From: Phlyctochytrium arcticum
Taxonomy: Eukaryota > Chytridiomycota > Chytridiomycetes > Chytridiales > Chytridiaceae
Reading direction: 5' to 3'
Assembly (NCBI GenBank): GCA_025602905.1
Contig: JAHLKI010000003.1
Span: forward strand, 1,668,286-1,732,285
DNA: 64,000 nt
Shown here one piece after another: positions 1 through 64,000 of the stretch. The stretch's first letter is position 1, and the number at the start of each line of letters is the position of its first letter. The notes below the pieces were generated by a model that worked only from the letters and a program-made list of their open reading frames with translations, was not told the origin of the DNA and made no database searches. The translations under genes were made by a program, and so were the position numbers.

Positions 1-539
1 GATCGCCGTTTTCTGCCCGGTATTCGTTTGGCGAGGGACGTCGCGGAGTCAGATTGGATGGTCGCCGGGGAGGGCTTTTCGGCTCTGAGGACTGCTGACT
101 CTGTGTTCTGTGTTGTGTCTGTGTTGGGACTTTTTTTTATTTTGCTTTTCCTTTTGTTGGTCGTTCTCGCGTGCGTCGTTTGTCTTTGTGTCGTTTCTTG
201 TCTTTTTTTTTTAAATTACATTTTTGGTGAGGACTTTTGTGTTTTCTGTTCTTTGCATCGCACTCGTTCCAAGTGTGTGAATGCGCACGCAGCATAAGAT
301 TCTGCCAAAATGATGGGCAGTGGCTGTGTAACTCATTCCAGTGGGATTTGTGGTCGCGCGCGTCCGCCCTTCGCGTCGCCAACATCTTGCGACATCTGTC
401 TTCTCCCTCATCTTATGGGAGACCCTCCATCCCTCACCTGATGGTGAGAAATCTCGATAGCACTCTCTCAACAACAGCGAGTCAAGATAGGACGGATCAC
501 CATACCGCGCGCTCATCCCCGCTCTCCCCCAGCTTGGAG

Positions 540-650
540 TGAGAGTGGGTTTGGGGCAACCTCAAGTTTGCCGTTTCGGTATGAAGTCACCCATTACCAG
601 TTTTGGGATTCAAATCTGGGAAAAGAACTATCAAGTGACTCCCCTCCACT
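540..650 (+). pseudogene. CBM21 C-terminal relic (copy 1)
   Basis: A short stretch translates, with two frame changes, into a run resembling the end of a CBM21 glycogen-binding domain: LKFAV, then RYEVTHYQFWDSNLGK, then KNYQVT. The family signature is A-[IV]-R-Y followed by Y-W-D-N-N-x-G-K-N-Y. The same C-terminal motif recurs at about 2,195-2,265 in copy 2. The frame breaks leave no plausible gene. I read it as the tail of a decayed PP1 regulatory-subunit gene; the family assignment rests on motif recognition only. Confidence 0.55.
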
Positions 651-1869
651 CTTTTACCCGCACCTGCCTCCCCGGCATCTTTGCTCCGGGTCGAATCAAC
701 GTTTTTTTCACGGCAAAGGCGGCCCGGAAAAATTCAAGTGTCGTGTCGCAAGTGGTAAGTAGCATGCCAAAAAACATTGTGCGGCTTTCTGCCCATATTA
801 AAATATCTTTACTGTATATAGTGCAGTATCAGGGGGATTCACAGGACAGCGAGCCAACGCGACATCCAAATACCGATCTGACAGATGTGTACCTACCTGG
901 TCAGATTGCCACACCCGCGCTCATCCCCGCTCTCCCTCACCTAGTGAGACCCATCCCGTACGTTGTTTGGGGATGGACAAATAACGGAGATATACCCAGG
1001 TACTCTCCTTTGGAGAAGGATGCCGTGGAGTGAAACTGAATGAACGGTTGGCGGGGAGGGGCTCTTTGGGTCGGAAGATTGATGATGGTTGTGTCTTGTA
1101 TCCCGTTATCCTTCTCCCGTTGTCTGGGTGTCTCGGTATCGGGTTTCTTTATGTGCATGTTCGTCTCGTGTCTAGCTGTGTCACTATCGTGTCGTTTTTT
1201 TTGGGAGGACTCGATGTTGTTTGCGCGAACATCTTCACAACACCGATTCGAGATGTACCTTCCTGGCCAGCTCACCACACACCCGCGCTCATCTTCACTC
1301 TCCCTCTTTCCTCAGCGGGACCTTCAAACCAAAACCCGATGAGTTGGTTTGTGCCTCAACGGTTGTATAAGATAATACACACGGAAGCACCACACTCTAC
1401 CACATTCGACATACCAAGAATGTCCTACGCGTACGACCCATACGAGCAGTACGCATCCCAGTAGAGTAGCGCTTTTCCACAACAGTCGGTAGCGATTATA
1501 CGTATCACAGCAACCTACACGCTCATCTCCGCTCTCCCTTACCTTATGTGAGACTCCCTACAACCACCTCCCGCCTTTGTGGTGAAAGGTAAGAGGCTGT
1601 GGTGTAGTTGTTTTTCCCGTCGAAGAAATTCTAATAAAGCCTCCCATCAGTGGATAGGTGAAAAATGGTGCGTTGGCAAATCGCCCCCCTGCAGACCGTG
1701 ATCTGTTTGATCATGGTATTTTTGATTTTGGGGCCACTCCACGTCTAGGGAGTCTCTTCCCGTCTCTTCACCACCACAAATCTGCATGCTCTCACACCCC
1801 TCCTGACCGTAGATTAGGGAGTGGGTCTGCCAGATTCATCTGCCCCTTACACCTGCTTCTATTCCACCC

Positions 1870-2270
1870 ATCATGATCCGTCCCACCAAATTTTCCCATG
1901 ATGAATTGTCCGGATTGGACGCGTCTTGTCCCATGCGGGTGGAGAAAACTATTGTCAATTCCCGGGACGCGGGACCCGCCGCAACGATTTTGGTGAAAGT
2001 TCGAGTGGCAAATTTAGGAAACCCCCAATTTCACTGATTTCGGACACGTACCTCATCGATCGCTATACGGCACACCACGGATGAGTGGGCGACGTTTGTT
2101 GAAACTACCGCTGTGGATTGTCGATGGGTAGAGTTTGTCGAGGGGACAGATGGTGGGGAAGAACCCTTCTCAGGGGCCAGGGCCGGTCTGAATCCAGCCT
2201 CAAATTTGCGGTCCGCTACGCCATGATCGAATATGGGTAAAGATTACCAAGTGACGATTTCCAAGCCCGC
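1870..2270 (+). pseudogene. decayed PP1 regulatory subunit, CBM21 region (copy 2)
   Basis: This stretch is clearly homologous at DNA level to 4,215-4,400, from the CCCATGA-GAATTGTCC segment onward. In one frame it reads VEKTIVNSRDAGPAATILVK followed by VRVANLGNP. After a frame change it gives AIRHTTDEWATFVETTAVDC, and further on LKFAVRYAMIE and NMGKDYQVTI. This order (V-x-V-x-N, then I-R-x-T-x-D-x-W, then F-A-V-R-Y, then G-K-x-Y-x-V) is that of a CBM21 domain in Gac1/PPP1R3-type proteins, which bring PP1 to glycogen. Stops and frameshifts make it a pseudogene. It has lost the acidic N-terminal part seen in copy 3. Confidence 0.65.
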
Positions 2271-3523
2271 CCCACTAGTCACCCGACCCCGACCTCCCCC
2301 CCCGGTGCTCCGGTTTCATAGACGAGTTCTTGAGAGATCCCATCATACCCGACTCCCCGCCCCGTCCCCGCCGCCAACGATCTTCCTCGGTCTTACCACC
2401 ATTGAAACGCACGGAAGCAGACCCCCCCTACGGTCGCCGTTCTCTGCTCGTTACTCGTTCGGTGAAGGCCGCCGTGGTGTTAAACTGGACGGTCGTCGTG
2501 GGCACCTGTTTGGGTCGGATGAGTAACGGTCCTCGTGTCTCGGTATCTGAGGCCTCGGTGTCGGTTTTTTTATTTGCTCTGTGTAGTTTGATGTCGTTTC
2601 GTCGTCTCTTGTCTTTTGCTGTGTCGTTTATCTTTTTATAAATTACTTTTTTTTGGAGGACTTTATAACTTGCGCATACTGTAGTTGTATTTTTGGAGTC
2701 CCCAAAGTACTACCATAGTTGTCGTTTATTGCACACATGAACAACTTACTATGTTGAGCCAGGATGTTAGCGCAGCAACAAAGTTGCAAAATTCCAGGCA
2801 AAGTTCAACTCATGCCGCGCAGCAAAAGGCTCACGTCAGCAGCATTATACGCGCCGCGTCGGGCCTAGTAACATTTTCAACGAAATCCAAGATGGCATGC
2901 CCGCTTCCTTCTTCCTCACCGCGGACAGCTTCACTCACCTCCCACGTCCGCTGGACACTTTCTTCTTGACACCACCACGCTCATCTCCGCTCTCCTTCAT
3001 CTAATGGCACCTTGGGAGAGAGTATTAGACGGACATGAGACGATCTGGGATCGCCCCGCCCTGCTTCTCTTGTTTCTTTGGCCCTCGGATCAAAGTTGAC
3101 CCTACATCTTCCTCTTGACGACTATCACGCGAATCCGCCATCCACAAGACACCAACAAGCAGATCCCTCTACTCGTGTGCCCATTGTTCTCAGCATCAAT
3201 ATCATGCAGCATATCCACTCACAGGTACTTCCAAAAACGCAGTTAACAGCTCGCACTACACAACAATCTCACCTCTTTCCTATCCGCTAGCATCTCTGGC
3301 CTTGCATGGTGCCCGTAGTGAGGCGGCCTTACCACAACTTCCAGGTCCACCGACGAGTTGGACGTCTTGCGGCGCCGCATAGAGCTCCTGGGGCGACAGA
3401 ACTGCCTTATAGCGGTCCTGGAGTAGCAAGTCATGCGTATGCCAGTCCTGGAGCAGCAAGAGGCGGTCCTGCAAGCCAAAGTCATGCAACTGGAATCAAG
3501 CTGGAATCATGTCCAGCATGCCT

Positions 3524-4480
3524 AGGGGGGCTCGCCCACAAAAGTCGGACCAGAGGCCCTGAACCTCCCCAACCTTGACCGCGTCGAGGAATCGGCCCTT
3601 CCTGCAATCTCTATCCCTACCAACAACACCTTTTCGATCCTGGACGACGTCACACCCACCATCACATCCATCACTCCACCGAATCTCACGGAAACCGTCG
3701 AGCATATTGTTAGCGCCATCCTGGAGTCTACCCATGATGAAATCCCATCCTCGTCAGAGTCGGATTTTGTGTCAAGCGATGAATCGGATCAATTGACTAC
3801 AGACGATTCAGACGAATTCCTTGAACCCGATGTCGTAGTTCCGTTGTCAATTGAAGCCGTGCTGGGGAATGCACGGAAACAGCTTGCTGCATCTGCTCGG
3901 GTAATGCAGGAGTTGGCCGTAGTTCCGGACGACTCTCCATACGAATCACCCGCGGAGTTACCACCTCCTGTCCGTCGCAGGTCAGCATCATCTCCCGATC
4001 ACCACCACCTAAAATCATCACTCGCGCGTGCTGGCAGCCGGCCACGGAAAACCGTGCGCTTTAATCAATCACACTTTCAACACGTCTGCGTCATTAAACG
4101 CGGTATCAAGGCGATCGATATACCCACGTGTCCGCGTTTCATCCAATCCGTCCAAGATATTAACGATGCGGCCGATGAAGAAAGGGAAGCCTTTGAGGCG
4201 CTGACCCCTGCCTCTATTCCACCTTTTCCCATGACGAATTGTCCCGATTGGACGCGGCGTGTCCACTTCGGGCGGAGAAAACGATTGTAAACTCACAGGA
4301 TGCGGTACCGGCCGCGACGATTTTGGTCAACGTCCGCGTCGCCAACTGGGGAAATCCGAGATATCTCGCAATCAGATATACGACGAACAATTGGGACTCG
4401 TTCGTGAAAATCCCGACGAGCAAGACCTTTGCTTTGCGGTATTGGAGGACGCGTTCACTACTCCCGTTGTACCCATCATT
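3524..4480 (+). pseudogene. PP1 glycogen-targeting regulatory subunit-like gene, frameshifted (copy 3)
   Basis: One frame is open from about 3,524 to 4,290 without an early ATG; the first plausible starts lie inside. It encodes a Ser/Asp-rich acidic region (SSSESDFVSSDESDQ, near 3,745-3,790). An [RK]-x-V-x-F PP1-docking motif (KTVRF, near 4,050) follows, and then CPDWTRRVHF, after which the frame hits a stop. Shifting frame at about 4,262 continues as EKTIVNSQDAVPAATILVNV, then VRVANWGNP and IRYTTNNWDSFVKI, a CBM21 core. A one-base indel near 4,262 would join the two. Known family members target PP1 to glycogen synthase. Missing start and frameshift suggest a pseudogene, though an unrecognised intron could also explain the shift. 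Confidence 0.6.
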
Positions 4481-4659
4481 ATGTACCGTTCCCCCACCTC
4501 GGAATCAACTCGGACCACCCAATCATTTACCGAAGCAATTGATTCCAGACTCCCACCACCGAGTCTCACCGAGTCTATATTCTCTGATACAGATTTTACC
4601 AATTCAAATCTGTATTCGTTGGTCGTGCAAGTCTGACAGGCTTAAAATCGTGTCTTTCC

Positions 4660-4877
4660 CATCATATCCACAGTCGTCAGTCGCAAAAGTCGGTCCGATT
4701 CAACCACGAACAGTTCCAGGAAGTCTGCGTCTTCCGTAGGGGTATAAAGGCGCAGGATATCCTGACCTGTCCCCGTTTTATACAGTCAGTACACGACACG
4801 GAAGCAGCGGAACGGGAGGAAAGGGACGCCTACGAAGCTAGATTAAGGGGACATCGCATAAAAGTCGGTTATTGTTG
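4660..4877 (+). pseudogene. RVxF-motif fragment of the same PP1-subunit family (copy 4)
   Basis: The frame ending in TGA at 4,877 reads KSVRFNHEQFQEVCVFRRGI, then KAQDILTCPRFIQSV. It is parallel to the segment at about 4,045-4,165 in copy 3 (KTVRFNQSHFQHVCVIKRGI). Both contain the [RK]-x-V-x-F docking motif for PP1. The fragment has no CBM21 part after it and ends shortly after a Glu/Arg-rich stretch. It is best explained as a partial duplication of copy 3. A possible splice acceptor (CATATCCACAG near 4,672) lies just upstream, so a functional short exon cannot be fully excluded. Confidence 0.5.
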
Positions 4878-5850
4878 AGAACGTTGTAGAAAGTCCGGCT
4901 TTTCCAAAGTCTCTAGTTTTCCCCAGTTTTCAGTCATTTCACATTTCATCATCAAAAACCCAACATAAACGAGGATATTTCACACTTTGCCGGTTGCCAC
5001 ATCTAGAATGACCCTCTTGCACTTGGATTGAAAACTTTTACAACCATGGAGAGCGGTGCTGCGTACCAATCGATAATGAATCGATTTCTCAGAAGGCTTT
5101 ATATCTCCATAGCATGTATCCGATTGATGTCAAAGGTGGGAAAGGTATAAAACAGTGTAAAGAGAGTGTTACTCCATTACTCAATGCTAGGTCCATGCAA
5201 AATATCTCTATCAGACACTGCGCTGACTTTGTTTTGCGCATTTCTATCCGACATTTCCCACGCGTAAAATGAACAAGATGGGGGGACAGTGAATAAGAGT
5301 TCATGACTACGAATAAAAAAAAATGACAAAATGAGGGGAACGTTTGCAGAATGATGATGTTCAGTCTTCCCCAACCCTATAGAACAAATATCACGGTAAG
5401 GGGATTTCCTTCTTCTCGAAATCAAAAGCCAACGCGATTTTGGCACGAAATTCCCATACGTATCTTGTATCAAATAGGGTTGCTGAGATTAAGGAAAACA
5501 AACTATGTGGTAAACGGTGACAGAAATGCGGGGTTTTGCCACACCAGGAACCATACATTTATCAACATGATACGGGCCACCACCATAACTGTTCAACTCG
5601 CAGATCATGCTGTTGAAGAAGACACCACAACGCACCAAAAGGCTTGATGAGCTTGCATATTCCTGTACTAAAGACCATGGTAGCAGCAGCTGCGAGAGCC
5701 AGCCGGAACGAGGTCAATGGGGGGAAACCAAGTTCTTTCCATTTTTTTCTATTCAAAATTCAAAAAAAAACAAGTGTGAGAGAAAAGGAAAACACAAAAT
5801 GAGTGCAGAAAATAATGTTATTATAAAATTGAAGAAAAGACAACAAAGTT
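4878..5850. other. intergenic, no gene seen
   Basis: AT-rich sequence between the CBM21-gene relics and the 3' end of eIF3c. Short open frames on both strands show no recognisable domain or codon pattern. The last 200 bases probably include the 3' UTR of eIF3c. Confidence 0.5.
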
Positions 5851-8772
5851 TTAACGGCCAGCACGCTGCCCAGTCTGGTCTCGTCGCTCACGGTTACCGC
5901 CTGCATCACCACCACCATAACCTCCTCGACCACCACCACCGCGACCACCGCCACCACGGCCGCCTCGGCCACCTCGGTATCCGCCCCGGTCACCGCCACG
6001 GTCACCATGGCCTCCACGTTGACCGCCACGGAAATCACGTTGTTGCTGTTGCTGCTGGAGTCCCAACTGCATCGATCGGGACTCGAGGAGTTTCTCGTTG
6101 CTGTCGACAAAACTGGAGACCTTGTCGGCATAGAGTCCGGCCAAAAATTCGAGTCGCGATGTCTCAACGCCGGGTCCAGCCGTGCGGTGCAGGACAACCG
6201 TGTTGGTGGGCTGGTCAATGCTGGCCAACAGCTCTTCGTTGATAATCATGCGAGAGACTGTGGCGCGGACATCATTGATGGTGAGTTCAAACATGCCAGC
6301 GAGCTGGTCAATGCCGAGGGAATCGTAGTAGGGGGAATAGGTGAAAAAGTATGTGCGGAGGCCTTCTTCCTGGATTTTTCGGGACAACATGTTCTTGATC
6401 TTTTCAGTATTTGGCATCAGATCCCAAATCTTGATGGCGTGAATCAAGTCTCGACACCGCTGCCATTCTCCGGCAGCCAAAGCCTTGGCAGCTCCCATAA
6501 TGTGGTCACGGGTGTTTTCAGGGGGTCCTGAATATGTCAATCATGAGTTTGTGATTCTAATTGAGCGAGAGAAGGTAAAGAGATGACATACCGATAAAGA
6601 CTTGACGCTCGTTGTAATCCAACATACGACGGAATGGCTTGCTGATAACCTTGCGGCGAGGCTCGTGCGCGTTGGCTGCCATGTTCGGAATTTCGAGGAG
6701 CATGGAGCATGTGAGGTAGACGCACTCGAGGAGTTCGAGGTTGATGTGCATGTGGAAAGGGAGCTGACGCAACTTCTCCAGCTTTTCTTGCTCGGGGGTT
6801 TTGTCGGAAAATCGCTGCATCTGGACACCTTGAGCCAACAGTTCCTTGACTTTGCCAGATGAAGAAATTTCCTGCAAGCAGTTGGCGGTTTCCCGGACCA
6901 TGCCAGCACGGAATGCGCACAGGCCAATCTGAGCCATGGTTCGGTTGAAGAGGATTTGGGTGGAGACTTCGGTCTGAGCAATGTGATCCTGCAAGTGAGA
7001 CATGAGCATCAGATCGCGAGCACGTTGGAAGTTGTCGTGGAGTGCGAGATGGTACACGTGGCAAAGAAGCGATCGGGTTCGGACACGGTCGATGGATGTC
7101 TTGTACAGGCTGATGCAGAGATTCTGGACAAGGTCTGAGGGTTCTTCAAGCTTCTCGTTCAAAGTTGGGTGCAATGTTCGAACTTCCTTCTCGACAGCCT
7201 GAATGACAGAGTCGGGTTTGTAGTAGAGATGCTCAACTCGGCGCATCTTGGTGCTGTCGACGGCCAAAGTGTAGTTGATACGCTCAAAGTACTTTTGCGC
7301 ACGAACAATTAGGGCGTACAGAATTGTTTCGTCACGGAGACGGCTGACATAGTCCAGTGTGTGAGGGTCAATGTGTTGAAGGGATCGGGTAAATTCATCG
7401 TCGATGCGCTCAATCAGAGAGCTCAAACTTGCGCGAATGATAATGTTCTCGCCATTCTTGAACTTTTCCTCGGCAGCTTCGGCTTCATCCTCCTCCTCTG
7501 CCATTTCCTCAATGCAGATGCTTACATTCTCCTCGAGAAGGGCAAACAACTGGTTCATTTCCGCGGCAGCGGACTTCCAGACATCCGTGGCCAAATATCC
7601 GGCGGTAGATGATGAAGAGTCAAATCGGGATGGGATGAGAGCAAGCAAAACACGAACGCGGGCAGAGGGGGTAAGGGCGATTTCGAGCAGACGTTCCAGG
7701 TTTTGCATTTGCAATTGACGATCCGTTCCCTGTAAATGAAAATGTCAGCATTTATTCTCGTAGTCATAAATTGGGTATTCGAACCTTCTTTCCACGAGCT
7801 TGAATGACCTCATGCAACTTCTTGAACAGATCCTCGGGTTTGAGCTCAGCGACCTTTCCGCGCTTGCCAACAACTTGGAAATCGTCTCCGTCCTCCTTTC
7901 CTTCCGCTTTTGAGCCCTTCTTGCGGGGCCTCTCAAAGTCACCTCCGTCCTCCTTTTTCAAAAATCGGTCACGGCCCTCACCCTCGTCGTCAGAACCACT
8001 TTCTGAATCCGAGGCGGCAAGAGCAGCGGCTTTTTTGGCTGCTTCATCCGCAGACTCTTCCTCGTTGACAGGGTTCTAAAGAATTCGAAACAGTCGTCAG
8101 CAATGGTCTTGTTGGCATCAAAATAAACAATACACGCACCGCCTTGAAGGCCTCAATGTCAGTCTCATGTGACTTGACAAACTTCTTTATACGTTGCTTC
8201 ATGGCGTTGAAGGCACGGGAACCGGACGCATTCATCTTCTTTACAACCTCCTTGTTGGCGACAGTCTCCTTCACAGAAGCTTCGAGGTCGTTAAGGAATC
8301 GGATATAGAACCGTGGAACACCTTCACGTTGGATAACTGCATTGGCCTTGACATATGCCTTGTTCAGCTTTTCAAATTCTGTTTTTACAATGTGAATAAG
8401 TAAAACCAATGTGGTGCAAGCCTCCCCAAAGGCGTCCATACCATTTTGTATAGCGACCCAGTCGTTGATCTTTGTGGCATTCTTGAGAGACTTTACGGTA
8501 TTTCGCATCTCGTCAAAACGCTTGTCTCTTGCACTTTTGACGATTCGCTTTGTGTCCTCATCACTGCTCTCATCTGAGGATTCAGCTCCGCGGACGAAAC
8601 GGCTGGGACCCTTCTTGCGCCCGGCCTCGGAATCTGAACCGGAAGAGGACTCGGAATCGCTGCCAGAGCCAGAGGCCGAGGTCTTGGAGGCATTCTCGTC
8701 GTCGCTGGAGGAATAGTCGGATTCGCTGTTGGAGTCAGAGCCTGAGCCTCCACCACGGAAAAAGCGAGACAT
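5851..8772 (-). CDS. NIP1: eukaryotic translation initiation factor 3 subunit C
   Basis: Five exons join cleanly: 8772-8442, 8378-8140, 8075-7785, 7729-6592 and 6527-5851. The introns are 63, 64, 55 and 64 nt, all GT-AG. The product is 891 residues. The N-terminus is a Ser/Asp/Glu-rich acidic tract after MSRFFRGGG, as in eIF3c orthologs. The eIF3c N-terminal domain follows (KINDWVAIQN joined by the first intron to EFEKLNKAY, then GVPRFYIRFL). The C-terminal third holds the PCI region (IDQLAGMFELTINDVRATVS), and the tail is an RGG-rich stretch after a Gln run. Length matches the family. eIF3c is a core subunit of cytosolic eIF3 and bridges eIF1/eIF5 to the 40S ribosome. The first intron is hidden in an apparently open frame, so a naive ORF would insert 21 spurious residues. 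Confidence 0.95.
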
Positions 8773-9034
8773 GTTTGGATGCGGTGATCAACAGATCTTG
8801 AAGTTTTGAAAAAGGCTGCTGGTCCAAAAAGCGGCGACGGAACAGGCGACGCCGGTGGTCTTCTTTGTTTGCCGACGCAGAGATCTCGTCTTGTAATGTT
8901 GAGCGGATTACGACCTCCTTTTTACAAAACCGGCCGTTGCTCGATAAACAGAAACTGAGAAACAGGGCCCCATCGCTTGCCATGGCAACCGCAAGTCACG
9001 TGTTTTGGGCAGTCCGTGGTCCCAAATTTGAGAC

Positions 9035-9050
9035 TAGTGACTAGTCACTA
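9035..9050. promoter_or_regulatory. 16-bp perfect palindrome in a divergent promoter
   Basis: TAGTGACTAGTCACTA is a perfect 16-bp palindrome. It lies 44 bp upstream of the ATG at 9,094 and about 263 bp upstream of the eIF3c start, inside the 321-bp shared intergenic region. Its centre TGACTAGTCA resembles a bZIP half-site pair. A shared regulatory role is inference. Confidence 0.4.
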
Positions 9051-9093
9051 TTGACATGAGAAGCAACAATTTTCACCACAAGATCAATTAACC

Positions 9094-9452
9094 ATGAGCG
9101 CCCAAATCTCTCGTTTGAACAGCTTTTTGGTCACTAACAGGGGCCTGGCACTCGCCTCCCTCGGTGCTGTTACCGTCGCACTGTATATGGTATGTATGTT
9201 CCAGTCATGTCTGGAGACTTGTCCTTCTCACGCTTTGACCTTGCATATCAGAATAGCAGGTGGGAATGACTCCAGAAACAAGTTGACCATCAAAAGCTAG
9301 CGCTTCAACAAGAGAAGGAGCTCTGGGCAACGGACGTTGCCCGGCTTGGGAGGGAAATCAGGGAGCAGGTCGCAGAATCCCTGCTCACGTTCGGCTTGCC
9401 TGCCGACCTCCGGGCCGACCTCGAAAAGTTGCAGAAAGAGCGACAGCTGTAA
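9094..9452 (+). CDS. small single-pass membrane protein, possibly mitochondrial
   Basis: Two exons, 9094-9189 and 9276-9452, joined across an 86-nt GTATGT...CCAG intron in phase 0, give a 90-residue protein. The first exon (MSAQISRLNSFLVTNRG and following) has an amphipathic start and then a hydrophobic segment (LALASLGAVTVALYM, residues 18-32). The second exon is charged and helical (KQVDHQKLALQQEKELWATD...LEKLQKERQL). A short N-terminal stretch, one membrane span and a coiled-coil-like tail resemble small inner-mitochondrial-membrane assembly proteins. I do not recognise the family. The exon join is supported by the continuous helical pattern; an acceptor at 9,260 would put the sequence out of frame. 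It is divergent from eIF3c. Confidence 0.65.
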
Positions 9453-10480
9453 TTTTTCATTGCAGTAAGGGTGAGACTGCGCGCACATCAACCAAATTTC
9501 AAAGGATTGTTAGTTTTACATCCCCAAACCAACGATCGTCAACAGTCGGGCATGGACTTCCCTAACCCAACTTATTTTATACCGTGAAGCCGGGTTGCCT
9601 CCACCAGATCACGATATCTTCCAAACTCCAGCTCTTCCCCAATTTCCTCATTATGATCGTTGATGCTGGGTTGTCCGGGTTGCGGAGTAGGTATAAAGTC
9701 AATCAGTCCGCGGGCATCAAAGCGGTCGATCAATGTATCGGCGTCGCCTTGCTACTTGATCCTGCAGGCAGGTCAGCAAATGCGACGTACCGTAACATCT
9801 TTGTACCGCTTACAAGTTCTGCTGCTTCTCGTTCTGATAGTATTGTTGCGCATCCGGATATGTTTTGCCTGCTTTTGTGATCAGATTGGGGAAGGATGTG
9901 AAAGACGGAAACGAAAATTACAAGTTGTTCCAGTAATTCGAAGTAGCTGTGCTAGATCTGCAAGTTTCGTGTTACGCGATTGAGCTCGTCGTTCTGCTCT
10001 CACTTTATGATCTACCATCGCATCGTTCAACTTTCGCTCTTGTTGCCGCTGCGTATTCACGTCTCAGACTATGCTCGTGTTGCGTACTTTTCTGGACTTC
10101 TTACCGCTGCATGCCACATTCTCTTCCTGGTCTTTAGAGCCCGTGAGCAAGAAGGGTCGCGGGTCTTGCGACCAATGGCGAGAACGCCTGGAAAAGTTTC
10201 TAAATCTGAGAATGTAGCCCTGGGGTGCTCAGAACCTCATTGGGAAAGTTGTATGAAATTTCCGAAATCGCTCAACACTACTATATACATTTGAACACAA
10301 TTGCATCGTCCAATGAACTCAATATTACATGATAAAACTGCATTCAATGGCGTACGAAACTGGGTTCGTCGCCGGTCTCTTCTTCCGTGGGTAACTTTCG
10401 CCACTTCCGGCGTCATCCAAGTTGGTCGTCTGTACGCCAGCAAAGGGTTTGCTGCTACCGGTAAACGCGTGCCATCCGTG
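9453..10480. other. intergenic, no gene seen
   Basis: No domain, RNA gene or convincing splice structure was seen on either strand. Short open frames look random. Confidence 0.4.
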
Positions 10481-10491
10481 ATAAGTTTCAA

Positions 10492-10818
10492 ATTCGCGAA
10501 GAGAAGTATTGATGCCCTGGTCGAAGAAGGCGTTGATCGCCCCGTCATTCCAGTCCTCCAAGCAGTTGGTACGTATGGCCTCAAATCAGCAGCTTCCCTG
10601 CTTCTACCAGCACGTATAGGCCGTCGCCATACAGAAGCGCAAAGTACAGGCAGACTTTATTCCCTATTTTCATTTTGCCGATGAGGGGTGTCAGCTATTT
10701 GATGCAGGATGAGCTTGCTGATTTGAGGCCATACGTACCAACTACTTGGAGGACTGGAATGACGGGGCGATCAACGCCTTCTTCGACCAGGGCATCAATA
10801 CTTATCTTCGCGAATTTT
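10492..10818. repeat. about 100-bp inverted repeat, 120-bp spacer
   Basis: The left arm at about 10,492-10,590 and the right arm at about 10,712-10,818 are near-perfect reverse complements. Both encode the same peptide, IDALVEEGVDRPVIPVLQ, on opposite strands. The arms differ by only a few bases over about 100. The right arm belongs to the minus-strand reading frame at 10,695-11,345, so the left arm is an inverted partial duplicate of that gene's 3' end. Confidence 0.8.
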
Positions 10819-11345
10819 CCCAATCGGAGAAAATCCAAATTCAAGAGGAAAGGGTCATCCCGGTACTTTTGGGTTTTCACTTCACCGAATCCCACCTCCA
10901 GGTGCTCGGGAGAGGCTTTGATTGTGAAGAGTTTCATATCGGGCTGCCGGGCCCGCCCACTCTCTAAAAGTTCTGCCTTCGCTTTCTTCGCGGTCGTGGA
11001 GGCGGTATTCGGCCACGCCAGGCCCACTCTGGGGATGTTGGACAGGAAATGGCCGAGGTACTGATGTACGAAAATGCATATTAGATTTCCTTCCGACTCG
11101 CTGTGCATGTGCACAGGTATGACCGGAAGAGCCTTCACTAAATTTCGCACTAAATCGATGTTTTCTCTTTCCGTGGGTTCTTCCAGCATCCTTCGGATGA
11201 GTTTGTCATCAAGCGTCGTCGTCATGCCACCTTCTCGGCTTGCGTCCTTGCAGACGCGACGCAGGAATAGCTCGGCGCTATCGTCCATCTCTTTAACTTC
11301 AAACTTTATCTCGTCGAGGATCTGTGCGCGTAAGTTGGGCATCAT
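10695..11345 (-). pseudogene. hypothetical protein gene, 3' portion, interrupted upstream by RT debris
   Basis: A minus-strand frame of about 215 codons runs from the RT-fragment junction at about 11,345 to a stop at 10,695. Composition is protein-like (for example LRAQILDEIKFEVKEMDDSA, LIRRMLEEPTERENIDLVRN). It ends with IPVLQVVGTYGLKSASSSCIK. The overall style, with a C-terminal IPxxxVQ/VxxY-like segment, recalls large uncharacterised fungal families, but I cannot name a domain. The 5' part is missing: a reverse-transcriptase fragment in the opposite strand abuts it. Coding-like blocks further up (11,680-13,165) may be its displaced exons. Confidence 0.4.
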
Positions 11346-11580
11346 TTGATTTTGGAGCGCGCCGAGCAAGCGGGTGCCGGTGTTTGGGCATTGTCCCTAA
11401 TCTCCAGTCTGATGTGTCGTCGGCCGTCCTCGAGATTTGTCGTGAATGGTACCTTGACCGACCCACTCGAGCGGGAGTGTGGTCTATTCCAGGGTTCCAT
11501 CTTGTCGCCAATGCTCTTTAATGTCTTCATCGACTCATTGATAACGGGGATCAATGATTTCACGGACTGGGGAGTTCGCA
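11346..11580 (+). mobile_element. non-LTR retrotransposon RT fragment
   Basis: The plus-strand translation ILERAEQAGAGVWALSLISS, then SSRFVVNGTLTDPLERECGL, then FQGSILSPMLFNVFIDSLI closely matches the RT fingers/palm segment of ORF2 in the array at 51,417-54,327. There the matching text is RARQAGAGVWALALISSMMC and FQGSLLSPLLFNIFIDSLLV. The fragment stops before the YADD catalytic motif. It is a dead, internal relative of the telomere-array elements, on the opposite strand, and it disrupts the hypothetical gene to its left. Confidence 0.85.
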
Positions 11581-11679
11581 ACTGTAACGCCAGCAACTCG
11601 TGGACGTTGCCCTCCATGGTTAGGCCCTGGACCCGCCCTTGTCGTAGCGCTGCTTCCTGTTAGTTGGTGAGCTGGCCGG

Positions 11680-13165
11680 ACACATTAACGGATTTGAATT
11701 CTAGTGGAACAACCGCTGGTCTCGGCAGAGGACTATTTTCAATCGGCAGGAATATCGGCTGGCATCAGCATCATCGTCAAAATCGTCCTGATTGACACCA
11801 TTCTCACTCTGATCGTCCCCTGCTTCTACGTCAAAGAGGTTGGTGCGAGAGGTTTTTACCGTGGACGACTTTGAAACCCGGCTGTACAATGCGCTGATTG
11901 CGCTGGTTGCGTGGTGGTGTTCGATCCTGTGTCGATGCTGGGCGTTTGGCAGGTACTGACGGTTGGCGTACCACCCTTTGTTACGATGATTGATCCTCTG
12001 ACGGACGGTCAGCAATTTATCATAGGATGTACTTGGATGTTGAAGTACGTACCTCTTGGCCGCTTCTCACCGACAATGCTTGATAATTTCACATAAGCAG
12101 AATGAACGATACCGAGTGAGGCGGTAACCCTGTGCATAATGCCCCCCTCTCTAATCGCCTGAAATGGAAGTGCAATTGCAGAAAGGTTAGATTTTTGAAA
12201 GAGGTCCGACCTCATTCAATCTCCGGGAAACCCGACTAACCTCGTCAATTTGGTTCCGTATAGATTTCGTGGAGTTTTTGATCTGTATAGTGGCGAAACA
12301 CTGATTTCAGTTAGCAAAAACTGGATATAAACATTAACGGAGAAAAACTTTTTGCTGATGTTGCGCAAGCTGTATCACCAGGATGCAACCCGTATACAGA
12401 CAAACTTGCTCGAGAGAAGGATGCCACCCCCCTCCACAGGATGCAACCCGTGGAAAGTTCTCTCTCGGCCGTATTCCTGATCAAGAGAAGGATGCAACCC
12501 CCCTCCAAAGGATGCAACCCTTGGAGAGTTCCTCTTGGGAATCATCAACCCATAAATCATCGGCGGTGTAACCTTTAGCTTACCATTTGCTCAGTGTCGT
12601 TCTTTTCATAGCCGTGGTCCATTAGTTTCAGTTTGATACGATGGATCCAACACGCGTGAAGCTTTTCGGAATCGCCATCATCCCAAAGCAATAAGGAATC
12701 CTTGTGAGTGCGGAAGAAAGTGGCCAGGAAAAGACCGGACTCGACGTGATTCTTGAGGAGAGGACACCATGGCGGCTCGCTTCGTTTTTTCGCTACTGGA
12801 CTACCTGTGGACTACTGGACGCGCTCCACTTCAAATTGCATCGGAAGACGTCTTTAAAGTGTTGTCCCGTGACGCCCACTTCCTGCTGATGGGAGGAGTG
12901 GAATCTTTCTCCTCGTCGCTACTGGCCGGGTAAGGGATGCTGCTGATCTTGACGGGCGCCAACTGCATCCTGTCATCTCTTGAGTTCCAGCTTGAGTCGT
13001 ATCAGATTTGTCTCGTCGTCGTTATTGCGAGCATATCCGAGCTGTTGCTGGCTGTTTGTAGGTGTATCGTGCATCCCATCGCGGATCGCCGTCTCCACCC
13101 CTCGAGAGTCGAGAGAGGCGTCGGAGTTCATTGCGGCACAGTCATGGTCGTGGATCCTTGAATTG
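11680..13165 (-). pseudogene. coding-like exon blocks of unresolved gene(s)
   Basis: On the minus strand several blocks look coding but do not join into one model I can defend. They are: a possible first exon near 13,120-12,975 (MNSDASLDSRGVETAIRDGM...); a block near 12,770-12,590 (FLATFFRTHKDSLLLWDDGD, LHACWIHRIKLKLMDHGYEK); a block near 12,165-12,050 (HRVTASLGIVHSAYVKLSSI); and an acidic block 12,000-11,700 (GDDQSENGVNQDDFDDDADA). They may be exons of the gene whose 3' end lies at 10,695-11,345, now split by the RT insertion and local repeats. No known domain was recognised. Confidence 0.3.
12380..12530. repeat. 71-bp imperfect tandem repeat
   Basis: The unit containing GAGAAGGATGC-ACCCCCCTCCA-AGGATGCAACCC occurs at about 12,414 and 12,485 (period 71), with a partial third copy to the left. 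GGATGCAACCC itself recurs at least four times. It lies in the unresolved stretch between coding-like blocks. Confidence 0.7.
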
Positions 13166-13268
13166 AATCAATTGACGAGGACTTGAGCAGTTCTAAATTG
13201 ATAGAACTCCACAAGTTTCACCACAATCTATTATCCAAGAAACCCTGCAAGAAACCCATCCCCCAAAA

Positions 13269-13459
13269 ATGTGCAAAAGAGTTCAGTGCGAAAAGTGCAA
13301 GAAGGCCACCTGGGCAGGTAAGCGCTCCCTCCTTTTCCTCAATATCGCACAACCAATAACTCACCGAGAACCGTTACAGGATGCGGCCAGCACATTCCTC
13401 AGGCCCTTGCCGGCTTGAAGGACGAGGAAATCTGCAAGTGTCCGCGCGACGGCAAATAA
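13269..13459 (+). CDS. 42-residue Cys-rich conserved fungal miniprotein
   Basis: Two exons, 13269-13317 and 13380-13459, with a 62-nt GTAAGC...TTACAG intron in phase 1 give 42 residues. The protein starts MCKRVQCEKCKKATWAGCGQ and ends CKCPRDGK. Six cysteines (CKRVQCEKC, GCGQH, CKC) suggest a small zinc ribbon. Proteins of this length with a C-x-K-C-x-K-x-T-W-x-G-C-G-x-H pattern are widespread in fungi and uncharacterised. The intron splits the W-x-G-C-G-x-H motif, and splicing is needed to restore it. No promoter element was identified. Function is unknown. Confidence 0.8.
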
Positions 13460-14314
13460 AAGCTGTAGAAGAAGATAATCTGTTATCCGCATCGTTGCAG
13501 CATATAGTTGATGGTCAAGACTGACGTTGTTGCTTGGGATGTTTGTATTCGCCTATTATTTGGCTTACATTTCCAACACGAATTATATTCAGTTTATTCT
13601 CATACGCAAAACCGTTTATTAGTGATGGCAGCGAGTTCGATTGAAGAAGATTGAGGATTCGTAACCATGAGAGTAGGCCTGTGACTACAATATTGTTGTA
13701 GAAATCGCCTACGTATGAATATCTACCTTTGCACCCGAGACGCCTTTCCCATTAGCTCCTTGGAGGAGTTACGAGGTTGTGAACGAAATGGGTGTACTGT
13801 ACATCTCTTCCTGATTGGAGCGACTGGCCGAGTCTTTATCATCAGGAGCGAGTGCCAAGCCGATGTTGGGTGGCCATCTTCAACCCGGGCAATAAATTAC
13901 CCTTCCACTTTCGCAGCTCTTAATCGGGTTTGCACATCCCTATTATTTGATTTGTCGCACATCTGCGGTGTATTTAGTTATAGAGCCGGAACGGATGAAT
14001 CAAAGGAAAGCTGACAGTCCGCAATCTTGATGGAGTGAGGGAGTGAGCCATATTTTGGGTTAAGAACGTGCTGAAAGATGAAAGCAACGTAAGTTTTCCA
14101 TTGGATAATCATTCCGCACACATTCGATAGCAAACATAGAGCTCGAGTAAGGAAAAAGTAGTCGTTGATTGAACAGGCACAATTAAATAACAAAACTGTA
14201 ATACTAGATAGCAGTGAAACAAACAACAAGATTAAGGAAGCCAAAGAGTCCGATAAAGAAAAAAATAAAAGTGTCAGGGGTAGCGACAGAAGAACGAACA
14301 AAGGTATATAGGAT
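13460..14314. other. intergenic, no gene seen
   Basis: Moderately AT-rich spacer between the miniprotein gene and the 3' end of chitin synthase. Nothing recognisable was found. The right edge should hold the chitin synthase 3' UTR. Confidence 0.4.
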
Positions 14315-17065
14315 TTAAATGTCGCTGGGGAACCGGTTCAAAAAGACCGAGTTTGAGCGTTTCAAGTTGGTCGGTGGGGTAGCGGACTGCGAAGGGGACG
14401 GGGCGGTCGGGGTGTTGGTGTTGTTGTTAAGTCCCTCGAGATCGGTTTCGCTGGCGGTTCGGTGCATGAATGCGCGCGGGTCAGAGGATCGGAGATCGGT
14501 CATGGACTGGTGGTGGGCGTAAGAAAGGCGGGGGGAAAGACGGAGGTGGGAGGGGACTGGAGGGACGATACTGTCCCTTGGTGCGTTATTGGCCGACGAA
14601 GGGTTCTGGAACATCCAATTGGGGGTTGCGGGTTGGGACTGTTGGGTCATTTGGGGGGTGCTGAGGGGAGAAGAGGGAGGGGAGCGGCCCGCTTGTTGTT
14701 GCTGGTTGGAGAGGGAGGAGAGGTTGGTGGCTGACCAGGAGTTGGAAAGGCCGTTTCCGCTGCCTCCTCGGGCCGAGGACGAAGATGAAAAGGAAGATGC
14801 GCGGGAAATCATGTTGGGAAGACTCTGGTTGTTGGCCAACGCAACATTGGTGCTGCTCGCGCGTCGGGACAAGGCTGCCGAAGAAGCATTGAGAGAAGAG
14901 CGAGATGCGGATGCCAGACTGGATCGACTGGCGAAACTGGATCGGGATGATAGGATAGACAGGGTTTCGGCGTCGGCGGCCGTCTTTCGGGTCGTTCCCC
15001 AGGTGAAATCGTCCAGGCGCCAGCAAGACCAGATCGGGATGACGATACTGAAAATGGGGAAGCAGAGGACAAACGGAATGTACCAAAAGAGCTGTTCGAA
15101 GTGGAGGGTGGCGATGGTGATGACAAGACCGACTGAGAGGAGGACAAAGGATGTGACCATGGGGAGCACGTAGAGTCCCGCTTCGACGACTGCGCAGAAC
15201 ACCAGGAACAAGAATTGGATGGTGAGGACGGGGGTGATTAAGCAGACGCCCAATTCGACCAGCACGACAAAACGAAGGAGTAAACCGCGGATTCCGGAAC
15301 GGGGGTCGTAGGCCATGACTTCGATATGGTTGTGAAGCAACGAGTTGGTCCAGCGACGACGTTGATTGAGAAGAATGGGAAGGGAAGTGGGGACCGCCGT
15401 GATACATAAAGCCTTGGGGATAAACTCTGTATGCATCGTATGGAATTTACGGAGCAAGAGAGTGGACAGGAATCGATCTTCGCCAATTTTGTAGAGATTG
15501 CAGCGGTGCATGGTCATTTCAAAGGGTTCGCCCGTGTACGGATTGCTGCCGTTGTACATGGCAATAATGAAATCGTCGCAGAGACGGGGTTCCCAGACTC
15601 CGGTAGAGGGATTCTTTTGCTTGATACGGTAGACGGCAAAACAACCCGACAAGACTAAAATCTCACCGAGAAGGGACTCGAAGGATTTGAGGAAACGATG
15701 CGTGATAAAGTATTCGTAGACTTGAGCGGCGGCGGTGATGGATTCCCATTTGTTTTCGACGGCGGTTTCGCCCGTGGTTCCCAGAATGTTTTGGTTCTTC
15801 TCCAGCAGTGTGATTTGGCGAGAGAGACCGTCGGGCAACACGAATGTATCGGCATCGGTCAACAAAAAGTATTCATAATCGGCGGGGTCAAGTCCAAGTT
15901 GGAGGTAATGCCGTTCAAGTTCCAAGTCGAGAGCGGACCATTTGTCGCGACGGTTGGGCCAAAAGTTGACGGAACGGAGAAACTTCATGATAATCAGTTG
16001 GGAATCACGCTTACTTCGGTTCCCGAGGCGCGAGAGATCCGTGTCGTGCAAACCGACTTTGACGACAACAATGTACGGGACACTGCAGTTTTCGGTTTCG
16101 TGCCATCCCGAGTAGACTTGGGCACCGTTCATGCGAAGGTCGCCGTGGCCAGTGGAGGGGTACGTAACGGGCTCGGGTTCATCGCCTTCCCAGTAGAGGA
16201 CATCGTGGAGAAGGATATCAGGGGTCGTCATTTTCTGATTCTTGCCGACAATGAGACCGTCCATAACGAGGAACAAGAGCTTTTTGTCGTCAGGGTATTC
16301 GAGGTCAGCCACAGAGTCGACCGTCTTTTGCAAGACTTCCTTGGTTTCCGAGTAACAGGGGACATGCAGAATAACTCCTTTTTGGATCTTGTCGTCGGCA
16401 GGGTACGATCGGAATTGGGTGTAAGCAGCGGCAATAACAATGACAATCAGGACGACGGCCGAGATGAGGGTCAAGCCGAGGATGATCCAGGAGTAGACGA
16501 TACAGCCGGTTGCGGGTGGGTAGAGTGCTCGCAGGTACTGAGCTTTGGCCCGGGAAGCAGGAGCGATGAGCATTTCTGGGGTGTAAATGTTGGGATCGGT
16601 ACACCAAAAGACGGGAATGTAGAGGACGATAAATAGACCGACGACCGCAATGATGAGTAGAATCACACAGACTGCCACCTTTTCTCTCCTACAAAGGTTT
16701 CGCAATGTTAGGTACGCGGGCTCCTTTTGACGGACATCTCTTTAAAGTAAACATACCAGGCGATACGGGCTTCGGGCAGAGGGTAGTTCTTTTTGAGCAG
16801 AAACTCGGGAACCCAGAACGTCAAGACCTTAGTAATCATCATCCACGCACTGTACCATCTGTTCAAGATATATTCCGAAAATCAGTACACTGTTTTGACA
16901 GCGGTAAGAATACTACAAACCAAGTACTTACGCATGGGAGGATTCGGGCCAGAGGACCATGCGCCGGCGACGACGACCGGTGCCAGTTCCTTCAGTGCCG
17001 TCGGCGGCCCTTGATTGACCCAAAGGCGATGGGACGCTAGGTTGGGTGTTTGTTGCGGGCATCAT
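14315..17065 (-). CDS. chitin synthase (division 2 type)
   Basis: Three exons, 17065-16932, 16858-16757 and 16688-14315, with phase-2 introns of 73 and 68 nt, encode 869 residues. The enzyme polymerises UDP-GlcNAc into chitin at the plasma membrane. Visible features: a short basic N-terminus; two membrane spans (from about residue 83, VAVCVILLIIAVVGLFIVLY, and a second at about 140); the family-2 glycosyltransferase core with D-A-D at 357-359 (LLTDADTF); E-D-R at 482-484 (GEDRFL); and Q-R-R-R-W at 521-525. A cluster of three or four membrane helices follows, and WRLDDFTWGTTR near 640. This W-G-T-T-R signature is typical of class IV/V-like enzymes. The last 200 residues are Ser/Asn/Gln/Pro-rich and probably disordered. 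Two ATGs lie in tandem; I used the first. It is transcribed divergently from the chitin deacetylase. Confidence 0.93.
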
Positions 17066-19174
17066 GGTTGCTAGTGGTATATTTCAGATGTGTTCCGGGA
17101 GTGAAGGTTGAAGTATAGATGGAGTGTTCGTAGGTATAAGAGAAAGTATCAGCAACACTTTCTCCTAATTGCCTTGATGCTGATGCTGGCTTGATGCGCA
17201 ACGACAGCAAGAACGAACGATGCTGAACAAAAATGTCACACCTATGGTCTGCTAAAAGTGCTCTAGATAAAAAAAAACACTGCAAAAAAAGAATGTAGCT
17301 GTTTCCTCGGTGCTGGGTTTCGGATTGGGCTGTTGCTGTGCTATTGCGCTTGTGCGCGGGTTGTTATATCCAACCTCAATGTCCGCCACCGCCGGCGTAC
17401 CGAGCCAGCGAGCCACTGCTGGAAATATTTTTCGGTTTCAAGATTTTTAGAACACATTCATTTTGGAGAAGATCGTGTGTGGGTAAAAGTGTGTAGTGAT
17501 TTTCAAAGGCATTCCTAAAACTTTTGTATGTAGGGATTCCAGTTTGAACATAAAGAAAGAATCTCAGAGTCAAGCCTCGAGTCTGCTATACTCGAGTAAC
17601 TGAGCCGGCGGATCGGAGTTACAACGTGGAACGGGATTCCATGAACCGAACAGCGCCAGAGCTCCCCCATCCGTTCCATTTCCATCAAGCCAATTCATTT
17701 GACAGGTCTGAACTTGATCCTGCTTGAGCTATGCTTTGCTCACTGTTGATCCAAGTATAATGGTCATGTTGATCCAGTGGTGGATTGAAGTTGCCTTGGG
17801 TCGGGGCGGAAAAGGATCGGCCGCCGCCAAGACCCAAAAGGAAGTTAACACTAAATTTAAGCTTAACGGTTATTGGCACGGGAAAATGACTTGGAACTTT
17901 TTGCTCGCGACGGAAAAGAGAATGACTTGGGAAAAAGTCTGTGCAAAGAATGAGGAATGTTCTTGTTCTGAAGCTGTTTCAGGAATTGCTGGGCAGAATT
18001 GTTCGTCGGGACTTTCTCTTCTCTGCATGTATGAATCAAAATCCCTTATTACAAGGCCGCGGTTTCCTGATGAGACTGCGACTGCAAAATAAAAGCTCGC
18101 GCTGAACATGAACGCTGTGATATGATAGCGAGTGCGGTCAAATTGAATGTAGAAGACAATCGCGGTTGTCAAATCTTTCTTCGACAACATGAAGCTTTGC
18201 TCCCCCGAACACATTCATTGTCTGGTCAAAGCTTGCTAACTCATGCAGATCAAACTGATGAGACAAAGACTTTCTCATACATCAATATCAATGATTCAAT
18301 TGCCGCGTTCGACGTTGAGGCTACCAACAACGAGGGAAATCACTGCATGTATATGTACTCGAGTACTCGAGTAGCTGCCTCCTATACTCGAGTATCATAT
18401 GCTAATGTTAGAAAGAGTTAACCTAAAAAACTAGGATACGGTTGCAAGAATTGACATGTAATTTTTCCTGGGCACAGAACAAAGATCCCGTTTGTGCAAG
18501 GAATACACGACGCAGAGCCTTCCGATCCAGAAGTTTCGCGAATGGAAATACTCTTCTTGGTGAAAGTTGACCCTTGGAGGAATGTCGAAACGAAATGCTG
18601 CAACTCACTCCTGGCTGGCCGGTCCGTCGCCCAAGAGCCCAAACCACGGCCAAACCAAGGCTCCGTCTACGGGCACCGTCGTGAAACCGTCCGAAAACCA
18701 CAGCGCCATCGCACGATGGGCATTGGGCTCCATCAGATACAAAAAAAAAAAAAAAGCTTTGAAAGAATCCTGGTTGCTACCCAACTTTAAAAACTCCGAC
18801 TCTTTGACAGAGAAAACCTCACAAACATGAAGCAACTTGAATCATGTTCAAGCTCCTGCATAAGAAATAAATGCAACCAATGGCGAGCGACAATAGTCAA
18901 ACAATCGCGCGAAATCTAGGAAATTTAGCCAGGTCTTTCGCCGTCGCGGCAAGACGTCGAAATCCGAAACGACTTTCATGAAGACGCCGCCGCTGTAGAA
19001 ATATATAGACTGACCGCTCAAGGCTGAATGCAAAGATATGACTTTTTGCGTTTTTCGAGGACATCGTCCCCCCCGAACTCATAAGGTTGGGCCATTTCCC
19101 TTCTCCCTTTTCAAGTCCAAATATTTTTTCCAGTTATTCTTCCCACAAGTAACTGGACATTGGACATATCCATC
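17066..19174. promoter_or_regulatory. shared intergenic region of the divergent chitin synthase and chitin deacetylase genes, with TACTCGAGTA palindromes
   Basis: No gene is supported in this 2.1-kb region. TACTCGAGTA, a perfect 10-bp palindrome, occurs at 17,589, 18,356, 18,364 (overlapping the previous one) and 18,385. A further CTCGAG lies near 17,576. A TATA-like AAATATATAG sits near 19,000, about 170 bp before the deacetylase ATG. The clustering in a region feeding two chitin-metabolism genes suggests a common transcription-factor site; this is inference. Confidence 0.45.
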
Positions 19175-21292
19175 ATGACTGTGACAACTAGTAGAACCAA
19201 GGCGTTGACCGCCGCGGCTGCCATAACCCTGGTTTCCCTCCTTCTCGCTGCCCGCCCTACAACCGCCGCTGTCATTGGCATCCCCAACTTTAGCCTGACC
19301 GGCCCCGCCCGCATCATCTCCCGCCTGGCCGTCAACATTGGTGCCAACCAACAGTGTGGAGCCGCTTTCGGGACCTGTGCTACTGGTCTCTGCTGCTCTG
19401 AATGGGGGGTGAGTTTTTGGTCATGTCTTTGGGGGGTATTTAAACTGATTCATCCTCCGTATTCATAGTACTGCGGAGCATCGTCGGACCATTGTGGTGG
19501 AAACTGTCAGTCGTCTTACGGATCTTGTTCGGCTTCTAACGGGGGTGGATCGCTGCCCGTCGTTGGAGGCGACACGCGCTGTGGTGCTGGAGTTGCAACC
19601 TGTCAAGCTGGATTATGCTGTTCCCAATACGGAGTCTGTGGTCCTCACGCCAACGACCCGGTCCGCGGCTCGTACTGCTCGGCAGGATGCCAGTCGACTT
19701 TCGGTGATTGCGACAGTGGATCATCCCCGTCTGCTACATCCTCGGCAGCACCCACATCTACTCCCACCAATGGTCTTCTACCCGTCGTAGGAGGTGATAC
19801 GCGCTGTGGAGCGGGTGTTGCAACTTGTCAAGCTGGTCTTTGCTGTTCCCAGTACGGAGTCTGTGGCCCCCATGCAAGCGACCCCGTCCGAGGATCATAC
19901 TGTTCTGCAGGATGCCAGTCGGCTTTCGGCGACTGTGACGGAACACCTACCTCCCCGGCTACCCCATCATCGACCCCAACCGGAGGATTGCCCGTTGTAG
20001 GAGGAGACACCCGTTGCGGTGCTGGCGTTGCTACGTGCCAGGCCGGTCTGTGCTGTTCTCAATACGGAGTCTGCGGTCCTCACACCAATGACCCTGTTCG
20101 AGGATCTTACTGCGCTGCCGGATGTCAACCTCTATTTGGTGACTGTGATGGGTCTGCTACCTCCCCCGCCACGCCCACGGCCACCCCTACAGGAGTCCTC
20201 CCCGTTGTTGGTCCCGATACCCGCTGTGGTCCTGGTGTCGCCACGTGTCAACCAGGCGTTTGCTGCTCCCAGTACGGTGTTTGCGGTCCGCACGCTGCCG
20301 ACCCCGTCCGAGGATCTTACTGCGCTGCCGGATGCCAACCTCTCTTTGGTGACTGCGATAGCACCGCAACGTCAACCTCTGCCGCCACGCCCTCCGCAAC
20401 CCCCGGAACACTCCGCAACCTCGACCAATCCTGTGGTGCCGGCATCGGTGCATGCGGATACGGCGCTTGCTGTGGCCCCGCTGGAACCTGCGGCTACACA
20501 TCCGACTACTGCTCGGCCGGCTGCCGCGCCGGCTTCGGAAACTGCAACAACGCCGAAATCCAACCCATCTACACTTGCCAGACCTCCAACGGATTCCTGC
20601 TCACCTATGATGACGGTCCGGCCGTTCTCACCGACGGTCTCCTCGATTTCCTCCGTGCCCAAAACGTCAAAGCAACCTTTTTCATGAACGGCAAAAACTA
20701 CAAACAATACTTTTCTAACGGTCAAATCGGAACCGCTTTTGGAATCTTGGCCAAGGCTGATACGGTCCGTCAAGCCGACGCCGATGGTCACCAGCTCTGT
20801 ATGCACGGGTTCACCCACACTGCCGCGTCCACCACCTCCGAAGGAAACTTTACTTACGAAGTCACTGAACTCTCCCGCGTCTTTGCAACCGTCCTCGGAA
20901 AAGTTCCCACCTGCTACCGTTTCCCCTACGGCGATTTCCAGTCCAAACATCTCAAAATCCTCGGCGGCATGGGTATCACCCCTATCCTCTGGGACACAGA
21001 CAACCGAGACTGGGAAGGCGGTGCCCCCGCCGACAACGTTCTGGAACTCGAGCGAGCCGCCCCCGCCCCTGGTCCCGTATCCCATATCGTCCTCAACCAC
21101 GATGTCGCAGTCAACACGGCCGATTTCCGACCCTCGTACGTGGGAACCAACCTGGCGACTCTCTCCGTCCAATACCTTAAATCCAAAAACTTTAATTTCT
21201 TGACCGCCGCCGATTGTGGATTGGGAAGCTTGTACCGGGCTCCTACCCCTAATGATTTGGTCTGCCGCCCAGAAGGCTGTTTTGAAGCTTGA
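19175..21292 (+). CDS. chitin deacetylase with six CBM18 chitin-binding modules
   Basis: Two exons, 19175-19408 and 19469-21292, with a 60-nt phase-0 intron encode 685 residues. A signal peptide (hydrophobic AAAAITLVSLLLAA, cleavage near residue 31) predicts secretion. Six hevein-type CBM18 modules follow. The first is split by the intron (CCSEWG then YCG). Four are near-identical (TRCGAGVATCQAGLCCSQYG and similar) and one is terminal (CGYGACCGPAGTCGY). They are separated by Ser/Thr/Pro linkers. The NodB deacetylase domain has T-Y-D-D-G-P at 457-462, the metal-binding His pair H524-G-F-T-H528, R-F-P-Y-G at 562-566, W-D-T-D-N-R-D-W from 586, and a late L-N-H-D. It hydrolyses N-acetyl groups of chitin to give chitosan in the wall. 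No GPI signal is seen. The start was chosen because upstream in-frame triplets are not ATG. Confidence 0.95.
19550..20390 (+). repeat. four intragenic tandem copies of the CBM18 exon segment
   Basis: Copies begin near 19,559, 19,787, 19,994 and 20,204 (spacings about 228, 207, 210) with the GT[CT]GT[TA]GG...GA[CT]AC[GC]CG[CT]TG[TC] start. They share most residues of a 45-residue Cys module, and the Ser/Thr/Pro linkers differ in length. This points to in-gene duplication. Confidence 0.85.
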
Positions 21293-21588
21293 GAGGAATG
21301 GTGTTTTTATTCATTTAGTCATTTATTCTTTTACTGTCACTTTCACTCACGTACTGCAACTATTTTATCTTACATTCTGTTACTTTCTCGTACAAACTCA
21401 CAAATACATACAAAGTGCATCGCTTATATGGGTCTTGTTCACAATCGTATTGGGCGTCTAATATGAAATTGTCTCAAGTGGATGTGAAATTAAAACTCTA
21501 TTAGGAGATTATGAGGAGCGGCATTAAAGTTGACTACTGTATGTGATAAATTCTATGTGTGCAGGAGAAGGGAGCATCTATCTAAATT
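21293..21588. other. convergent 3' intergenic spacer
   Basis: AT-rich 296-bp spacer between the 3' ends of the deacetylase and the peroxidase gene, expected to hold both 3' UTRs. Confidence 0.5.
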
Positions 21589-22728
21589 CTAGTACGCTTG
21601 TTGCTTGTTGACATAAGGAGCATCGGTAAGACCGTTGGGTGAACCTGGGAGGGCACCAGTCTTGACTCGCTCGTTCTTCAAGTCAACCAGATCCTTTTGC
21701 AGGCGGAAAATTCCCTTGAAGACGTGCTCACCAGTCAGCTCAAATTCAGATGGCTTCCAGCCGGTAACAAAGGGAAGCTCCTCCTTCATGAAGAAATGCG
21801 ACAATCGCTCCGTGCTAACGACGCCCGTCTTTTCAGTTTGCCCAGGCACAGGATCCGACAAGAGGAGTAATGGGATACCGGCCTGATCAACAGCGAGAAA
21901 CTTTTTGGATGCAGTGGCGACAGTGTCTTCGTGGTTGCCTTGCAGTGGGGGTGCGCCCCATTTCTCGGATTGGTATTCGCGGAGGAGACGGGCTTGCGCC
22001 ATGCTTTTGTACGAAAGAGTAGCGACACCGTCAACCGTCTCGCTCAAAGCCATAAGTTGCTCGACCAGGGATGCATTGCGGCGAGTGAAATGGTCACCCC
22101 ATCCTTTGTCGTTACCGTGCTGAATACCGTTGTAAAAGTTAATGTCGTTGAGGTCGACGATGACGGGGTCTTGGGCCTTGACGGTTTCGATGGTGGTTTG
22201 GGCGACGACCCACCAGAATTTCCATTCGAGGTTGAGGTAGGTCTTGAGGGTGTCGGCAAAGTCCCAGGCAGTGAGGTTGCGGCCGTCGCGTGGGAGCATG
22301 CCGTGGTTGGCCAGAGTGTTGAGCATGGGGCAGGGAGCACGGACACTCTTGCCGGTTACCTAGTCCGCCTCGGGATCTTGCCACGGGTGGTCCTTCTGAA
22401 GTTTCTTGGGGTCGGTGGTTGTGGGCGGCAAGGCCCATGTAGGACCAGGAGGTGCTTCTTTGGTGGTTGGTTTCTTGCCGTAGGCGGGGATGTTGTGGGC
22501 ATTGTCGCCCCACCAGTAGCGTTGCGCCTCAAAGCTGGGATCGTTCTTGTCGGGTGCTTGGCCAGCGGCGTCTCGGCGAATATGCGCCTGGCGAACAGTG
22601 TTTCCCCGCAGGTTCTTGATGGCAAAGGCCTGTGGATCCGACGACTGGTCAAAGTTGGCCCACGCGTTCGCGTTGGCGATGAGGAGGGTGGCCAGTGCCG
22701 CGGCAGACAAAAGGTTGAGGGAAGGCAT
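21589..22728 (-). pseudogene. heme-thiolate peroxidase (chloroperoxidase family) with an in-frame TAG
   Basis: One frame runs from ATG at 22,728 to TAG at 21,589, interrupted only by TAG at 22,362-22,360 (codon 123). The N-terminus has a signal peptide (MPSLNLLSAAALATLLIANA) and a low-complexity linker containing RRDAAGQAPDKND and PPGPTWALPPTT. After the TAG comes RAPCPMLNTLANHGMLPRDG, the Pro-Cys-Pro motif in which Cys is the axial heme ligand in this family. The frame then extends through NLEWKFWW and ends at VNKQQAY. The usual E-H-D motif appears as Q-H-G (NGIQHGNDKGWG), so catalysis may be altered. No GT-AG intron removes the TAG without destroying conserved sequence that I can see. It is a recent nonsense allele, a readthrough case or a sequencing error. 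It is secreted if functional. A CATAAAAG TATA-like box lies near 22,785. Confidence 0.8.
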
Positions 22729-23259
22729 GTTGGGGGATGATGGGGATGAGATGACTTGAGGAGGAGGATGTGACGTTCCTGCTCTTTTATGGAGTTGCCA
22801 AAGACCCGACTTCCATCTTGCCGAGAAAACGGCCGTTTGCTCCTGAATACCATTTCGGAGTATGCAACTCCCCGAACGACCCCAACCTTTTCGTTGTTTC
22901 CCGTCACTGTCTATATAGAATATTTGAATAATGCGGTGGAATTGCTCCGGTTTTTCCTGCCGTGGCCTAAGTACTGTCCAAGGCATTGCTGGTGTCTTGG
23001 TTGTGGCTTAGCTGTAGCTAGATCCCGTGCATATGCGCCACATCACACCCTACTTGTACACCAGTCCTGTATTCCCTTTAGTCCCGTAGCTTTATAATAC
23101 ACATCTTTAGTCTACTCACTTCCAAGGCAAGAAGATTACCTTCGACGTCCGACCTCTCCGGTCTGTTGCAGACCATCCTCCATTTCTACTTGCGTCACGT
23201 CCAGACGCGTTCGGACATCTTGAAGATCGTTTCCTTGCGATCTACGCCCGACGACCACA
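22729..23259. other. promoter of the peroxidase gene and leader of the Ty3 element
   Basis: The left part is the 5' region of the peroxidase gene. The right part from about 23,100 is the leader of the Ty3 gag. I found no sequence here repeated downstream of 28,374 that could serve as an LTR. Confidence 0.4.
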
Positions 23260-24179
23260 ATGACCACGCCCACTCTCGAACAGATCCAGCAACTGTTCCA
23301 GGAAAACTTTGCACCTATTCGCCAAGAAATATCCAGTCTGAACCAGCAACTGGACTCCGTTCGCGGTGACCTGATCAACGTTCAAGATCGCGTCACAACC
23401 GTACAAAGCGAACTCACGCAGCAGAGTGCCCGCGACACTTCAACTCGACTCCCTCCGAATGCAGCCCCCCTTAACGACAACCCCGACTTCGAAGGAGGGC
23501 CTGCCCTTACGGGTACAGGTCGATACTTCCGCTGTTGGCCATTCAAAGGCCTCGCCGGCGAAGACGTTGAAAACTGGTTACTGTCTGTAGACATGGCATT
23601 CCGTAAAGATCGGACCTCCCCTAGCGAACGAATCAATGTGATAGCTGATGCTCTTGATGGCATTGCTCGTACATGGTACTTGACGAAACTGCGACAACGC
23701 AACGCTTATATGGAACAGCGCAACTTTACTATCGACACGCTTCCACTCCACGAGCGGGTCGCCATCTCTTGTACTCAAAACGATCCAATGATCATCGATT
23801 GGGACACTTTTGTTCGCGCCTTCAAGCAACGCTTTTTACGAGTCAATCACAACGAACACATTTTCGAAGCCATGATGACCCTGAAGCACCAGTTTGGCCA
23901 AATTGAAGATTACATTCACAAATGGACGGCTTTAGAAGGACAGATTTCTAACTTTCCCATTGACCAGAAACTCTATCTGTTTAAACGTAATCTTCATCCA
24001 AACATTCGCCCTGCGGTCGACCAACGCGATCCCAAGACCATGAGCGACGCCATCCACTTCGCCCAGTTGGCCGAGTTCTCACTCAACCCTCCACACAACC
24101 GGGCTCCACTTATCCCGACCATTCATACATCGCGTACTCGTACCTTCCTCTTGGGCGTGACAAGAACGTTTCCGCTCCA
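23260..24179 (+). pseudogene. Ty3-type Gag, N-terminal and capsid part
   Basis: ATG at 23,260 opens a frame with an N-terminal coiled coil (QEISSLNQQLDSVRGDLINV) and a retrotransposon-gag capsid domain (ENWLLSVDMAF, FVRAFKQRFL, YIHKWTALEGQI, IDQKLYLFKRNLHPNIRPAV). After about 24,115 this frame runs into unrelated sequence up to a stop at 24,342. The sensible continuation is in the -1 frame. Either a frameshift signal or, more likely, an indel lies there, because the zinc knuckle belongs to Gag and follows the shift. Confidence 0.85.
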
Positions 24180-25199
24180 GTGTATGAGCCGCTCGCGCAA
24201 TCTGCGCCCCATCCCACATCGCTCGATCCCATGGAGCTCGACAGGCTGGCACTACACTACCACCGCCAGGAGCATCAGGAGCACCAGGAACATCTGTCCA
24301 GCACCCCGCGTGATATTCCCGAGCCCGTGCCCGAAAGCCTAAATGCTATACGTGATTCCGGTCCCAATCGGGAACTTTGTTGGCACTGTCAGAAACCTGG
24401 TCACAAAATGTTTGAATGTCGCAAACGCCGTAAGGACATCCAGGCTGGCAAGCTTAAGCCGTGGACACGCAAAACCGGAAAATTTCAACCCAGGCTGCAC
24501 TACATGCTGGAAGAGGCTGGCGATTCGGACGACGACGATGCGGGACTATCTTACTTGCGTTACGATGAAGTTCATCAACGCGTGGTGAACGTTTCTGATC
24601 CCGTTTTCCTGACCACATCTTCAGAGGCTGACAATACTGAAATCGCTGCCCGGGGTACCCTCAACTCCTTGCTTCCCGATACTCAACCTTTTGCAGATGG
24701 TCGATCAACAGATAATTCTCCCAATATTGGCGCACCCGACTCTACCGAGTGCTTGCAAGTCATCTCCCGTTCTACAAGCAAGTCCCCACGCATTACCTTT
24801 GTTGGCACTATTGCCTGTGAGTCTGCTCCGGACCAGCAAACGCCTTGCCAATTCTTCCTGGACAGCGGAGCGACCCATTGCTTTGTCTCGGAGCATTTTG
24901 CCCAACTCCACGACATCCCCATAGCCATGACTACCGGTACAGTTACTCTCGGAGATGAGCGCACGACGAAATCATTAGGTAAAGCGGTCCTTAACATTTC
25001 TTTTGCGGGTTTCTCGGACTGCATCACGGCCACGGTCCTGCCATTTCAGCACGCTGATGTTATACTTGGCCTCGATTGGTCTAAGCGCAATTCCGTGACC
25101 ACCAAGCATCAGCCTGATCAGGATGTTATTGGTGGCCCGACGCTCGTACGAACCACTTGCACACCACACAATCGTCATTCCTACTACTTCAGCGACTGA
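24120..25199 (+). pseudogene. Ty3-type zinc knuckle and aspartic protease
   Basis: The -1 frame carries HSYIAYSYLPLGRDKNVSAP and then a CCHC zinc knuckle, CWHCQKPGHKMFEC (C-x2-C-x4-H-x4-C), near 24,380. A retropepsin follows, with FFLDSGATHCFVS (catalytic D-S-G) near 24,855 and ILGLDW near 25,062. The frame stops at 25,199, and the Pol sequence continues in the +1 frame from about 25,195. Confidence 0.85.
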
Positions 25200-28100
25200 C
25201 AAAAACGGCCCCCCGCGTTTGCTACACCTCGACACTGACCTTCAGCGCGCGAGACATGAAGTTACCCCTGTTTACCTTTCTGCCAAACAGTACGATCAGT
25301 TGTTAAAAGCGCAACCAGACGATTGTCTTCTCGCTTGGCCCGCGCGTTCCCACCCCGTTGAAAAGTGCGAGTCTCCGCGTTTGCATTCGTTAGTCTCATC
25401 CGCTATGCATTCTCTTTCGCTTAAGCCGTCATCCACTCCTCCGAAAGCACCTTTACGATCAGCGGCTGGCACTGCCCTCTCTACCGACGCTTTTGATGCC
25501 AGCCAGCTCCCACCGGCTTTGGCACCGGTCGTTGCGAAATACGAATCTCTGTTCGCGGATTTTGATGCGATGCACTCCTACGACCCTACCGATGCCTTTA
25601 AGGTGCGTATTCAAACAACCGACAGTCAACCTGTGCAGTCCACCCCACGGTGCCTGTCCCCCGCCGAGGAGGATGAATTGCGTGCTCAGTTGGATCTTTT
25701 TCTGGCTGCCGGTTTTATCAAGGAAGCTCCACCCGATTGCGAATGGGCCTCCCCTATTTTATTTGCCAAAAAGCCAGGTGGAGCCGGCCTTCGATTATGC
25801 ATCGACTACCGCGCCCTCAATAAAAAGACCATTCATGACCGTTTCCCTCTTCCCCATATTGGACGCATTCTGTCGGCTCTCCAAGGTGCTCATGTCTTTA
25901 CGTCTCTGGATCAGCAAAAAGCTTTCTATCGCCTCGCCATTGACCGTTCTAGCCGTTATAAGACTGCCTTCACCACCCCATTGGGCAACTTTTATTGGCT
26001 TGTGCTCCCCTTCGGTCTTACCAACGGTCCTTCGGCCTATCAGCGTTTTATCAATGCTGCTCTCGGCGATATCATTGGCAAATTCGCTTTCGCCTACCTG
26101 GACGATATCCTCATATTTAGCAACACTATGGAGGAGCATATCGCACATGTTGAAGAGGTTTTGCGACGTTTGCAGACTGCGAAAGTTCACTTGCGATTTG
26201 AGAAATGCAAATGGGCTCAGCCATCCCTGAAGTATCTTGGGTTCATTGTGGAAGCTCGAGGTATTAAGCCGGATCCCGCGAAGATCTCTGCTATCCTCGC
26301 TATCACCACGCCGCAATGCCTTGCCGATCTCCAATCATTTTTGGGCATGTGCGTCTATTTTCTCCATCATATTAAAGATTTTGCCCAACTCGCCGCCCCC
26401 CTGTACAAAGCAACCAAAAACCACCGACTAGTCTGGACACCGGCACAGGACATTGCTTTTGTGGAGCTCAAGACTGCGTTAACATCCCCCCCAGTGTTGG
26501 CCCATCCCGATTTTAGACGCCCCTTTATCGTTGATGCGGACGCTTCCGATTGGGCTCTCGGCTGTGCTCTTTTTCAGGTCGACTCGGGCGGTCAAGAGCG
26601 CGTAGTCGCTTACCACTCCCGTAAGCTGAATTCCCACGAGCGCAACTATCCAATCCACGAGAAAGAGCTTTTGGCCATCATCCATGCACTCGGCATTTGG
26701 CGACATTACCTGGAGGGTCCGAGTTTCCTTATCCGTACCGATCACAAGTCCCTAGAGCATCTCTTGACTCAAAAGAACCTGTCACGCCGGATGGCTCGCT
26801 GGGTCATGGTCTTAACCGAATATGACTTCACCATTCAGTACCGCAAGGGGAGCCAACAGAAAATCGCCGACGCCCTTTCCCGTCTGCTGTGGAAAACGCG
26901 CCTTGCTGAAAAAAGTGGCAAAGTTGATGAACTCGCTCCCCGTCTACAGATCTTGCATAACCCTGAAGAACCCGATTGGGTCTCGCGCTGGCCTGAACTC
27001 GCCCAGCAAGTCCTACTTCAAGCCAGCGACGGCCGTGTGATCGACTACCAGCGTGCTGCCGAACTGGCAGAGCAGTTACCTGTTGATCAGACGTTTCGCG
27101 ACAAATGCCGTGCTCACCTTCCCCGTTGCTCGCTCGACGCAGATGACAACCTTCTTTTCAATAACAAGCCTTATGTTCCTCTTCGTTTCCGCGCGGACAC
27201 CATTGTCAAATTTCATAAGGATCTGGGTCATCTAGGCGGCAAAGCATTACGCGACATCATCGCAGCCCGTGTTTGGTGGCCTAACCTTGCCGCCTCCCTG
27301 ACTGCCCTCACACGTTTCTGCCCAGAATGCCAGGTCCGGGCTCCTGCCAACAACACCCCCAATGCCCCTCTGCACCCACTGGACCGGCCTGTCCGACCCT
27401 TCTCACGCTGGTTGCTGGATTTTATTGGGCTACTTCCGGAGACCCCACGTGGCAATCGTTGGATACTGACCATGCTGGAACACACCACGGACTGGCCGAT
27501 CGCGATTGTGTTGAAGGACGCTACCGCTGCTGCCATGGCTGATGCACTGTACAAAGACCTTTTTTTGGAGCATGGCATGCCTAGCGAGATTCTGACTGAT
27601 TTGGGTACAAATTTCGTTGGTGACCTGCTCGCTTCCTTTACCGCCAAGCACAATATTCAACACCGCACGACGTCGGCTTACCACCCCCGCACCAATGGAC
27701 GGAACGAGCAGTTAAACAGTCTGTTAGGCGGTGTCATTGCCAAGTATCTGATCGAGTACAACTACCCGCCCAACCACTGGGATGTATTTGTCCCCATTGC
27801 CTTGTTCGCGGTCCGCGTCCGAAAACACACCATCACCGGCTACTCTCCGTTTTTTCTGAAATATGGCGTACATCCTCGTATCCCAGGCGACTCCTTACCA
27901 CTACCCTCAGTTTTTTAGCCGCGCGAACAACTCACTCATGATCGTCTGGAAGAGCTTATGGCCGTGATCGAGACCCGTGTCCGCGTCAATACGCTTGCAC
28001 AGGACCACATGCAACGCGTGAAAGCTCGCTACGACCTCAATGTGACTCCTGAACGTTTCCTCCCAAATGATTTGGTCCTGATTGAAGTCGACAAGCCGAA

Positions 28101-28374
28101 GAAGTTCCAAGCCAAACGCTACGGCCCAGTTATCGTTGTCGGCCCCGGAACTTATCCCGACTCCTACTGCCTCAAGGACTTGACCGGCAAGGCGATAACG
28201 GCTCAGTATCACGTCAACCAGCTACGCCGGGCAAATGTTGCCGACGGTGAACTGCAGCGTCTGCTCAACGGCCAAGTTCCCTGGGCTTATTGGACTTCGA
28301 CCACGCAACATCGATTTCATGGATATGCAAAAGCGGCATTGTCTATACCTAATGTCACTTTTGCACATCCATGA
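25200..28374 (+). pseudogene. Ty3-type Pol: reverse transcriptase, RNase H, integrase
   Basis: The frame is open back to before 25,123. Seen in order: RT with IDYRALNKKT, LDQQKAFYRLAI and catalytic FAYLDDIL (Y-L-D-D at 26,095-26,106); RNase H with VDADASDWALGCALF and RTDHKSLEHLL; integrase HHCC finger (H...H...CPEC near 27,220-27,330); and the D,D,E core (LLDFIGLL, ILTDLGTNF, NGRNEQLN). TAG at 27,916-27,918 interrupts the integrase tail; the same frame then runs 152 codons more to 28,374 with a normal C-terminal domain (PNDLVLIEVDKPKKFQAKRY). No chromodomain is obvious. Confidence 0.9.
28318..28373. repeat. hairpin with 23-bp arms at the end of the Ty3 element
   Basis: The arms 28,318-28,340 and 28,351-28,373 are inverted repeats with three mismatches (left arm starts CATGGATATGCAAAAG) around a 10-nt loop. 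It overlaps the last Pol codons. It could be a transcription end structure or the scar of a small inverted-repeat insertion. Confidence 0.7.
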
Positions 28375-28539
28375 AGTTGATGAAATTTATTATAGAAAAG
28401 ATTAATCAATATTTCGCATCTACATACACTGTAGAGGTGAACTATCCAAGAAAAACCGGAACAGAATGATGAAGAGCGCACGTGTATTTAAGCATAAAAT
28501 AATTCTAATCCATTAGATATCAACCCAAAGATACAAAAA

Positions 28540-29013
28540 ATGGACTTGAACAAATACACTCAATTCACACGCAACAACGTTAAATTCTACACCAATAAGT
28601 CAAAAGGAAATGCCGTTCTTGAACGTATGCTCGAGATATGCGAAGATGACTTGAACAAATACACTCAATTCACACGCAACAACGTTAAATTCTACACCAA
28701 TAAGTCAAAAGGAAATGCCGTTCTTGAACGTATGCTCGAGATATGCGAAGATGATGAATATATCATTGCACACTGTCGGACATATGTCAACAAAAGAGGC
28801 GACTCCCAACTCTACAGCGAATATGCAGCCGTGACAAAGGAGAAACTAGAGGGTCTTCTCAAAAGCGATAATCAACTTTTTGAAATAATGCATCCAGATA
28901 GGAAGCAAAAGGTACCATTTGACGTTGAACTAGTTGGCACCGAAGACCCTATTATTGAAGTACAGAATTTAATTTCTACACATTTTCCGCAATGTAAGAT
29001 GAATATACTGTAG
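28540..29013 (+). CDS. AT-rich ORF resembling an N-terminal fragment of a viral-type primase (AEP/PrimPol)
   Basis: An ATG-initiated frame of 157 residues lies behind an A-rich leader. The C-terminal half reads LFEIMHPDRKQKVPFDVELV, then IIEVQNLISTHFPQCKMNIL. A F/Y-D-x-E motif after a Pro/Lys-rich strand resembles the first catalytic strand of archaeo-eukaryotic primases of large DNA viruses. The protein ends there, far short of a full primase, and downstream frames show no continuation. The first 70 residues are two exact copies of a 35-residue unit. Base composition is markedly more AT-rich than the flanking genes, which favours foreign origin. The primase assignment is tentative. Confidence 0.4.
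   Translation: MDLNKYTQFTRNNVKFYTNKSKGNAVLERMLEICEDDLNKYTQFTRNNVKFYTNKSKGNAVLERMLEICEDDEYIIAHCRTYVNKRGDSQLYSEYAAVTKEKLEGLLKSDNQLFEIMHPDRKQKVPFDVELVGTEDPIIEVQNLISTHFPQCKMNIL
28543..28752 (+). repeat. exact 105-bp tandem duplication
   Basis: 28,543-28,647 and 28,648-28,752 are identical. The unit is 105 bp, a multiple of three, so the frame is kept and 35 residues are duplicated. Lack of differences indicates a very recent event or an assembly error. Confidence 0.95.
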
Positions 29014-30494
29014 GTACCCAAAACACTTCCTGCTGTCTGTAGCATCCTTTTTCACAACGTGATCAGTTAGAGACGGGAGGAAAGGCCAGCGGACCCGATC
29101 AAATAAATGACACAATGGGAAGGCAGGAGCCGGGTTCAATGTCCTACGTAGCAAGTACTATACTATGATGGGTCTGATGAATTCATATTGCTCGGAAAGA
29201 TGTTTGCAAAAAAGGCTGCGATCTTGATCGTCCTTATTTCGCTGCCCTTTGGCATTTCGGGCAGAAGAGGTGACGTTTGGGACTGCCGCATTTCCATACT
29301 TGATGTCTGCGGTCAATTGGGCACAGTTTGACACCGACATAATGCTCTTTGCATTTTGATGTGCATGTTCCAACTGGGCATGCCATTCCGAAGTGTGTAA
29401 TTGGTATGTCCTGTTCCACCAAGTGAATATTGAAATGAATACAAGGAAGGAACGTTGACATGAAACGAAAATTACGTACGAGCGTTAAGCACTCCTCGAT
29501 GCAGCAACCCCTCAGTGAAAAGCCAATCGCTTACAGACGTCAAGTGTGATGGTTGTGGCAATGAATTTATTGAAATCAAGTTAAGGGTAAGCGAACATCT
29601 GCAGATTGCTGGATTTTAAGTACTTTCAGGAAGGCGTATTGGTTTGGGGCGATAAGTTGATCGAAAGGATGGCATGCTATTTTCAGCGACAATAAATTCC
29701 TAAAAAAAGGCTGTTACACCCTCAAATATATATAGCAACCCGCTGACTCTGAGTGTGGGACGTCATGCCTCTGTGAACTAAATATAGAATGCCTATGTGT
29801 TCTCTTCAAAATGATGTGTCGAGGAGTTTGTTCTTCACTCGTATGCGTCTTCTTGGGCGCAATGGTAAGAGACAAACCCTCGCTACGACGACATCTGTCA
29901 CCAACAGTTTGAGGGAAACATCGCGGCGAGCAATTCTACTTTTGTCACATGCGATGCTCAATGTTCCATTGAAAAATTCCGACCCTGCCTCCACACGTAG
30001 TGCGACCACGTACATAAATCTTACAGGTTACCTTAGCAGCATCCTTCCAACCTCATCCAAACACGTCAAGATTTCATAAAAAGCCGTTTTCCCTATGGGT
30101 CACACCAACTCTCGCCCGAGACTGAATCCTAATAGTTTTCCTACATCGCTAACATACTCCCCCCCTGTTATGCTTTACACTTTACTGCACAGCATTTGTG
30201 ATGACAAACACAAAGTGAGTGCAACCCGCCAGAAAAGGGCAATATCTCGATAGAAGGCCAAATGAGTGGCAAGCACGACGCCGGATTCACCATGGATTCA
30301 CCATGTCCCGCCTTCCGATTCGGCTACAACTCGACATTTCAAAATGGGGAGCAAATTGATCCATCAGGTTCTCAACTAATCATTTTTCAACCCTCCCGCA
30401 ACACCAGACGAGACGCCCATTAGCCCCGCGCGTTATTTTTTGCGTCCCACATTTGCCCTCTAGGTGGGATGCCATTTGTGAGTGTTAAAGGAAT
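29014..30494. other. intergenic, AT-rich, no confident gene
   Basis: A minus-strand Cys/His-rich frame at 29,158-29,461 (CPVGTCTSKCKEH, then CPIDRRHQVWKC and FCPKC) might be a zinc-finger remnant, but it shows no recognisable family. The rest shows nothing. Confidence 0.3.
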
Positions 30495-31031
30495 TCACTT
30501 TCGGTGCAGAGTTTTCAAATAAGCCCTTACTGCAAATTCCCAGACTGCGTCAAAATGAAGGCCATAATGTGGTTCCAAGTAAAAGAAGAACGATACAGTA
30601 AGTGAGAAATTGACCGACATAGTTCCAGAGCCAGAAAAAGTACGGCCGAAATCCAGACCACAAGTGCCGCGTCCAGTAAAGTCGGTCACAACTGATAGAG
30701 TGGTGTTGGACAAGATGAAACTGTAAGATTTGCCCGAACCAGAAGAAGAGGCTGCCTTCGCTGTCGTGAACGTTCATGTCATGGTATTGCAAGTGCACCC
30801 AGATGGAATTAACGCGGGTGCCAATGCTACAGCCTGAGAGTTGGAATTGTAGGTAGCTGAGGCACTCTTATAGCACTGTTTATCACAGTCCCAGTTCTGG
30901 TCAACGCCGGAGCATTTGTCATCCCAAGCACGCAAATACCATGTTCCAGTCCAGTCACTATCAGTGCAGGCTCCTGTAACAGCCGCTTTGGCAGGTTTCG
31001 TCCCCTGGCTCTTGGTACTCACACATGCCAT
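30495..31031 (-). pseudogene. Cys-rich protein remnant with an in-frame TGA
   Basis: One minus-strand frame extends from ATG at 31,031 to a stop at 30,495, broken by TGA near 30,776. Before the break it carries CTDSDWTGTWYLRAWDDKCS and DCDKQCYKSAS with paired cysteines. After it comes a Ser/Thr/Gly-rich, beta-like segment (VVTDFTGRGTCGLDFGRTFS). The pattern resembles secreted fungal Cys-rich proteins, but no signal peptide is in frame. A short unrecognised intron spanning the TGA is an alternative to a pseudogene. Confidence 0.35.
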
Positions 31032-31122
31032 GCGGCTTGGACACCCGACCCTTTGCCTGCGGATGGATAATACATACTGTAGGAGACGCGTTGGGCGTTT
31101 GTTCTAGCGTTTGTTCGATTTC

Positions 31123-31297
31123 TGTTGAAAAGTGAACTCAATGTATACTATCAAAGACTAGAGAGTTGGTGCGGGGTGAGCCAACGACCACATTATATAC
31201 AAGGCATTACACATCATGGAAGCTACGCGTCGGAGTTATAGAAGACCTTGCTGAGGTAACAGACGCGTGCTGACAACTGGAAAGCTGAGTCACAACA
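31123..31297 (-). repeat. copia 3' LTR
   Basis: 175 bp with TGTTG...CAACA ends. An internal GTATATAATG (sense strand) is the probable TATA box. The adjacent inner sequence, sense AGCCTTTGAGGGGGAG, is the polypurine tract. Confidence 0.95.
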
Positions 31298-31384
31298 CTC
31301 CCCCTCAAAGGCTGAACTGTAGTTCAGTAGTTGCAAGACTCAGATGAGTTGTTGTAGTATGCCGTGTACTCCCCCTGAACCGAA

Positions 31385-32056
31385 TCAGGCTGTGTTGTCT
31401 AGAGTCCGGTGACTGCGCAGTCCGAGTTTGGGGAGGAGGTGCCAATGGGTGGTAGGGCCGAGTGCCTTGGTCAGTATATCGGCTACATTGTCGACTGATG
31501 CGATCTTGGTGACTTCAATGTCGACGTGGTTGATTTCGTGTGCGTAGAAATATTTTGGGTCTATGTGGCGGGTTCGCGAGCAGTTTGTGTATCCTTTTTC
31601 GATTTGGCTAATGCAAGCGGCGTTGTCCCCGTATAAGATAGTTGGTTCATCGAATATTGTGGTAATGCGAGCAGTCTTAGTGGTAATGAATTTCAGAGCT
31701 CGACGAAGGGCGACGGCCTCTCTGGCTGCTTCGTACATCGCGAGCAGTTCCGAGTGATTTGTCGATGTCGTTACCATGGTTTGCTTGCTTGATTTCCAGC
31801 TGATTGCGGTTCCCCCGACATATCCGGTCTGAGACTTGCCGGTGTGGGGATCCGATTGGTACCCGGCGTCGGTGTAGCCGGTCAGCATCTGGTTTGATTT
31901 GCGTGGGAAAAATAAGCCAAAATCGGTTGTTCCTTTCAGATATTTCATGATGCGCTTGACGCCGACCCAATGTCGTTCAGTAGGGTCTTTTGTATATCGA
32001 GCCAAGAGGTTTACCGCGAAAGCAATATCAGGTCGAGTTTGGTTTGCTAGATACAT
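31385..32056 (-). pseudogene. copia RNase H
   Basis: Continues the polyprotein in another frame after the duplication: MYLANQTRPDIAFAVNLLAR, LTGYTDAGYQSDPHTGKSQT, STNHSELLAMYEAAREAVAL and VADILTKALG, the standard copia RNase H segments. It ends shortly before the polypurine tract. Confidence 0.9.
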
Positions 32057-33506
32057 CAGGGCTCCGACTGCTGAGATACATCAGGGCTCCGACTGCTGAG
32101 GAGGATGGGACTGCAGCGTTTAACGGTGCTTCTGTTGCTTCTCTTGGACGGAAGATGTCTTTGTCGTGGGTTAAGCTGCGTACTTCCATTGGTGTATTTG
32201 ATGGATTTGCCGCGTCCATTGAAAAACGTTTCAAAAGCTGTGTGATATAACCCGTTTGGTGTAAGAAAATGCCAGGGCCTTCGGGGCTGGTTGAGATATG
32301 TTCGATCTGTAAGCCTAAACAGTAAGTGGTCTGACCGAGATCTTTCATTTCAAACTCATTTGCAAGGCTTCTACGTGTGTCAGAGATAGCACTTTCTGTG
32401 CCGATGATATTTAGATCATCTACGTAAACTGCAACTACGGCGACTTCGGGTCCCGCTCTCTTTATGAATATGCAGGGGCAGCGGGCCTCCGTCTCGAAAC
32501 CTTTGTCGAGTAGAAAACGGTTCAATCTTTGGTACCACAGCATGCCGGACTGTTTGAAGCCATACAGGGCTTGGTTCACCCTAACGGAGGGATTTTCGAA
32601 TTGTGCCATTTGTTGTGCAGTGTCCGTTCCATACAGATTTTCTGGGACTCGCATGTAAAGTTCCTTGTCCATTTTTCCATATAGGAATGCGGTGACTACA
32701 TCCATCAGGTGCATCATCAATTTCTCACTAGCAGCAAATCCGAGAAGGAAACGGAAGAATACTGCGTCGAGAACTGGAGCATATGTTTCCGTAAAATCAA
32801 TGCCGTAGCGTTGAGCGTATCCTTTGGCTACGACTCTTGCTTTGTGTCGTACAACTTCACCGTCTGCATTGCGTTTGAGGTGTAATACTACTCGACATCC
32901 TACTGGGTCGAATCCGTCGGGGGTTTCCTGAATAGGACCGAGGACGTTTCTTTTCAAAATTGAATCGTATTCGGCGCGTATAGCGTCGTGCCATTTGGGC
33001 CAGTCCGATCGTGTACGTGCTTCTTTAATCGATTGTGGGTCTGTGTCCAAGTCTTTGTCAAAAATAAGGGCGGTACTGGAGTTGATAGCCGCCGCGATGT
33101 GATTAACCATTGTTTCGGTAATTTCCACTCTCGGATCGTCCGTGATGCGGTTTTCTGGTGGTGTAAACGTTTTACGGGGATATTTGTTTTTCGAGCCAAT
33201 TGGTCGTCCACGTTTTCTGCGTGGTTCGGTGATGACTGCCGGAGGTAGTTCTGTGGAGATGCGGTCCGGAGCGTTTATGGCAGCCGATGTTAAAGATTCT
33301 AGGTGACGGATGACTGTCGCGCTGTTGTTGAATGTGTCTGGAGCGTTATTCACGATTCTTTGCAGGTTGATAATCTCCGCAATTGTCTTTTCGGTCATTG
33401 AAGAAATAGAATATTCCGTAGGTCTTGTAGGGGATGAGGAGAACAGGACCTCTCGTTCTTTGCGTTGATCCTCCGTGAGGTACTCCTTGTTTCCTACGGT
33501 GGGAAA
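32028..33506 (-). pseudogene. copia reverse transcriptase
   Basis: Copia RT motifs: AIRAEYDSILKRNVLGPIQE, VARHKARVVAKGY-like text (VRHKARVVAKGYAQRYGIDF), DVVTAFLYGKMDKELYMRVP, LYGFKQSGMLWYQRLNRFLL, and the catalytic AVYVDDLNIIG (Y-V-D-D near 32,420). The frame is lost at the 25-bp duplication near 32,070. Confidence 0.9.
32046..32096. repeat. 25-bp tandem duplication inside copia RT
   Basis: AGATACATCAGGGCTCCGAC followed by TGCTG is present twice in succession. 25 is not a multiple of three, so the RT/RNase H frame is broken. Confidence 0.9.
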
Positions 33507-34260
33507 TTATGTTTCGTCAAAGATACAATCGGCAAAACGGGCGTGGAAAACCGAGCCGGATGTAGGTTCCAGATATCGTATTTTACAAGTGCTGTCATAA
33601 CCGATGTAAATTCCAAGTGTACGTTGCGGTCCCATCTTGTTTCTTTTGGGTGGTGGGATTGGGACGTAAACCGCGCTTCCAAAAACACGAAGATGGTCGA
33701 CGCTTGGTGGGTGTCCATTGAGCAGCTGGTGGGGACTTTCCTTCATATAAGAGGAGGGCCGGTAATTTAGGACGTTGACCGCATGTAAAACGGCATGACC
33801 CCATGCGGATGCTGGTAGTCTTGATCCCAGAAGCATTGCCCGAGCCGTAGTGGACACTCTTTTAATCAGTGCTTCAGCACTTCCGTTCTGTTGATGTACA
33901 TATTCTGTGCAGGTCTCTAGTTCCGTGCCGCATGAAGCCAAGTATGCTTTCATCAGTGGTGATGTAAGTTCTCCCGCATTGTCGACCCGGATCTTTTTGA
34001 TTTTGTACTCTGGGTAAAAATTTCGGAGTTTGATGAAATGGCGTAGGGCATTGGGGAAGGCGTCGTCCTTGTTTTCTAGTAGGGCGACATATGCCAATCG
34101 GGATGAGGAATCTCCAATAACCATAAAGTACTCAAATTGGCCCGACGGAGGATATACTGGGCCATGGATATCAATATTCAATCGACTTAGGAATGGAGGG
34201 GCCTCAGTGGGTTCCTTAAAGCTGGCGGGTGCAGATGAGAATTTGGCCAGTGCGCATGGT
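33507..34260 (-). pseudogene. copia integrase
   Basis: The frame includes the end of the pre-integrase zinc finger (CRPCALAKFSSAPASF). The catalytic core follows: LNIDIHGPVYPPSG (first Asp), IRVDNAGEL (second Asp), and QNGSAEALIKR (Glu). The GKRP-like C-terminal region carries LGIYIGYDS. TAA at 33,507 ends it, although the same frame continues as polyprotein into the RT. Confidence 0.88.
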
Positions 34261-34896
34261 CGACATGGTGAGTTTAATGATAAACCTTTGTTGAATTGTC
34301 GCCTGGAGAGGTTCTCGCTCTTCGGTTGTTTGCATGGTCGCGAGTAAGGCAGAATATGTCGGGAATTTCAAATTTTGGTACAGGGAGGATAATACCACCA
34401 AATGTTTGGGAAAAGTGGAGAGTGTCTTTTGGATTAGGTTGGCATCGGTTATCATCTCCATCTTTCCGCAGAGGCGAAGGCGGTTGACGATGCCCATAAG
34501 GGCACAGTTGTATGCGTGGACGGATTTGAAGTCTTGAAAACGCAGGTTGTTGAAATCGTGCATAGCACGCGGTTCCAGGATAATCTTTTGGTTGAAGAAT
34601 CTCGCTGATAATTGTTGCCAGAGTTCAGTCGGATCCTTGGTTGCACTGTATTGTTCTTGTAGATCGGGACTGAGGTGTCGTTTGATAAACAAAAGACCTT
34701 GAGCGCGCTCTCTCAATTTGGTGATGCGGCTTTCGGTGTCTTCTTCAGATGTTGTGACGGTATCGGGATCGATAATGGGTACTAAAGCGTGCTCCAAGCC
34801 AATCGCAAATAAATGATCTTGAGTGTTTTGGGACCATGCGATGTAGTTGCGACCGTCCGCGAATAACTCTTCGAATTTTGTAGCCTGGATGGTCAT
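34216..34896 (-). pseudogene. copia Gag, C-terminally truncated
   Basis: ATG at 34,896 follows a run of about 18 A in the sense strand. It encodes a copia Gag core: YIAWSQNTQDHLFAIGLEHA, then LWQQLSARFF, then NNLRFQDFKSVHAYNCALMG. It breaks off after TTEEREPLQA, before any CCHC knuckle, into unrelated frames at about 34,260. The protease and finger are missing. Confidence 0.85.
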
Positions 34897-34972
34897 GGCT
34901 GATGCTGATTTTTTTTTTTTTTTTTTTTTGAAATGGTAGTTCGAGTTGGTTAGAGCTTGGTGTCTGATAACG

Positions 34973-35147
34973 TGTTGTAAAGTGAACTCAATGTATACTA
35001 TCAAAGACTAGAGAGTTGGTGCGGGGTGAGCCAACGACCACATTATATACAAGGCATTACACATCATGGAAGCTACGCGTTGGAGTTATAGAAGACCTTG
35101 CTGAGGTAACAGACGCGTGCTGACAACTGGAAAGCTGAGTCACAACA
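34973..35147 (-). repeat. copia 5' LTR
   Basis: Same 175 bp, two substitutions relative to the 3' LTR (near 34,978 and 35,090). Just inside it the sense strand reads GTTATCAGACACCAAGC, resembling the initiator-Met tRNA-derived primer site used by many copia elements. Confidence 0.93.
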
Positions 35148-35152
35148 ATTTC

Positions 35153-35632
35153 ATAATTTAGATAGATTAGGGAAGGTTGTGTTACCTTAGTTTTTTGGCG
35201 GGATCAAGAACCGTCGGAGATTCAGAGGGTGGAAGGGCAGGTCGCTTGTATAGAACCCTCTATACATATATTCTTGAATAAGACTACTTTACACGGTCAG
35301 TCGTATCCTTCAAGACCGTAGTTTCGGCCACTACATTTTTTTTGACTAAAGAGTAGCACCTTGTAGCGGAAGAAGGACTAGCTACCCTTCGGAAACTACT
35401 GGAAGAGACTTGTAGCCTGAAGTTACTGCTGGGGACGCCCGGTTTTGGTAGAGTTGAATTCAGCATCAGATCGTACCGCTAGAACCACTTCAATTTTCGC
35501 AATTCTCAAGTAGATCACCTCAAAACCCGTTTGTTTATATTCGCTCAACATGGTGGGACCGGTCTTTCGTTCACCTGTAGGGTTCGTTCACCTGTACATC
35601 GTTCCACCCCTGTAGGAAGTAACGCTCGGGCC
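35153..35632. other. leader of the Gag-like gene, no separate gene
   Basis: Sequence between the copia target duplication and the Gag-like ATG. A short direct repeat (GTTCACCTGTA, at about 35,569 and 35,588) is visible. No gene was recognised. Confidence 0.4.
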
Positions 35633-36980
35633 ATGACACCCTTCGGACTCAACCCTTCTGTGAACACGCCCACGCTGACCCCCACGAGAGTTACTGTCAA
35701 CAATACACCGTTTGAGAACTTGGCAGAAAGCATCACGGAGGAATTCAGCCGGGGACTGCTTGATCTTGGGGAGGAAGAGGTCGGATGGGAAGAGGGGGAT
35801 ATAACCCAGAACACCGTTAGAGGTTTTGGAGAAGAAACTGTGTTTCCAGAAGAGGTGGATGAGGAAACCTTGGCTTTGGATCAGGAAACTCTGAGAATGG
35901 AGCAGGAGTTGGAGCGATTGAATCGCTTACACAAAGTGAAAAGGGTGAAGCGTCTCCGACTTGCGGAGTTGCAGCGCAAGGTTGAGGCGGCCTGCTCGGC
36001 TCTGGAATCGGTGGATATTGAGGAGTCCGGTCAACAAAGTTCCCACGCTCCAGTCTCGACTGCGCCGCGTCAAGTTTCTTACGATCCGCGTAATCCGTAC
36101 CAAACCCCAATGGTGAGAACGCGTCCCTTTGCACCCGATGAACGCCAGGCTACCCGCGGATCACTTATGACGGGTACTCCCCCCACGACACCCCTGGTTT
36201 CTCAACGGGCGGCTATGGACACCGCCGTCCTCACCGATAGGCTGGAGGAGTTACGGCTTGAAAAGATGAGGAAACGCTTTTGTCTTATCCGCGAGAGCAT
36301 CATGCCTGAAACTCGTTTCAAGGGGAAGATTGGCAACACCGACATGCGTACTCTGAAGGACTTCGAGGCCGAGATTGCGAGAGCATTCGAAGAACAAGGG
36401 CTTGATCTTCAGAACAATGATCCTGAATTTCAACAAGGAGTACTGCTGTTGATGAGAAACTTTTTGCATCCGGAGGGGAAAGCGTTTGAGATGTATAAGC
36501 AATGCATCAGCCGCTGGCGACACTATGACTGTTTTATCAAGGAGCTTAATCTACGTTTCCTGAACCCCTACTCAGGTGCTGCGCTCATCGCGGAATGGGA
36601 AGCGTCAGCTCAGGGCTCAAAGACCTTCTTGGAATGGAAGTCTGAGCTCGATAGATTATGGGAAACTGTTGGGATGCATATGGGTAGGCATCTCTATATC
36701 ACCAAAATCAAGGAGAAGGCACATCCGGAAGTTATTAGCAAGATGGGTTCTCGCTTACATCGTTTACCGGAAGCCGACTTAGTTGATGAGATGGCACTTG
36801 AAGACCAGTATCGCATATTGCACAAGAAGGAGAAGTCTCTTGACGCAAACGGCGAGCATATGTTACCTCGGGAACAGTACAACAAGTTACGGGATCGCGT
36901 CCGGGCCGAACTTAAGAAGGAGATGGGGTCAACGAAGGGTTCGCAGACAGGGAGGGTGAGAGGCGGACGGGGAGCTTGGT
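35633..36980 (+). CDS. retrotransposon Gag-like protein, 3' end cut by a telomeric tract
   Basis: The frame is open from 35,531; the first ATG is at 35,633. The product has a Pro/Thr-rich N-terminus, an acidic segment (DLGEEEVGWEEGDI) and a coiled coil (LRMEQELERLNRLHKVKRVK). A retrotransposon-gag capsid-like domain follows: FEAEIARAFEEQGLDLQNND, CISRWRHYDCFIKELNLRFL, FLEWKSELDRLWETVGMHMG. A basic RVRGGRGAW stretch then begins, the usual place for a nucleic-acid-binding tail. At 36,981 the sequence becomes GGGTTAGGGTTAGG and the frame ends in retrotransposon 3' sequence. No protease or RT follows. It looks like a retroelement truncated by a chromosome break. Confidence 0.75.
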
Positions 36981-36994
36981 GGGTTAGGGTTAGG
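36981..36994 (+). repeat. telomeric tract T1 at the array boundary
   Basis: GGGTTAGGGTTAGG, about two TTAGGG units with the G-rich strand reading to the right, sits exactly between the truncated Gag-like gene and the 3' end of retrotransposon unit A. Confidence 0.85.
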
Positions 36995-39900
36995 AATAAC
37001 GGTTCTTATTAGGCTGGAGGCAATGTAGATACATCAGGTACTATCTAAATGACTAAAGTAATCAAGCTACATAGAGAAATGTCCAAAAAAAAGTGAAAAC
37101 AAGTAAAAATGGTCGAAAAAGTAGCATAAATACGCCGTGAAACACGCCAAAGCATGGCCAGGATATGTCCAGTAACTCCAAAGAATAGTGTGGGAACTTG
37201 CAAATTCTCATGGAATGGGCAATTTTTGGGAGGAAACTTGAAATTTGAGAGAAAAGTTGAAATGGTGATAAAGGAAGTGAGGACCAGAGTTGTTAGGAGA
37301 GTTAACAGGCGTGCGCAGAGTAGTGCTGAGTTGAAATCAAGGGGCAGCAGGCTTGCTTTCTGAAAAAACTTTGTGGTAAGGTGGGAAAATGTGGAAAAAA
37401 TGTCAACTTCATGCCTTGGGCATGATGAGAGAGCTTGAAAATGGTGTGTGCGGGGATTGCCATAGTCTACAAATGGTGTTACGGGAAGCTGTGCCGAGTT
37501 TGAGGTCATTTGAGTGATTTTTGATGGAGTTGGAAAAAATGAGGTATTGATAGTGTTTTCCCATATTTTGCAGAAGTCATATTAGAATGAACAAATACGG
37601 CAGGAGGATGATGAGATTTCGCCCACAGTTGCCGGCATGGGTGGTGTATGGGGTGGTGGGGTCATACTGGCTGGATGGGCGCATTTCAGGGAGCGCAGTA
37701 TGAGGGAAGAGGTGTTTTTTGTGGATGTCTGGTCTTGAAGAGCTGAAGGCAGGGAGAGATGATGGGCCTCACTAGTACATGTAGTAGTCGGAGCCAGGGT
37801 GGCTGTTGTTCATTGAGAGCCCAGATCGACTTAGAGACAGGAGACCACAGCAGGAGGAGAGAAGCGTGGGAAAAAAACGAAACTGGGTGATGTCGAGTCA
37901 ACAACCGGCCAGAGACGGTCGACGCACATGCCCCATGGGCTGGCAAGCGGGGACGTGGATGAGTTGACTTAAGAGCATACCGCATTAGCACCAAAAGTGA
38001 GGCCAGGAGGGGAAATCGGGTGTTTTGCCGAAATAGTAGATTGCAAGACTTGAGGTATTGAATTCCAGTCAAAATGAGGCAAACTGATACTAGGGTATTC
38101 CATTTGGGTACCATTTCGAGGCTGGGACGAAGTCCCAGAACGAGAAATGCATTTTGGAATTTGATGGGTTTTATTGTTGGTGGGTGGAGATGAATGCCAA
38201 GAGGATAAAGAGATTTTTGATGGGGGGGTAGTTGGAGACACAAGAGTAGGCAGGGTCTTGTTGGACACAGTGTTCTAGTGTTAGGTGGTGTTGTTGGCCA
38301 TCTTGTGGATGTTTTTTGTGAGGATGTCTATGAGGCAGGTGTGCTGAGGGTGGTACATGGTGTAAATTGGCCTTGGGAACTCGGGGTGGTGGGAGTGGGA
38401 CCATAGACACAGTTTTTCCAATGAGGTGGTAGAGTAGGTGACCAGAGGCGCCCAGTATGTTCCATATGGATCATGGAAAGTTGAGTTCCAGAGTGTGGGA
38501 GAAAAGTCGCGATTTTTCAGACAGAAACTCTTGCTACTAGAATAAGACACTACCAAAGTAGCATCAAGAGCACCGTAGCGTGTGGGGGGATGATTGGCCC
38601 TTAGCGCCCGACTCCGTAGATCCATAAATGGACAAGATGGCATGAGAAATACCGCCAAACAGCACAAACCCGGCCCTGGCAAGGAAAGTGATAATGGGCA
38701 GTGGGTTCTGGCACAGGGGGTGGTAGGGGGTACATAGACGGTGGTTTGGGGCCAGTTGTAGGTCATCCAGGTCGAGACTCAGGGGACAGGTGGCCAGGGA
38801 TAAAAATTCCAAAAATTTCGGGCTGTCCTCCAGACTAGGTAAACTTGATGAGGACTGAAAGGGACATGCTGAAAGTGGTACCAGAGCTGGAACCGGGTAC
38901 GGGGCGAGGGCGGGTATAGTCAAAAGTCTGTTGTCTTGATGCTCCTGCCTGATTCCAGGTGGTATGCATGGGGCTGGGTTGACATGGAAAAAGTTGATGA
39001 AAAAGGCTTGAGAGGGTGGCATATGCCGTATATACGGATGGGGAAGGTATAGACGGTTCTTTAGGTGACGTGCAAGCGTGTCCAAGTGCAAAGCTGTGGG
39101 TAAGGTGTCCAATCACAGGAAATACTAAAAATTCCCGCCATCCTCCAGACTAGGTAAAGTTCCTGTTGAGGTGTGATAAAGGGCCCATGATTGCACAGAA
39201 GTTGCAGGTGGGTATGGTGGGACATTTGTTGCTGTTGATTGGCGGTTTGCATGCCCCGTTTTTGATTTGGGGGTTGGTGCGGGTGGTGTTGAGGGTGGGT
39301 AGATGATAATGATGAAAACCACTGGACAGGGTGCCATATGTCACAGTGTTTGATAGAGGGGGTGTTGAAGGTGGTGTGGGTGAGATTTGGGTCCAATTGG
39401 AGCAAAATAAGTGGTAAAAAGTGCTGGAGATTGCGAAAGTCATAAATGCTCGGTTTTTGAGAAATATTTCTAAGTCCCAATACCCAGAAGCGTGATTGGC
39501 ATGTACTTCATGGCAATGGGGTCCCATAAGCCCAATTCTTCAGAGATACTGGAGAGCACCATTTCCGACTAGAGGGTGGAGCTTGGGAGTGTTGTTATAG
39601 GGTAATTCTCGAGGTTGTCATAGGTGCTGCTGTCTTGATAAACAAAGCTGCCAAATTTGAGACATGTGCATTCCAAAATTGCAAATTTTCAACATGAGCC
39701 TAGCCGTTCTGGGAGTTGAAGTGATGGATGTAGGGCATTTTGGAGGTCATACGTTTGCTCCTTGAGGTGGGGTTTGGTTGGATATTAACAAACTTTACCC
39801 AAGGGAAGCCGTTTTATCGGCGATCAGTGCAAACTAGTGGTACAGGCACTCCCCTGATTCAAATGGAGCATGAGTTGCAGAAACCTGACTTTGAAGGGTC

Positions 39901-40159
39901 GAGAAAAGAAAATTTGATGGTGTGGGGGTGGTGGGAGGAAAAAGGCAATCATCAAATTTGGGTACCAAATGCCAATAATGGGAGTGAGATTGTGAATGAT
40001 TGTAGCAAGGAGTTGATAAGGGAGAGTCCAGAGCAGTAAGTAGCTGAAGACTAGCAGTTTGATGGATTGTTGGTGAGAGGAAGTTGTGGTGTTCTTGGAG
40101 GTGAGGTGATGCCAGTTGTAATTGGGATAGTCTGAAGTTGATTGAAGCGGAGATCTGGA
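36995..40159 (-). other. 3' UTR of family 1 element, unit A
   Basis: 3.2 kb with no supported coding sequence; short frames vary and lack domains. Landmarks: a TATCTAAATGACTA motif at 37,043-37,056 shared with other families; a 17-bp cGAAg hairpin at 38,122-38,138; and a repeated CTCCAGACTAGGTAAA near 38,827 and 39,144. The first 1.1 kb recurs in units B, D and F. Confidence 0.7.
38122..38138. repeat. CTGGGAC-GAA-GTCCCAG hairpin
   Basis: A perfect 7-bp stem with a GAA triloop (UUC in element RNA). The same hairpin recurs at 48,495, at the equivalent places in units D and F, and twice in family 3 (63,508 and 63,557). Confidence 0.85.
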
Positions 40160-43100
40160 TTACATAATCACACCGATGGCCGCTGGAAAGTGAAGGGCGG
40201 TATTGGGGGGAGAAGCGGGTGACAGGGCAGATGAAAAGGGGGCCGCCGAAGGGATCACACGACCTGCCGGTGGGCGTAGTGCTTCTTGTTCCAAAGGGTC
40301 ACCCCATTCCTCGTCCATCAACTGTCGGTATACAATTTGAAGCAAGACCGCAAATAAATATCCGTCGGCATGGTTTACCACGCAATCCAATGCACTGTAC
40401 AGTTCCGTATCCAGTTTCTTGTCCAAGAGCCGTTGTCGATCCTTTAATAACCATTCCGAAATCCGCGGCCATTCTGCATGAGTCTCAAAGAACGGGAGCG
40501 CACATTCAATCATACAGCGGCGATTCACCCAACGGCGGCAGATATCACACTTCTTCCTTGACATAAGGACGTTTTCCCGCCACTTGATGGCCCATGGTCG
40601 GAGGACTGGAGGTTGCAGATAGAAGACGGAGTCAACATAACTCTGGGGGCGCCGGTACAGAATGTAGTTTGCCAGTGGGGAGCCTGCCGGTCCTGAATCA
40701 AAACGTCGGTACAGTAACTGGTCCAAATTTGATTTTCGAACATAGGACCGCCAGCTAATTGGATTTTCTTCTGGTGGTGAGGCCGCAACAACAGCACGCC
40801 AAGCGATCACGTCAGTAGGTGGTAGCAAACATCGAGGAAGAACTGCATCGATAGATAGTAATGGCGTGACGGGGGCCGCAATGGATGGCAAAGAGAACAA
40901 AGGATTGGATTGTGGCATCCTTTCCAAATGCAAAAAGTAGGAGCCCACCATATCAACAGCCCGATGGCTCCACTGTCCTAGCGCACTCATGCTCTCATGT
41001 AACTGTTGCGGTGCGAGTCGGCCAAATATCCAATCGAGGGCCTCGCAATGAAGCTTCTCTAATCCCGTACGCAACGGCAATCGACGGGGATCAGCACCAG
41101 ACCATATCCAGAAGGGAGGAAGACCGAAGTCTGTATGTGACCGAACGAAAGTTTTGTACAGGGTAAGTCGCACCACCACTGGCCAGAGATTTCCGCTAAT
41201 CATCAGAGCTTTAAGCATTCGAGTAGCCTTGCCAAGACGGATATCCAGATGATCTTTCCACATAATTCCTTTTGCCCCCGTCGGAAATCCAAGGTATTTG
41301 TAATTTTCAACCTTGGGTACAGACTTGCTGGCTAATAGAAGAGTAGGCGGGCCGGAAGCATCCCACTTGTCCTTCCAAACCACGCCGCACTTGCTATTAT
41401 TGAACTCCATCCCGTTTTCCGCTGCCCATATGGTACAAACATCCAGAAAGAGTTGTGCTTCCCTGATATCAATTGGCTGGAGTTTGATATCATCGGCATA
41501 GGCAAGAGATGGGGGGAATTTGCGGATGGTCAAATCTGTCATAGTATCCATTGTCAATAGCAAAGTGTCAATGAAAACATTGAATAACAGTGGTGAGACG
41601 AGTGACCCTTGAAACAGTCCACATTCACGCGAAACAGATGGCGTGAGTTCACCGTTGACAACGAAACGAGAGGATGGCTCGCGGCACATTAAACTATAGA
41701 CAAGTGCAACCGCCCACACTGATGCTCCTGCTTCTTTCACCCGCTCAAGTAAACGAGAATGCGGGACTCTATCATACGCGGCCTTTAGGTCCAAGTAAAT
41801 AGAGATGTCAGAGCCCAGACGAATACTTTCACTCCCAATGAGCGCTTGGGTAATAGCCGAATGCCGTGAGCGAAAGCCGCCCTGTCCAGGATGGACTTTG
41901 GCCCAATCTTCACCATGCCACACAGTCAATACTCTTTTCTCGAAAAGCCGACGCAGGACACAAGTATTGGCAATAGGCCGAGTGTCGGCAGGTCCAACGA
42001 GATCACCATCCACTTTGGCTGTCAAGGTCACATTTGCAGAGTTCCAACATTTGGGCGTCGTTCCCAAGCAGACACAAAGATAAAAAAACAAACTGATGTG
42101 ACTGGCAAAGACTTCACTTGCACACAGTGCCTTAAGCAGAATGGGAGGAACATTGTCCGGGCCAGAGCTTTTCGTGACAGGATACCCTCTTATCACCTTT
42201 TCTATACCTGCCCAATCTCCCACCACGGCAGCCATGGCACGCGCTACAACATCGCCAGCCGCAGGTATCTCAAAAGCAAGAGGTGGTGGGTTGGCTACCG
42301 GATTCTTGAAGATTTCAGCAAAATGCTCCACGACAGAATCCACTGCCGATACAGTACTCCCTTCAACACCAATGACCGGCTGTTTTCCCCGCAAGCTTCG
42401 TTTGAAAAGACGAGTGGCTGAACTTGCATCTTGAGCTCCACGCAATGCATCCTGAAGGTGGTCCGGCCGCATTTGCGCTACTGATGGGACATATGCTCCC
42501 AGCACCTGTTCACCAACAAAAAATATCCAATCCGATAGTAACTGTCCTATAAAATCAATCATCGCTTCACGATCCGCAAGTGACAGCGACATCCCTTCAT
42601 TCTTGAGGAACTGAAGAAGAGTATTGATATCCCAACTATCGCGGTCATATTCGGAGCAAATTCGTTCCTTGACTAGTGACTCCGAGAGGTACTTTACAAA
42701 TAGCCGGCGCGTGGGATTAGATCGGACATCAGGAGGAGGTGATGAGACCAATGGCCGAGAAGGTGGTGTCCAGTCAATCTTCATAATGCCATGATCGCTA
42801 CTAATTGGGGCCGTTTCATAGGACCATGACAAGGTAGTGGATGAGGTCAGGATATGGTCTAGTCTTGAGAGGCCAGAGACTGCCGGAAGAAGGTTCAAAT
42901 GGTGTCGAGAAGCAGTAGTCCAGAATGAGTGAGCACGTGGGGCGGGATCATTTAAGCGCCGTGGGTTATCCCCAGTGCGGCTACCCAAACGGACATTGAC
43001 ATCCCCAATAATAGCAACCGGCTTAGAGGTCATTTTTGGATTCAGAATTTCTTGGACAACATTCTCTTCGAGAGATGGCGGCAGATAGACAAAGAGGAAA

Positions 43101-43411
43101 TGTTGATTATGAATAGCCAGGGAGAGGGAGTACTCAGTTTTGGCCATATAGTTGATGAAGGGATGGAGACGAGGCGGGACTAGCGCCAGAAGGCCTCCGT
43201 TTTGATGGCCGTGAGTTCTGGGTTGAGATGGATATGAGGACCAGAACTGGGAGTATGGGTGAGTTTTTATATAATTCCAGGATGTAAACCAGGTTTCTGA
43301 AATGATGATGAGGTCGTAGACGTTGTTGTTGATGAGATCGATAAGAATATCCAGCTTCAAGGGTGTTAATCCTCGCGCGTTGATGTATCCGATGATGAGT
43401 TTACTATTCAT
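40160..43411 (-). CDS. retrotransposon ORF2: APE endonuclease and reverse transcriptase (family 1)
   Basis: 1,083 residues from the ATG at 43,411 (MNSKLIIGYINARGL). An in-frame ATG exists at 43,474 but lies inside ORF1. The APE-type endonuclease spans residues 1-220: N11 of I-N-A-R-G, an S-E-T-W motif, G-D-V-N-V-R with D137, and S-D-H with D206/H207. RT occupies about 400-720: SSGPDNVPPILLKALC, IYLDLKAAYDRVPHSRLLER, CGLFQGSLVSPLLFNVFIDT, and catalytic Y-A-D-D at 638-641. The C-terminus has a C-x2-C-x7-C-x3-C cluster from residue 955 (CDICRRWVNRRCMIEC). No RNase H is visible. The endonuclease would nick the target and RT would prime on it. Telomere-flanked copies suggest telomeric target specificity. 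Confidence 0.93.
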   Translation of the reverse strand: MNSKLIIGYINARGLTPLKLDILIDLINNNVYDLIIISETWFTSWNYIKTHPYSQFWSSYPSQPRTHGHQNGGLLALVPPRLHPFINYMAKTEYSLSLAIHNQHFLFVYLPPSLEENVVQEILNPKMTSKPVAIIGDVNVRLGSRTGDNPRRLNDPAPRAHSFWTTASRHHLNLLPAVSGLSRLDHILTSSTTLSWSYETAPISSDHGIMKIDWTPPSRPLVSSPPPDVRSNPTRRLFVKYLSESLVKERICSEYDRDSWDINTLLQFLKNEGMSLSLADREAMIDFIGQLLSDWIFFVGEQVLGAYVPSVAQMRPDHLQDALRGAQDASSATRLFKRSLRGKQPVIGVEGSTVSAVDSVVEHFAEIFKNPVANPPPLAFEIPAAGDVVARAMAAVVGDWAGIEKVIRGYPVTKSSGPDNVPPILLKALCASEVFASHISLFFYLCVCLGTTPKCWNSANVTLTAKVDGDLVGPADTRPIANTCVLRRLFEKRVLTVWHGEDWAKVHPGQGGFRSRHSAITQALIGSESIRLGSDISIYLDLKAAYDRVPHSRLLERVKEAGASVWAVALVYSLMCREPSSRFVVNGELTPSVSRECGLFQGSLVSPLLFNVFIDTLLLTMDTMTDLTIRKFPPSLAYADDIKLQPIDIREAQLFLDVCTIWAAENGMEFNNSKCGVVWKDKWDASGPPTLLLASKSVPKVENYKYLGFPTGAKGIMWKDHLDIRLGKATRMLKALMISGNLWPVVVRLTLYKTFVRSHTDFGLPPFWIWSGADPRRLPLRTGLEKLHCEALDWIFGRLAPQQLHESMSALGQWSHRAVDMVGSYFLHLERMPQSNPLFSLPSIAAPVTPLLSIDAVLPRCLLPPTDVIAWRAVVAASPPEENPISWRSYVRKSNLDQLLYRRFDSGPAGSPLANYILYRRPQSYVDSVFYLQPPVLRPWAIKWRENVLMSRKKCDICRRWVNRRCMIECALPFFETHAEWPRISEWLLKDRQRLLDKKLDTELYSALDCVVNHADGYLFAVLLQIVYRQLMDEEWGDPLEQEALRPPAGRVIPSAAPFSSALSPASPPNTALHFPAAIGVIM

Positions 43412-45581
43412 GTTCAGATGGAGCAGGGGACCCAATACGGACAATGCCATCATCGGGGCCAGTCTGCGCGGCATCAGATGAGGAAATGGCCGGTGTCGAA
43501 CTCATAGCAGTATCGGCAGTAAGGGTGGGATGTCTGGCCTTGATAGTGCAAACCCATGCACTAAACAGCTCCTTTACACCTTCATGCCGCGTCGTTTCTA
43601 CAACGCCTTCTACACGCCGCAAGTTCAATGCCAATACTTCTGGGGCACGGGGCGCGTTTGGATTATTGGTGGGATTGCGAGGAACGGCCGGGTTGAATAA
43701 GACATCAATATCCAAATTGCAGCGGCGCGCCTGTGCCCGGAATGACTGGTAGTAGTCTTCGTCAAGGGTGATCTCAAGAGTGGTCCCAATCCAAGAGAAG
43801 TTGCGGATCTTGGTCAGCATAAAATGCAACTTGTAGAAGACACTTTTCAACTCTTTGAATGACATCCTGGGCAGACTAGTCATGTAGACAATACGGAGAC
43901 CGAGGTCAACCGCAGCCTTTTCAACGGGGGTGCGAATGTCTGGCCTTTCCTCAATAACAGGGCGGCGGCTATCTACACGGCGGACATTGCGAGCCTTCTG
44001 AATAAGCCTGAGACCTTCGCGGATATCCTTCATCTTTTCTTTATTATCATCATCTTGTGGAAACCGCTGCACAATTTGTGCAAAAGACGGCTTTGGACGG
44101 GTAAGTGGTCTTTGCATTTCAATGTGCTCAACACCGGTCAGATCATTGATTTTGTCAACCAGATCCTCAGTCTGGTATTCAGTATCACGGCGAGTACCAA
44201 GCGGAGTTTTGTTGGCTTGTGAGATGACCGGGGTGTGGCGGCGGCGCGGTGTATTCCCTTGCGGTTGCACAGTAGTGGAAATGCGCGCGAAACTCGCAGC
44301 GTGGCTTGCTGCAGGCTCTACGTCACGGCTATTGCCATCGCAACGCCCCTCGAGCCCCTCTTTGCACGTTTCAGCAAACACCTTGCCGATCTTTACTACT
44401 TCTTCCTTTCCAACAGCAGCCGAGTTATGGGCCTTTAACATCTCCGCAACTTTACGCACGACCTCGTCTTCCATCTTTTCAAATCTTGCCTCCATAGATG
44501 CCTTGACGGACTTGAGTTCTGATGCCAGGTTGGTATTTTCTTTTTGAAGCCGCGCGTTCTCCTTAACCAATGCCTGATAGGACTCAACCGAGATCTCATC
44601 CGCTTCAAATAGTGGCTCCTCGCCATCACTATTTGCAACTTGTTTCCGAGGCTTGAACATAGAGACCAATGGGAACTTCTGTTGCTGGTTGTGAGGTGGG
44701 CTGACTTTCTTAAATACAGGTTTCCCCCGACGGCCAATGTGATTCCAAGACTCGTCTTCACCATCTTCATTACCATCATCACTACCATGAGTGATCCAGC
44801 CATTCAGACCACTTTTTCTCGGTGCCTGGGTATTACCAACACTACCACCACGGACACTATTGCCATTAGGAGGAGTGTGCAGTCTGTCACCATTGATACC
44901 AACAGCCGGCCGCATAGAACTACTGGCATTCCCATTGTGGTGTCTGCCATGGCCACTGTGGCTCTCGCTCTCATCACCTTCAAATGCAGCAATACCGGCG
45001 TACCCATGATACTGCATGCCAGTATCATCTTCCCCCCAGGACGGAGTACGCTCAACTGCCATCTTCTGAGAGCTTCCTGACATCAAAGCTTGGCTAGCTT
45101 TCTTTTCAATACCTTGCCCATGACCATTGCCAACAGTCACTACATCTTGCTTGACCATCCTCATTCCCTTGACACCACCAAACTTTGTTCCATATGCTGC
45201 ACGCATTGGCCCCTTGAGCAACTTTTCTTTGACCATCAGTTCCTCCATAGTTGAAGCAGCAAAAGAGGATTTACATTTCTGGCATTTGAAAGTGCGGGTT
45301 TCCCCCGAACTATTGCGTGCCATATTACCAACTGCCGATGTACAGGCCTTTCTGCCGCCATATCCAACGAGGGTGTTTGGGCAAGGCACTTTCAAACAAA
45401 GTTTGTCCCAGACAATATCCAAAGGATCCTTCACAGGAATGGAGCGGCCATTAGCATTCTTGACAAACTCTGGGAGTGAAAGGTAAGAGCCTTCATCATT
45501 CTCATCATCTGACGCATTGTGCAATCCAACAGATGCAGATCGAGAGCGGGCGCGGGTCATGTAGCTAGTTTGGCTACTCAT
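43404..45581 (-). CDS. retrotransposon ORF1 protein (family 1)
   Basis: 725 residues from ATG at 45,581 (MSSQTSYMTRARSRSAS). The frame is open further upstream but without sensible sequence. Order: basic Ser/Arg-rich start; a possible zinc finger, C-P-N-T-L-V-G-Y-G-G...FKCQKCKSSF, near residues 60-115; a long Gly/Asn/Asp-rich linker; a coiled coil (VKENARLQKENTNLASELKS, about residues 330-385) likely for trimerisation; a second linker; and a C-terminal globular part (LKSVFYKLHFMLTKIRNFSW) resembling ORF1p RNA-binding folds. It is expected to coat element RNA. Its stop overlaps the ORF2 start as ATGAATAG at 43,411-43,404. No CCHC gag knuckle is seen. Confidence 0.75.
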   Translation of the reverse strand: MSSQTSYMTRARSRSASVGLHNASDDENDEGSYLSLPEFVKNANGRSIPVKDPLDIVWDKLCLKVPCPNTLVGYGGRKACTSAVGNMARNSSGETRTFKCQKCKSSFAASTMEELMVKEKLLKGPMRAAYGTKFGGVKGMRMVKQDVVTVGNGHGQGIEKKASQALMSGSSQKMAVERTPSWGEDDTGMQYHGYAGIAAFEGDESESHSGHGRHHNGNASSSMRPAVGINGDRLHTPPNGNSVRGGSVGNTQAPRKSGLNGWITHGSDDGNEDGEDESWNHIGRRGKPVFKKVSPPHNQQQKFPLVSMFKPRKQVANSDGEEPLFEADEISVESYQALVKENARLQKENTNLASELKSVKASMEARFEKMEDEVVRKVAEMLKAHNSAAVGKEEVVKIGKVFAETCKEGLEGRCDGNSRDVEPAASHAASFARISTTVQPQGNTPRRRHTPVISQANKTPLGTRRDTEYQTEDLVDKINDLTGVEHIEMQRPLTRPKPSFAQIVQRFPQDDDNKEKMKDIREGLRLIQKARNVRRVDSRRPVIEERPDIRTPVEKAAVDLGLRIVYMTSLPRMSFKELKSVFYKLHFMLTKIRNFSWIGTTLEITLDEDYYQSFRAQARRCNLDIDVLFNPAVPRNPTNNPNAPRAPEVLALNLRRVEGVVETTRHEGVKELFSAWVCTIKARHPTLTADTAMSSTPAISSSDAAQTGPDDGIVRIGSPAPSEHE

Positions 45582-46045
45582 TTTGATAGAATGTCGGGTT
45601 TTTTCTTGATTTTTGTTTTTCTTCACTAGCAAGAATAGTTCTCTTGAATGTAGGAGGTAGCAATAATACTTTCTATGACCTTTGCGTTCGAGAAAGCATA
45701 CAAAGTCAATAACAGTGGCACTCAGAAGAAACAACAAAGAACTCAATAGGAGAAGACACAGGTCCAAGATCTTGAATTTCAAAGCTTGACTTTTTCCTTC
45801 ACACTGACAAGAAGTAACACCGTCCGGGCAGTACTGAGCCCCTGGGTATTACTGTAGCTGCAGCTCACAGGTGAAAGCAAGGAAAAAAGTTTTTTAGCAG
45901 TTGAAATGCTGAGATCTCGATTTTTTCCAAAAAAGTGCCCAGAGGGCAATTTTTTTCTCCAGAAGAAACCTGACTGCTTCAAACAACAATGCCAGTGGTA
46001 AGAGAGTGGTTCTTTATGGAGTGTTGCGGTTGCTGGTGGTATGTC

Positions 46046-47448
46046 TTGGAGAATCTGGAATCACTTGGAGAATCTGGAATCACTTGGAGAATCTGGAATC
46101 ACTTGGAGAATCTGGAATCACTTGGAGAATCTGGAATCACTGGAGAATCTGAATCACTTGGAGAATCTGGAATCACTGGAGAATCTGGAATCACTTGGAG
46201 AATCTGGAATCACTTGGAGAATCTGGAATCACTTGGAGAATCTGGAATCACTTGGAGAATCTGGAATCACTTGGAGAATCTGGAATCACTTGGAGAATCT
46301 GGAATCACTTGGAGAATCTGGAATCACTTGGAGAATCTGGAATCACTTGGAGAATCTGGAATCACTTGGAGAATCTGGAATCACTTGGAGAATCTGGAAT
46401 CACTTGGAGAATCTGGAATCACTTGGAGAATCTGGAATCACTTGGAGAATCTGGGAATCACTTGGAGAATCTGGAATCACTTGGAGAATCTGGAATCACT
46501 TGGAGAATCTGGAATCACTTGGAGAATCTGGAATCACTTGGAGAATCTGGAATCACTTGGAGAATCTGGAATCACTTGGAGAATCTGGAATCACTTGGAG
46601 AATCTGGAATCACTTGGAGAATCTGGAATCACTTGGAGAATCTGGAATCACTTGGAGAATCTGGAATCACTTGGAGAATCTGGAATCACTTGGAGAATCT
46701 GGAATCACTTGGAGAATCTGGAATCACTTGGAGAATCTGGAATCACTTGGAGAATCTGGAATCACTTGGAGAATCTGGAATCACTTGGAGAATCTGGAAT
46801 CACTTGGAGAATCTGGAATCACTTGGAGAATCTGGAATCACTTGGAGAATCTGGAATCACTTGGAGAATCTGGAATCACTTGGAGAATCTGGAATCACTT
46901 GGAGAATCTGGAATCACTTGGAGAATCTGGAATCACTTGGAGAATCTGGAATCACTTGGAGAATCTGGAATCACTTGGAGAATCTGGAATCACTTGGAGA
47001 ATCTGGAATCACTTGGAGAATCTGGAATCACTTGGAGAATCTGGAATCACTTGGAGAATCTGGAATCACTTGGAGAATCTGGAATCACTTGGAGAATCTG
47101 GAATCACTTGGAGAATCTGGAATCACTTGGAGAATCTGGAATCACTTGGAGAATCTGGAATCACTTGGAGAATCTGGAATCACTTGGAGAATCTGGAATC
47201 ACTTGGAGAATCTGGAATCACTTGGAGAATCTGGAATCACTTGGAGAATCTGGAATCACTTGGAGAATCTGGAATCACTTGGAGAATCTGGAATCACTTG
47301 GAGAATCTGGAATCACTTGAGAATCTGGAATCACTTGGAGAATCTGAATCACTGGAGATCGAATCACTTTGAGAATCTGAATCACTTGGAGAACTGATCA
47401 CTCACCTTGGAAATCTGGAATCACTTGGAGAATCTGGAATCACTTGGA
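46046..47448. repeat. 19-bp minisatellite, about 70 units
   Basis: The unit is GGAATCACTTGGAGAATCT (19 bp). The centre, about 46,195-47,310, is almost perfectly uniform (one extra G near 46,450). Both edges hold shortened or mutated units. Because 19 is not a multiple of three and no frame has a stop, all three plus-strand frames stay open for about 440 codons; this is not a gene. It lies between the 5' end of unit A and the 3' fragment of unit B, where TTAGGG would be expected. Confidence 0.96.
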
Positions 47449-48571
47449 GAAATGTCCAAAAAAAAGTGAAAACAAGTATAAATGGTCGAAAAAGTAGCAT
47501 AAATACGCCGTGAAACACGCCAAAGCATGGCCAGGATATGTCCAGTAACTCCAAAGAATAGTGTGGGAACTTGCAAATTCTCATGGAATGGGCAATTTTT
47601 GGGAGGAAACTTGAAATTTGAGAGAAAAGTTGAAATGGTGATAAAGGAAGTGAGGACCAGAGTTGTTAGGAGAGTTAACCGGCGTGCGCAGAGTAGTGCT
47701 GAGTTGAAATCAAGGGGCAGCAGGCTTGCTTTCTGAAAAAACTTTGTGGTAAGGTGGGAAAATGTGGAAAAAATGTCAACTTCATGCCTTGGGCATGATG
47801 AGAGAGCTTGAAAATGGTGTGTGCGGGGATTGCCATAGTCTACAAATGGTGTTACGGGAAGCTGTGCCGAGTTTGAGGTCATTTGAGTGATTTTTGATGG
47901 AGTTGGAAAAAATGAGGTATTGATAGTGTTTTCCCATATTTTGCAGAAGTCATATTAGAATGAACAAATACGGCAGGAGGATGATGAGATTTCGCCCACA
48001 GTTGCCGGCATGGGTGGTGTATGGGGTGGTGGGGTCATACTGGCTGGATGGGCGCATTTCAGGGAGCGCAGTATGAGGGAAGAGGTGTTTTTTGTGGATG
48101 TCTGGTCTTGAAGAGCTGAAGGCAGGGAGAGATGATGGGCCTCACTAGTACATGTAGTAGTCGGAGCCAGGGCGGCTGTTGTTCATTGAGAGCCCAGATC
48201 GACTTAGGGACAGGAGACCACAGCAGGAGGAGAGAAGCGTGGGAAAAAAACGAAACTGGGTGATGTCGAGTCAACAACCGGCCAGAGACGGTCGACGCAC
48301 ATGCCCCATGGGCTGGCAAGCGGGGACGTGGATGAGTTGACTTAAGAGCATACCGCATTAGCACCAAAAGTGAGGCCAGGAGGGGAAATCGGGTGTTTTG
48401 CCGAAATAGTAGATTGCAAGACTTGAGGTATTGAATTCCAGTCAAAATGAGGCAAACTGATACTAGGGTATTCCATTTGGGTACCATTTCGAGGCTGGGA
48501 CGAAGTCCCAGAACGAGAAATGCATTTTGGAATTTGATGGGTTTTATTGTTGGTGGGTGGAGATGAATGCC
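47449..48571 (-). mobile_element. family 1 fragment, unit B (3' UTR only)
   Basis: Nearly identical to 37,075-38,198 of unit A with a few substitutions (for example AACAGGCGT to AACCGGCGT). It lacks the terminal about 90 bp and the telomeric junction, having been fused to the minisatellite at a GAGAA microhomology. Its 5' truncation falls at GATGAATGCC, next to telomeric tract T2. Confidence 0.9.
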
Positions 48572-48592
48572 AGGGTTAGGAGTTAGGGTTCG
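48572..48592 (+). repeat. telomeric tract T2
   Basis: AGGGTTAGGAGTTAGGGTTC-G, degenerate TTAGGG units, between unit B and the 3' end of family 2 unit C. Confidence 0.85.
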
Positions 48593-48891
48593 TTTAATTC
48601 AGAAGAGTGTGTAGAAATACAAGAAGTAGATCTACAAGCTATCTATCTAAAGACTAGACCAAAAGTCAAGAAAAAATGCAGAACTAAGGTAAAATGTGTC
48701 AGGAAAGGGAGTAGATGACGAGAACAAATAGAAGAGTACGCCGGAAGGTACGCTCTATGATGTCTGTAGGTATCCAGAAGTAGTCCATAGGGATCTTGGT
48801 TTGTTTGGGACCAAAATGTGTGGGAAAAATGACAAATGTTGTGTTTTTGTGGCAAAGATGATGAGGTATTGTGTCGTTTGGGAGTAGTAAA

Positions 48892-49225
48892 TCTTGTAGA
48901 GGGCGTTGAGTTGGATTGAAATGATTAGGGCCATATTGATCCAGAGCTGAGATATGAGGCAGTGGCAAGAAAATGGTGGCGAGGGTGAGATTTGTGACCA
49001 AAGTAATGAAGCAAGGTGACTTGCTGCCTAGTTGAATCTTGTAGCGGGCGTTGACGTGAGTTGAAATGATTAAGGGCATGTCGAGTCAGCGGTCTTGTAT
49101 GAGGTAATGGCAAGGAAATGGCGGCAAAGGTGTGAATTGTGATCAAACTGATCAAACAATGTGACTTGCGGGTGTAGATAATCGTGTAGAGGGCGTCAAC
49201 TTGAATTGAAATGGTGAGGGACATT
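48892..49225. repeat. about 145-bp degenerate tandem repeat in the family 2 3' UTR
   Basis: Units start near 48,892, 49,037 and 49,182 with TCTTGTAG-GGGCGT...GAAATG-T-AGGG. Spacing is 145 and 145 bp. The same array is repeated in units E and (partly) G. Confidence 0.8.
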
Positions 49226-49769
49226 TTGACTCAGCGACGTTGTATGAGGTGGTGGCTAACAAATGGCAAAAAGACCGGAGATGTCATCAAAAACATGAAG
49301 CCATGCGGCTAGGACGTTGATGATGCATAGAAAAGGTGCTGGGGATGTTGTTTGAGGGTGTAGGTGTCGAAAGAGGTCAATTGTACTATGCTAGGTCTTG
49401 AATAGCGAGCATGGTGCTGCGCAACGACCTGCGCAGTAGAGAAGCATCTTGTGCGCAATTCGAAATCCAAAGACGTCGCCGGGTGGAGGGAGTGATGCAA
49501 CGACGATGAGTGGACGTTGAAGATGGCAACGAATGGGCGGTTGGTGTCAAAAGAGGTGAAAAATGTCGAAATCCTTGAGGGGGTACCAAACACACCCGCG
49601 ACGTTGAAGAAGACGATGAAGAAGGGGAATCAGAGACCCGGGGAGCTGGCGGGTGATGGGGGGAGTGTTGAGGAAGGCGTGGTCCAATTTGCAACCAAAT
49701 CCGGTACGATTTGCTTAATTGAAGCGGTCCAGTAGGGCAGTGGGAAAAACGCGCAGTAACAGTTCCTCC

Positions 49770-49835
49770 CAGAATGGCGAAGCCATTCTGAACCCAGGAC
49801 ACAGGGGGACTTCGAGCGGCATCCCGAAGGGATGC
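49770..49835. repeat. two perfect GAA-loop hairpins in the family 2 3' UTR
   Basis: 49,770-49,790 has stem CAGAATGGC and its complement around GAA. 49,819-49,835 has stem GCATCCC and its complement around GAA. Both have the same loop as the family 1 and 3 hairpins but different stems. They are duplicated in unit E. Confidence 0.85.
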
Positions 49836-50260
49836 AGAAAGGTAAGAGGTGTCTGCTGTTGATTGAGTATGATGCCCATAGAGCCGTCCGTGACCGTTTT
49901 CCCGCGATTTACCACCGTGACGGACAATGACAGTGAACTTGACGAAATCAGCCCATACGACGCTGAATACATTGTCGTTGGTAGGGAATACGTGGGAAAT
50001 GGTGTGGAACAAATCTGACAGCCAACGGAGACACCTCACCTAAGGCGAAATGACACAGAGGCGTGGTACCCAAAATCGCCACGGCCCGTCCCTTCAGTAC
50101 AACGTACGCACCGTAACGTCTACCACTGCAGCAAAAATCCAGAAGCAGCAGACAAAGTATACGGAGAGAGGCACGAAGCAGAAACCGAAGTTTCAGAGGT
50201 GGGAGAAGGATTTGGTGACTGGTATAGGGGGAGTGGCAAGAGATGAGCGGCATTTGATGG

Positions 50261-50610
50261 AAACATGGGCTAGCTTACTGGGCATTACGCCAGGGACGCC
50301 CGGCACGAGGCCGAACGTATGGCCACCTGTCGGCCGTGCCCAGAGGTTGGGGGAGAGATGGGGTTGATGGTGTAGGGGGGTGGTGAGAGGTGTGCGGCAA
50401 ATGGAGGAAACATGGGCTAGCTTACTGGGCATTACACCAGGGACGCCCAGCACGAGGCCGAGCGTATGGCCACCTTTCGGCCGTGCCCAGAGGTTGGGGG
50501 AGAGATGGGGTTGATGGTGTAGGGGGGGTGGCGGGTGATGTGTCGAAGTTGGCGTAGGCGTAAGCTTTCTTGCTGAAACTTTTACCAGTGACGCCCAGCA
50601 CTAGGCCGAG
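50261..50610. repeat. 147-bp tandem repeat in the family 2 3' UTR
   Basis: AAACATGGGCTAGCTTACTG starts at 50,261 and 50,408 (period 147). A diverged third partial copy lies near 50,570-50,610. Equivalent copies lie at 57,260-57,609. Confidence 0.85.
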
Positions 50611-51416
50611 CGTTTGGTGCACACTTGATGTCGGTAGGGGGGAAACTGGAGAAGGGGTATCGAATTTTCAAAATGGAAAAAATATCGCGGGACCCGACCT
50701 CATATCAAAAAATCCAGAGAGTAGCTCCACTGCTGCACCGAAGTGACCAGAAGGTGTGGAAACATGTACCCGAAGGTAGACTGGAGGATAAGGCGAGGGA
50801 TGAGATGTGGGGTGTTGAAAAATACGGTGTTGAGAGTCGATATCGGCCAAAATTTCGAACTTCGTCAAAAGAGCCTCAATCCAGAAGTGGTGTCGTGAGT
50901 TGATAGAGAACATCGTCCCATTCAATAAACTGCAGGTTGGAGTTCGGTCGGAAGCAGATCAATTAAGAGAAGTTTAGGAATACGGCAGGTACTTATCCAA
51001 TAAGACCGGAATTGATAATGCGACACGTCCAGAGCTCCAACGGCCATCGGACTTTCACCTCTTGGCCCGCAAGGGATATTTCGAGAGTTGGATGGAGGAG
51101 TGGGAGGGGTATGGGGATGTTGGGGGGTGCTCGACTCGTCACTGCCGGCGGCGTGCCCGAAGGACCCGCGCAACGTGGTTGTGAGCCACGGGCAAGTGAC
51201 GAGGAGGGGAGAGCTTTCGCAGGGTGGTTGTTGAGAGGGTTATGGAGGGGTGACTTGAGGAGTGGTGTATGAAAGGTGTCAAGAAAGTGATGAACCGTTG
51301 ATTAATGTCGGTTTTGGAACTGGTGCTTGTCTGTTGAAATTTGAGATCTGGTGCTGACGTAATCACCGTTTGGAGCGGAAATCTTGAAGAGTTGCAAAAG
51401 TTGAGAGACAAGGACC

Positions 51417-54327
51417 TCAAGAGGAACCAGAGGCGACGGGGGATGGGAGCAGCTCGGCAACTGATGGTTGGGGAAGAGCGGGAGGTGGTCTTGTCAGTGC
51501 TTTTTGCTCCTCGGCATCACCCCATTCTTCTTCAAAGAGATCGGCGTAAACAGACTTGAGCAAGCGAGCAAACAAATAGCCGTCCCCGTGGTTCAACGCA
51601 GCGTCCAGAGCCGAATACAGTTCACCATCCAGGTTTGCCAAATGAAGCCGCTTCCTATCAAAGGTGATCCAAGTATCCAACTGGGACCATTCCGCGAGCG
51701 CTTCAAAACCAGGCAAGGCACAGGTGATCATACACCGGCGGTTGGCAGCTCTCTTGCAAACTCCACACATCTTGCGACCCATCATCGTATTCTCCCGCCA
51801 ATGCAGCGCCCATGATCGGAGCGCAACGGGTTGAATCCAAAATGCACGGTCGATGTATGTGCCAGGCCGGCGGTTGAGAATGTAAGCGGGTAGTTGAGCG
51901 CCCGGGCCGACTTGATTGACACGACGTTGAACAATGTCTTCAACGCCCTTCTTGCGAATCCAAGCTTTCCAACCAATGCGAGGACGTTCTCCTTCCTTCA
52001 GATCCGCGATACCGGCGGCAGTCATCCAAGCTTCTATCTCCACCGGTTTCCGCAGACACCGTGGCAATATGGCATTGATAGATAACTCCGAGACGCCGGG
52101 GTTGACAACAGACGATAAGTGAAACAACGGGTTTGAGCGGGGCATCCAGTCCAAGTGGATATAGTAGGAACCAATCATGGTCACCGCACGGTGATCCCAT
52201 TTGCCCAACGCCGACATACTTTCGTGCAACCCGCGCGGCGGCAGTCTTCCGAAGATCCATTCCAGCCCGCGGATATGAAGTTGTTCCAACCCATCTCGCG
52301 TTTGCTTGCGATCTTGATCATGCATACTCCAAACCCAAAAGGCGGGAAGACCGAAGTCAGTGTGGGATCGCACAAAGATCTTGTAAAGTGTCAAGCGGAC
52401 ATTTTCACACCAAAGATCGCCGCTAAGCATCAGTGCCTTCAGCATTTTGTTTGCCTTGCTCAGTCGAACCTCCAGATGTTCTGACCAAATGATGCCGCGG
52501 GATGAAGTGGGGAAGCCCAGATACCGGTAACTGGACACATTTGGCACGGCCTTACCGGAGAGTATCAACTCCGGCGGGCCATCCGCGTCCCAGCTACCTT
52601 TCCAGGTTATCCCGCACTTCTTGTGATTAAATATCATGTCATTTAATGTTGCCCAGGCCGAGCAGGCGTCCAGAAACATTTGCGCTTCTTGGATGTCCAA
52701 AGGCTGTAATTTCAAATCATCGGCATACCCAAGGATAGGAGGAAATCGGCGTGAGGCAATGTCTGTAAATTCATTGATGAAAACGAGCAGCGAGTCTATG
52801 AAGATGTTGAAAAGGAGTGGGGATAGGAGTGACCCTTGAAAGAGACCACACTCCCGTTCCAATGAACTAGTCAAAACTCCATTGACCACAAATCTAGACG
52901 ATGGCTGCCGACACATCATACTGGATATCAGAGCCAGTGCCCACACACCAGCTCCGGCTTGTCTTGCCCGTTCCAAAATCAAATGAAATCGGACGCGGTC
53001 ATAGGCAGCTTTGAGGTCAAGGTAAATAGAGATATCCGCCCCTAAACGGATACTTTCATCACTGACTAACGCTTGAGTTGTTGCCGCATGCCGAGACCGG
53101 AAACCGCCCTGTGCTGGATGCACCGCGCTCCACGGCTCTTTTTCAAAAACAGACAAGACTCGGCGTTCAAACAATCGACGCAACACCGAAGTGTTTGATA
53201 TAGGCCGGGTGTCCTCCGGGGCGACTTTGTCGCCCACCACCTTGGCCAATAACGTAACGTTCGAGGAGTTCCAACAGAGCGGTGTGGTCCCCAACCGGAC
53301 ACACAGGAAAAAGAATAAAGAGATATGTGAGGCGAAAACTTTGCTACTCATCAACGCTTTCAGCAACACTGGCGGGACATTGTCCGGACCTGAACTCTTC
53401 TCAGACGGGTAAGACTGAATGACTTTTTCCACTTGCTCCCATTCGCTAATTTGCTTGGCCATATCCTCCGCTTGCTGGTCATACTGTTCCGGGCAGTATG
53501 GGGCAAGTGGGGGATTAATTGAAGGACTCTTGAAAATGTCGGCATAGTGAGAGGTAACGGCATCCATTGCCGAAACAGTTGGATCATCCGTACCGATACG
53601 CGGTTGTTTGCCACGCATACTTCTCTTGAATAATCGGGTGGCGGTATTGGCATTGGTAATAAGACGCAAACTTTCTTGCATCTTATCCGGCCGCTTCTTT
53701 GCTTCCGAAGGAACATACGACCCGAGAACACGCTCGCCAACATCAAATATCCAGAGAGAAAGAGCTTCACCAATAACATCAATAACTTCTTGACGTTCAT
53801 CGAGAGAAAAGGACGGGCCATCGCTTTTCAAACGAGCAAGGGCGTAGGTCAACTTCAACTCATCCAAATCATATTGCTGAATGAGTTTTTTCTGGATCCG
53901 TTCATCACAAAGATACTTTGTGAAGAGGCGACGGGTAGGAGACTCTTGGGTTGCGGGAGGTGTCAAAGGCGTAGTAGGTGAATGACTCCAACGAATGCGC
54001 ATCATGTCATGATCTGACTCGACGGGACTAGGGACATAGTGCCATTCAAGCTCAATGTCCTTGGCCAGGACATGATCCACACGACTAATTCCACTCGCGG
54101 CCGGGATTAACCGCAAGCTTTGACGGGACGCACCGGTCCAGAAAGTCTTAGCGCGTGGGGCAGGATGGTTATTGAATTTCGCGGAATCACCGGTCTTTCG
54201 ACCAAGGCGAACGTTGAAATCTCCAATAATGGCGACGGGGGGCGGCGTCGTTTGAGAAGAGATAATTGCGGAGACTTGTGGTTCGGGTAGAGAGGGAGGG
54301 AGGTAGATGAAGTGGAAGGGTGTGTTG
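51417..54327 (-). CDS. ORF2 of family 2, N-terminally truncated (endonuclease part and RT)
   Basis: About 970 codons are open from the telomeric junction to the stop at 51,417. The first ATG is at 54,116, but the frame extends upstream with endonuclease sequence (FHFIYLPPSLPEPQ, IIGDFNVRLGRKTGD), missing the N-terminal N-A-R and E-T-W motifs. S-D-H is present (PVESDHDMMRIRW). RT is intact: KSSGPDNVPPVLLKAL, DLKAAYDRVRFHLI, ECGLFQGSLLSPLLFNIFID, and Y-A-D-D at 52,727-52,716. The C-terminal CGVCKRAANRRCMITC cluster matches family 1. Without a complete endonuclease it could act only by priming on pre-existing ends. Confidence 0.9.
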
Positions 54328-54337
54328 TAGGGTTAGG
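54328..54337 (+). repeat. telomeric tract T3
   Basis: TAGGGTTAGG between the truncated 5' end of unit C and the intact 3' end of unit D. Confidence 0.8.
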
Positions 54338-55541
54338 AATAACGGTTCTTATTAGGCTGGAGGCAATGTAGATACATCAGGTACTATCTAAATGACTAAA
54401 GTAATCAAGCTACATAGAGAAATGTCCAAAAAAAAGTGAAAACAAGTATAAATGGTCGAAAAAGTAGCATAAATACGCCGTGAAACACGCCAAAGCATGG
54501 CCAGGATATGTCCAGTAACTCCAAAGAATAGTGTGGGAACTTGCAAATTCTCATGGAATGGGCAATTTTTGGGAGGAAACTTGAAATTTGAGAGAAAAGT
54601 TGAAATGGTGATAAAGGAAGTGAGGACCAGAGTTGTTAGGAGAGTTAACCGGCGTGCGCAGAGTAGTGCTGAGTTGAAATCAAGGGGCAGCAGGCTTGCT
54701 TTCTGAAAAAACTTTGTGGTAAGGTGGGAAAATGTGGAAAAAATGTCAACTTCATGCCTTGGGCATGATGAGAGAGCTTGAAAATGGTGTGTGCGGGGAT
54801 TGCCATAGTCTACAAATGGTGTTACGGGAAGCTGTGCCGAGTTTGAGGTCATTTGAGTGATTTTTGATGGAGTTGGAAAAAATGAGGTATTGATAGTGTT
54901 TTCCCATATTTTGCAGAAGTCATATTAGAATGAACAAATACGGCAGGAGGATGATGAGATTTCGCCCACAGTTGCCGGCATGGGTGGTGTATGGGGTGGT
55001 GGGGTCATACTGGCTGGATGGGCGCATTTCAGGGAGCGCAGTATGAGGGAAGAGGTGTTTTTTGTGGATGTCTGGTCTTGAAGAGCTGAAGGCAGGGAGA
55101 GATGATGGGCCTCACTAGTACATGTAGTAGTCGGAGCCAGGGCGGCTGTTGTTCATTGAGAGCCCAGATCGACTTAGGGACAGGAGACCACAGCAGGAGG
55201 AGAGAAGCGTGGGAAAAAAACGAAACTGGGTGATGTCGAGTCAACAACCGGCCAGAGACGGTCGACGCACATGCCCCATGGGCTGGCAAGCGGGGACGTG
55301 GATGAGTTGACTTAAGAGCATACCGCATTAGCACCAAAAGTGAGGCCAGGAGGGGAAATCGGGTGTTTTGCCGAAATAGTAGATTGCAAGACTTGAGGTA
55401 TTGAATTCCAGTCAAAATGAGGCAAACTGATACTAGGGTATTCCATTTGGGTACCATTTCGAGGCTGGGACGAAGTCCCAGAACGAGAAATGCATTTTGG
55501 AATTTGATGGGTTTTATTGTTGGTGGGTGGAGATGAATGCC
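54328..55541 (-). mobile_element. family 1 fragment, unit D
   Basis: The 1.2-kb 3' part of family 1, with the complete 3' terminus (sense end ...AACCGTTATTCCTAACCC). It is truncated at the same GATGAATGCC point as units B and F. Confidence 0.9.
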
Positions 55542-55590
55542 AGGGTTAGGAGTTAGGGTTCGTTAGGGTTAGGGTTAGGAGTTAGGGTTC
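55542..55590 (+). repeat. telomeric tract T4
   Basis: 49 bp containing AGGGTTAGGAGTTAGGGTTC-G twice with TTAGGGTT between. It is 29 bp longer than T2, by duplication of the family 2 terminal telomere-like segment. Confidence 0.88.
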
Positions 55591-58500
55591 GTTTAATTCA
55601 GAAGAGTGTGTAGAAATACAAGAAGTAGATCTACAAGCTATCTATCTAAAGACTAGACCAAAAGTCAAGAAAAAATGCAGAACTAAGGTAAAATGTGTCA
55701 GGAAAGGGAGTAGATGACGAGAACAAATAGAAGAGTACGCCGGAAGGTACGCTCTATGATGTCTGTAGGTATCCAGAAGTAGTCCATAGGGATCTTGGTT
55801 TGTTTGGGACCAAAATGTGTGGGAAAAATGACAAATGTTGTGTTTTTGTGGCAAAGATGATGAGGTATTGTGTCGTTTGGGAGTAGTAAATCTTGTAGAG
55901 GGCGTTGAGTTGGATTGAAATGATTAGGGCCATATTGATCCAGAGCTGAGATATGAGGCAGTGGCAAGAAAATGGTGGCGAGGGTGAGATTTGTGACCAA
56001 AGTAATGAAGCAAGGTGACTTGCTGCCTAGTTGAATCTTGTAGCGGGCGTTGACGTGAGTTGAAATGATTAAGGGCATGTCGAGTCAGCGGTCTTGTATG
56101 AGGTAATGGCAAGGAAATGGCGGCAAAGGTGTGAATTGTGATCAAACTGATCAAACAATGTGACTTGCGGGTGTAGATAATCGTGTAGAGGGCGTCAACT
56201 TGAATTGAAATGGTGAGGGACATTTTGACTCAGCGACGTTGTATGAGGTGGTGGCTAACAAATGGCAAAAAGACCGGAGATGTCATCAAAAACATGAAGC
56301 CATGCGGCTAGGACGTTGATGATGCATAGAAAAGGTGCTGGGGATGTTGTTTGAGGGTGTAGGTGTCGAAAGAGGTCAATTGTACTATGCTAGGTCTTGA
56401 ATAGCGAGCATGGTGCTGCGCAACGACCTGCGCAGTAGAGAAGCATCTTGTGCGCAATTCGAAATCCAAAGACGTCGCCGGGTGGAGGGAGTGATGCAAC
56501 GACGATGAGTGGACGTTGAAGATGGCAACGAATGGGCGGTTGGTGTCAAAAGAGGTGAAAAATGTCGAAATCCTTGAGGGGGTACCAAACACACCCGCGA
56601 CGTTGAAGAAGACGATGAAGAAGGGGAATCAGAGACCCGGGGAGCTGGCGGGTGATGGGGGGAGTGTTGAGGAAGGCGTGGTCCAATTTGCAACCAAATC
56701 CGGTACGATTTGCTTAATTGAAGCGGTCCAGTAGGGCAGTGGGAAAAACGCGCAGTAACAGTTCCTCCCAGAATGGCGAAGCCATTCTGAACCCAGGACA
56801 CAGGGGGACTTCGAGCGGCATCCCGAAGGGATGCAGAAAGGTAAGAGGTGTCTGCTGTTGATTGAGTATGATGCCCATAGAGCCGTCCGTGACCGTTTTC
56901 CCGCGATTTACCACCGTGACGGACAATGACAGTGAACTTGACGAAATCAGCCCATACGACGCTGAATACATTGTCGTTGGTAGGGAATACGTGGGAAATG
57001 GTGTGGAACAAATCTGACAGCCAACGGAGACACCTCACCTAAGGCGAAATGACACAGAGGCGTGGTACCCAAAATCGCCACGGCCCGTCCCTTCAGTACA
57101 ACGTACGCACCGTAACGTCTACCACTGCAGCAAAAATCCAGAAGCAGCAGACAAAGTATACGGAGAGAGGCACGAAGCAGAAACCGAAGTTTCAGAGGTG
57201 GGAGAAGGATTTGGTGACTGGTATAGGGGGAGTGGCAAGAGATGAGCGGCATTTGATGGAAACATGGGCTAGCTTACTGGGCATTACGCCAGGGACGCCC
57301 GGCACGAGGCCGAACGTATGGCCACCTGTCGGCCGTGCCCAGAGGTTGGGGGAGAGATGGGGTTGATGGTGTAGGGGGGTGGTGAGAGGTGTGCGGCAAA
57401 TGGAGGAAACATGGGCTAGCTTACTGGGCATTACACCAGGGACGCCCAGCACGAGGCCGAGCGTATGGCCACCTTTCGGCCGTGCCCAGAGGTTGGGGGA
57501 GAGATGGGGTTGATGGTGTAGGGGGGGTGGCGGGTGATGTGTCGAAGTTGGCGTAGGCGTAAGCTTTCTTGCTGAAACTTTTACCAGTGACGCCCAGCAC
57601 TAGGCCGAGCGTTTGGTGCACACTTGATGTCGGTAGGGGGGAAACTGGAGAAGGGGTATCGAATTTTCAAAATGGAAAAAATATCGCGGGACCCGACCTC
57701 ATATCAAAAAATCCAGAGAGTAGCTCCACTGCTGCACCGAAGTGACCAGAAGGTGTGGAAACATGTACCCGAAGGTAGACTGGAGGATAAGGCGAGGGAT
57801 GAGATGTGGGGTGTTGAAAAATACGGTGTTGAGAGTCGATATCGGCCAAAATTTCGAACTTCGTCAAAAGAGCCTCAATCCAGAAGTGGTGTCGTGAGTT
57901 GATAGAGAACATCGTCCCATTCAATAAACTGCAGGTTGGAGTTCGGTCGGAAGCAGATCAATTAAGAGAAGTTTAGGAATACGGCAGGTACTTATCCAAT
58001 AAGACCGGAATTGATAATGCGACACGTCCAGAGCTCCAACGGCCATCGGACTTTCACCTCTTGGCCCGCAAGGGATATTTCGAGAGTTGGATGGAGGAGT
58101 GGGAGGGGTATGGGGATGTTGGGGGGTGCTCGACTCGTCACTGCCGGCGGCGTGCCCGAAGGACCCGCGCAACGTGGTTGTGAGCCACGGGCAAGTGACG
58201 AGGAGGGGAGAGCTTTCGCAGGGTGGTTGTTGAGAGGGTTATGGAGGGGTGACTTGAGGAGTGGTGTATGAAAGGTGTCAAGAAAGTGATGAACCGTTGA
58301 TTAATGTCGGTTTTGGAACTGGTGCTTGTCTGTTGAAATTTGAGATCTGGTGCTGACGTAATCACCGTTTGGAGCGGAAATCTTGAAGAGTTGCAAAAGT
58401 TGAGAGACAAGGACCTCAAGAGGAACCAGAGGCGACGGGGGATGGGAGCAGCTCGGCAACTGATGGTTGGGGAAGAGCGGGAGGTGGTCTTGTCAGTGCT

Positions 58501-61325
58501 TTTTGCTCCTCGGCATCACCCCATTCTTCTTCAAAGAGATCGGCGTAAACAGACTTGAGCAAGCGAGCAAACAAATAGCCGTCCCCGTGGTTCAACGCAG
58601 CGTCCAGAGCCGAATACAGTTCACCATCCAGGTTTGCCAAATGAAGCCGCTTCCTATCAAAGGTGATCCAAGTATCCAACTGGGACCATTCCGCGAGCGC
58701 TTCAAAACCAGGCAAGGCACAGGTGATCATACACCGGCGGTTGGCAGCTCTCTTGCAAACTCCACACATCTTGCGACCCATCATCGTATTCTCCCGCCAA
58801 TGCAGCGCCCATGATCGGAGCGCAACGGGTTGAATCCAAAATGCACGGTCGATGTATGTGCCAGGCCGGCGGTTGAGAATGTAAGCGGGTAGTTGAGCGC
58901 CCGGGCCGACTTGATTGACACGACGTTGAACAATGTCTTCAACGCCCTTCTTGCGAATCCAAGCTTTCCAACCAATGCGAGGACGTTCTCCTTCCTTCAG
59001 ATCCGCGATACCGGCGGCAGTCATCCAAGCTTCTATCTCCACCGGTTTCCGCAGACACCGTGGCAATATGGCATTGATAGATAACTCCGAGACGCCGGGG
59101 TTGACAACAGACGATAAGTGAAACAACGGGTTTGAGCGGGGCATCCAGTCCAAGTGGATATAGTAGGAACCAATCATGGTCACCGCACGGTGATCCCATT
59201 TGCCCAACGCCGACATACTTTCGTGCAACCCGCGCGGCGGCAGTCTTCCGAAGATCCATTCCAGCCCGCGGATATGAAGTTGTTCCAACCCATCTCGCGT
59301 TTGCTTGCGATCTTGATCATGCATACTCCAAACCCAAAAGGCGGGAAGACCGAAGTCAGTGTGGGATCGCACAAAGATCTTGTAAAGTGTCAAGCGGACA
59401 TTTTCACACCAAAGATCGCCGCTAAGCATCAGTGCCTTCAGCATTTTGTTTGCCTTGCTCAGTCGAACCTCCAGATGTTCTGACCAAATGATGCCGCGGG
59501 ATGAAGTGGGGAAGCCCAGATACCGGTAACTGGACACATTTGGCACGGCCTTACCGGAGAGTATCAACTCCGGCGGGCCATCCGCGTCCCAGCTACCTTT
59601 CCAGGTTATCCCGCACTTCTTGTGATTAAATATCATGTCATTTAATGTTGCCCAGGCCGAGCAGGCGTCCAGAAACATTTGCGCTTCTTGGATGTCCAAA
59701 GGCTGTAATTTCAAATCATCGGCATACCCAAGGATAGGAGGAAATCGGCGTGAGGCAATGTCTGTAAATTCATTGATGAAAACGAGCAGCGAGTCTATGA
59801 AGATGTTGAAAAGGAGTGGGGATAGGAGTGACCCTTGAAAGAGACCACACTCCCGTTCCAATGAACTAGTCAAAACTCCATTGACCACAAATCTAGACGA
59901 TGGCTGCCGACACATCATACTGGATATCAGAGCCAGTGCCCACACACCAGCTCCGGCTTGTCTTGCCCGTTCCAAATCAAATGAAATCGGACGCGGTCAT
60001 AGGCAGCTTTGAGGTCAAGGTAAATAGAGATATCCGCCCCTAAACGGATACTTTCATCACTGACTAACGCTTGAGTTGTTGCCGCATGCCGAGACCGGAA
60101 ACCGCCCTGTGCTGGATGCACCGCGCTCCACGGCTCTTTTTCAAAAACAGACAAGACTCGGCGTTCAAACAATCGACGCAACACCGAAGTGTTTGATATA
60201 GGCCGGGTGTCCTCCGGGGCGACTTTGTCGCCCACCACCTTGGCCAATAACGTAACGTTCGAGGAGTTCCAACAGAGCGGTGTGGTCCCCAACCGGACAC
60301 ACAGGAAAAAGAATAAAGAGATATGTGAGGCGAAAACTTTGCTACTCATCAACGCTTTCAGCAACACTGGCGGGACATTGTCCGGACCTGAACTCTTCTC
60401 AGACGGGTAAGACTGAATGACTTTTTCCACTTGCTCCCATTCGCTAATTTGCTTGGCCATATCCTCCGCTTGCTGGTCATACTGTTCCGGGCAGTATGGG
60501 GCAAGTGGGGGATTAATTGAAGGACTCTTGAAAATGTCGGCATAGTGAGAGGTAACGGCATCCATTGCCGAAACAGTTGGATCATCCGTACCGATACGCG
60601 GTTGTTTGCCACGCATACTTCTCTTGAATAATCGGGTGGCGGTATTGGCATTGGTAATAAGACGCAAACTTTCTTGCATCTTATCCGGCCGCTTCTTTGC
60701 TTCCGAAGGAACATACGACCCGAGAACACGCTCGCCAACATCAAATATCCAGAGAGAAAGAGCTTCACCAATAACATCAATAACTTCTTGACGTTCATCG
60801 AGAGAAAAGGACGGGCCATCGCTTTTCAAACGAGCAAGGGCGTAGGTCAACTTCAACTCATCCAAATCATATTGCTGAATGAGTTTTTTCTGGATCCGTT
60901 CATCACAAAGATACTTTGTGAAGAGGCGACGGGTAGGAGACTCTTGGGTTGCGGGAGGTGTCAAAGGCGTAGTAGGTGAATGACTCCAACGAATGCGCAT
61001 CATGTCATGATCTGACTCGACGGGACTAGGGACATAGTGCCATTCAAGCTCAATGTCCTTGGCCAGGACATGATCCACACGACTAATTCCACTCGCGGCC
61101 GGGATTAACCGCAAGCTTTGACGGGACGCACCGGTCCAGAAAGTCTTAGCGCGTGGGGCAGGATGGTTATTGAATTTCGCGGAATCACCGGTCTTTCGAC
61201 CAAGGCGAACGTTGAAATCTCCAATAATGGCGACGGGGGGCGGCGTCGTTTGAGAAGAGATAATTGCGGAGACTTGTGGTTCGGGTAGAGAGGGAGGGAG
61301 GTAGATGAAGTGGAAGGGTGTGTTG
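55542..61325 (-). mobile_element. family 2, unit E (copy of unit C)
   Basis: Virtually identical to unit C, including the same 5' truncation point before TAGGGTTAGG. It has one base deleted in ORF2 (see next entry). Confidence 0.92.
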
Positions 61326-61327
61326 TA
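58416..61327 (-). pseudogene. ORF2 of family 2, second copy, frameshifted
   Basis: Same as 51,417-54,327 except that a run of four A (52,975-52,978) has three A at 59,974-59,976. This shifts the frame within the RT at the D-L-K-A-A-Y-D-R-V-R-F-H-L-I segment. The upstream part (to 59,927) and the downstream part (from 59,975) are otherwise intact. A homopolymer indel could be biological or a sequencing artefact. Confidence 0.92.
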
Positions 61328-62539
61328 GGGTTAGGAATAACGGTTCTTATTAGGCTGGAGGCAATGTAGATACATCAGGTACTATCTAAATGACTAAAGT
61401 AATCAAGCTACATAGAGAAATGTCCAAAAAAAAGTGAAAACAAGTATAAATGGTCGAAAAAGTAGCATAAATACGCCGTGAAACACGCCAAAGCATGGCC
61501 AGGATATGTCCAGTAACTCCAAAGAATAGTGTGGGAACTTGCAAATTCTCATGGAATGGGCAATTTTTGGGAGGAAACTTGAAATTTGAGAGAAAAGTTG
61601 AAATGGTGATAAAGGAAGTGAGGACCAGAGTTGTTAGGAGAGTTAACCGGCGTGCGCAGAGTAGTGCTGAGTTGAAATCAAGGGGCAGCAGGCTTGCTTT
61701 CTGAAAAAACTTTGTGGTAAGGTGGGAAAATGTGGAAAAAATGTCAACTTCATGCCTTGGGCATGATGAGAGAGCTTGAAAATGGTGTGTGCGGGGATTG
61801 CCATAGTCTACAAATGGTGTTACGGGAAGCTGTGCCGAGTTTGAGGTCATTTGAGTGATTTTTGATGGAGTTGGAAAAAATGAGGTATTGATAGTGTTTT
61901 CCCATATTTTGCAGAAGTCATATTAGAATGAACAAATACGGCAGGAGGATGATGAGATTTCGCCCACAGTTGCCGGCATGGGTGGTGTATGGGGTGGTGG
62001 GGTCATACTGGCTGGATGGGCGCATTTCAGGGAGCGCAGTATGAGGGAAGAGGTGTTTTTTGTGGATGTCTGGTCTTGAAGAGCTGAAGGCAGGGAGAGA
62101 TGATGGGCCTCACTAGTACATGTAGTAGTCGGAGCCAGGGCGGCTGTTGTTCATTGAGAGCCCAGATCGACTTAGGGACAGGAGACCACAGCAGGAGGAG
62201 AGAAGCGTGGGAAAAAAACGAAACTGGGTGATGTCGAGTCAACAACCGGCCAGAGACGGTCGACGCACATGCCCCATGGGCTGGCAAGCGGGGACGTGGA
62301 TGAGTTGACTTAAGAGCATACCGCATTAGCACCAAAAGTGAGGCCAGGAGGGGAAATCGGGTGTTTTGCCGAAATAGTAGATTGCAAGACTTGAGGTATT
62401 GAATTCCAGTCAAAATGAGGCAAACTGATACTAGGGTATTCCATTTGGGTACCATTTCGAGGCTGGGACGAAGTCCCAGAACGAGAAATGCATTTTGGAA
62501 TTTGATGGGTTTTATTGTTGGTGGGTGGAGATGAATGCC
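61326..62539 (-). mobile_element. family 1 fragment, unit F (begins with telomeric tract T5)
   Basis: Third short copy of the family 1 3' end, identical in structure to unit D. T5 is TAGGGTTAGG at 61,326-61,335. Confidence 0.9.
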
Positions 62540-63074
62540 AGGGTTAGGAGTTAGGGTTCGTTAGGGTTAGGGTTAGGAGTTAGGGTTCGTTTAATTCAGA
62601 AGAGTGTGTAGAAATACAAGAAGTAGATCTACAAGCTATCTATCTAAAGACTAGACCAAAAGTCAAGAAAAAATGCAGAACTAAGGTAAAATGTGTCAGG
62701 AAAGGGAGTAGATGACGAGAACAAATAGAAGAGTACGCCGGAAGGTACGCTCTATGATGTCTGTAGGTATCCAGAAGTAGTCCATAGGGATCTTGGTTTG
62801 TTTGGGACCAAAATGTGTGGGAAAAATGACAAATGTTGTGTTTTTGTGGCAAAGATGATGAGGTATTGTGTCGTTTGGGAGTAGTAAATCTTGTAGAGGG
62901 CGTTGAGTTGGATTGAAATGATTAGGGCCATATTGATCCAGAGCTGAGATATGAGGCAGTGGCAAGAAAATGGTGGCGAGGGTGAGATTTGTGACCAAAG
63001 TAATGAAGCAAGGTGACTTGCTGCCTAGTTGAATCTTGTAGCGGGCGTTGACGTGAGTTGAAATGATTAAGGGC
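62540..63074 (-). mobile_element. family 2 fragment, unit G (with telomeric tract T6)
   Basis: T6 (62,540-62,589) equals T4. About 485 bp of the family 2 3' end follow and are cut at GATTAAGGGC, next to the telomeric tract at 63,075. This truncation differs from that of units C and E, so it arose by a separate event. Confidence 0.9.
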
Positions 63075-63085
63075 TTAGGGTTAGG
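63075..63085 (+). repeat. telomeric tract T7
   Basis: TTAGGGTTAGG between unit G and a third, different element family. Confidence 0.8.
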
Positions 63086-64000
63086 ATGTGAGGAGAGTGT
63101 TATTTGAGAGCATGCACATATACAGAACATATCTATCTATAAGACTAACTAGAAAAAACGAGAAAAAGGAGCAAAAAATGATAAAACTACGAAAAAAGGC
63201 GATTTCAGACTGGAGCCCGGCAGTGGGGAGGAACGGTGAGTGAGGGGGAGTAATCCAGAAAGATGCGCACGGCAAAGAGCGTTAAGATGTCCTAAGACAC
63301 CTTATGTGCAAGGGTGGGTGAATGGGTCGAGAAAACGCGAAAAATGGTGGTAAGAAGGGACTTGGGGTTTGGAGGGCATTTCAGCCTGAGAGACGCGTGG
63401 CCCGTGCTTGGGAAGATGTGGTGGATGAGGTAGAGCAGCGGGGCAGAGGTGGAGGCCGAGGTGGTGGTGAGGGAGGTGATGTAGCGGTGATGGCAACAAT
63501 TCCAGAGCTGGGACGAAGTCCCAGAGTAGAAGACGGTGGTGGTAACAATTCCAGAGCTGGGACGAAGTCCCAGAGTAAAAAAGGATGGTCGGGGAGAGTG
63601 TTGCGTGGTCTGGGGGAGGTCGAAGGCCGGGTGGTATTAATGATGGGGATGGCCAGGACGTGGGGTAGCGGGGGTTGCACACAGCGGTGATTTTGGTGAA
63701 GGGCCCGATGGAATTAGTGATGGGGATGGCCAGGAGGTAATGGGGATGAGAAATGCGTGGGAGGGGTGAATGCAGGCTGCGCGGTGCCGATGGTAACGGC
63801 ATACGCCGGGAGATGATGTGGGGAGAGTTGTCGGTGGGAGAGAAGGCGTGGAGGGTTGCTGTGTCCTTATCCAATGCCGGTGATGGGAAGGCCGATGTAT
63901 TTGGTGGAGGGGAAGGTCGCGGCCGTGTGGTTGTTGTGATGGCGAGGGTGGTGGGGATATGGGTGAAAGCGCGGGGAGGTCGTGGCGGTGATGCAGCGGG
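63075..64000 (-). mobile_element. family 3 element, 3' end only (runs off the window)
   Basis: New sequence after T7. Near its 3' end it has TATCTATCTATAAGACTA (63,131-63,148), similar to the motif in families 1 and 2. It also has two copies, 49 bp apart, of the CTGGGAC-GAA-GTCCCAG hairpin (63,508 and 63,557). No coding sequence is supported; by analogy this is the 3' UTR of a related minus-strand element. Its ORFs would lie beyond the window. Confidence 0.65.

Follow-up and report, generated by a model that had tools for sequence, protein, structure and literature searches.

Head-to-tail arrays of AP-endonuclease non-LTR retrotransposons with short telomere-like tracts at their 3' ends in the chytrid Phlyctochytrium arcticum

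How does a chain of retrotransposons come to stand at the end of a fungal contig with a telomere-like tract at nearly every junction? The window analysed here is the final 64 kb of contig C3 of Phlyctochytrium arcticum. Its right edge is the end of the contig, so a telomere, if there is one, lies to the right, as a preliminary description of the same DNA had supposed. That description, which was also correct in assigning the DNA to a fungus, recognised at positions 36981-64000 a head-to-tail array of non-LTR elements, all on the minus strand and of three families (called A, B and D here), with TTAGGG at nearly every junction and element 3' ends pointing left, which is inward from the contig end. 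Comparison of the window with itself confirmed this arrangement and defined eight units (Table 1); tail positions were set from the fixed 3' boundaries of the elements. Seven of the eight 3' ends bear a telomere-like tract of 9-18 nt, whereas the eighth, at 47447, meets its neighbour without a tail, GAGAA being present on each side of the joint. A 7-kb unit composed of an A fragment and B is duplicated at 99.65% identity (47447-56076 versus 54417-63074), and the eight units therefore represent fewer independent insertions.

Table 1. Features of the array, in window coordinates.
Feature	Positions	Strand	Remarks
Probable D' micro-fragment, inner anchor of the array	36950-36983	-	34-bp exact match (100%) to D' coding DNA at C6:722203-722236
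Element A tail, 14 nt	36981-36994	+	GGGTTAGGGTTAGG on the + strand
Element A, longest copy	36995-47451	-	3' UTR 36995-40159, ORF2 40160-43501, ORF1 43404-45848
A fragment, last 89 bp (3') missing	47447-48571	-	joined to 19-bp repeat, no tail
Element B tail, 9 nt	48572-48580	+	
Element B, 5'-truncated inside the endonuclease domain	48581-54327	-	ORF2 frame 51417-54332
A tail, 10 nt	54328-54337	+	
A, 5'-truncated to 1.2 kb	54338-55542	-	
B tail	55543-55579	+	18-nt GTTAGGGTTAGGGTTAGG at 55562-55579, second short tract (AGGGTTAGGAGTTAGGGTTC) before it
Element B, second copy of the 7-kb unit	55580-61325	-	ORF2 frame split: 58416-59996, 59927-61330
A tail, 10 nt	61326-61335	+	
A, 5'-truncated, copy of 54338-55542	61336-62540	-	
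B tail, copy of 55543-55579	62541-62577	+	
B, 5'-truncated to about 0.5 kb	62578-63074	-	
Element D tail, 11 nt	63075-63085	+	TTAGGGTTAGG
Element D, 3' portion, interrupted by the end of the contig	63086-64000	-	

The longest A copy encodes an ORF2 of 1113 aa with AP endonuclease (APE) and reverse transcriptase (RT) and an ORF1 of 814 aa, measured stop to stop; its 5' end is a 19-bp tandem repeat present 74 times (46045-47451). At the inner anchor the D' micro-fragment corresponds to C3 1705268-1705235, and the native D' continuation has GGG in common with the A tail. The ORF2 frame of the first long B copy (971 aa) covers the RT and the last part of the APE. The second partial tract in the B tails occurs at both 55543 and 62541, and TTAGGGTTAGGG is found twice in the window, both times in the duplicated B tail, versus no occurrence in 100 shuffles. 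Potential G-quadruplex motifs (loop up to 12) number 16 on the outward G-strand of the array and none on the other strand; the remainder of the window has 4 and 8 on its two strands.

The preliminary description was also right that these are APE-type elements. Families A, D and E have ORF1 and an ORF2 with AP endonuclease and RT, and intact open reading frames occur among the elements. Exo_endo_phos was detected in ORF2 of A and E and, partially and below the curated cut-off, in truncated B; the ORF2 profile aligns over both APE and RT with LINE-1 ORF2p, and the endonuclease motif residues are retained among the ORF2 sequences compared. The same description had proposed partners lacking an endonuclease, which we reject: the B copies of the window are related to B2 and E but have lost 5' sequence, and the ORF2 of B2 and E includes the endonuclease region. 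A longer D copy (C27:17005-24662) spans 7.66 kb, with an ORF1 of 745 aa, an ORF2 of 1307 aa and a 21-bp tandem repeat at the 5' end. The dN/dS ratios of 0.067 (B/B2) and 0.054 (E/E2) indicate strong purifying selection in both pairs compared. The 5' regions are rare: the ORF1 region of A was found in six copies, one fragment on C26 and two weak matches on C12, versus 16 A 3' ends. In a tree of 35 proteins with few named references, family D stands apart from A, B and E with environmental proteins in between, and protein searches scoring 8000 candidates each returned no match named Tad.

On the sequence evidence we read the TTAGGG tracts as tails of 9-18 nt that belong to the elements (sense strand CCTAACCCTAA) and not as stretches of telomere. 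The edge of the tail is fixed on the element side, after TTAGG in A, D, D' and E, and its register varies on the target side. We counted 57 tail-bearing 3' ends on 17 contigs, plus one more at C57:54063; outside the window the tailed families include E, D' and the divergent A2, B2, E2 and D2. Tail length in 33 distinct joints takes every value from 9 to 15 nt, with one joint at 18 nt, in a tabulation that excluded an A copy bearing one additional T and three B2 copies read in another register. Among 3' ends found by similarity rather than by the tail, a tail was present in every case (A 16/16, D 12/12, B 11/11, B2 3/3, D' 8/8 and E/E2 7/7, one of the last seen only as a motif hit). No poly(A) tail was found on these elements. 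By eye, a putative hairpin resembling TGTA-loop-TACA lies about 35 nt before the tail.

The proposal that the elements target telomere repeats is not supported in that form. The tail adjoins truncated retroelement DNA, and not a telomere tract, at 17 joints with an uncut copy for comparison, and (TTAGGG)4 does not occur in the 31.5 Mb assembly. Nor was any exact tandem repeat, TTAGGG or other (units of 5-12 nt, three or more copies), found when the last 300 bp of 43 contig ends were searched. At joints between elements, the 3' end of the outer one is attached to the truncated 5' end of its inner neighbour. Microhomology between joint and tail averages 1.75 nt versus 0.73 nt expected (P 0.0003, 16 distinct joints; of 25 joints listed, 8 were without an uncut copy and one was dropped for two mismatches, and the uncut copies are near-exact). 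The cut element resumes beyond the next element in none of 11 joints tested, two of which had less than 1 kb of outer DNA. Microhomology and a missing continuation are also expected from ordinary 5' truncation.

The array in the window is one of several with the same polarity. At eight of the nine contig ends found to fall inside an element, the tails point inward (the right ends of C3, C46, C57, C8 and C33; the left ends of C28, C47 and C66); the ninth, the left end of C8, starts inside an inverted D-D pair with its tail outward. Because the right ends of C8 and C33 share one anchor, seven independent ends support this polarity (two-sided sign test, about 0.016 for seven ends, calculated by hand, and 0.008 for eight). 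Outer segments are 99.8-100% identical on different anchors: 17.1 kb between C46 and C27, 14.5 kb between C3 and C6, and 8.4 kb between C3 and C46. When 13 large contigs were picked by size, matches to the window's array were found in the outer 500 bp of only 2 of their 26 ends, both on C8.

Tailed elements stacked head to tail at the contig end suggest addition to chromosome ends that have broken or eroded, although none of the assembled ends was seen to run into a telomere. We consider the best reading, with a probability of about 0.52, to be end-primed addition like that of MoTeR and HeT-A, performed by an APE-type lineage and leaving internalised relics. At its 3' end the element RNA would have roughly two C-strand repeats of the telomere (CCUAACCCUAA, in some cases with CCC), and base pairing over one to three positions would hold this tail to an exposed DNA 3' end, either at a chromosome end that has broken or eroded or at a break elsewhere in the chromosome. 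Such annealing would prime the RT to extend that DNA end, so that each new element would lie with its 3' end on the inner side and its 5' end on the outer, and the outermost element would be the newest. Erosion or incomplete copying would truncate the 5' end, the next element would be added there, and head-to-tail chains would grow, presumably at chromosome ends. Exchange between ends would spread and amplify the chains, some of which would be internalised as relics or as end-to-end joints. Priming by the tail on DNA ends, if it occurs, would represent a natural system between LINE retrotransposition and telomerase.

Most of the tailed copies found lie in arrays of consistent polarity, as the preliminary description expected of copies across the genome; because three loci are flanked on either side by DNA other than elements, and four more have elements face to face, that expectation is neither refuted nor cleanly borne out. 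The internal loci are C6:414923-434569, C6:about 719485-724110 and C12:697644-702096, and the arrays of C41 and C63 likewise lie away from contig ends. Such loci, together with the face-to-face arrangements, the absence of (TTAGGG)4 and a telomerase RT gene region, weigh against a purely telomeric reading. By eye, the second C6 locus may have arisen by insertion close to where a host reading frame ends. The C12 flanks gave no convincing shared reading frame when checked for contiguity, and the inner one resembles LTR-element DNA by eye. Elements face each other on C17, which contains a 16.8-kb palindrome, and on C27, C50 and C75. An identical D-D joint recurs amid different flanks in C27 and, in reverse, in C50 and C8; the E-E joint of C75 contains ACCCTAACCCTAAAA, which is missing from both native copies.

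The internal loci bear on a possible but rather unlikely course of events, in which APE-nicked target-primed reverse transcription inserts elements into short telomere-like sites, chiefly the tails of earlier elements. The newest element would then be innermost, and array growth would not be confined to chromosome ends. Loci flanked on either side by non-element DNA fit such nesting, as do the retained endonuclease residues and the internal anchor C6:724110, which bears one, two or three D' tails in C6, C65 and C66; the microhomology and missing continuation would then be normal 5' truncation. However, internal arrays should break both ways, whereas eight of nine contig ends have tails inward, and outer segments common to different anchors are typical of chromosome ends. 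Moreover, no target-site duplication was recognised by eye at C12 or at the second C6 locus, where the cut is placed only approximately.

The fixed element-side edge, the APE endonuclease and a telomerase RT gene region would also suit insertion of the SART/TRAS kind at a fixed place in real (TTAGGG)n, the surrounding repeats having later been lost until about two were left. We doubt this strongly, since the tracts do not exceed 18 nt in 33 distinct joints and directly abut truncated elements, and the loss would have had to halt at about the same length every time; the elements also lack poly(A), and no telomere arrays are assembled.

Telomerase, which the preliminary description had raised as a point to check, has a candidate gene region at C19:314085-314640, where Telomerase_RBD matches three stretches (best E 6.8e-11). 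RT motifs recognised there by eye are presumably TERT-like. Pfam named only the RBD in five frames of the region, a PDB search with one TERT piece gave no match, and a POT1 search and its control were both without a match. A Drosophila-like loss of telomerase was set aside as the main reading because of these RBD stretches. We think it quite improbable that the RNA tail is a portable telomerase-like template, with ends built mainly by several cooperating APE-type LINE families and telomerase secondary or partly lost; the absence of (TTAGGG)4 from the assembly and a tail of about two repeats agree with that reading. Its truth would mean Drosophila-like end maintenance of independent origin in an early-diverging fungus.

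The RBD stretches would agree, too, with telomerase healing broken ends with one or two repeats, elements without a tail of their own then being added to these seeds; telomere formation in Magnaporthe by extension of seeds of 1-4 nt is described in part of PMC7367193. Longer and more variable tracts would be expected from healing, whereas no family has tracts longer than 18 nt, internal loci included, and we hold it very unlikely. It seems highly improbable that misassembly of near-identical repeats produced most of the face-to-face and contig-end structures, leaving real elements about whose position and polarity nothing could be concluded: the D-D joint repeated amid different flanks and the C17 palindrome could be so explained, but the tail joints are exact to the base and, in several families, are met again with other partners, and neither the window nor the joined stretches contain N.

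We found no description of these elements in the open-access literature, subscription papers lying mostly outside the search, and no telomere title for Phlyctochytrium arcticum. The words chytrid and non-LTR are missing from the main text of a paper on fungal telomeres (PMC8381367). In excerpts of a 2023 paper on telomere-associated retrotransposons the fungal case is MoTeR1, a CRE element (PMC10088271), and FoTeR, reported in 2025, is placed in the same CRE clade in part of PMC12857005.

The elements have counterparts in several known systems. HeT-A, TART and TAHRE of Drosophila form chains of 5'-truncated elements, each 3' end joined to a truncated 5' end with no telomere arrays between, and similar chains occur here. 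The Drosophila elements have oligo(A) tails and their host has no telomerase, whereas the elements here have a CCTAACCCTAA tail and a host with a TERT gene region. Endonuclease-deficient Penelope-like elements at telomeres have telomere repeats carried by or adjoining the element; those described here differ in encoding an AP endonuclease and a LINE-type RT. SART and TRAS of Bombyx mori (R1 clade) resemble them in their APE endonuclease and association with telomeric repeats. Yet SART ends in poly(A) and its target needs at least three TTAGG repeats, according to part of PMC7265360, whereas the elements here have a telomeric tail and are joined to truncated elements or other DNA, not to one place in telomeric arrays.

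Comparable in layout are MoTeR of Magnaporthe oryzae and FoTeR of Fusarium oxysporum, which also form head-to-tail arrays with telomere repeats at the 3' end. As described in part of PMC7367193, MoTeR elements have their 5' ends towards the chromosome end, and internal relics that have lost 5' sequence retain telomere repeats at the 3' end; 5' tandem repeats like those found here are described for FoTeRs in part of PMC12857005. Terminal position is reported for MoTeR and FoTeR, whereas here we infer it from an array at a contig end without an assembled telomere tract. Tract lengths differ as well, from half a repeat to more than 20 repeats in MoTeR and from 3 to 8 repeats at FoTeR 3' ends, compared with 9-18 nt here. 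MoTeR and FoTeR belong to the CRE clade and have a restriction-like endonuclease, whereas the elements of P. arcticum have an AP endonuclease and two ORFs. If APE-type families in a chytrid have a telomeric tail in common, association with telomeres would have arisen in a further LINE lineage of fungi.

The window's right edge is the end of its contig, since C3 has 1732285 bases in the assembly analyzed (G000; 91 contigs, 31.48 Mb total). Self-comparison and the 3' boundaries divide the array there into eight units of three non-LTR retrotransposon families, all on the minus strand. Seven of the eight 3' ends bear a "tail", a short telomere-like tract of the TTAGGG type, which upholds the preliminary description of a head-to-tail array with TTAGGG at nearly every junction. 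A unit of about 7 kb comprising A and B is a duplication, present twice at 99.65% identity. At the tail-less joint, position 47447, the 5' tandem repeat of A meets a piece of A from which the final 89 bp are missing, and the two sides have GAGAA in common; the joint is a recombination or end-joining scar. The D' match at the inner edge of the array is probably a micro-fragment or filler, and a gag-like frame, judged by eye (Pfam was blank), is interrupted by the array at 36984. Positions 1-36950 are ordinary chromosome arm. The chitin synthase encoded there agrees at 98% with a P. arcticum protein across 95% of the query, in line with the identity of the genome as that chytrid's. Two P. arcticum contigs, 31225 and 31254 bases long, bear chitin synthases (P0035 and P0036) that are 98% and 89% like the one in the window; these contigs may be C76 and C77, which share the B fragment at 11.3 kb of the window, and the copies may be haplotigs or a recent duplication.

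Features of the window and of related loci in assembly G000 (positions without a contig name are window positions)
Feature	Position	Description
Window	C3:1668286-1732285	right edge is the end of C3
eIF3c gene	6.5-8.8 kb	
B-like piece	11342-11536	195 bp, 74% like B ORF2, opposite orientation, outside array; similar pieces on C76 and C77
Chitin synthase	14.3-16.7 kb	
Chitin-binding polysaccharide deacetylase	19.5-21.3 kb	
Ty3-like element	23.2-27.9 kb	
Copia-like element	31.1-35.1 kb	LTRs 98.9% identical
D' match	36950-36983	34 bp identical to D' coding DNA, without D' tail
Array	36981-64000	A, A fragment, B, A, B, A, B fragment, D
Reading frame	C6:409567-412443	959 aa, repeated SQSTYDTRQTTID motifs, no Pfam match; adjoins internal array
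Internal array	C6:414923-434569	three B and two A; non-element DNA on either side
D' locus	C6:about 719485-724110	D' truncated at its 5' end, flanked by the end of a gene and by a different reading frame
Solitary B2	C12:697644-702096	4.5 kb
Telomerase_RBD stretches	C19:314085-314640	three matches
Inverse A fragment	C26:44800-45342	5' tandem repeat, 5' UTR and ORF1 start; rest of A missing

The elements are securely identified. Counted stop to stop, ORF1 and ORF2 span 814 and 1113 aa in A, 745 and 1307 aa in D, and 746 and 1074 aa in E, and the ORF2 of B2, a divergent relative of B, has at least 1054 aa. For A and E, Pfam reports both Exo_endo_phos and RVT_1; the domains of D were compared by alignment only. 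Columns E69, D167, N169, D236 and H237 (A numbering), which we take to be the catalytic residues, are invariant across ten aligned ORF2 proteins, and a profile built from that alignment spans the endonuclease and RT of LINE-1 ORF2p together (E 1.3e-38). In three families the sequence extends to the 5' end, and a tandem repeat lies there, with units of 19 bp (A), 21 bp (D) and about 22 bp (D'). ORF2 is open in all four A copies that span it, in one of two D copies, in one of the window's two longer B copies (it is broken in the other), and in all three E copies inspected, a count to which a single palindrome contributes both of its arms. The dN/dS ratios, 0.067 for B/B2 and 0.054 for E/E2, indicate that those families have been active.

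Tails terminate 57 3' ends, plus one read later (C57:54063). Because some of these ends were retrieved through the tail motif itself, those found by similarity were counted separately, and every one carries a tail: A 16/16, D 12/12, B 11/11, B2 3/3, E/E2 7/7 and D' 8/8. At 33 distinct joints the tail measures 9 (n = 4), 10 (4), 11 (12), 12 (1), 13 (1), 14 (4), 15 (6) or 18 (1) nt, leaving aside one A copy with an extra T, three B2 copies in another register, and C57:54063 (10 nt). The edge of the tail is fixed on the element side and falls in many registers on the target side. Scattered single matches to TTAGGGTTAGG outside elements mean little, since the motif occurs 68 times genome-wide and the reversed pattern 37 times.

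Among the contig ends read (the assembly has 182), nine lie inside an element, and in eight the tails point inward: the right ends of C3, C46, C57, C8 and C33, and the left ends of C28, C47 and C66. The right ends of C8 and C33 share an anchor, the DNA on the inner side of the array, so seven cases are independent (a two-sided sign test gives about 0.016 for seven, worked out by hand, and 0.008 for eight). The ninth, the left end of C8, begins within a face-to-face D-D pair. Most of 26 ends from 13 contigs chosen by size are something else, since only the two of C8 match the window's array in the outer 500 bp; five of 41 end pieces compared with that array matched.

Where an uncut inner copy is available, the next tail directly abuts the truncated element. 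Tail and uncut copy share 2, 1, 3, 2, 3, 1, 2, 2, 0, 1, 1, 0, 1, 2, 5 and 2 bases at 16 joints, a mean of 1.75 compared to 0.73 in simulated joints (P 0.0003). The cut element resumed farther out in none of 11 tests, two of which had little outer DNA. On C27, a D remnant of about 59 bp lies between the anchor and A. The truncated-element joints, the microhomology and the missing resumption fit addition of elements to DNA ends; nested 5'-truncated insertions would look alike. Several mechanisms can be proposed, and the one that fits best is tail-primed addition to DNA ends.

The loci on C6 and C12 (Table), together with the following, count against a purely terminal location. The anchor of the D' locus on C6 carries two D' tails in C65 and three in C66, and C65 starts with the outer flank seen on C6. 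C41 and C63 have in common an array, built of A2, D2 and B-like pieces, that is not at contig ends. Two arrays with facing 5' ends occur on each of C17, C27, C50 and C75; C17 contains a near-palindrome of 16.8 kb with differing flanks, C27, C50 and C8 have one D-D joint in common, with every base identical, and the joint on C75 holds 15 telomere-like bases missing from both parents. In Magnaporthe, internal MoTeR relics keep 3' telomere repeats and are put down mainly to end joining of resected tips (PMC7367193). We prefer this reading for the loci described here; some joints may be misassemblies.

No telomere tract was seen in a search for (TTAGGG)4 across the assembly or among tandem repeats in the outer 300 bp of 43 contig ends; the chromosome tips may simply be unassembled. 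5.8S rRNA gave no match in the assembly among 39 scored of 1001 candidates. A profile search of the contigs located the Telomerase_RBD stretches on C19, and one match crosses two TAA, presumably within an intron. Frames nearby contain GIPQGSVLSTILC and LLLRYVDDFLYITTD, which we take to be TERT RT motifs of a putative gene. Of this region, Pfam confirmed only the RBD.

The nearest proteins are environmental (P0001, 42% over 94%; the next ones 28-32%). A tree of 35 proteins joins A, B and E in one group, with P0001 outside that group and D apart, so that the tailed set requires two changes on the tree; the tail therefore either predates that split or was gained twice. By analogy, the elements would work as MoTeR and HeT-A do, but their endonuclease type and tail place them with neither.
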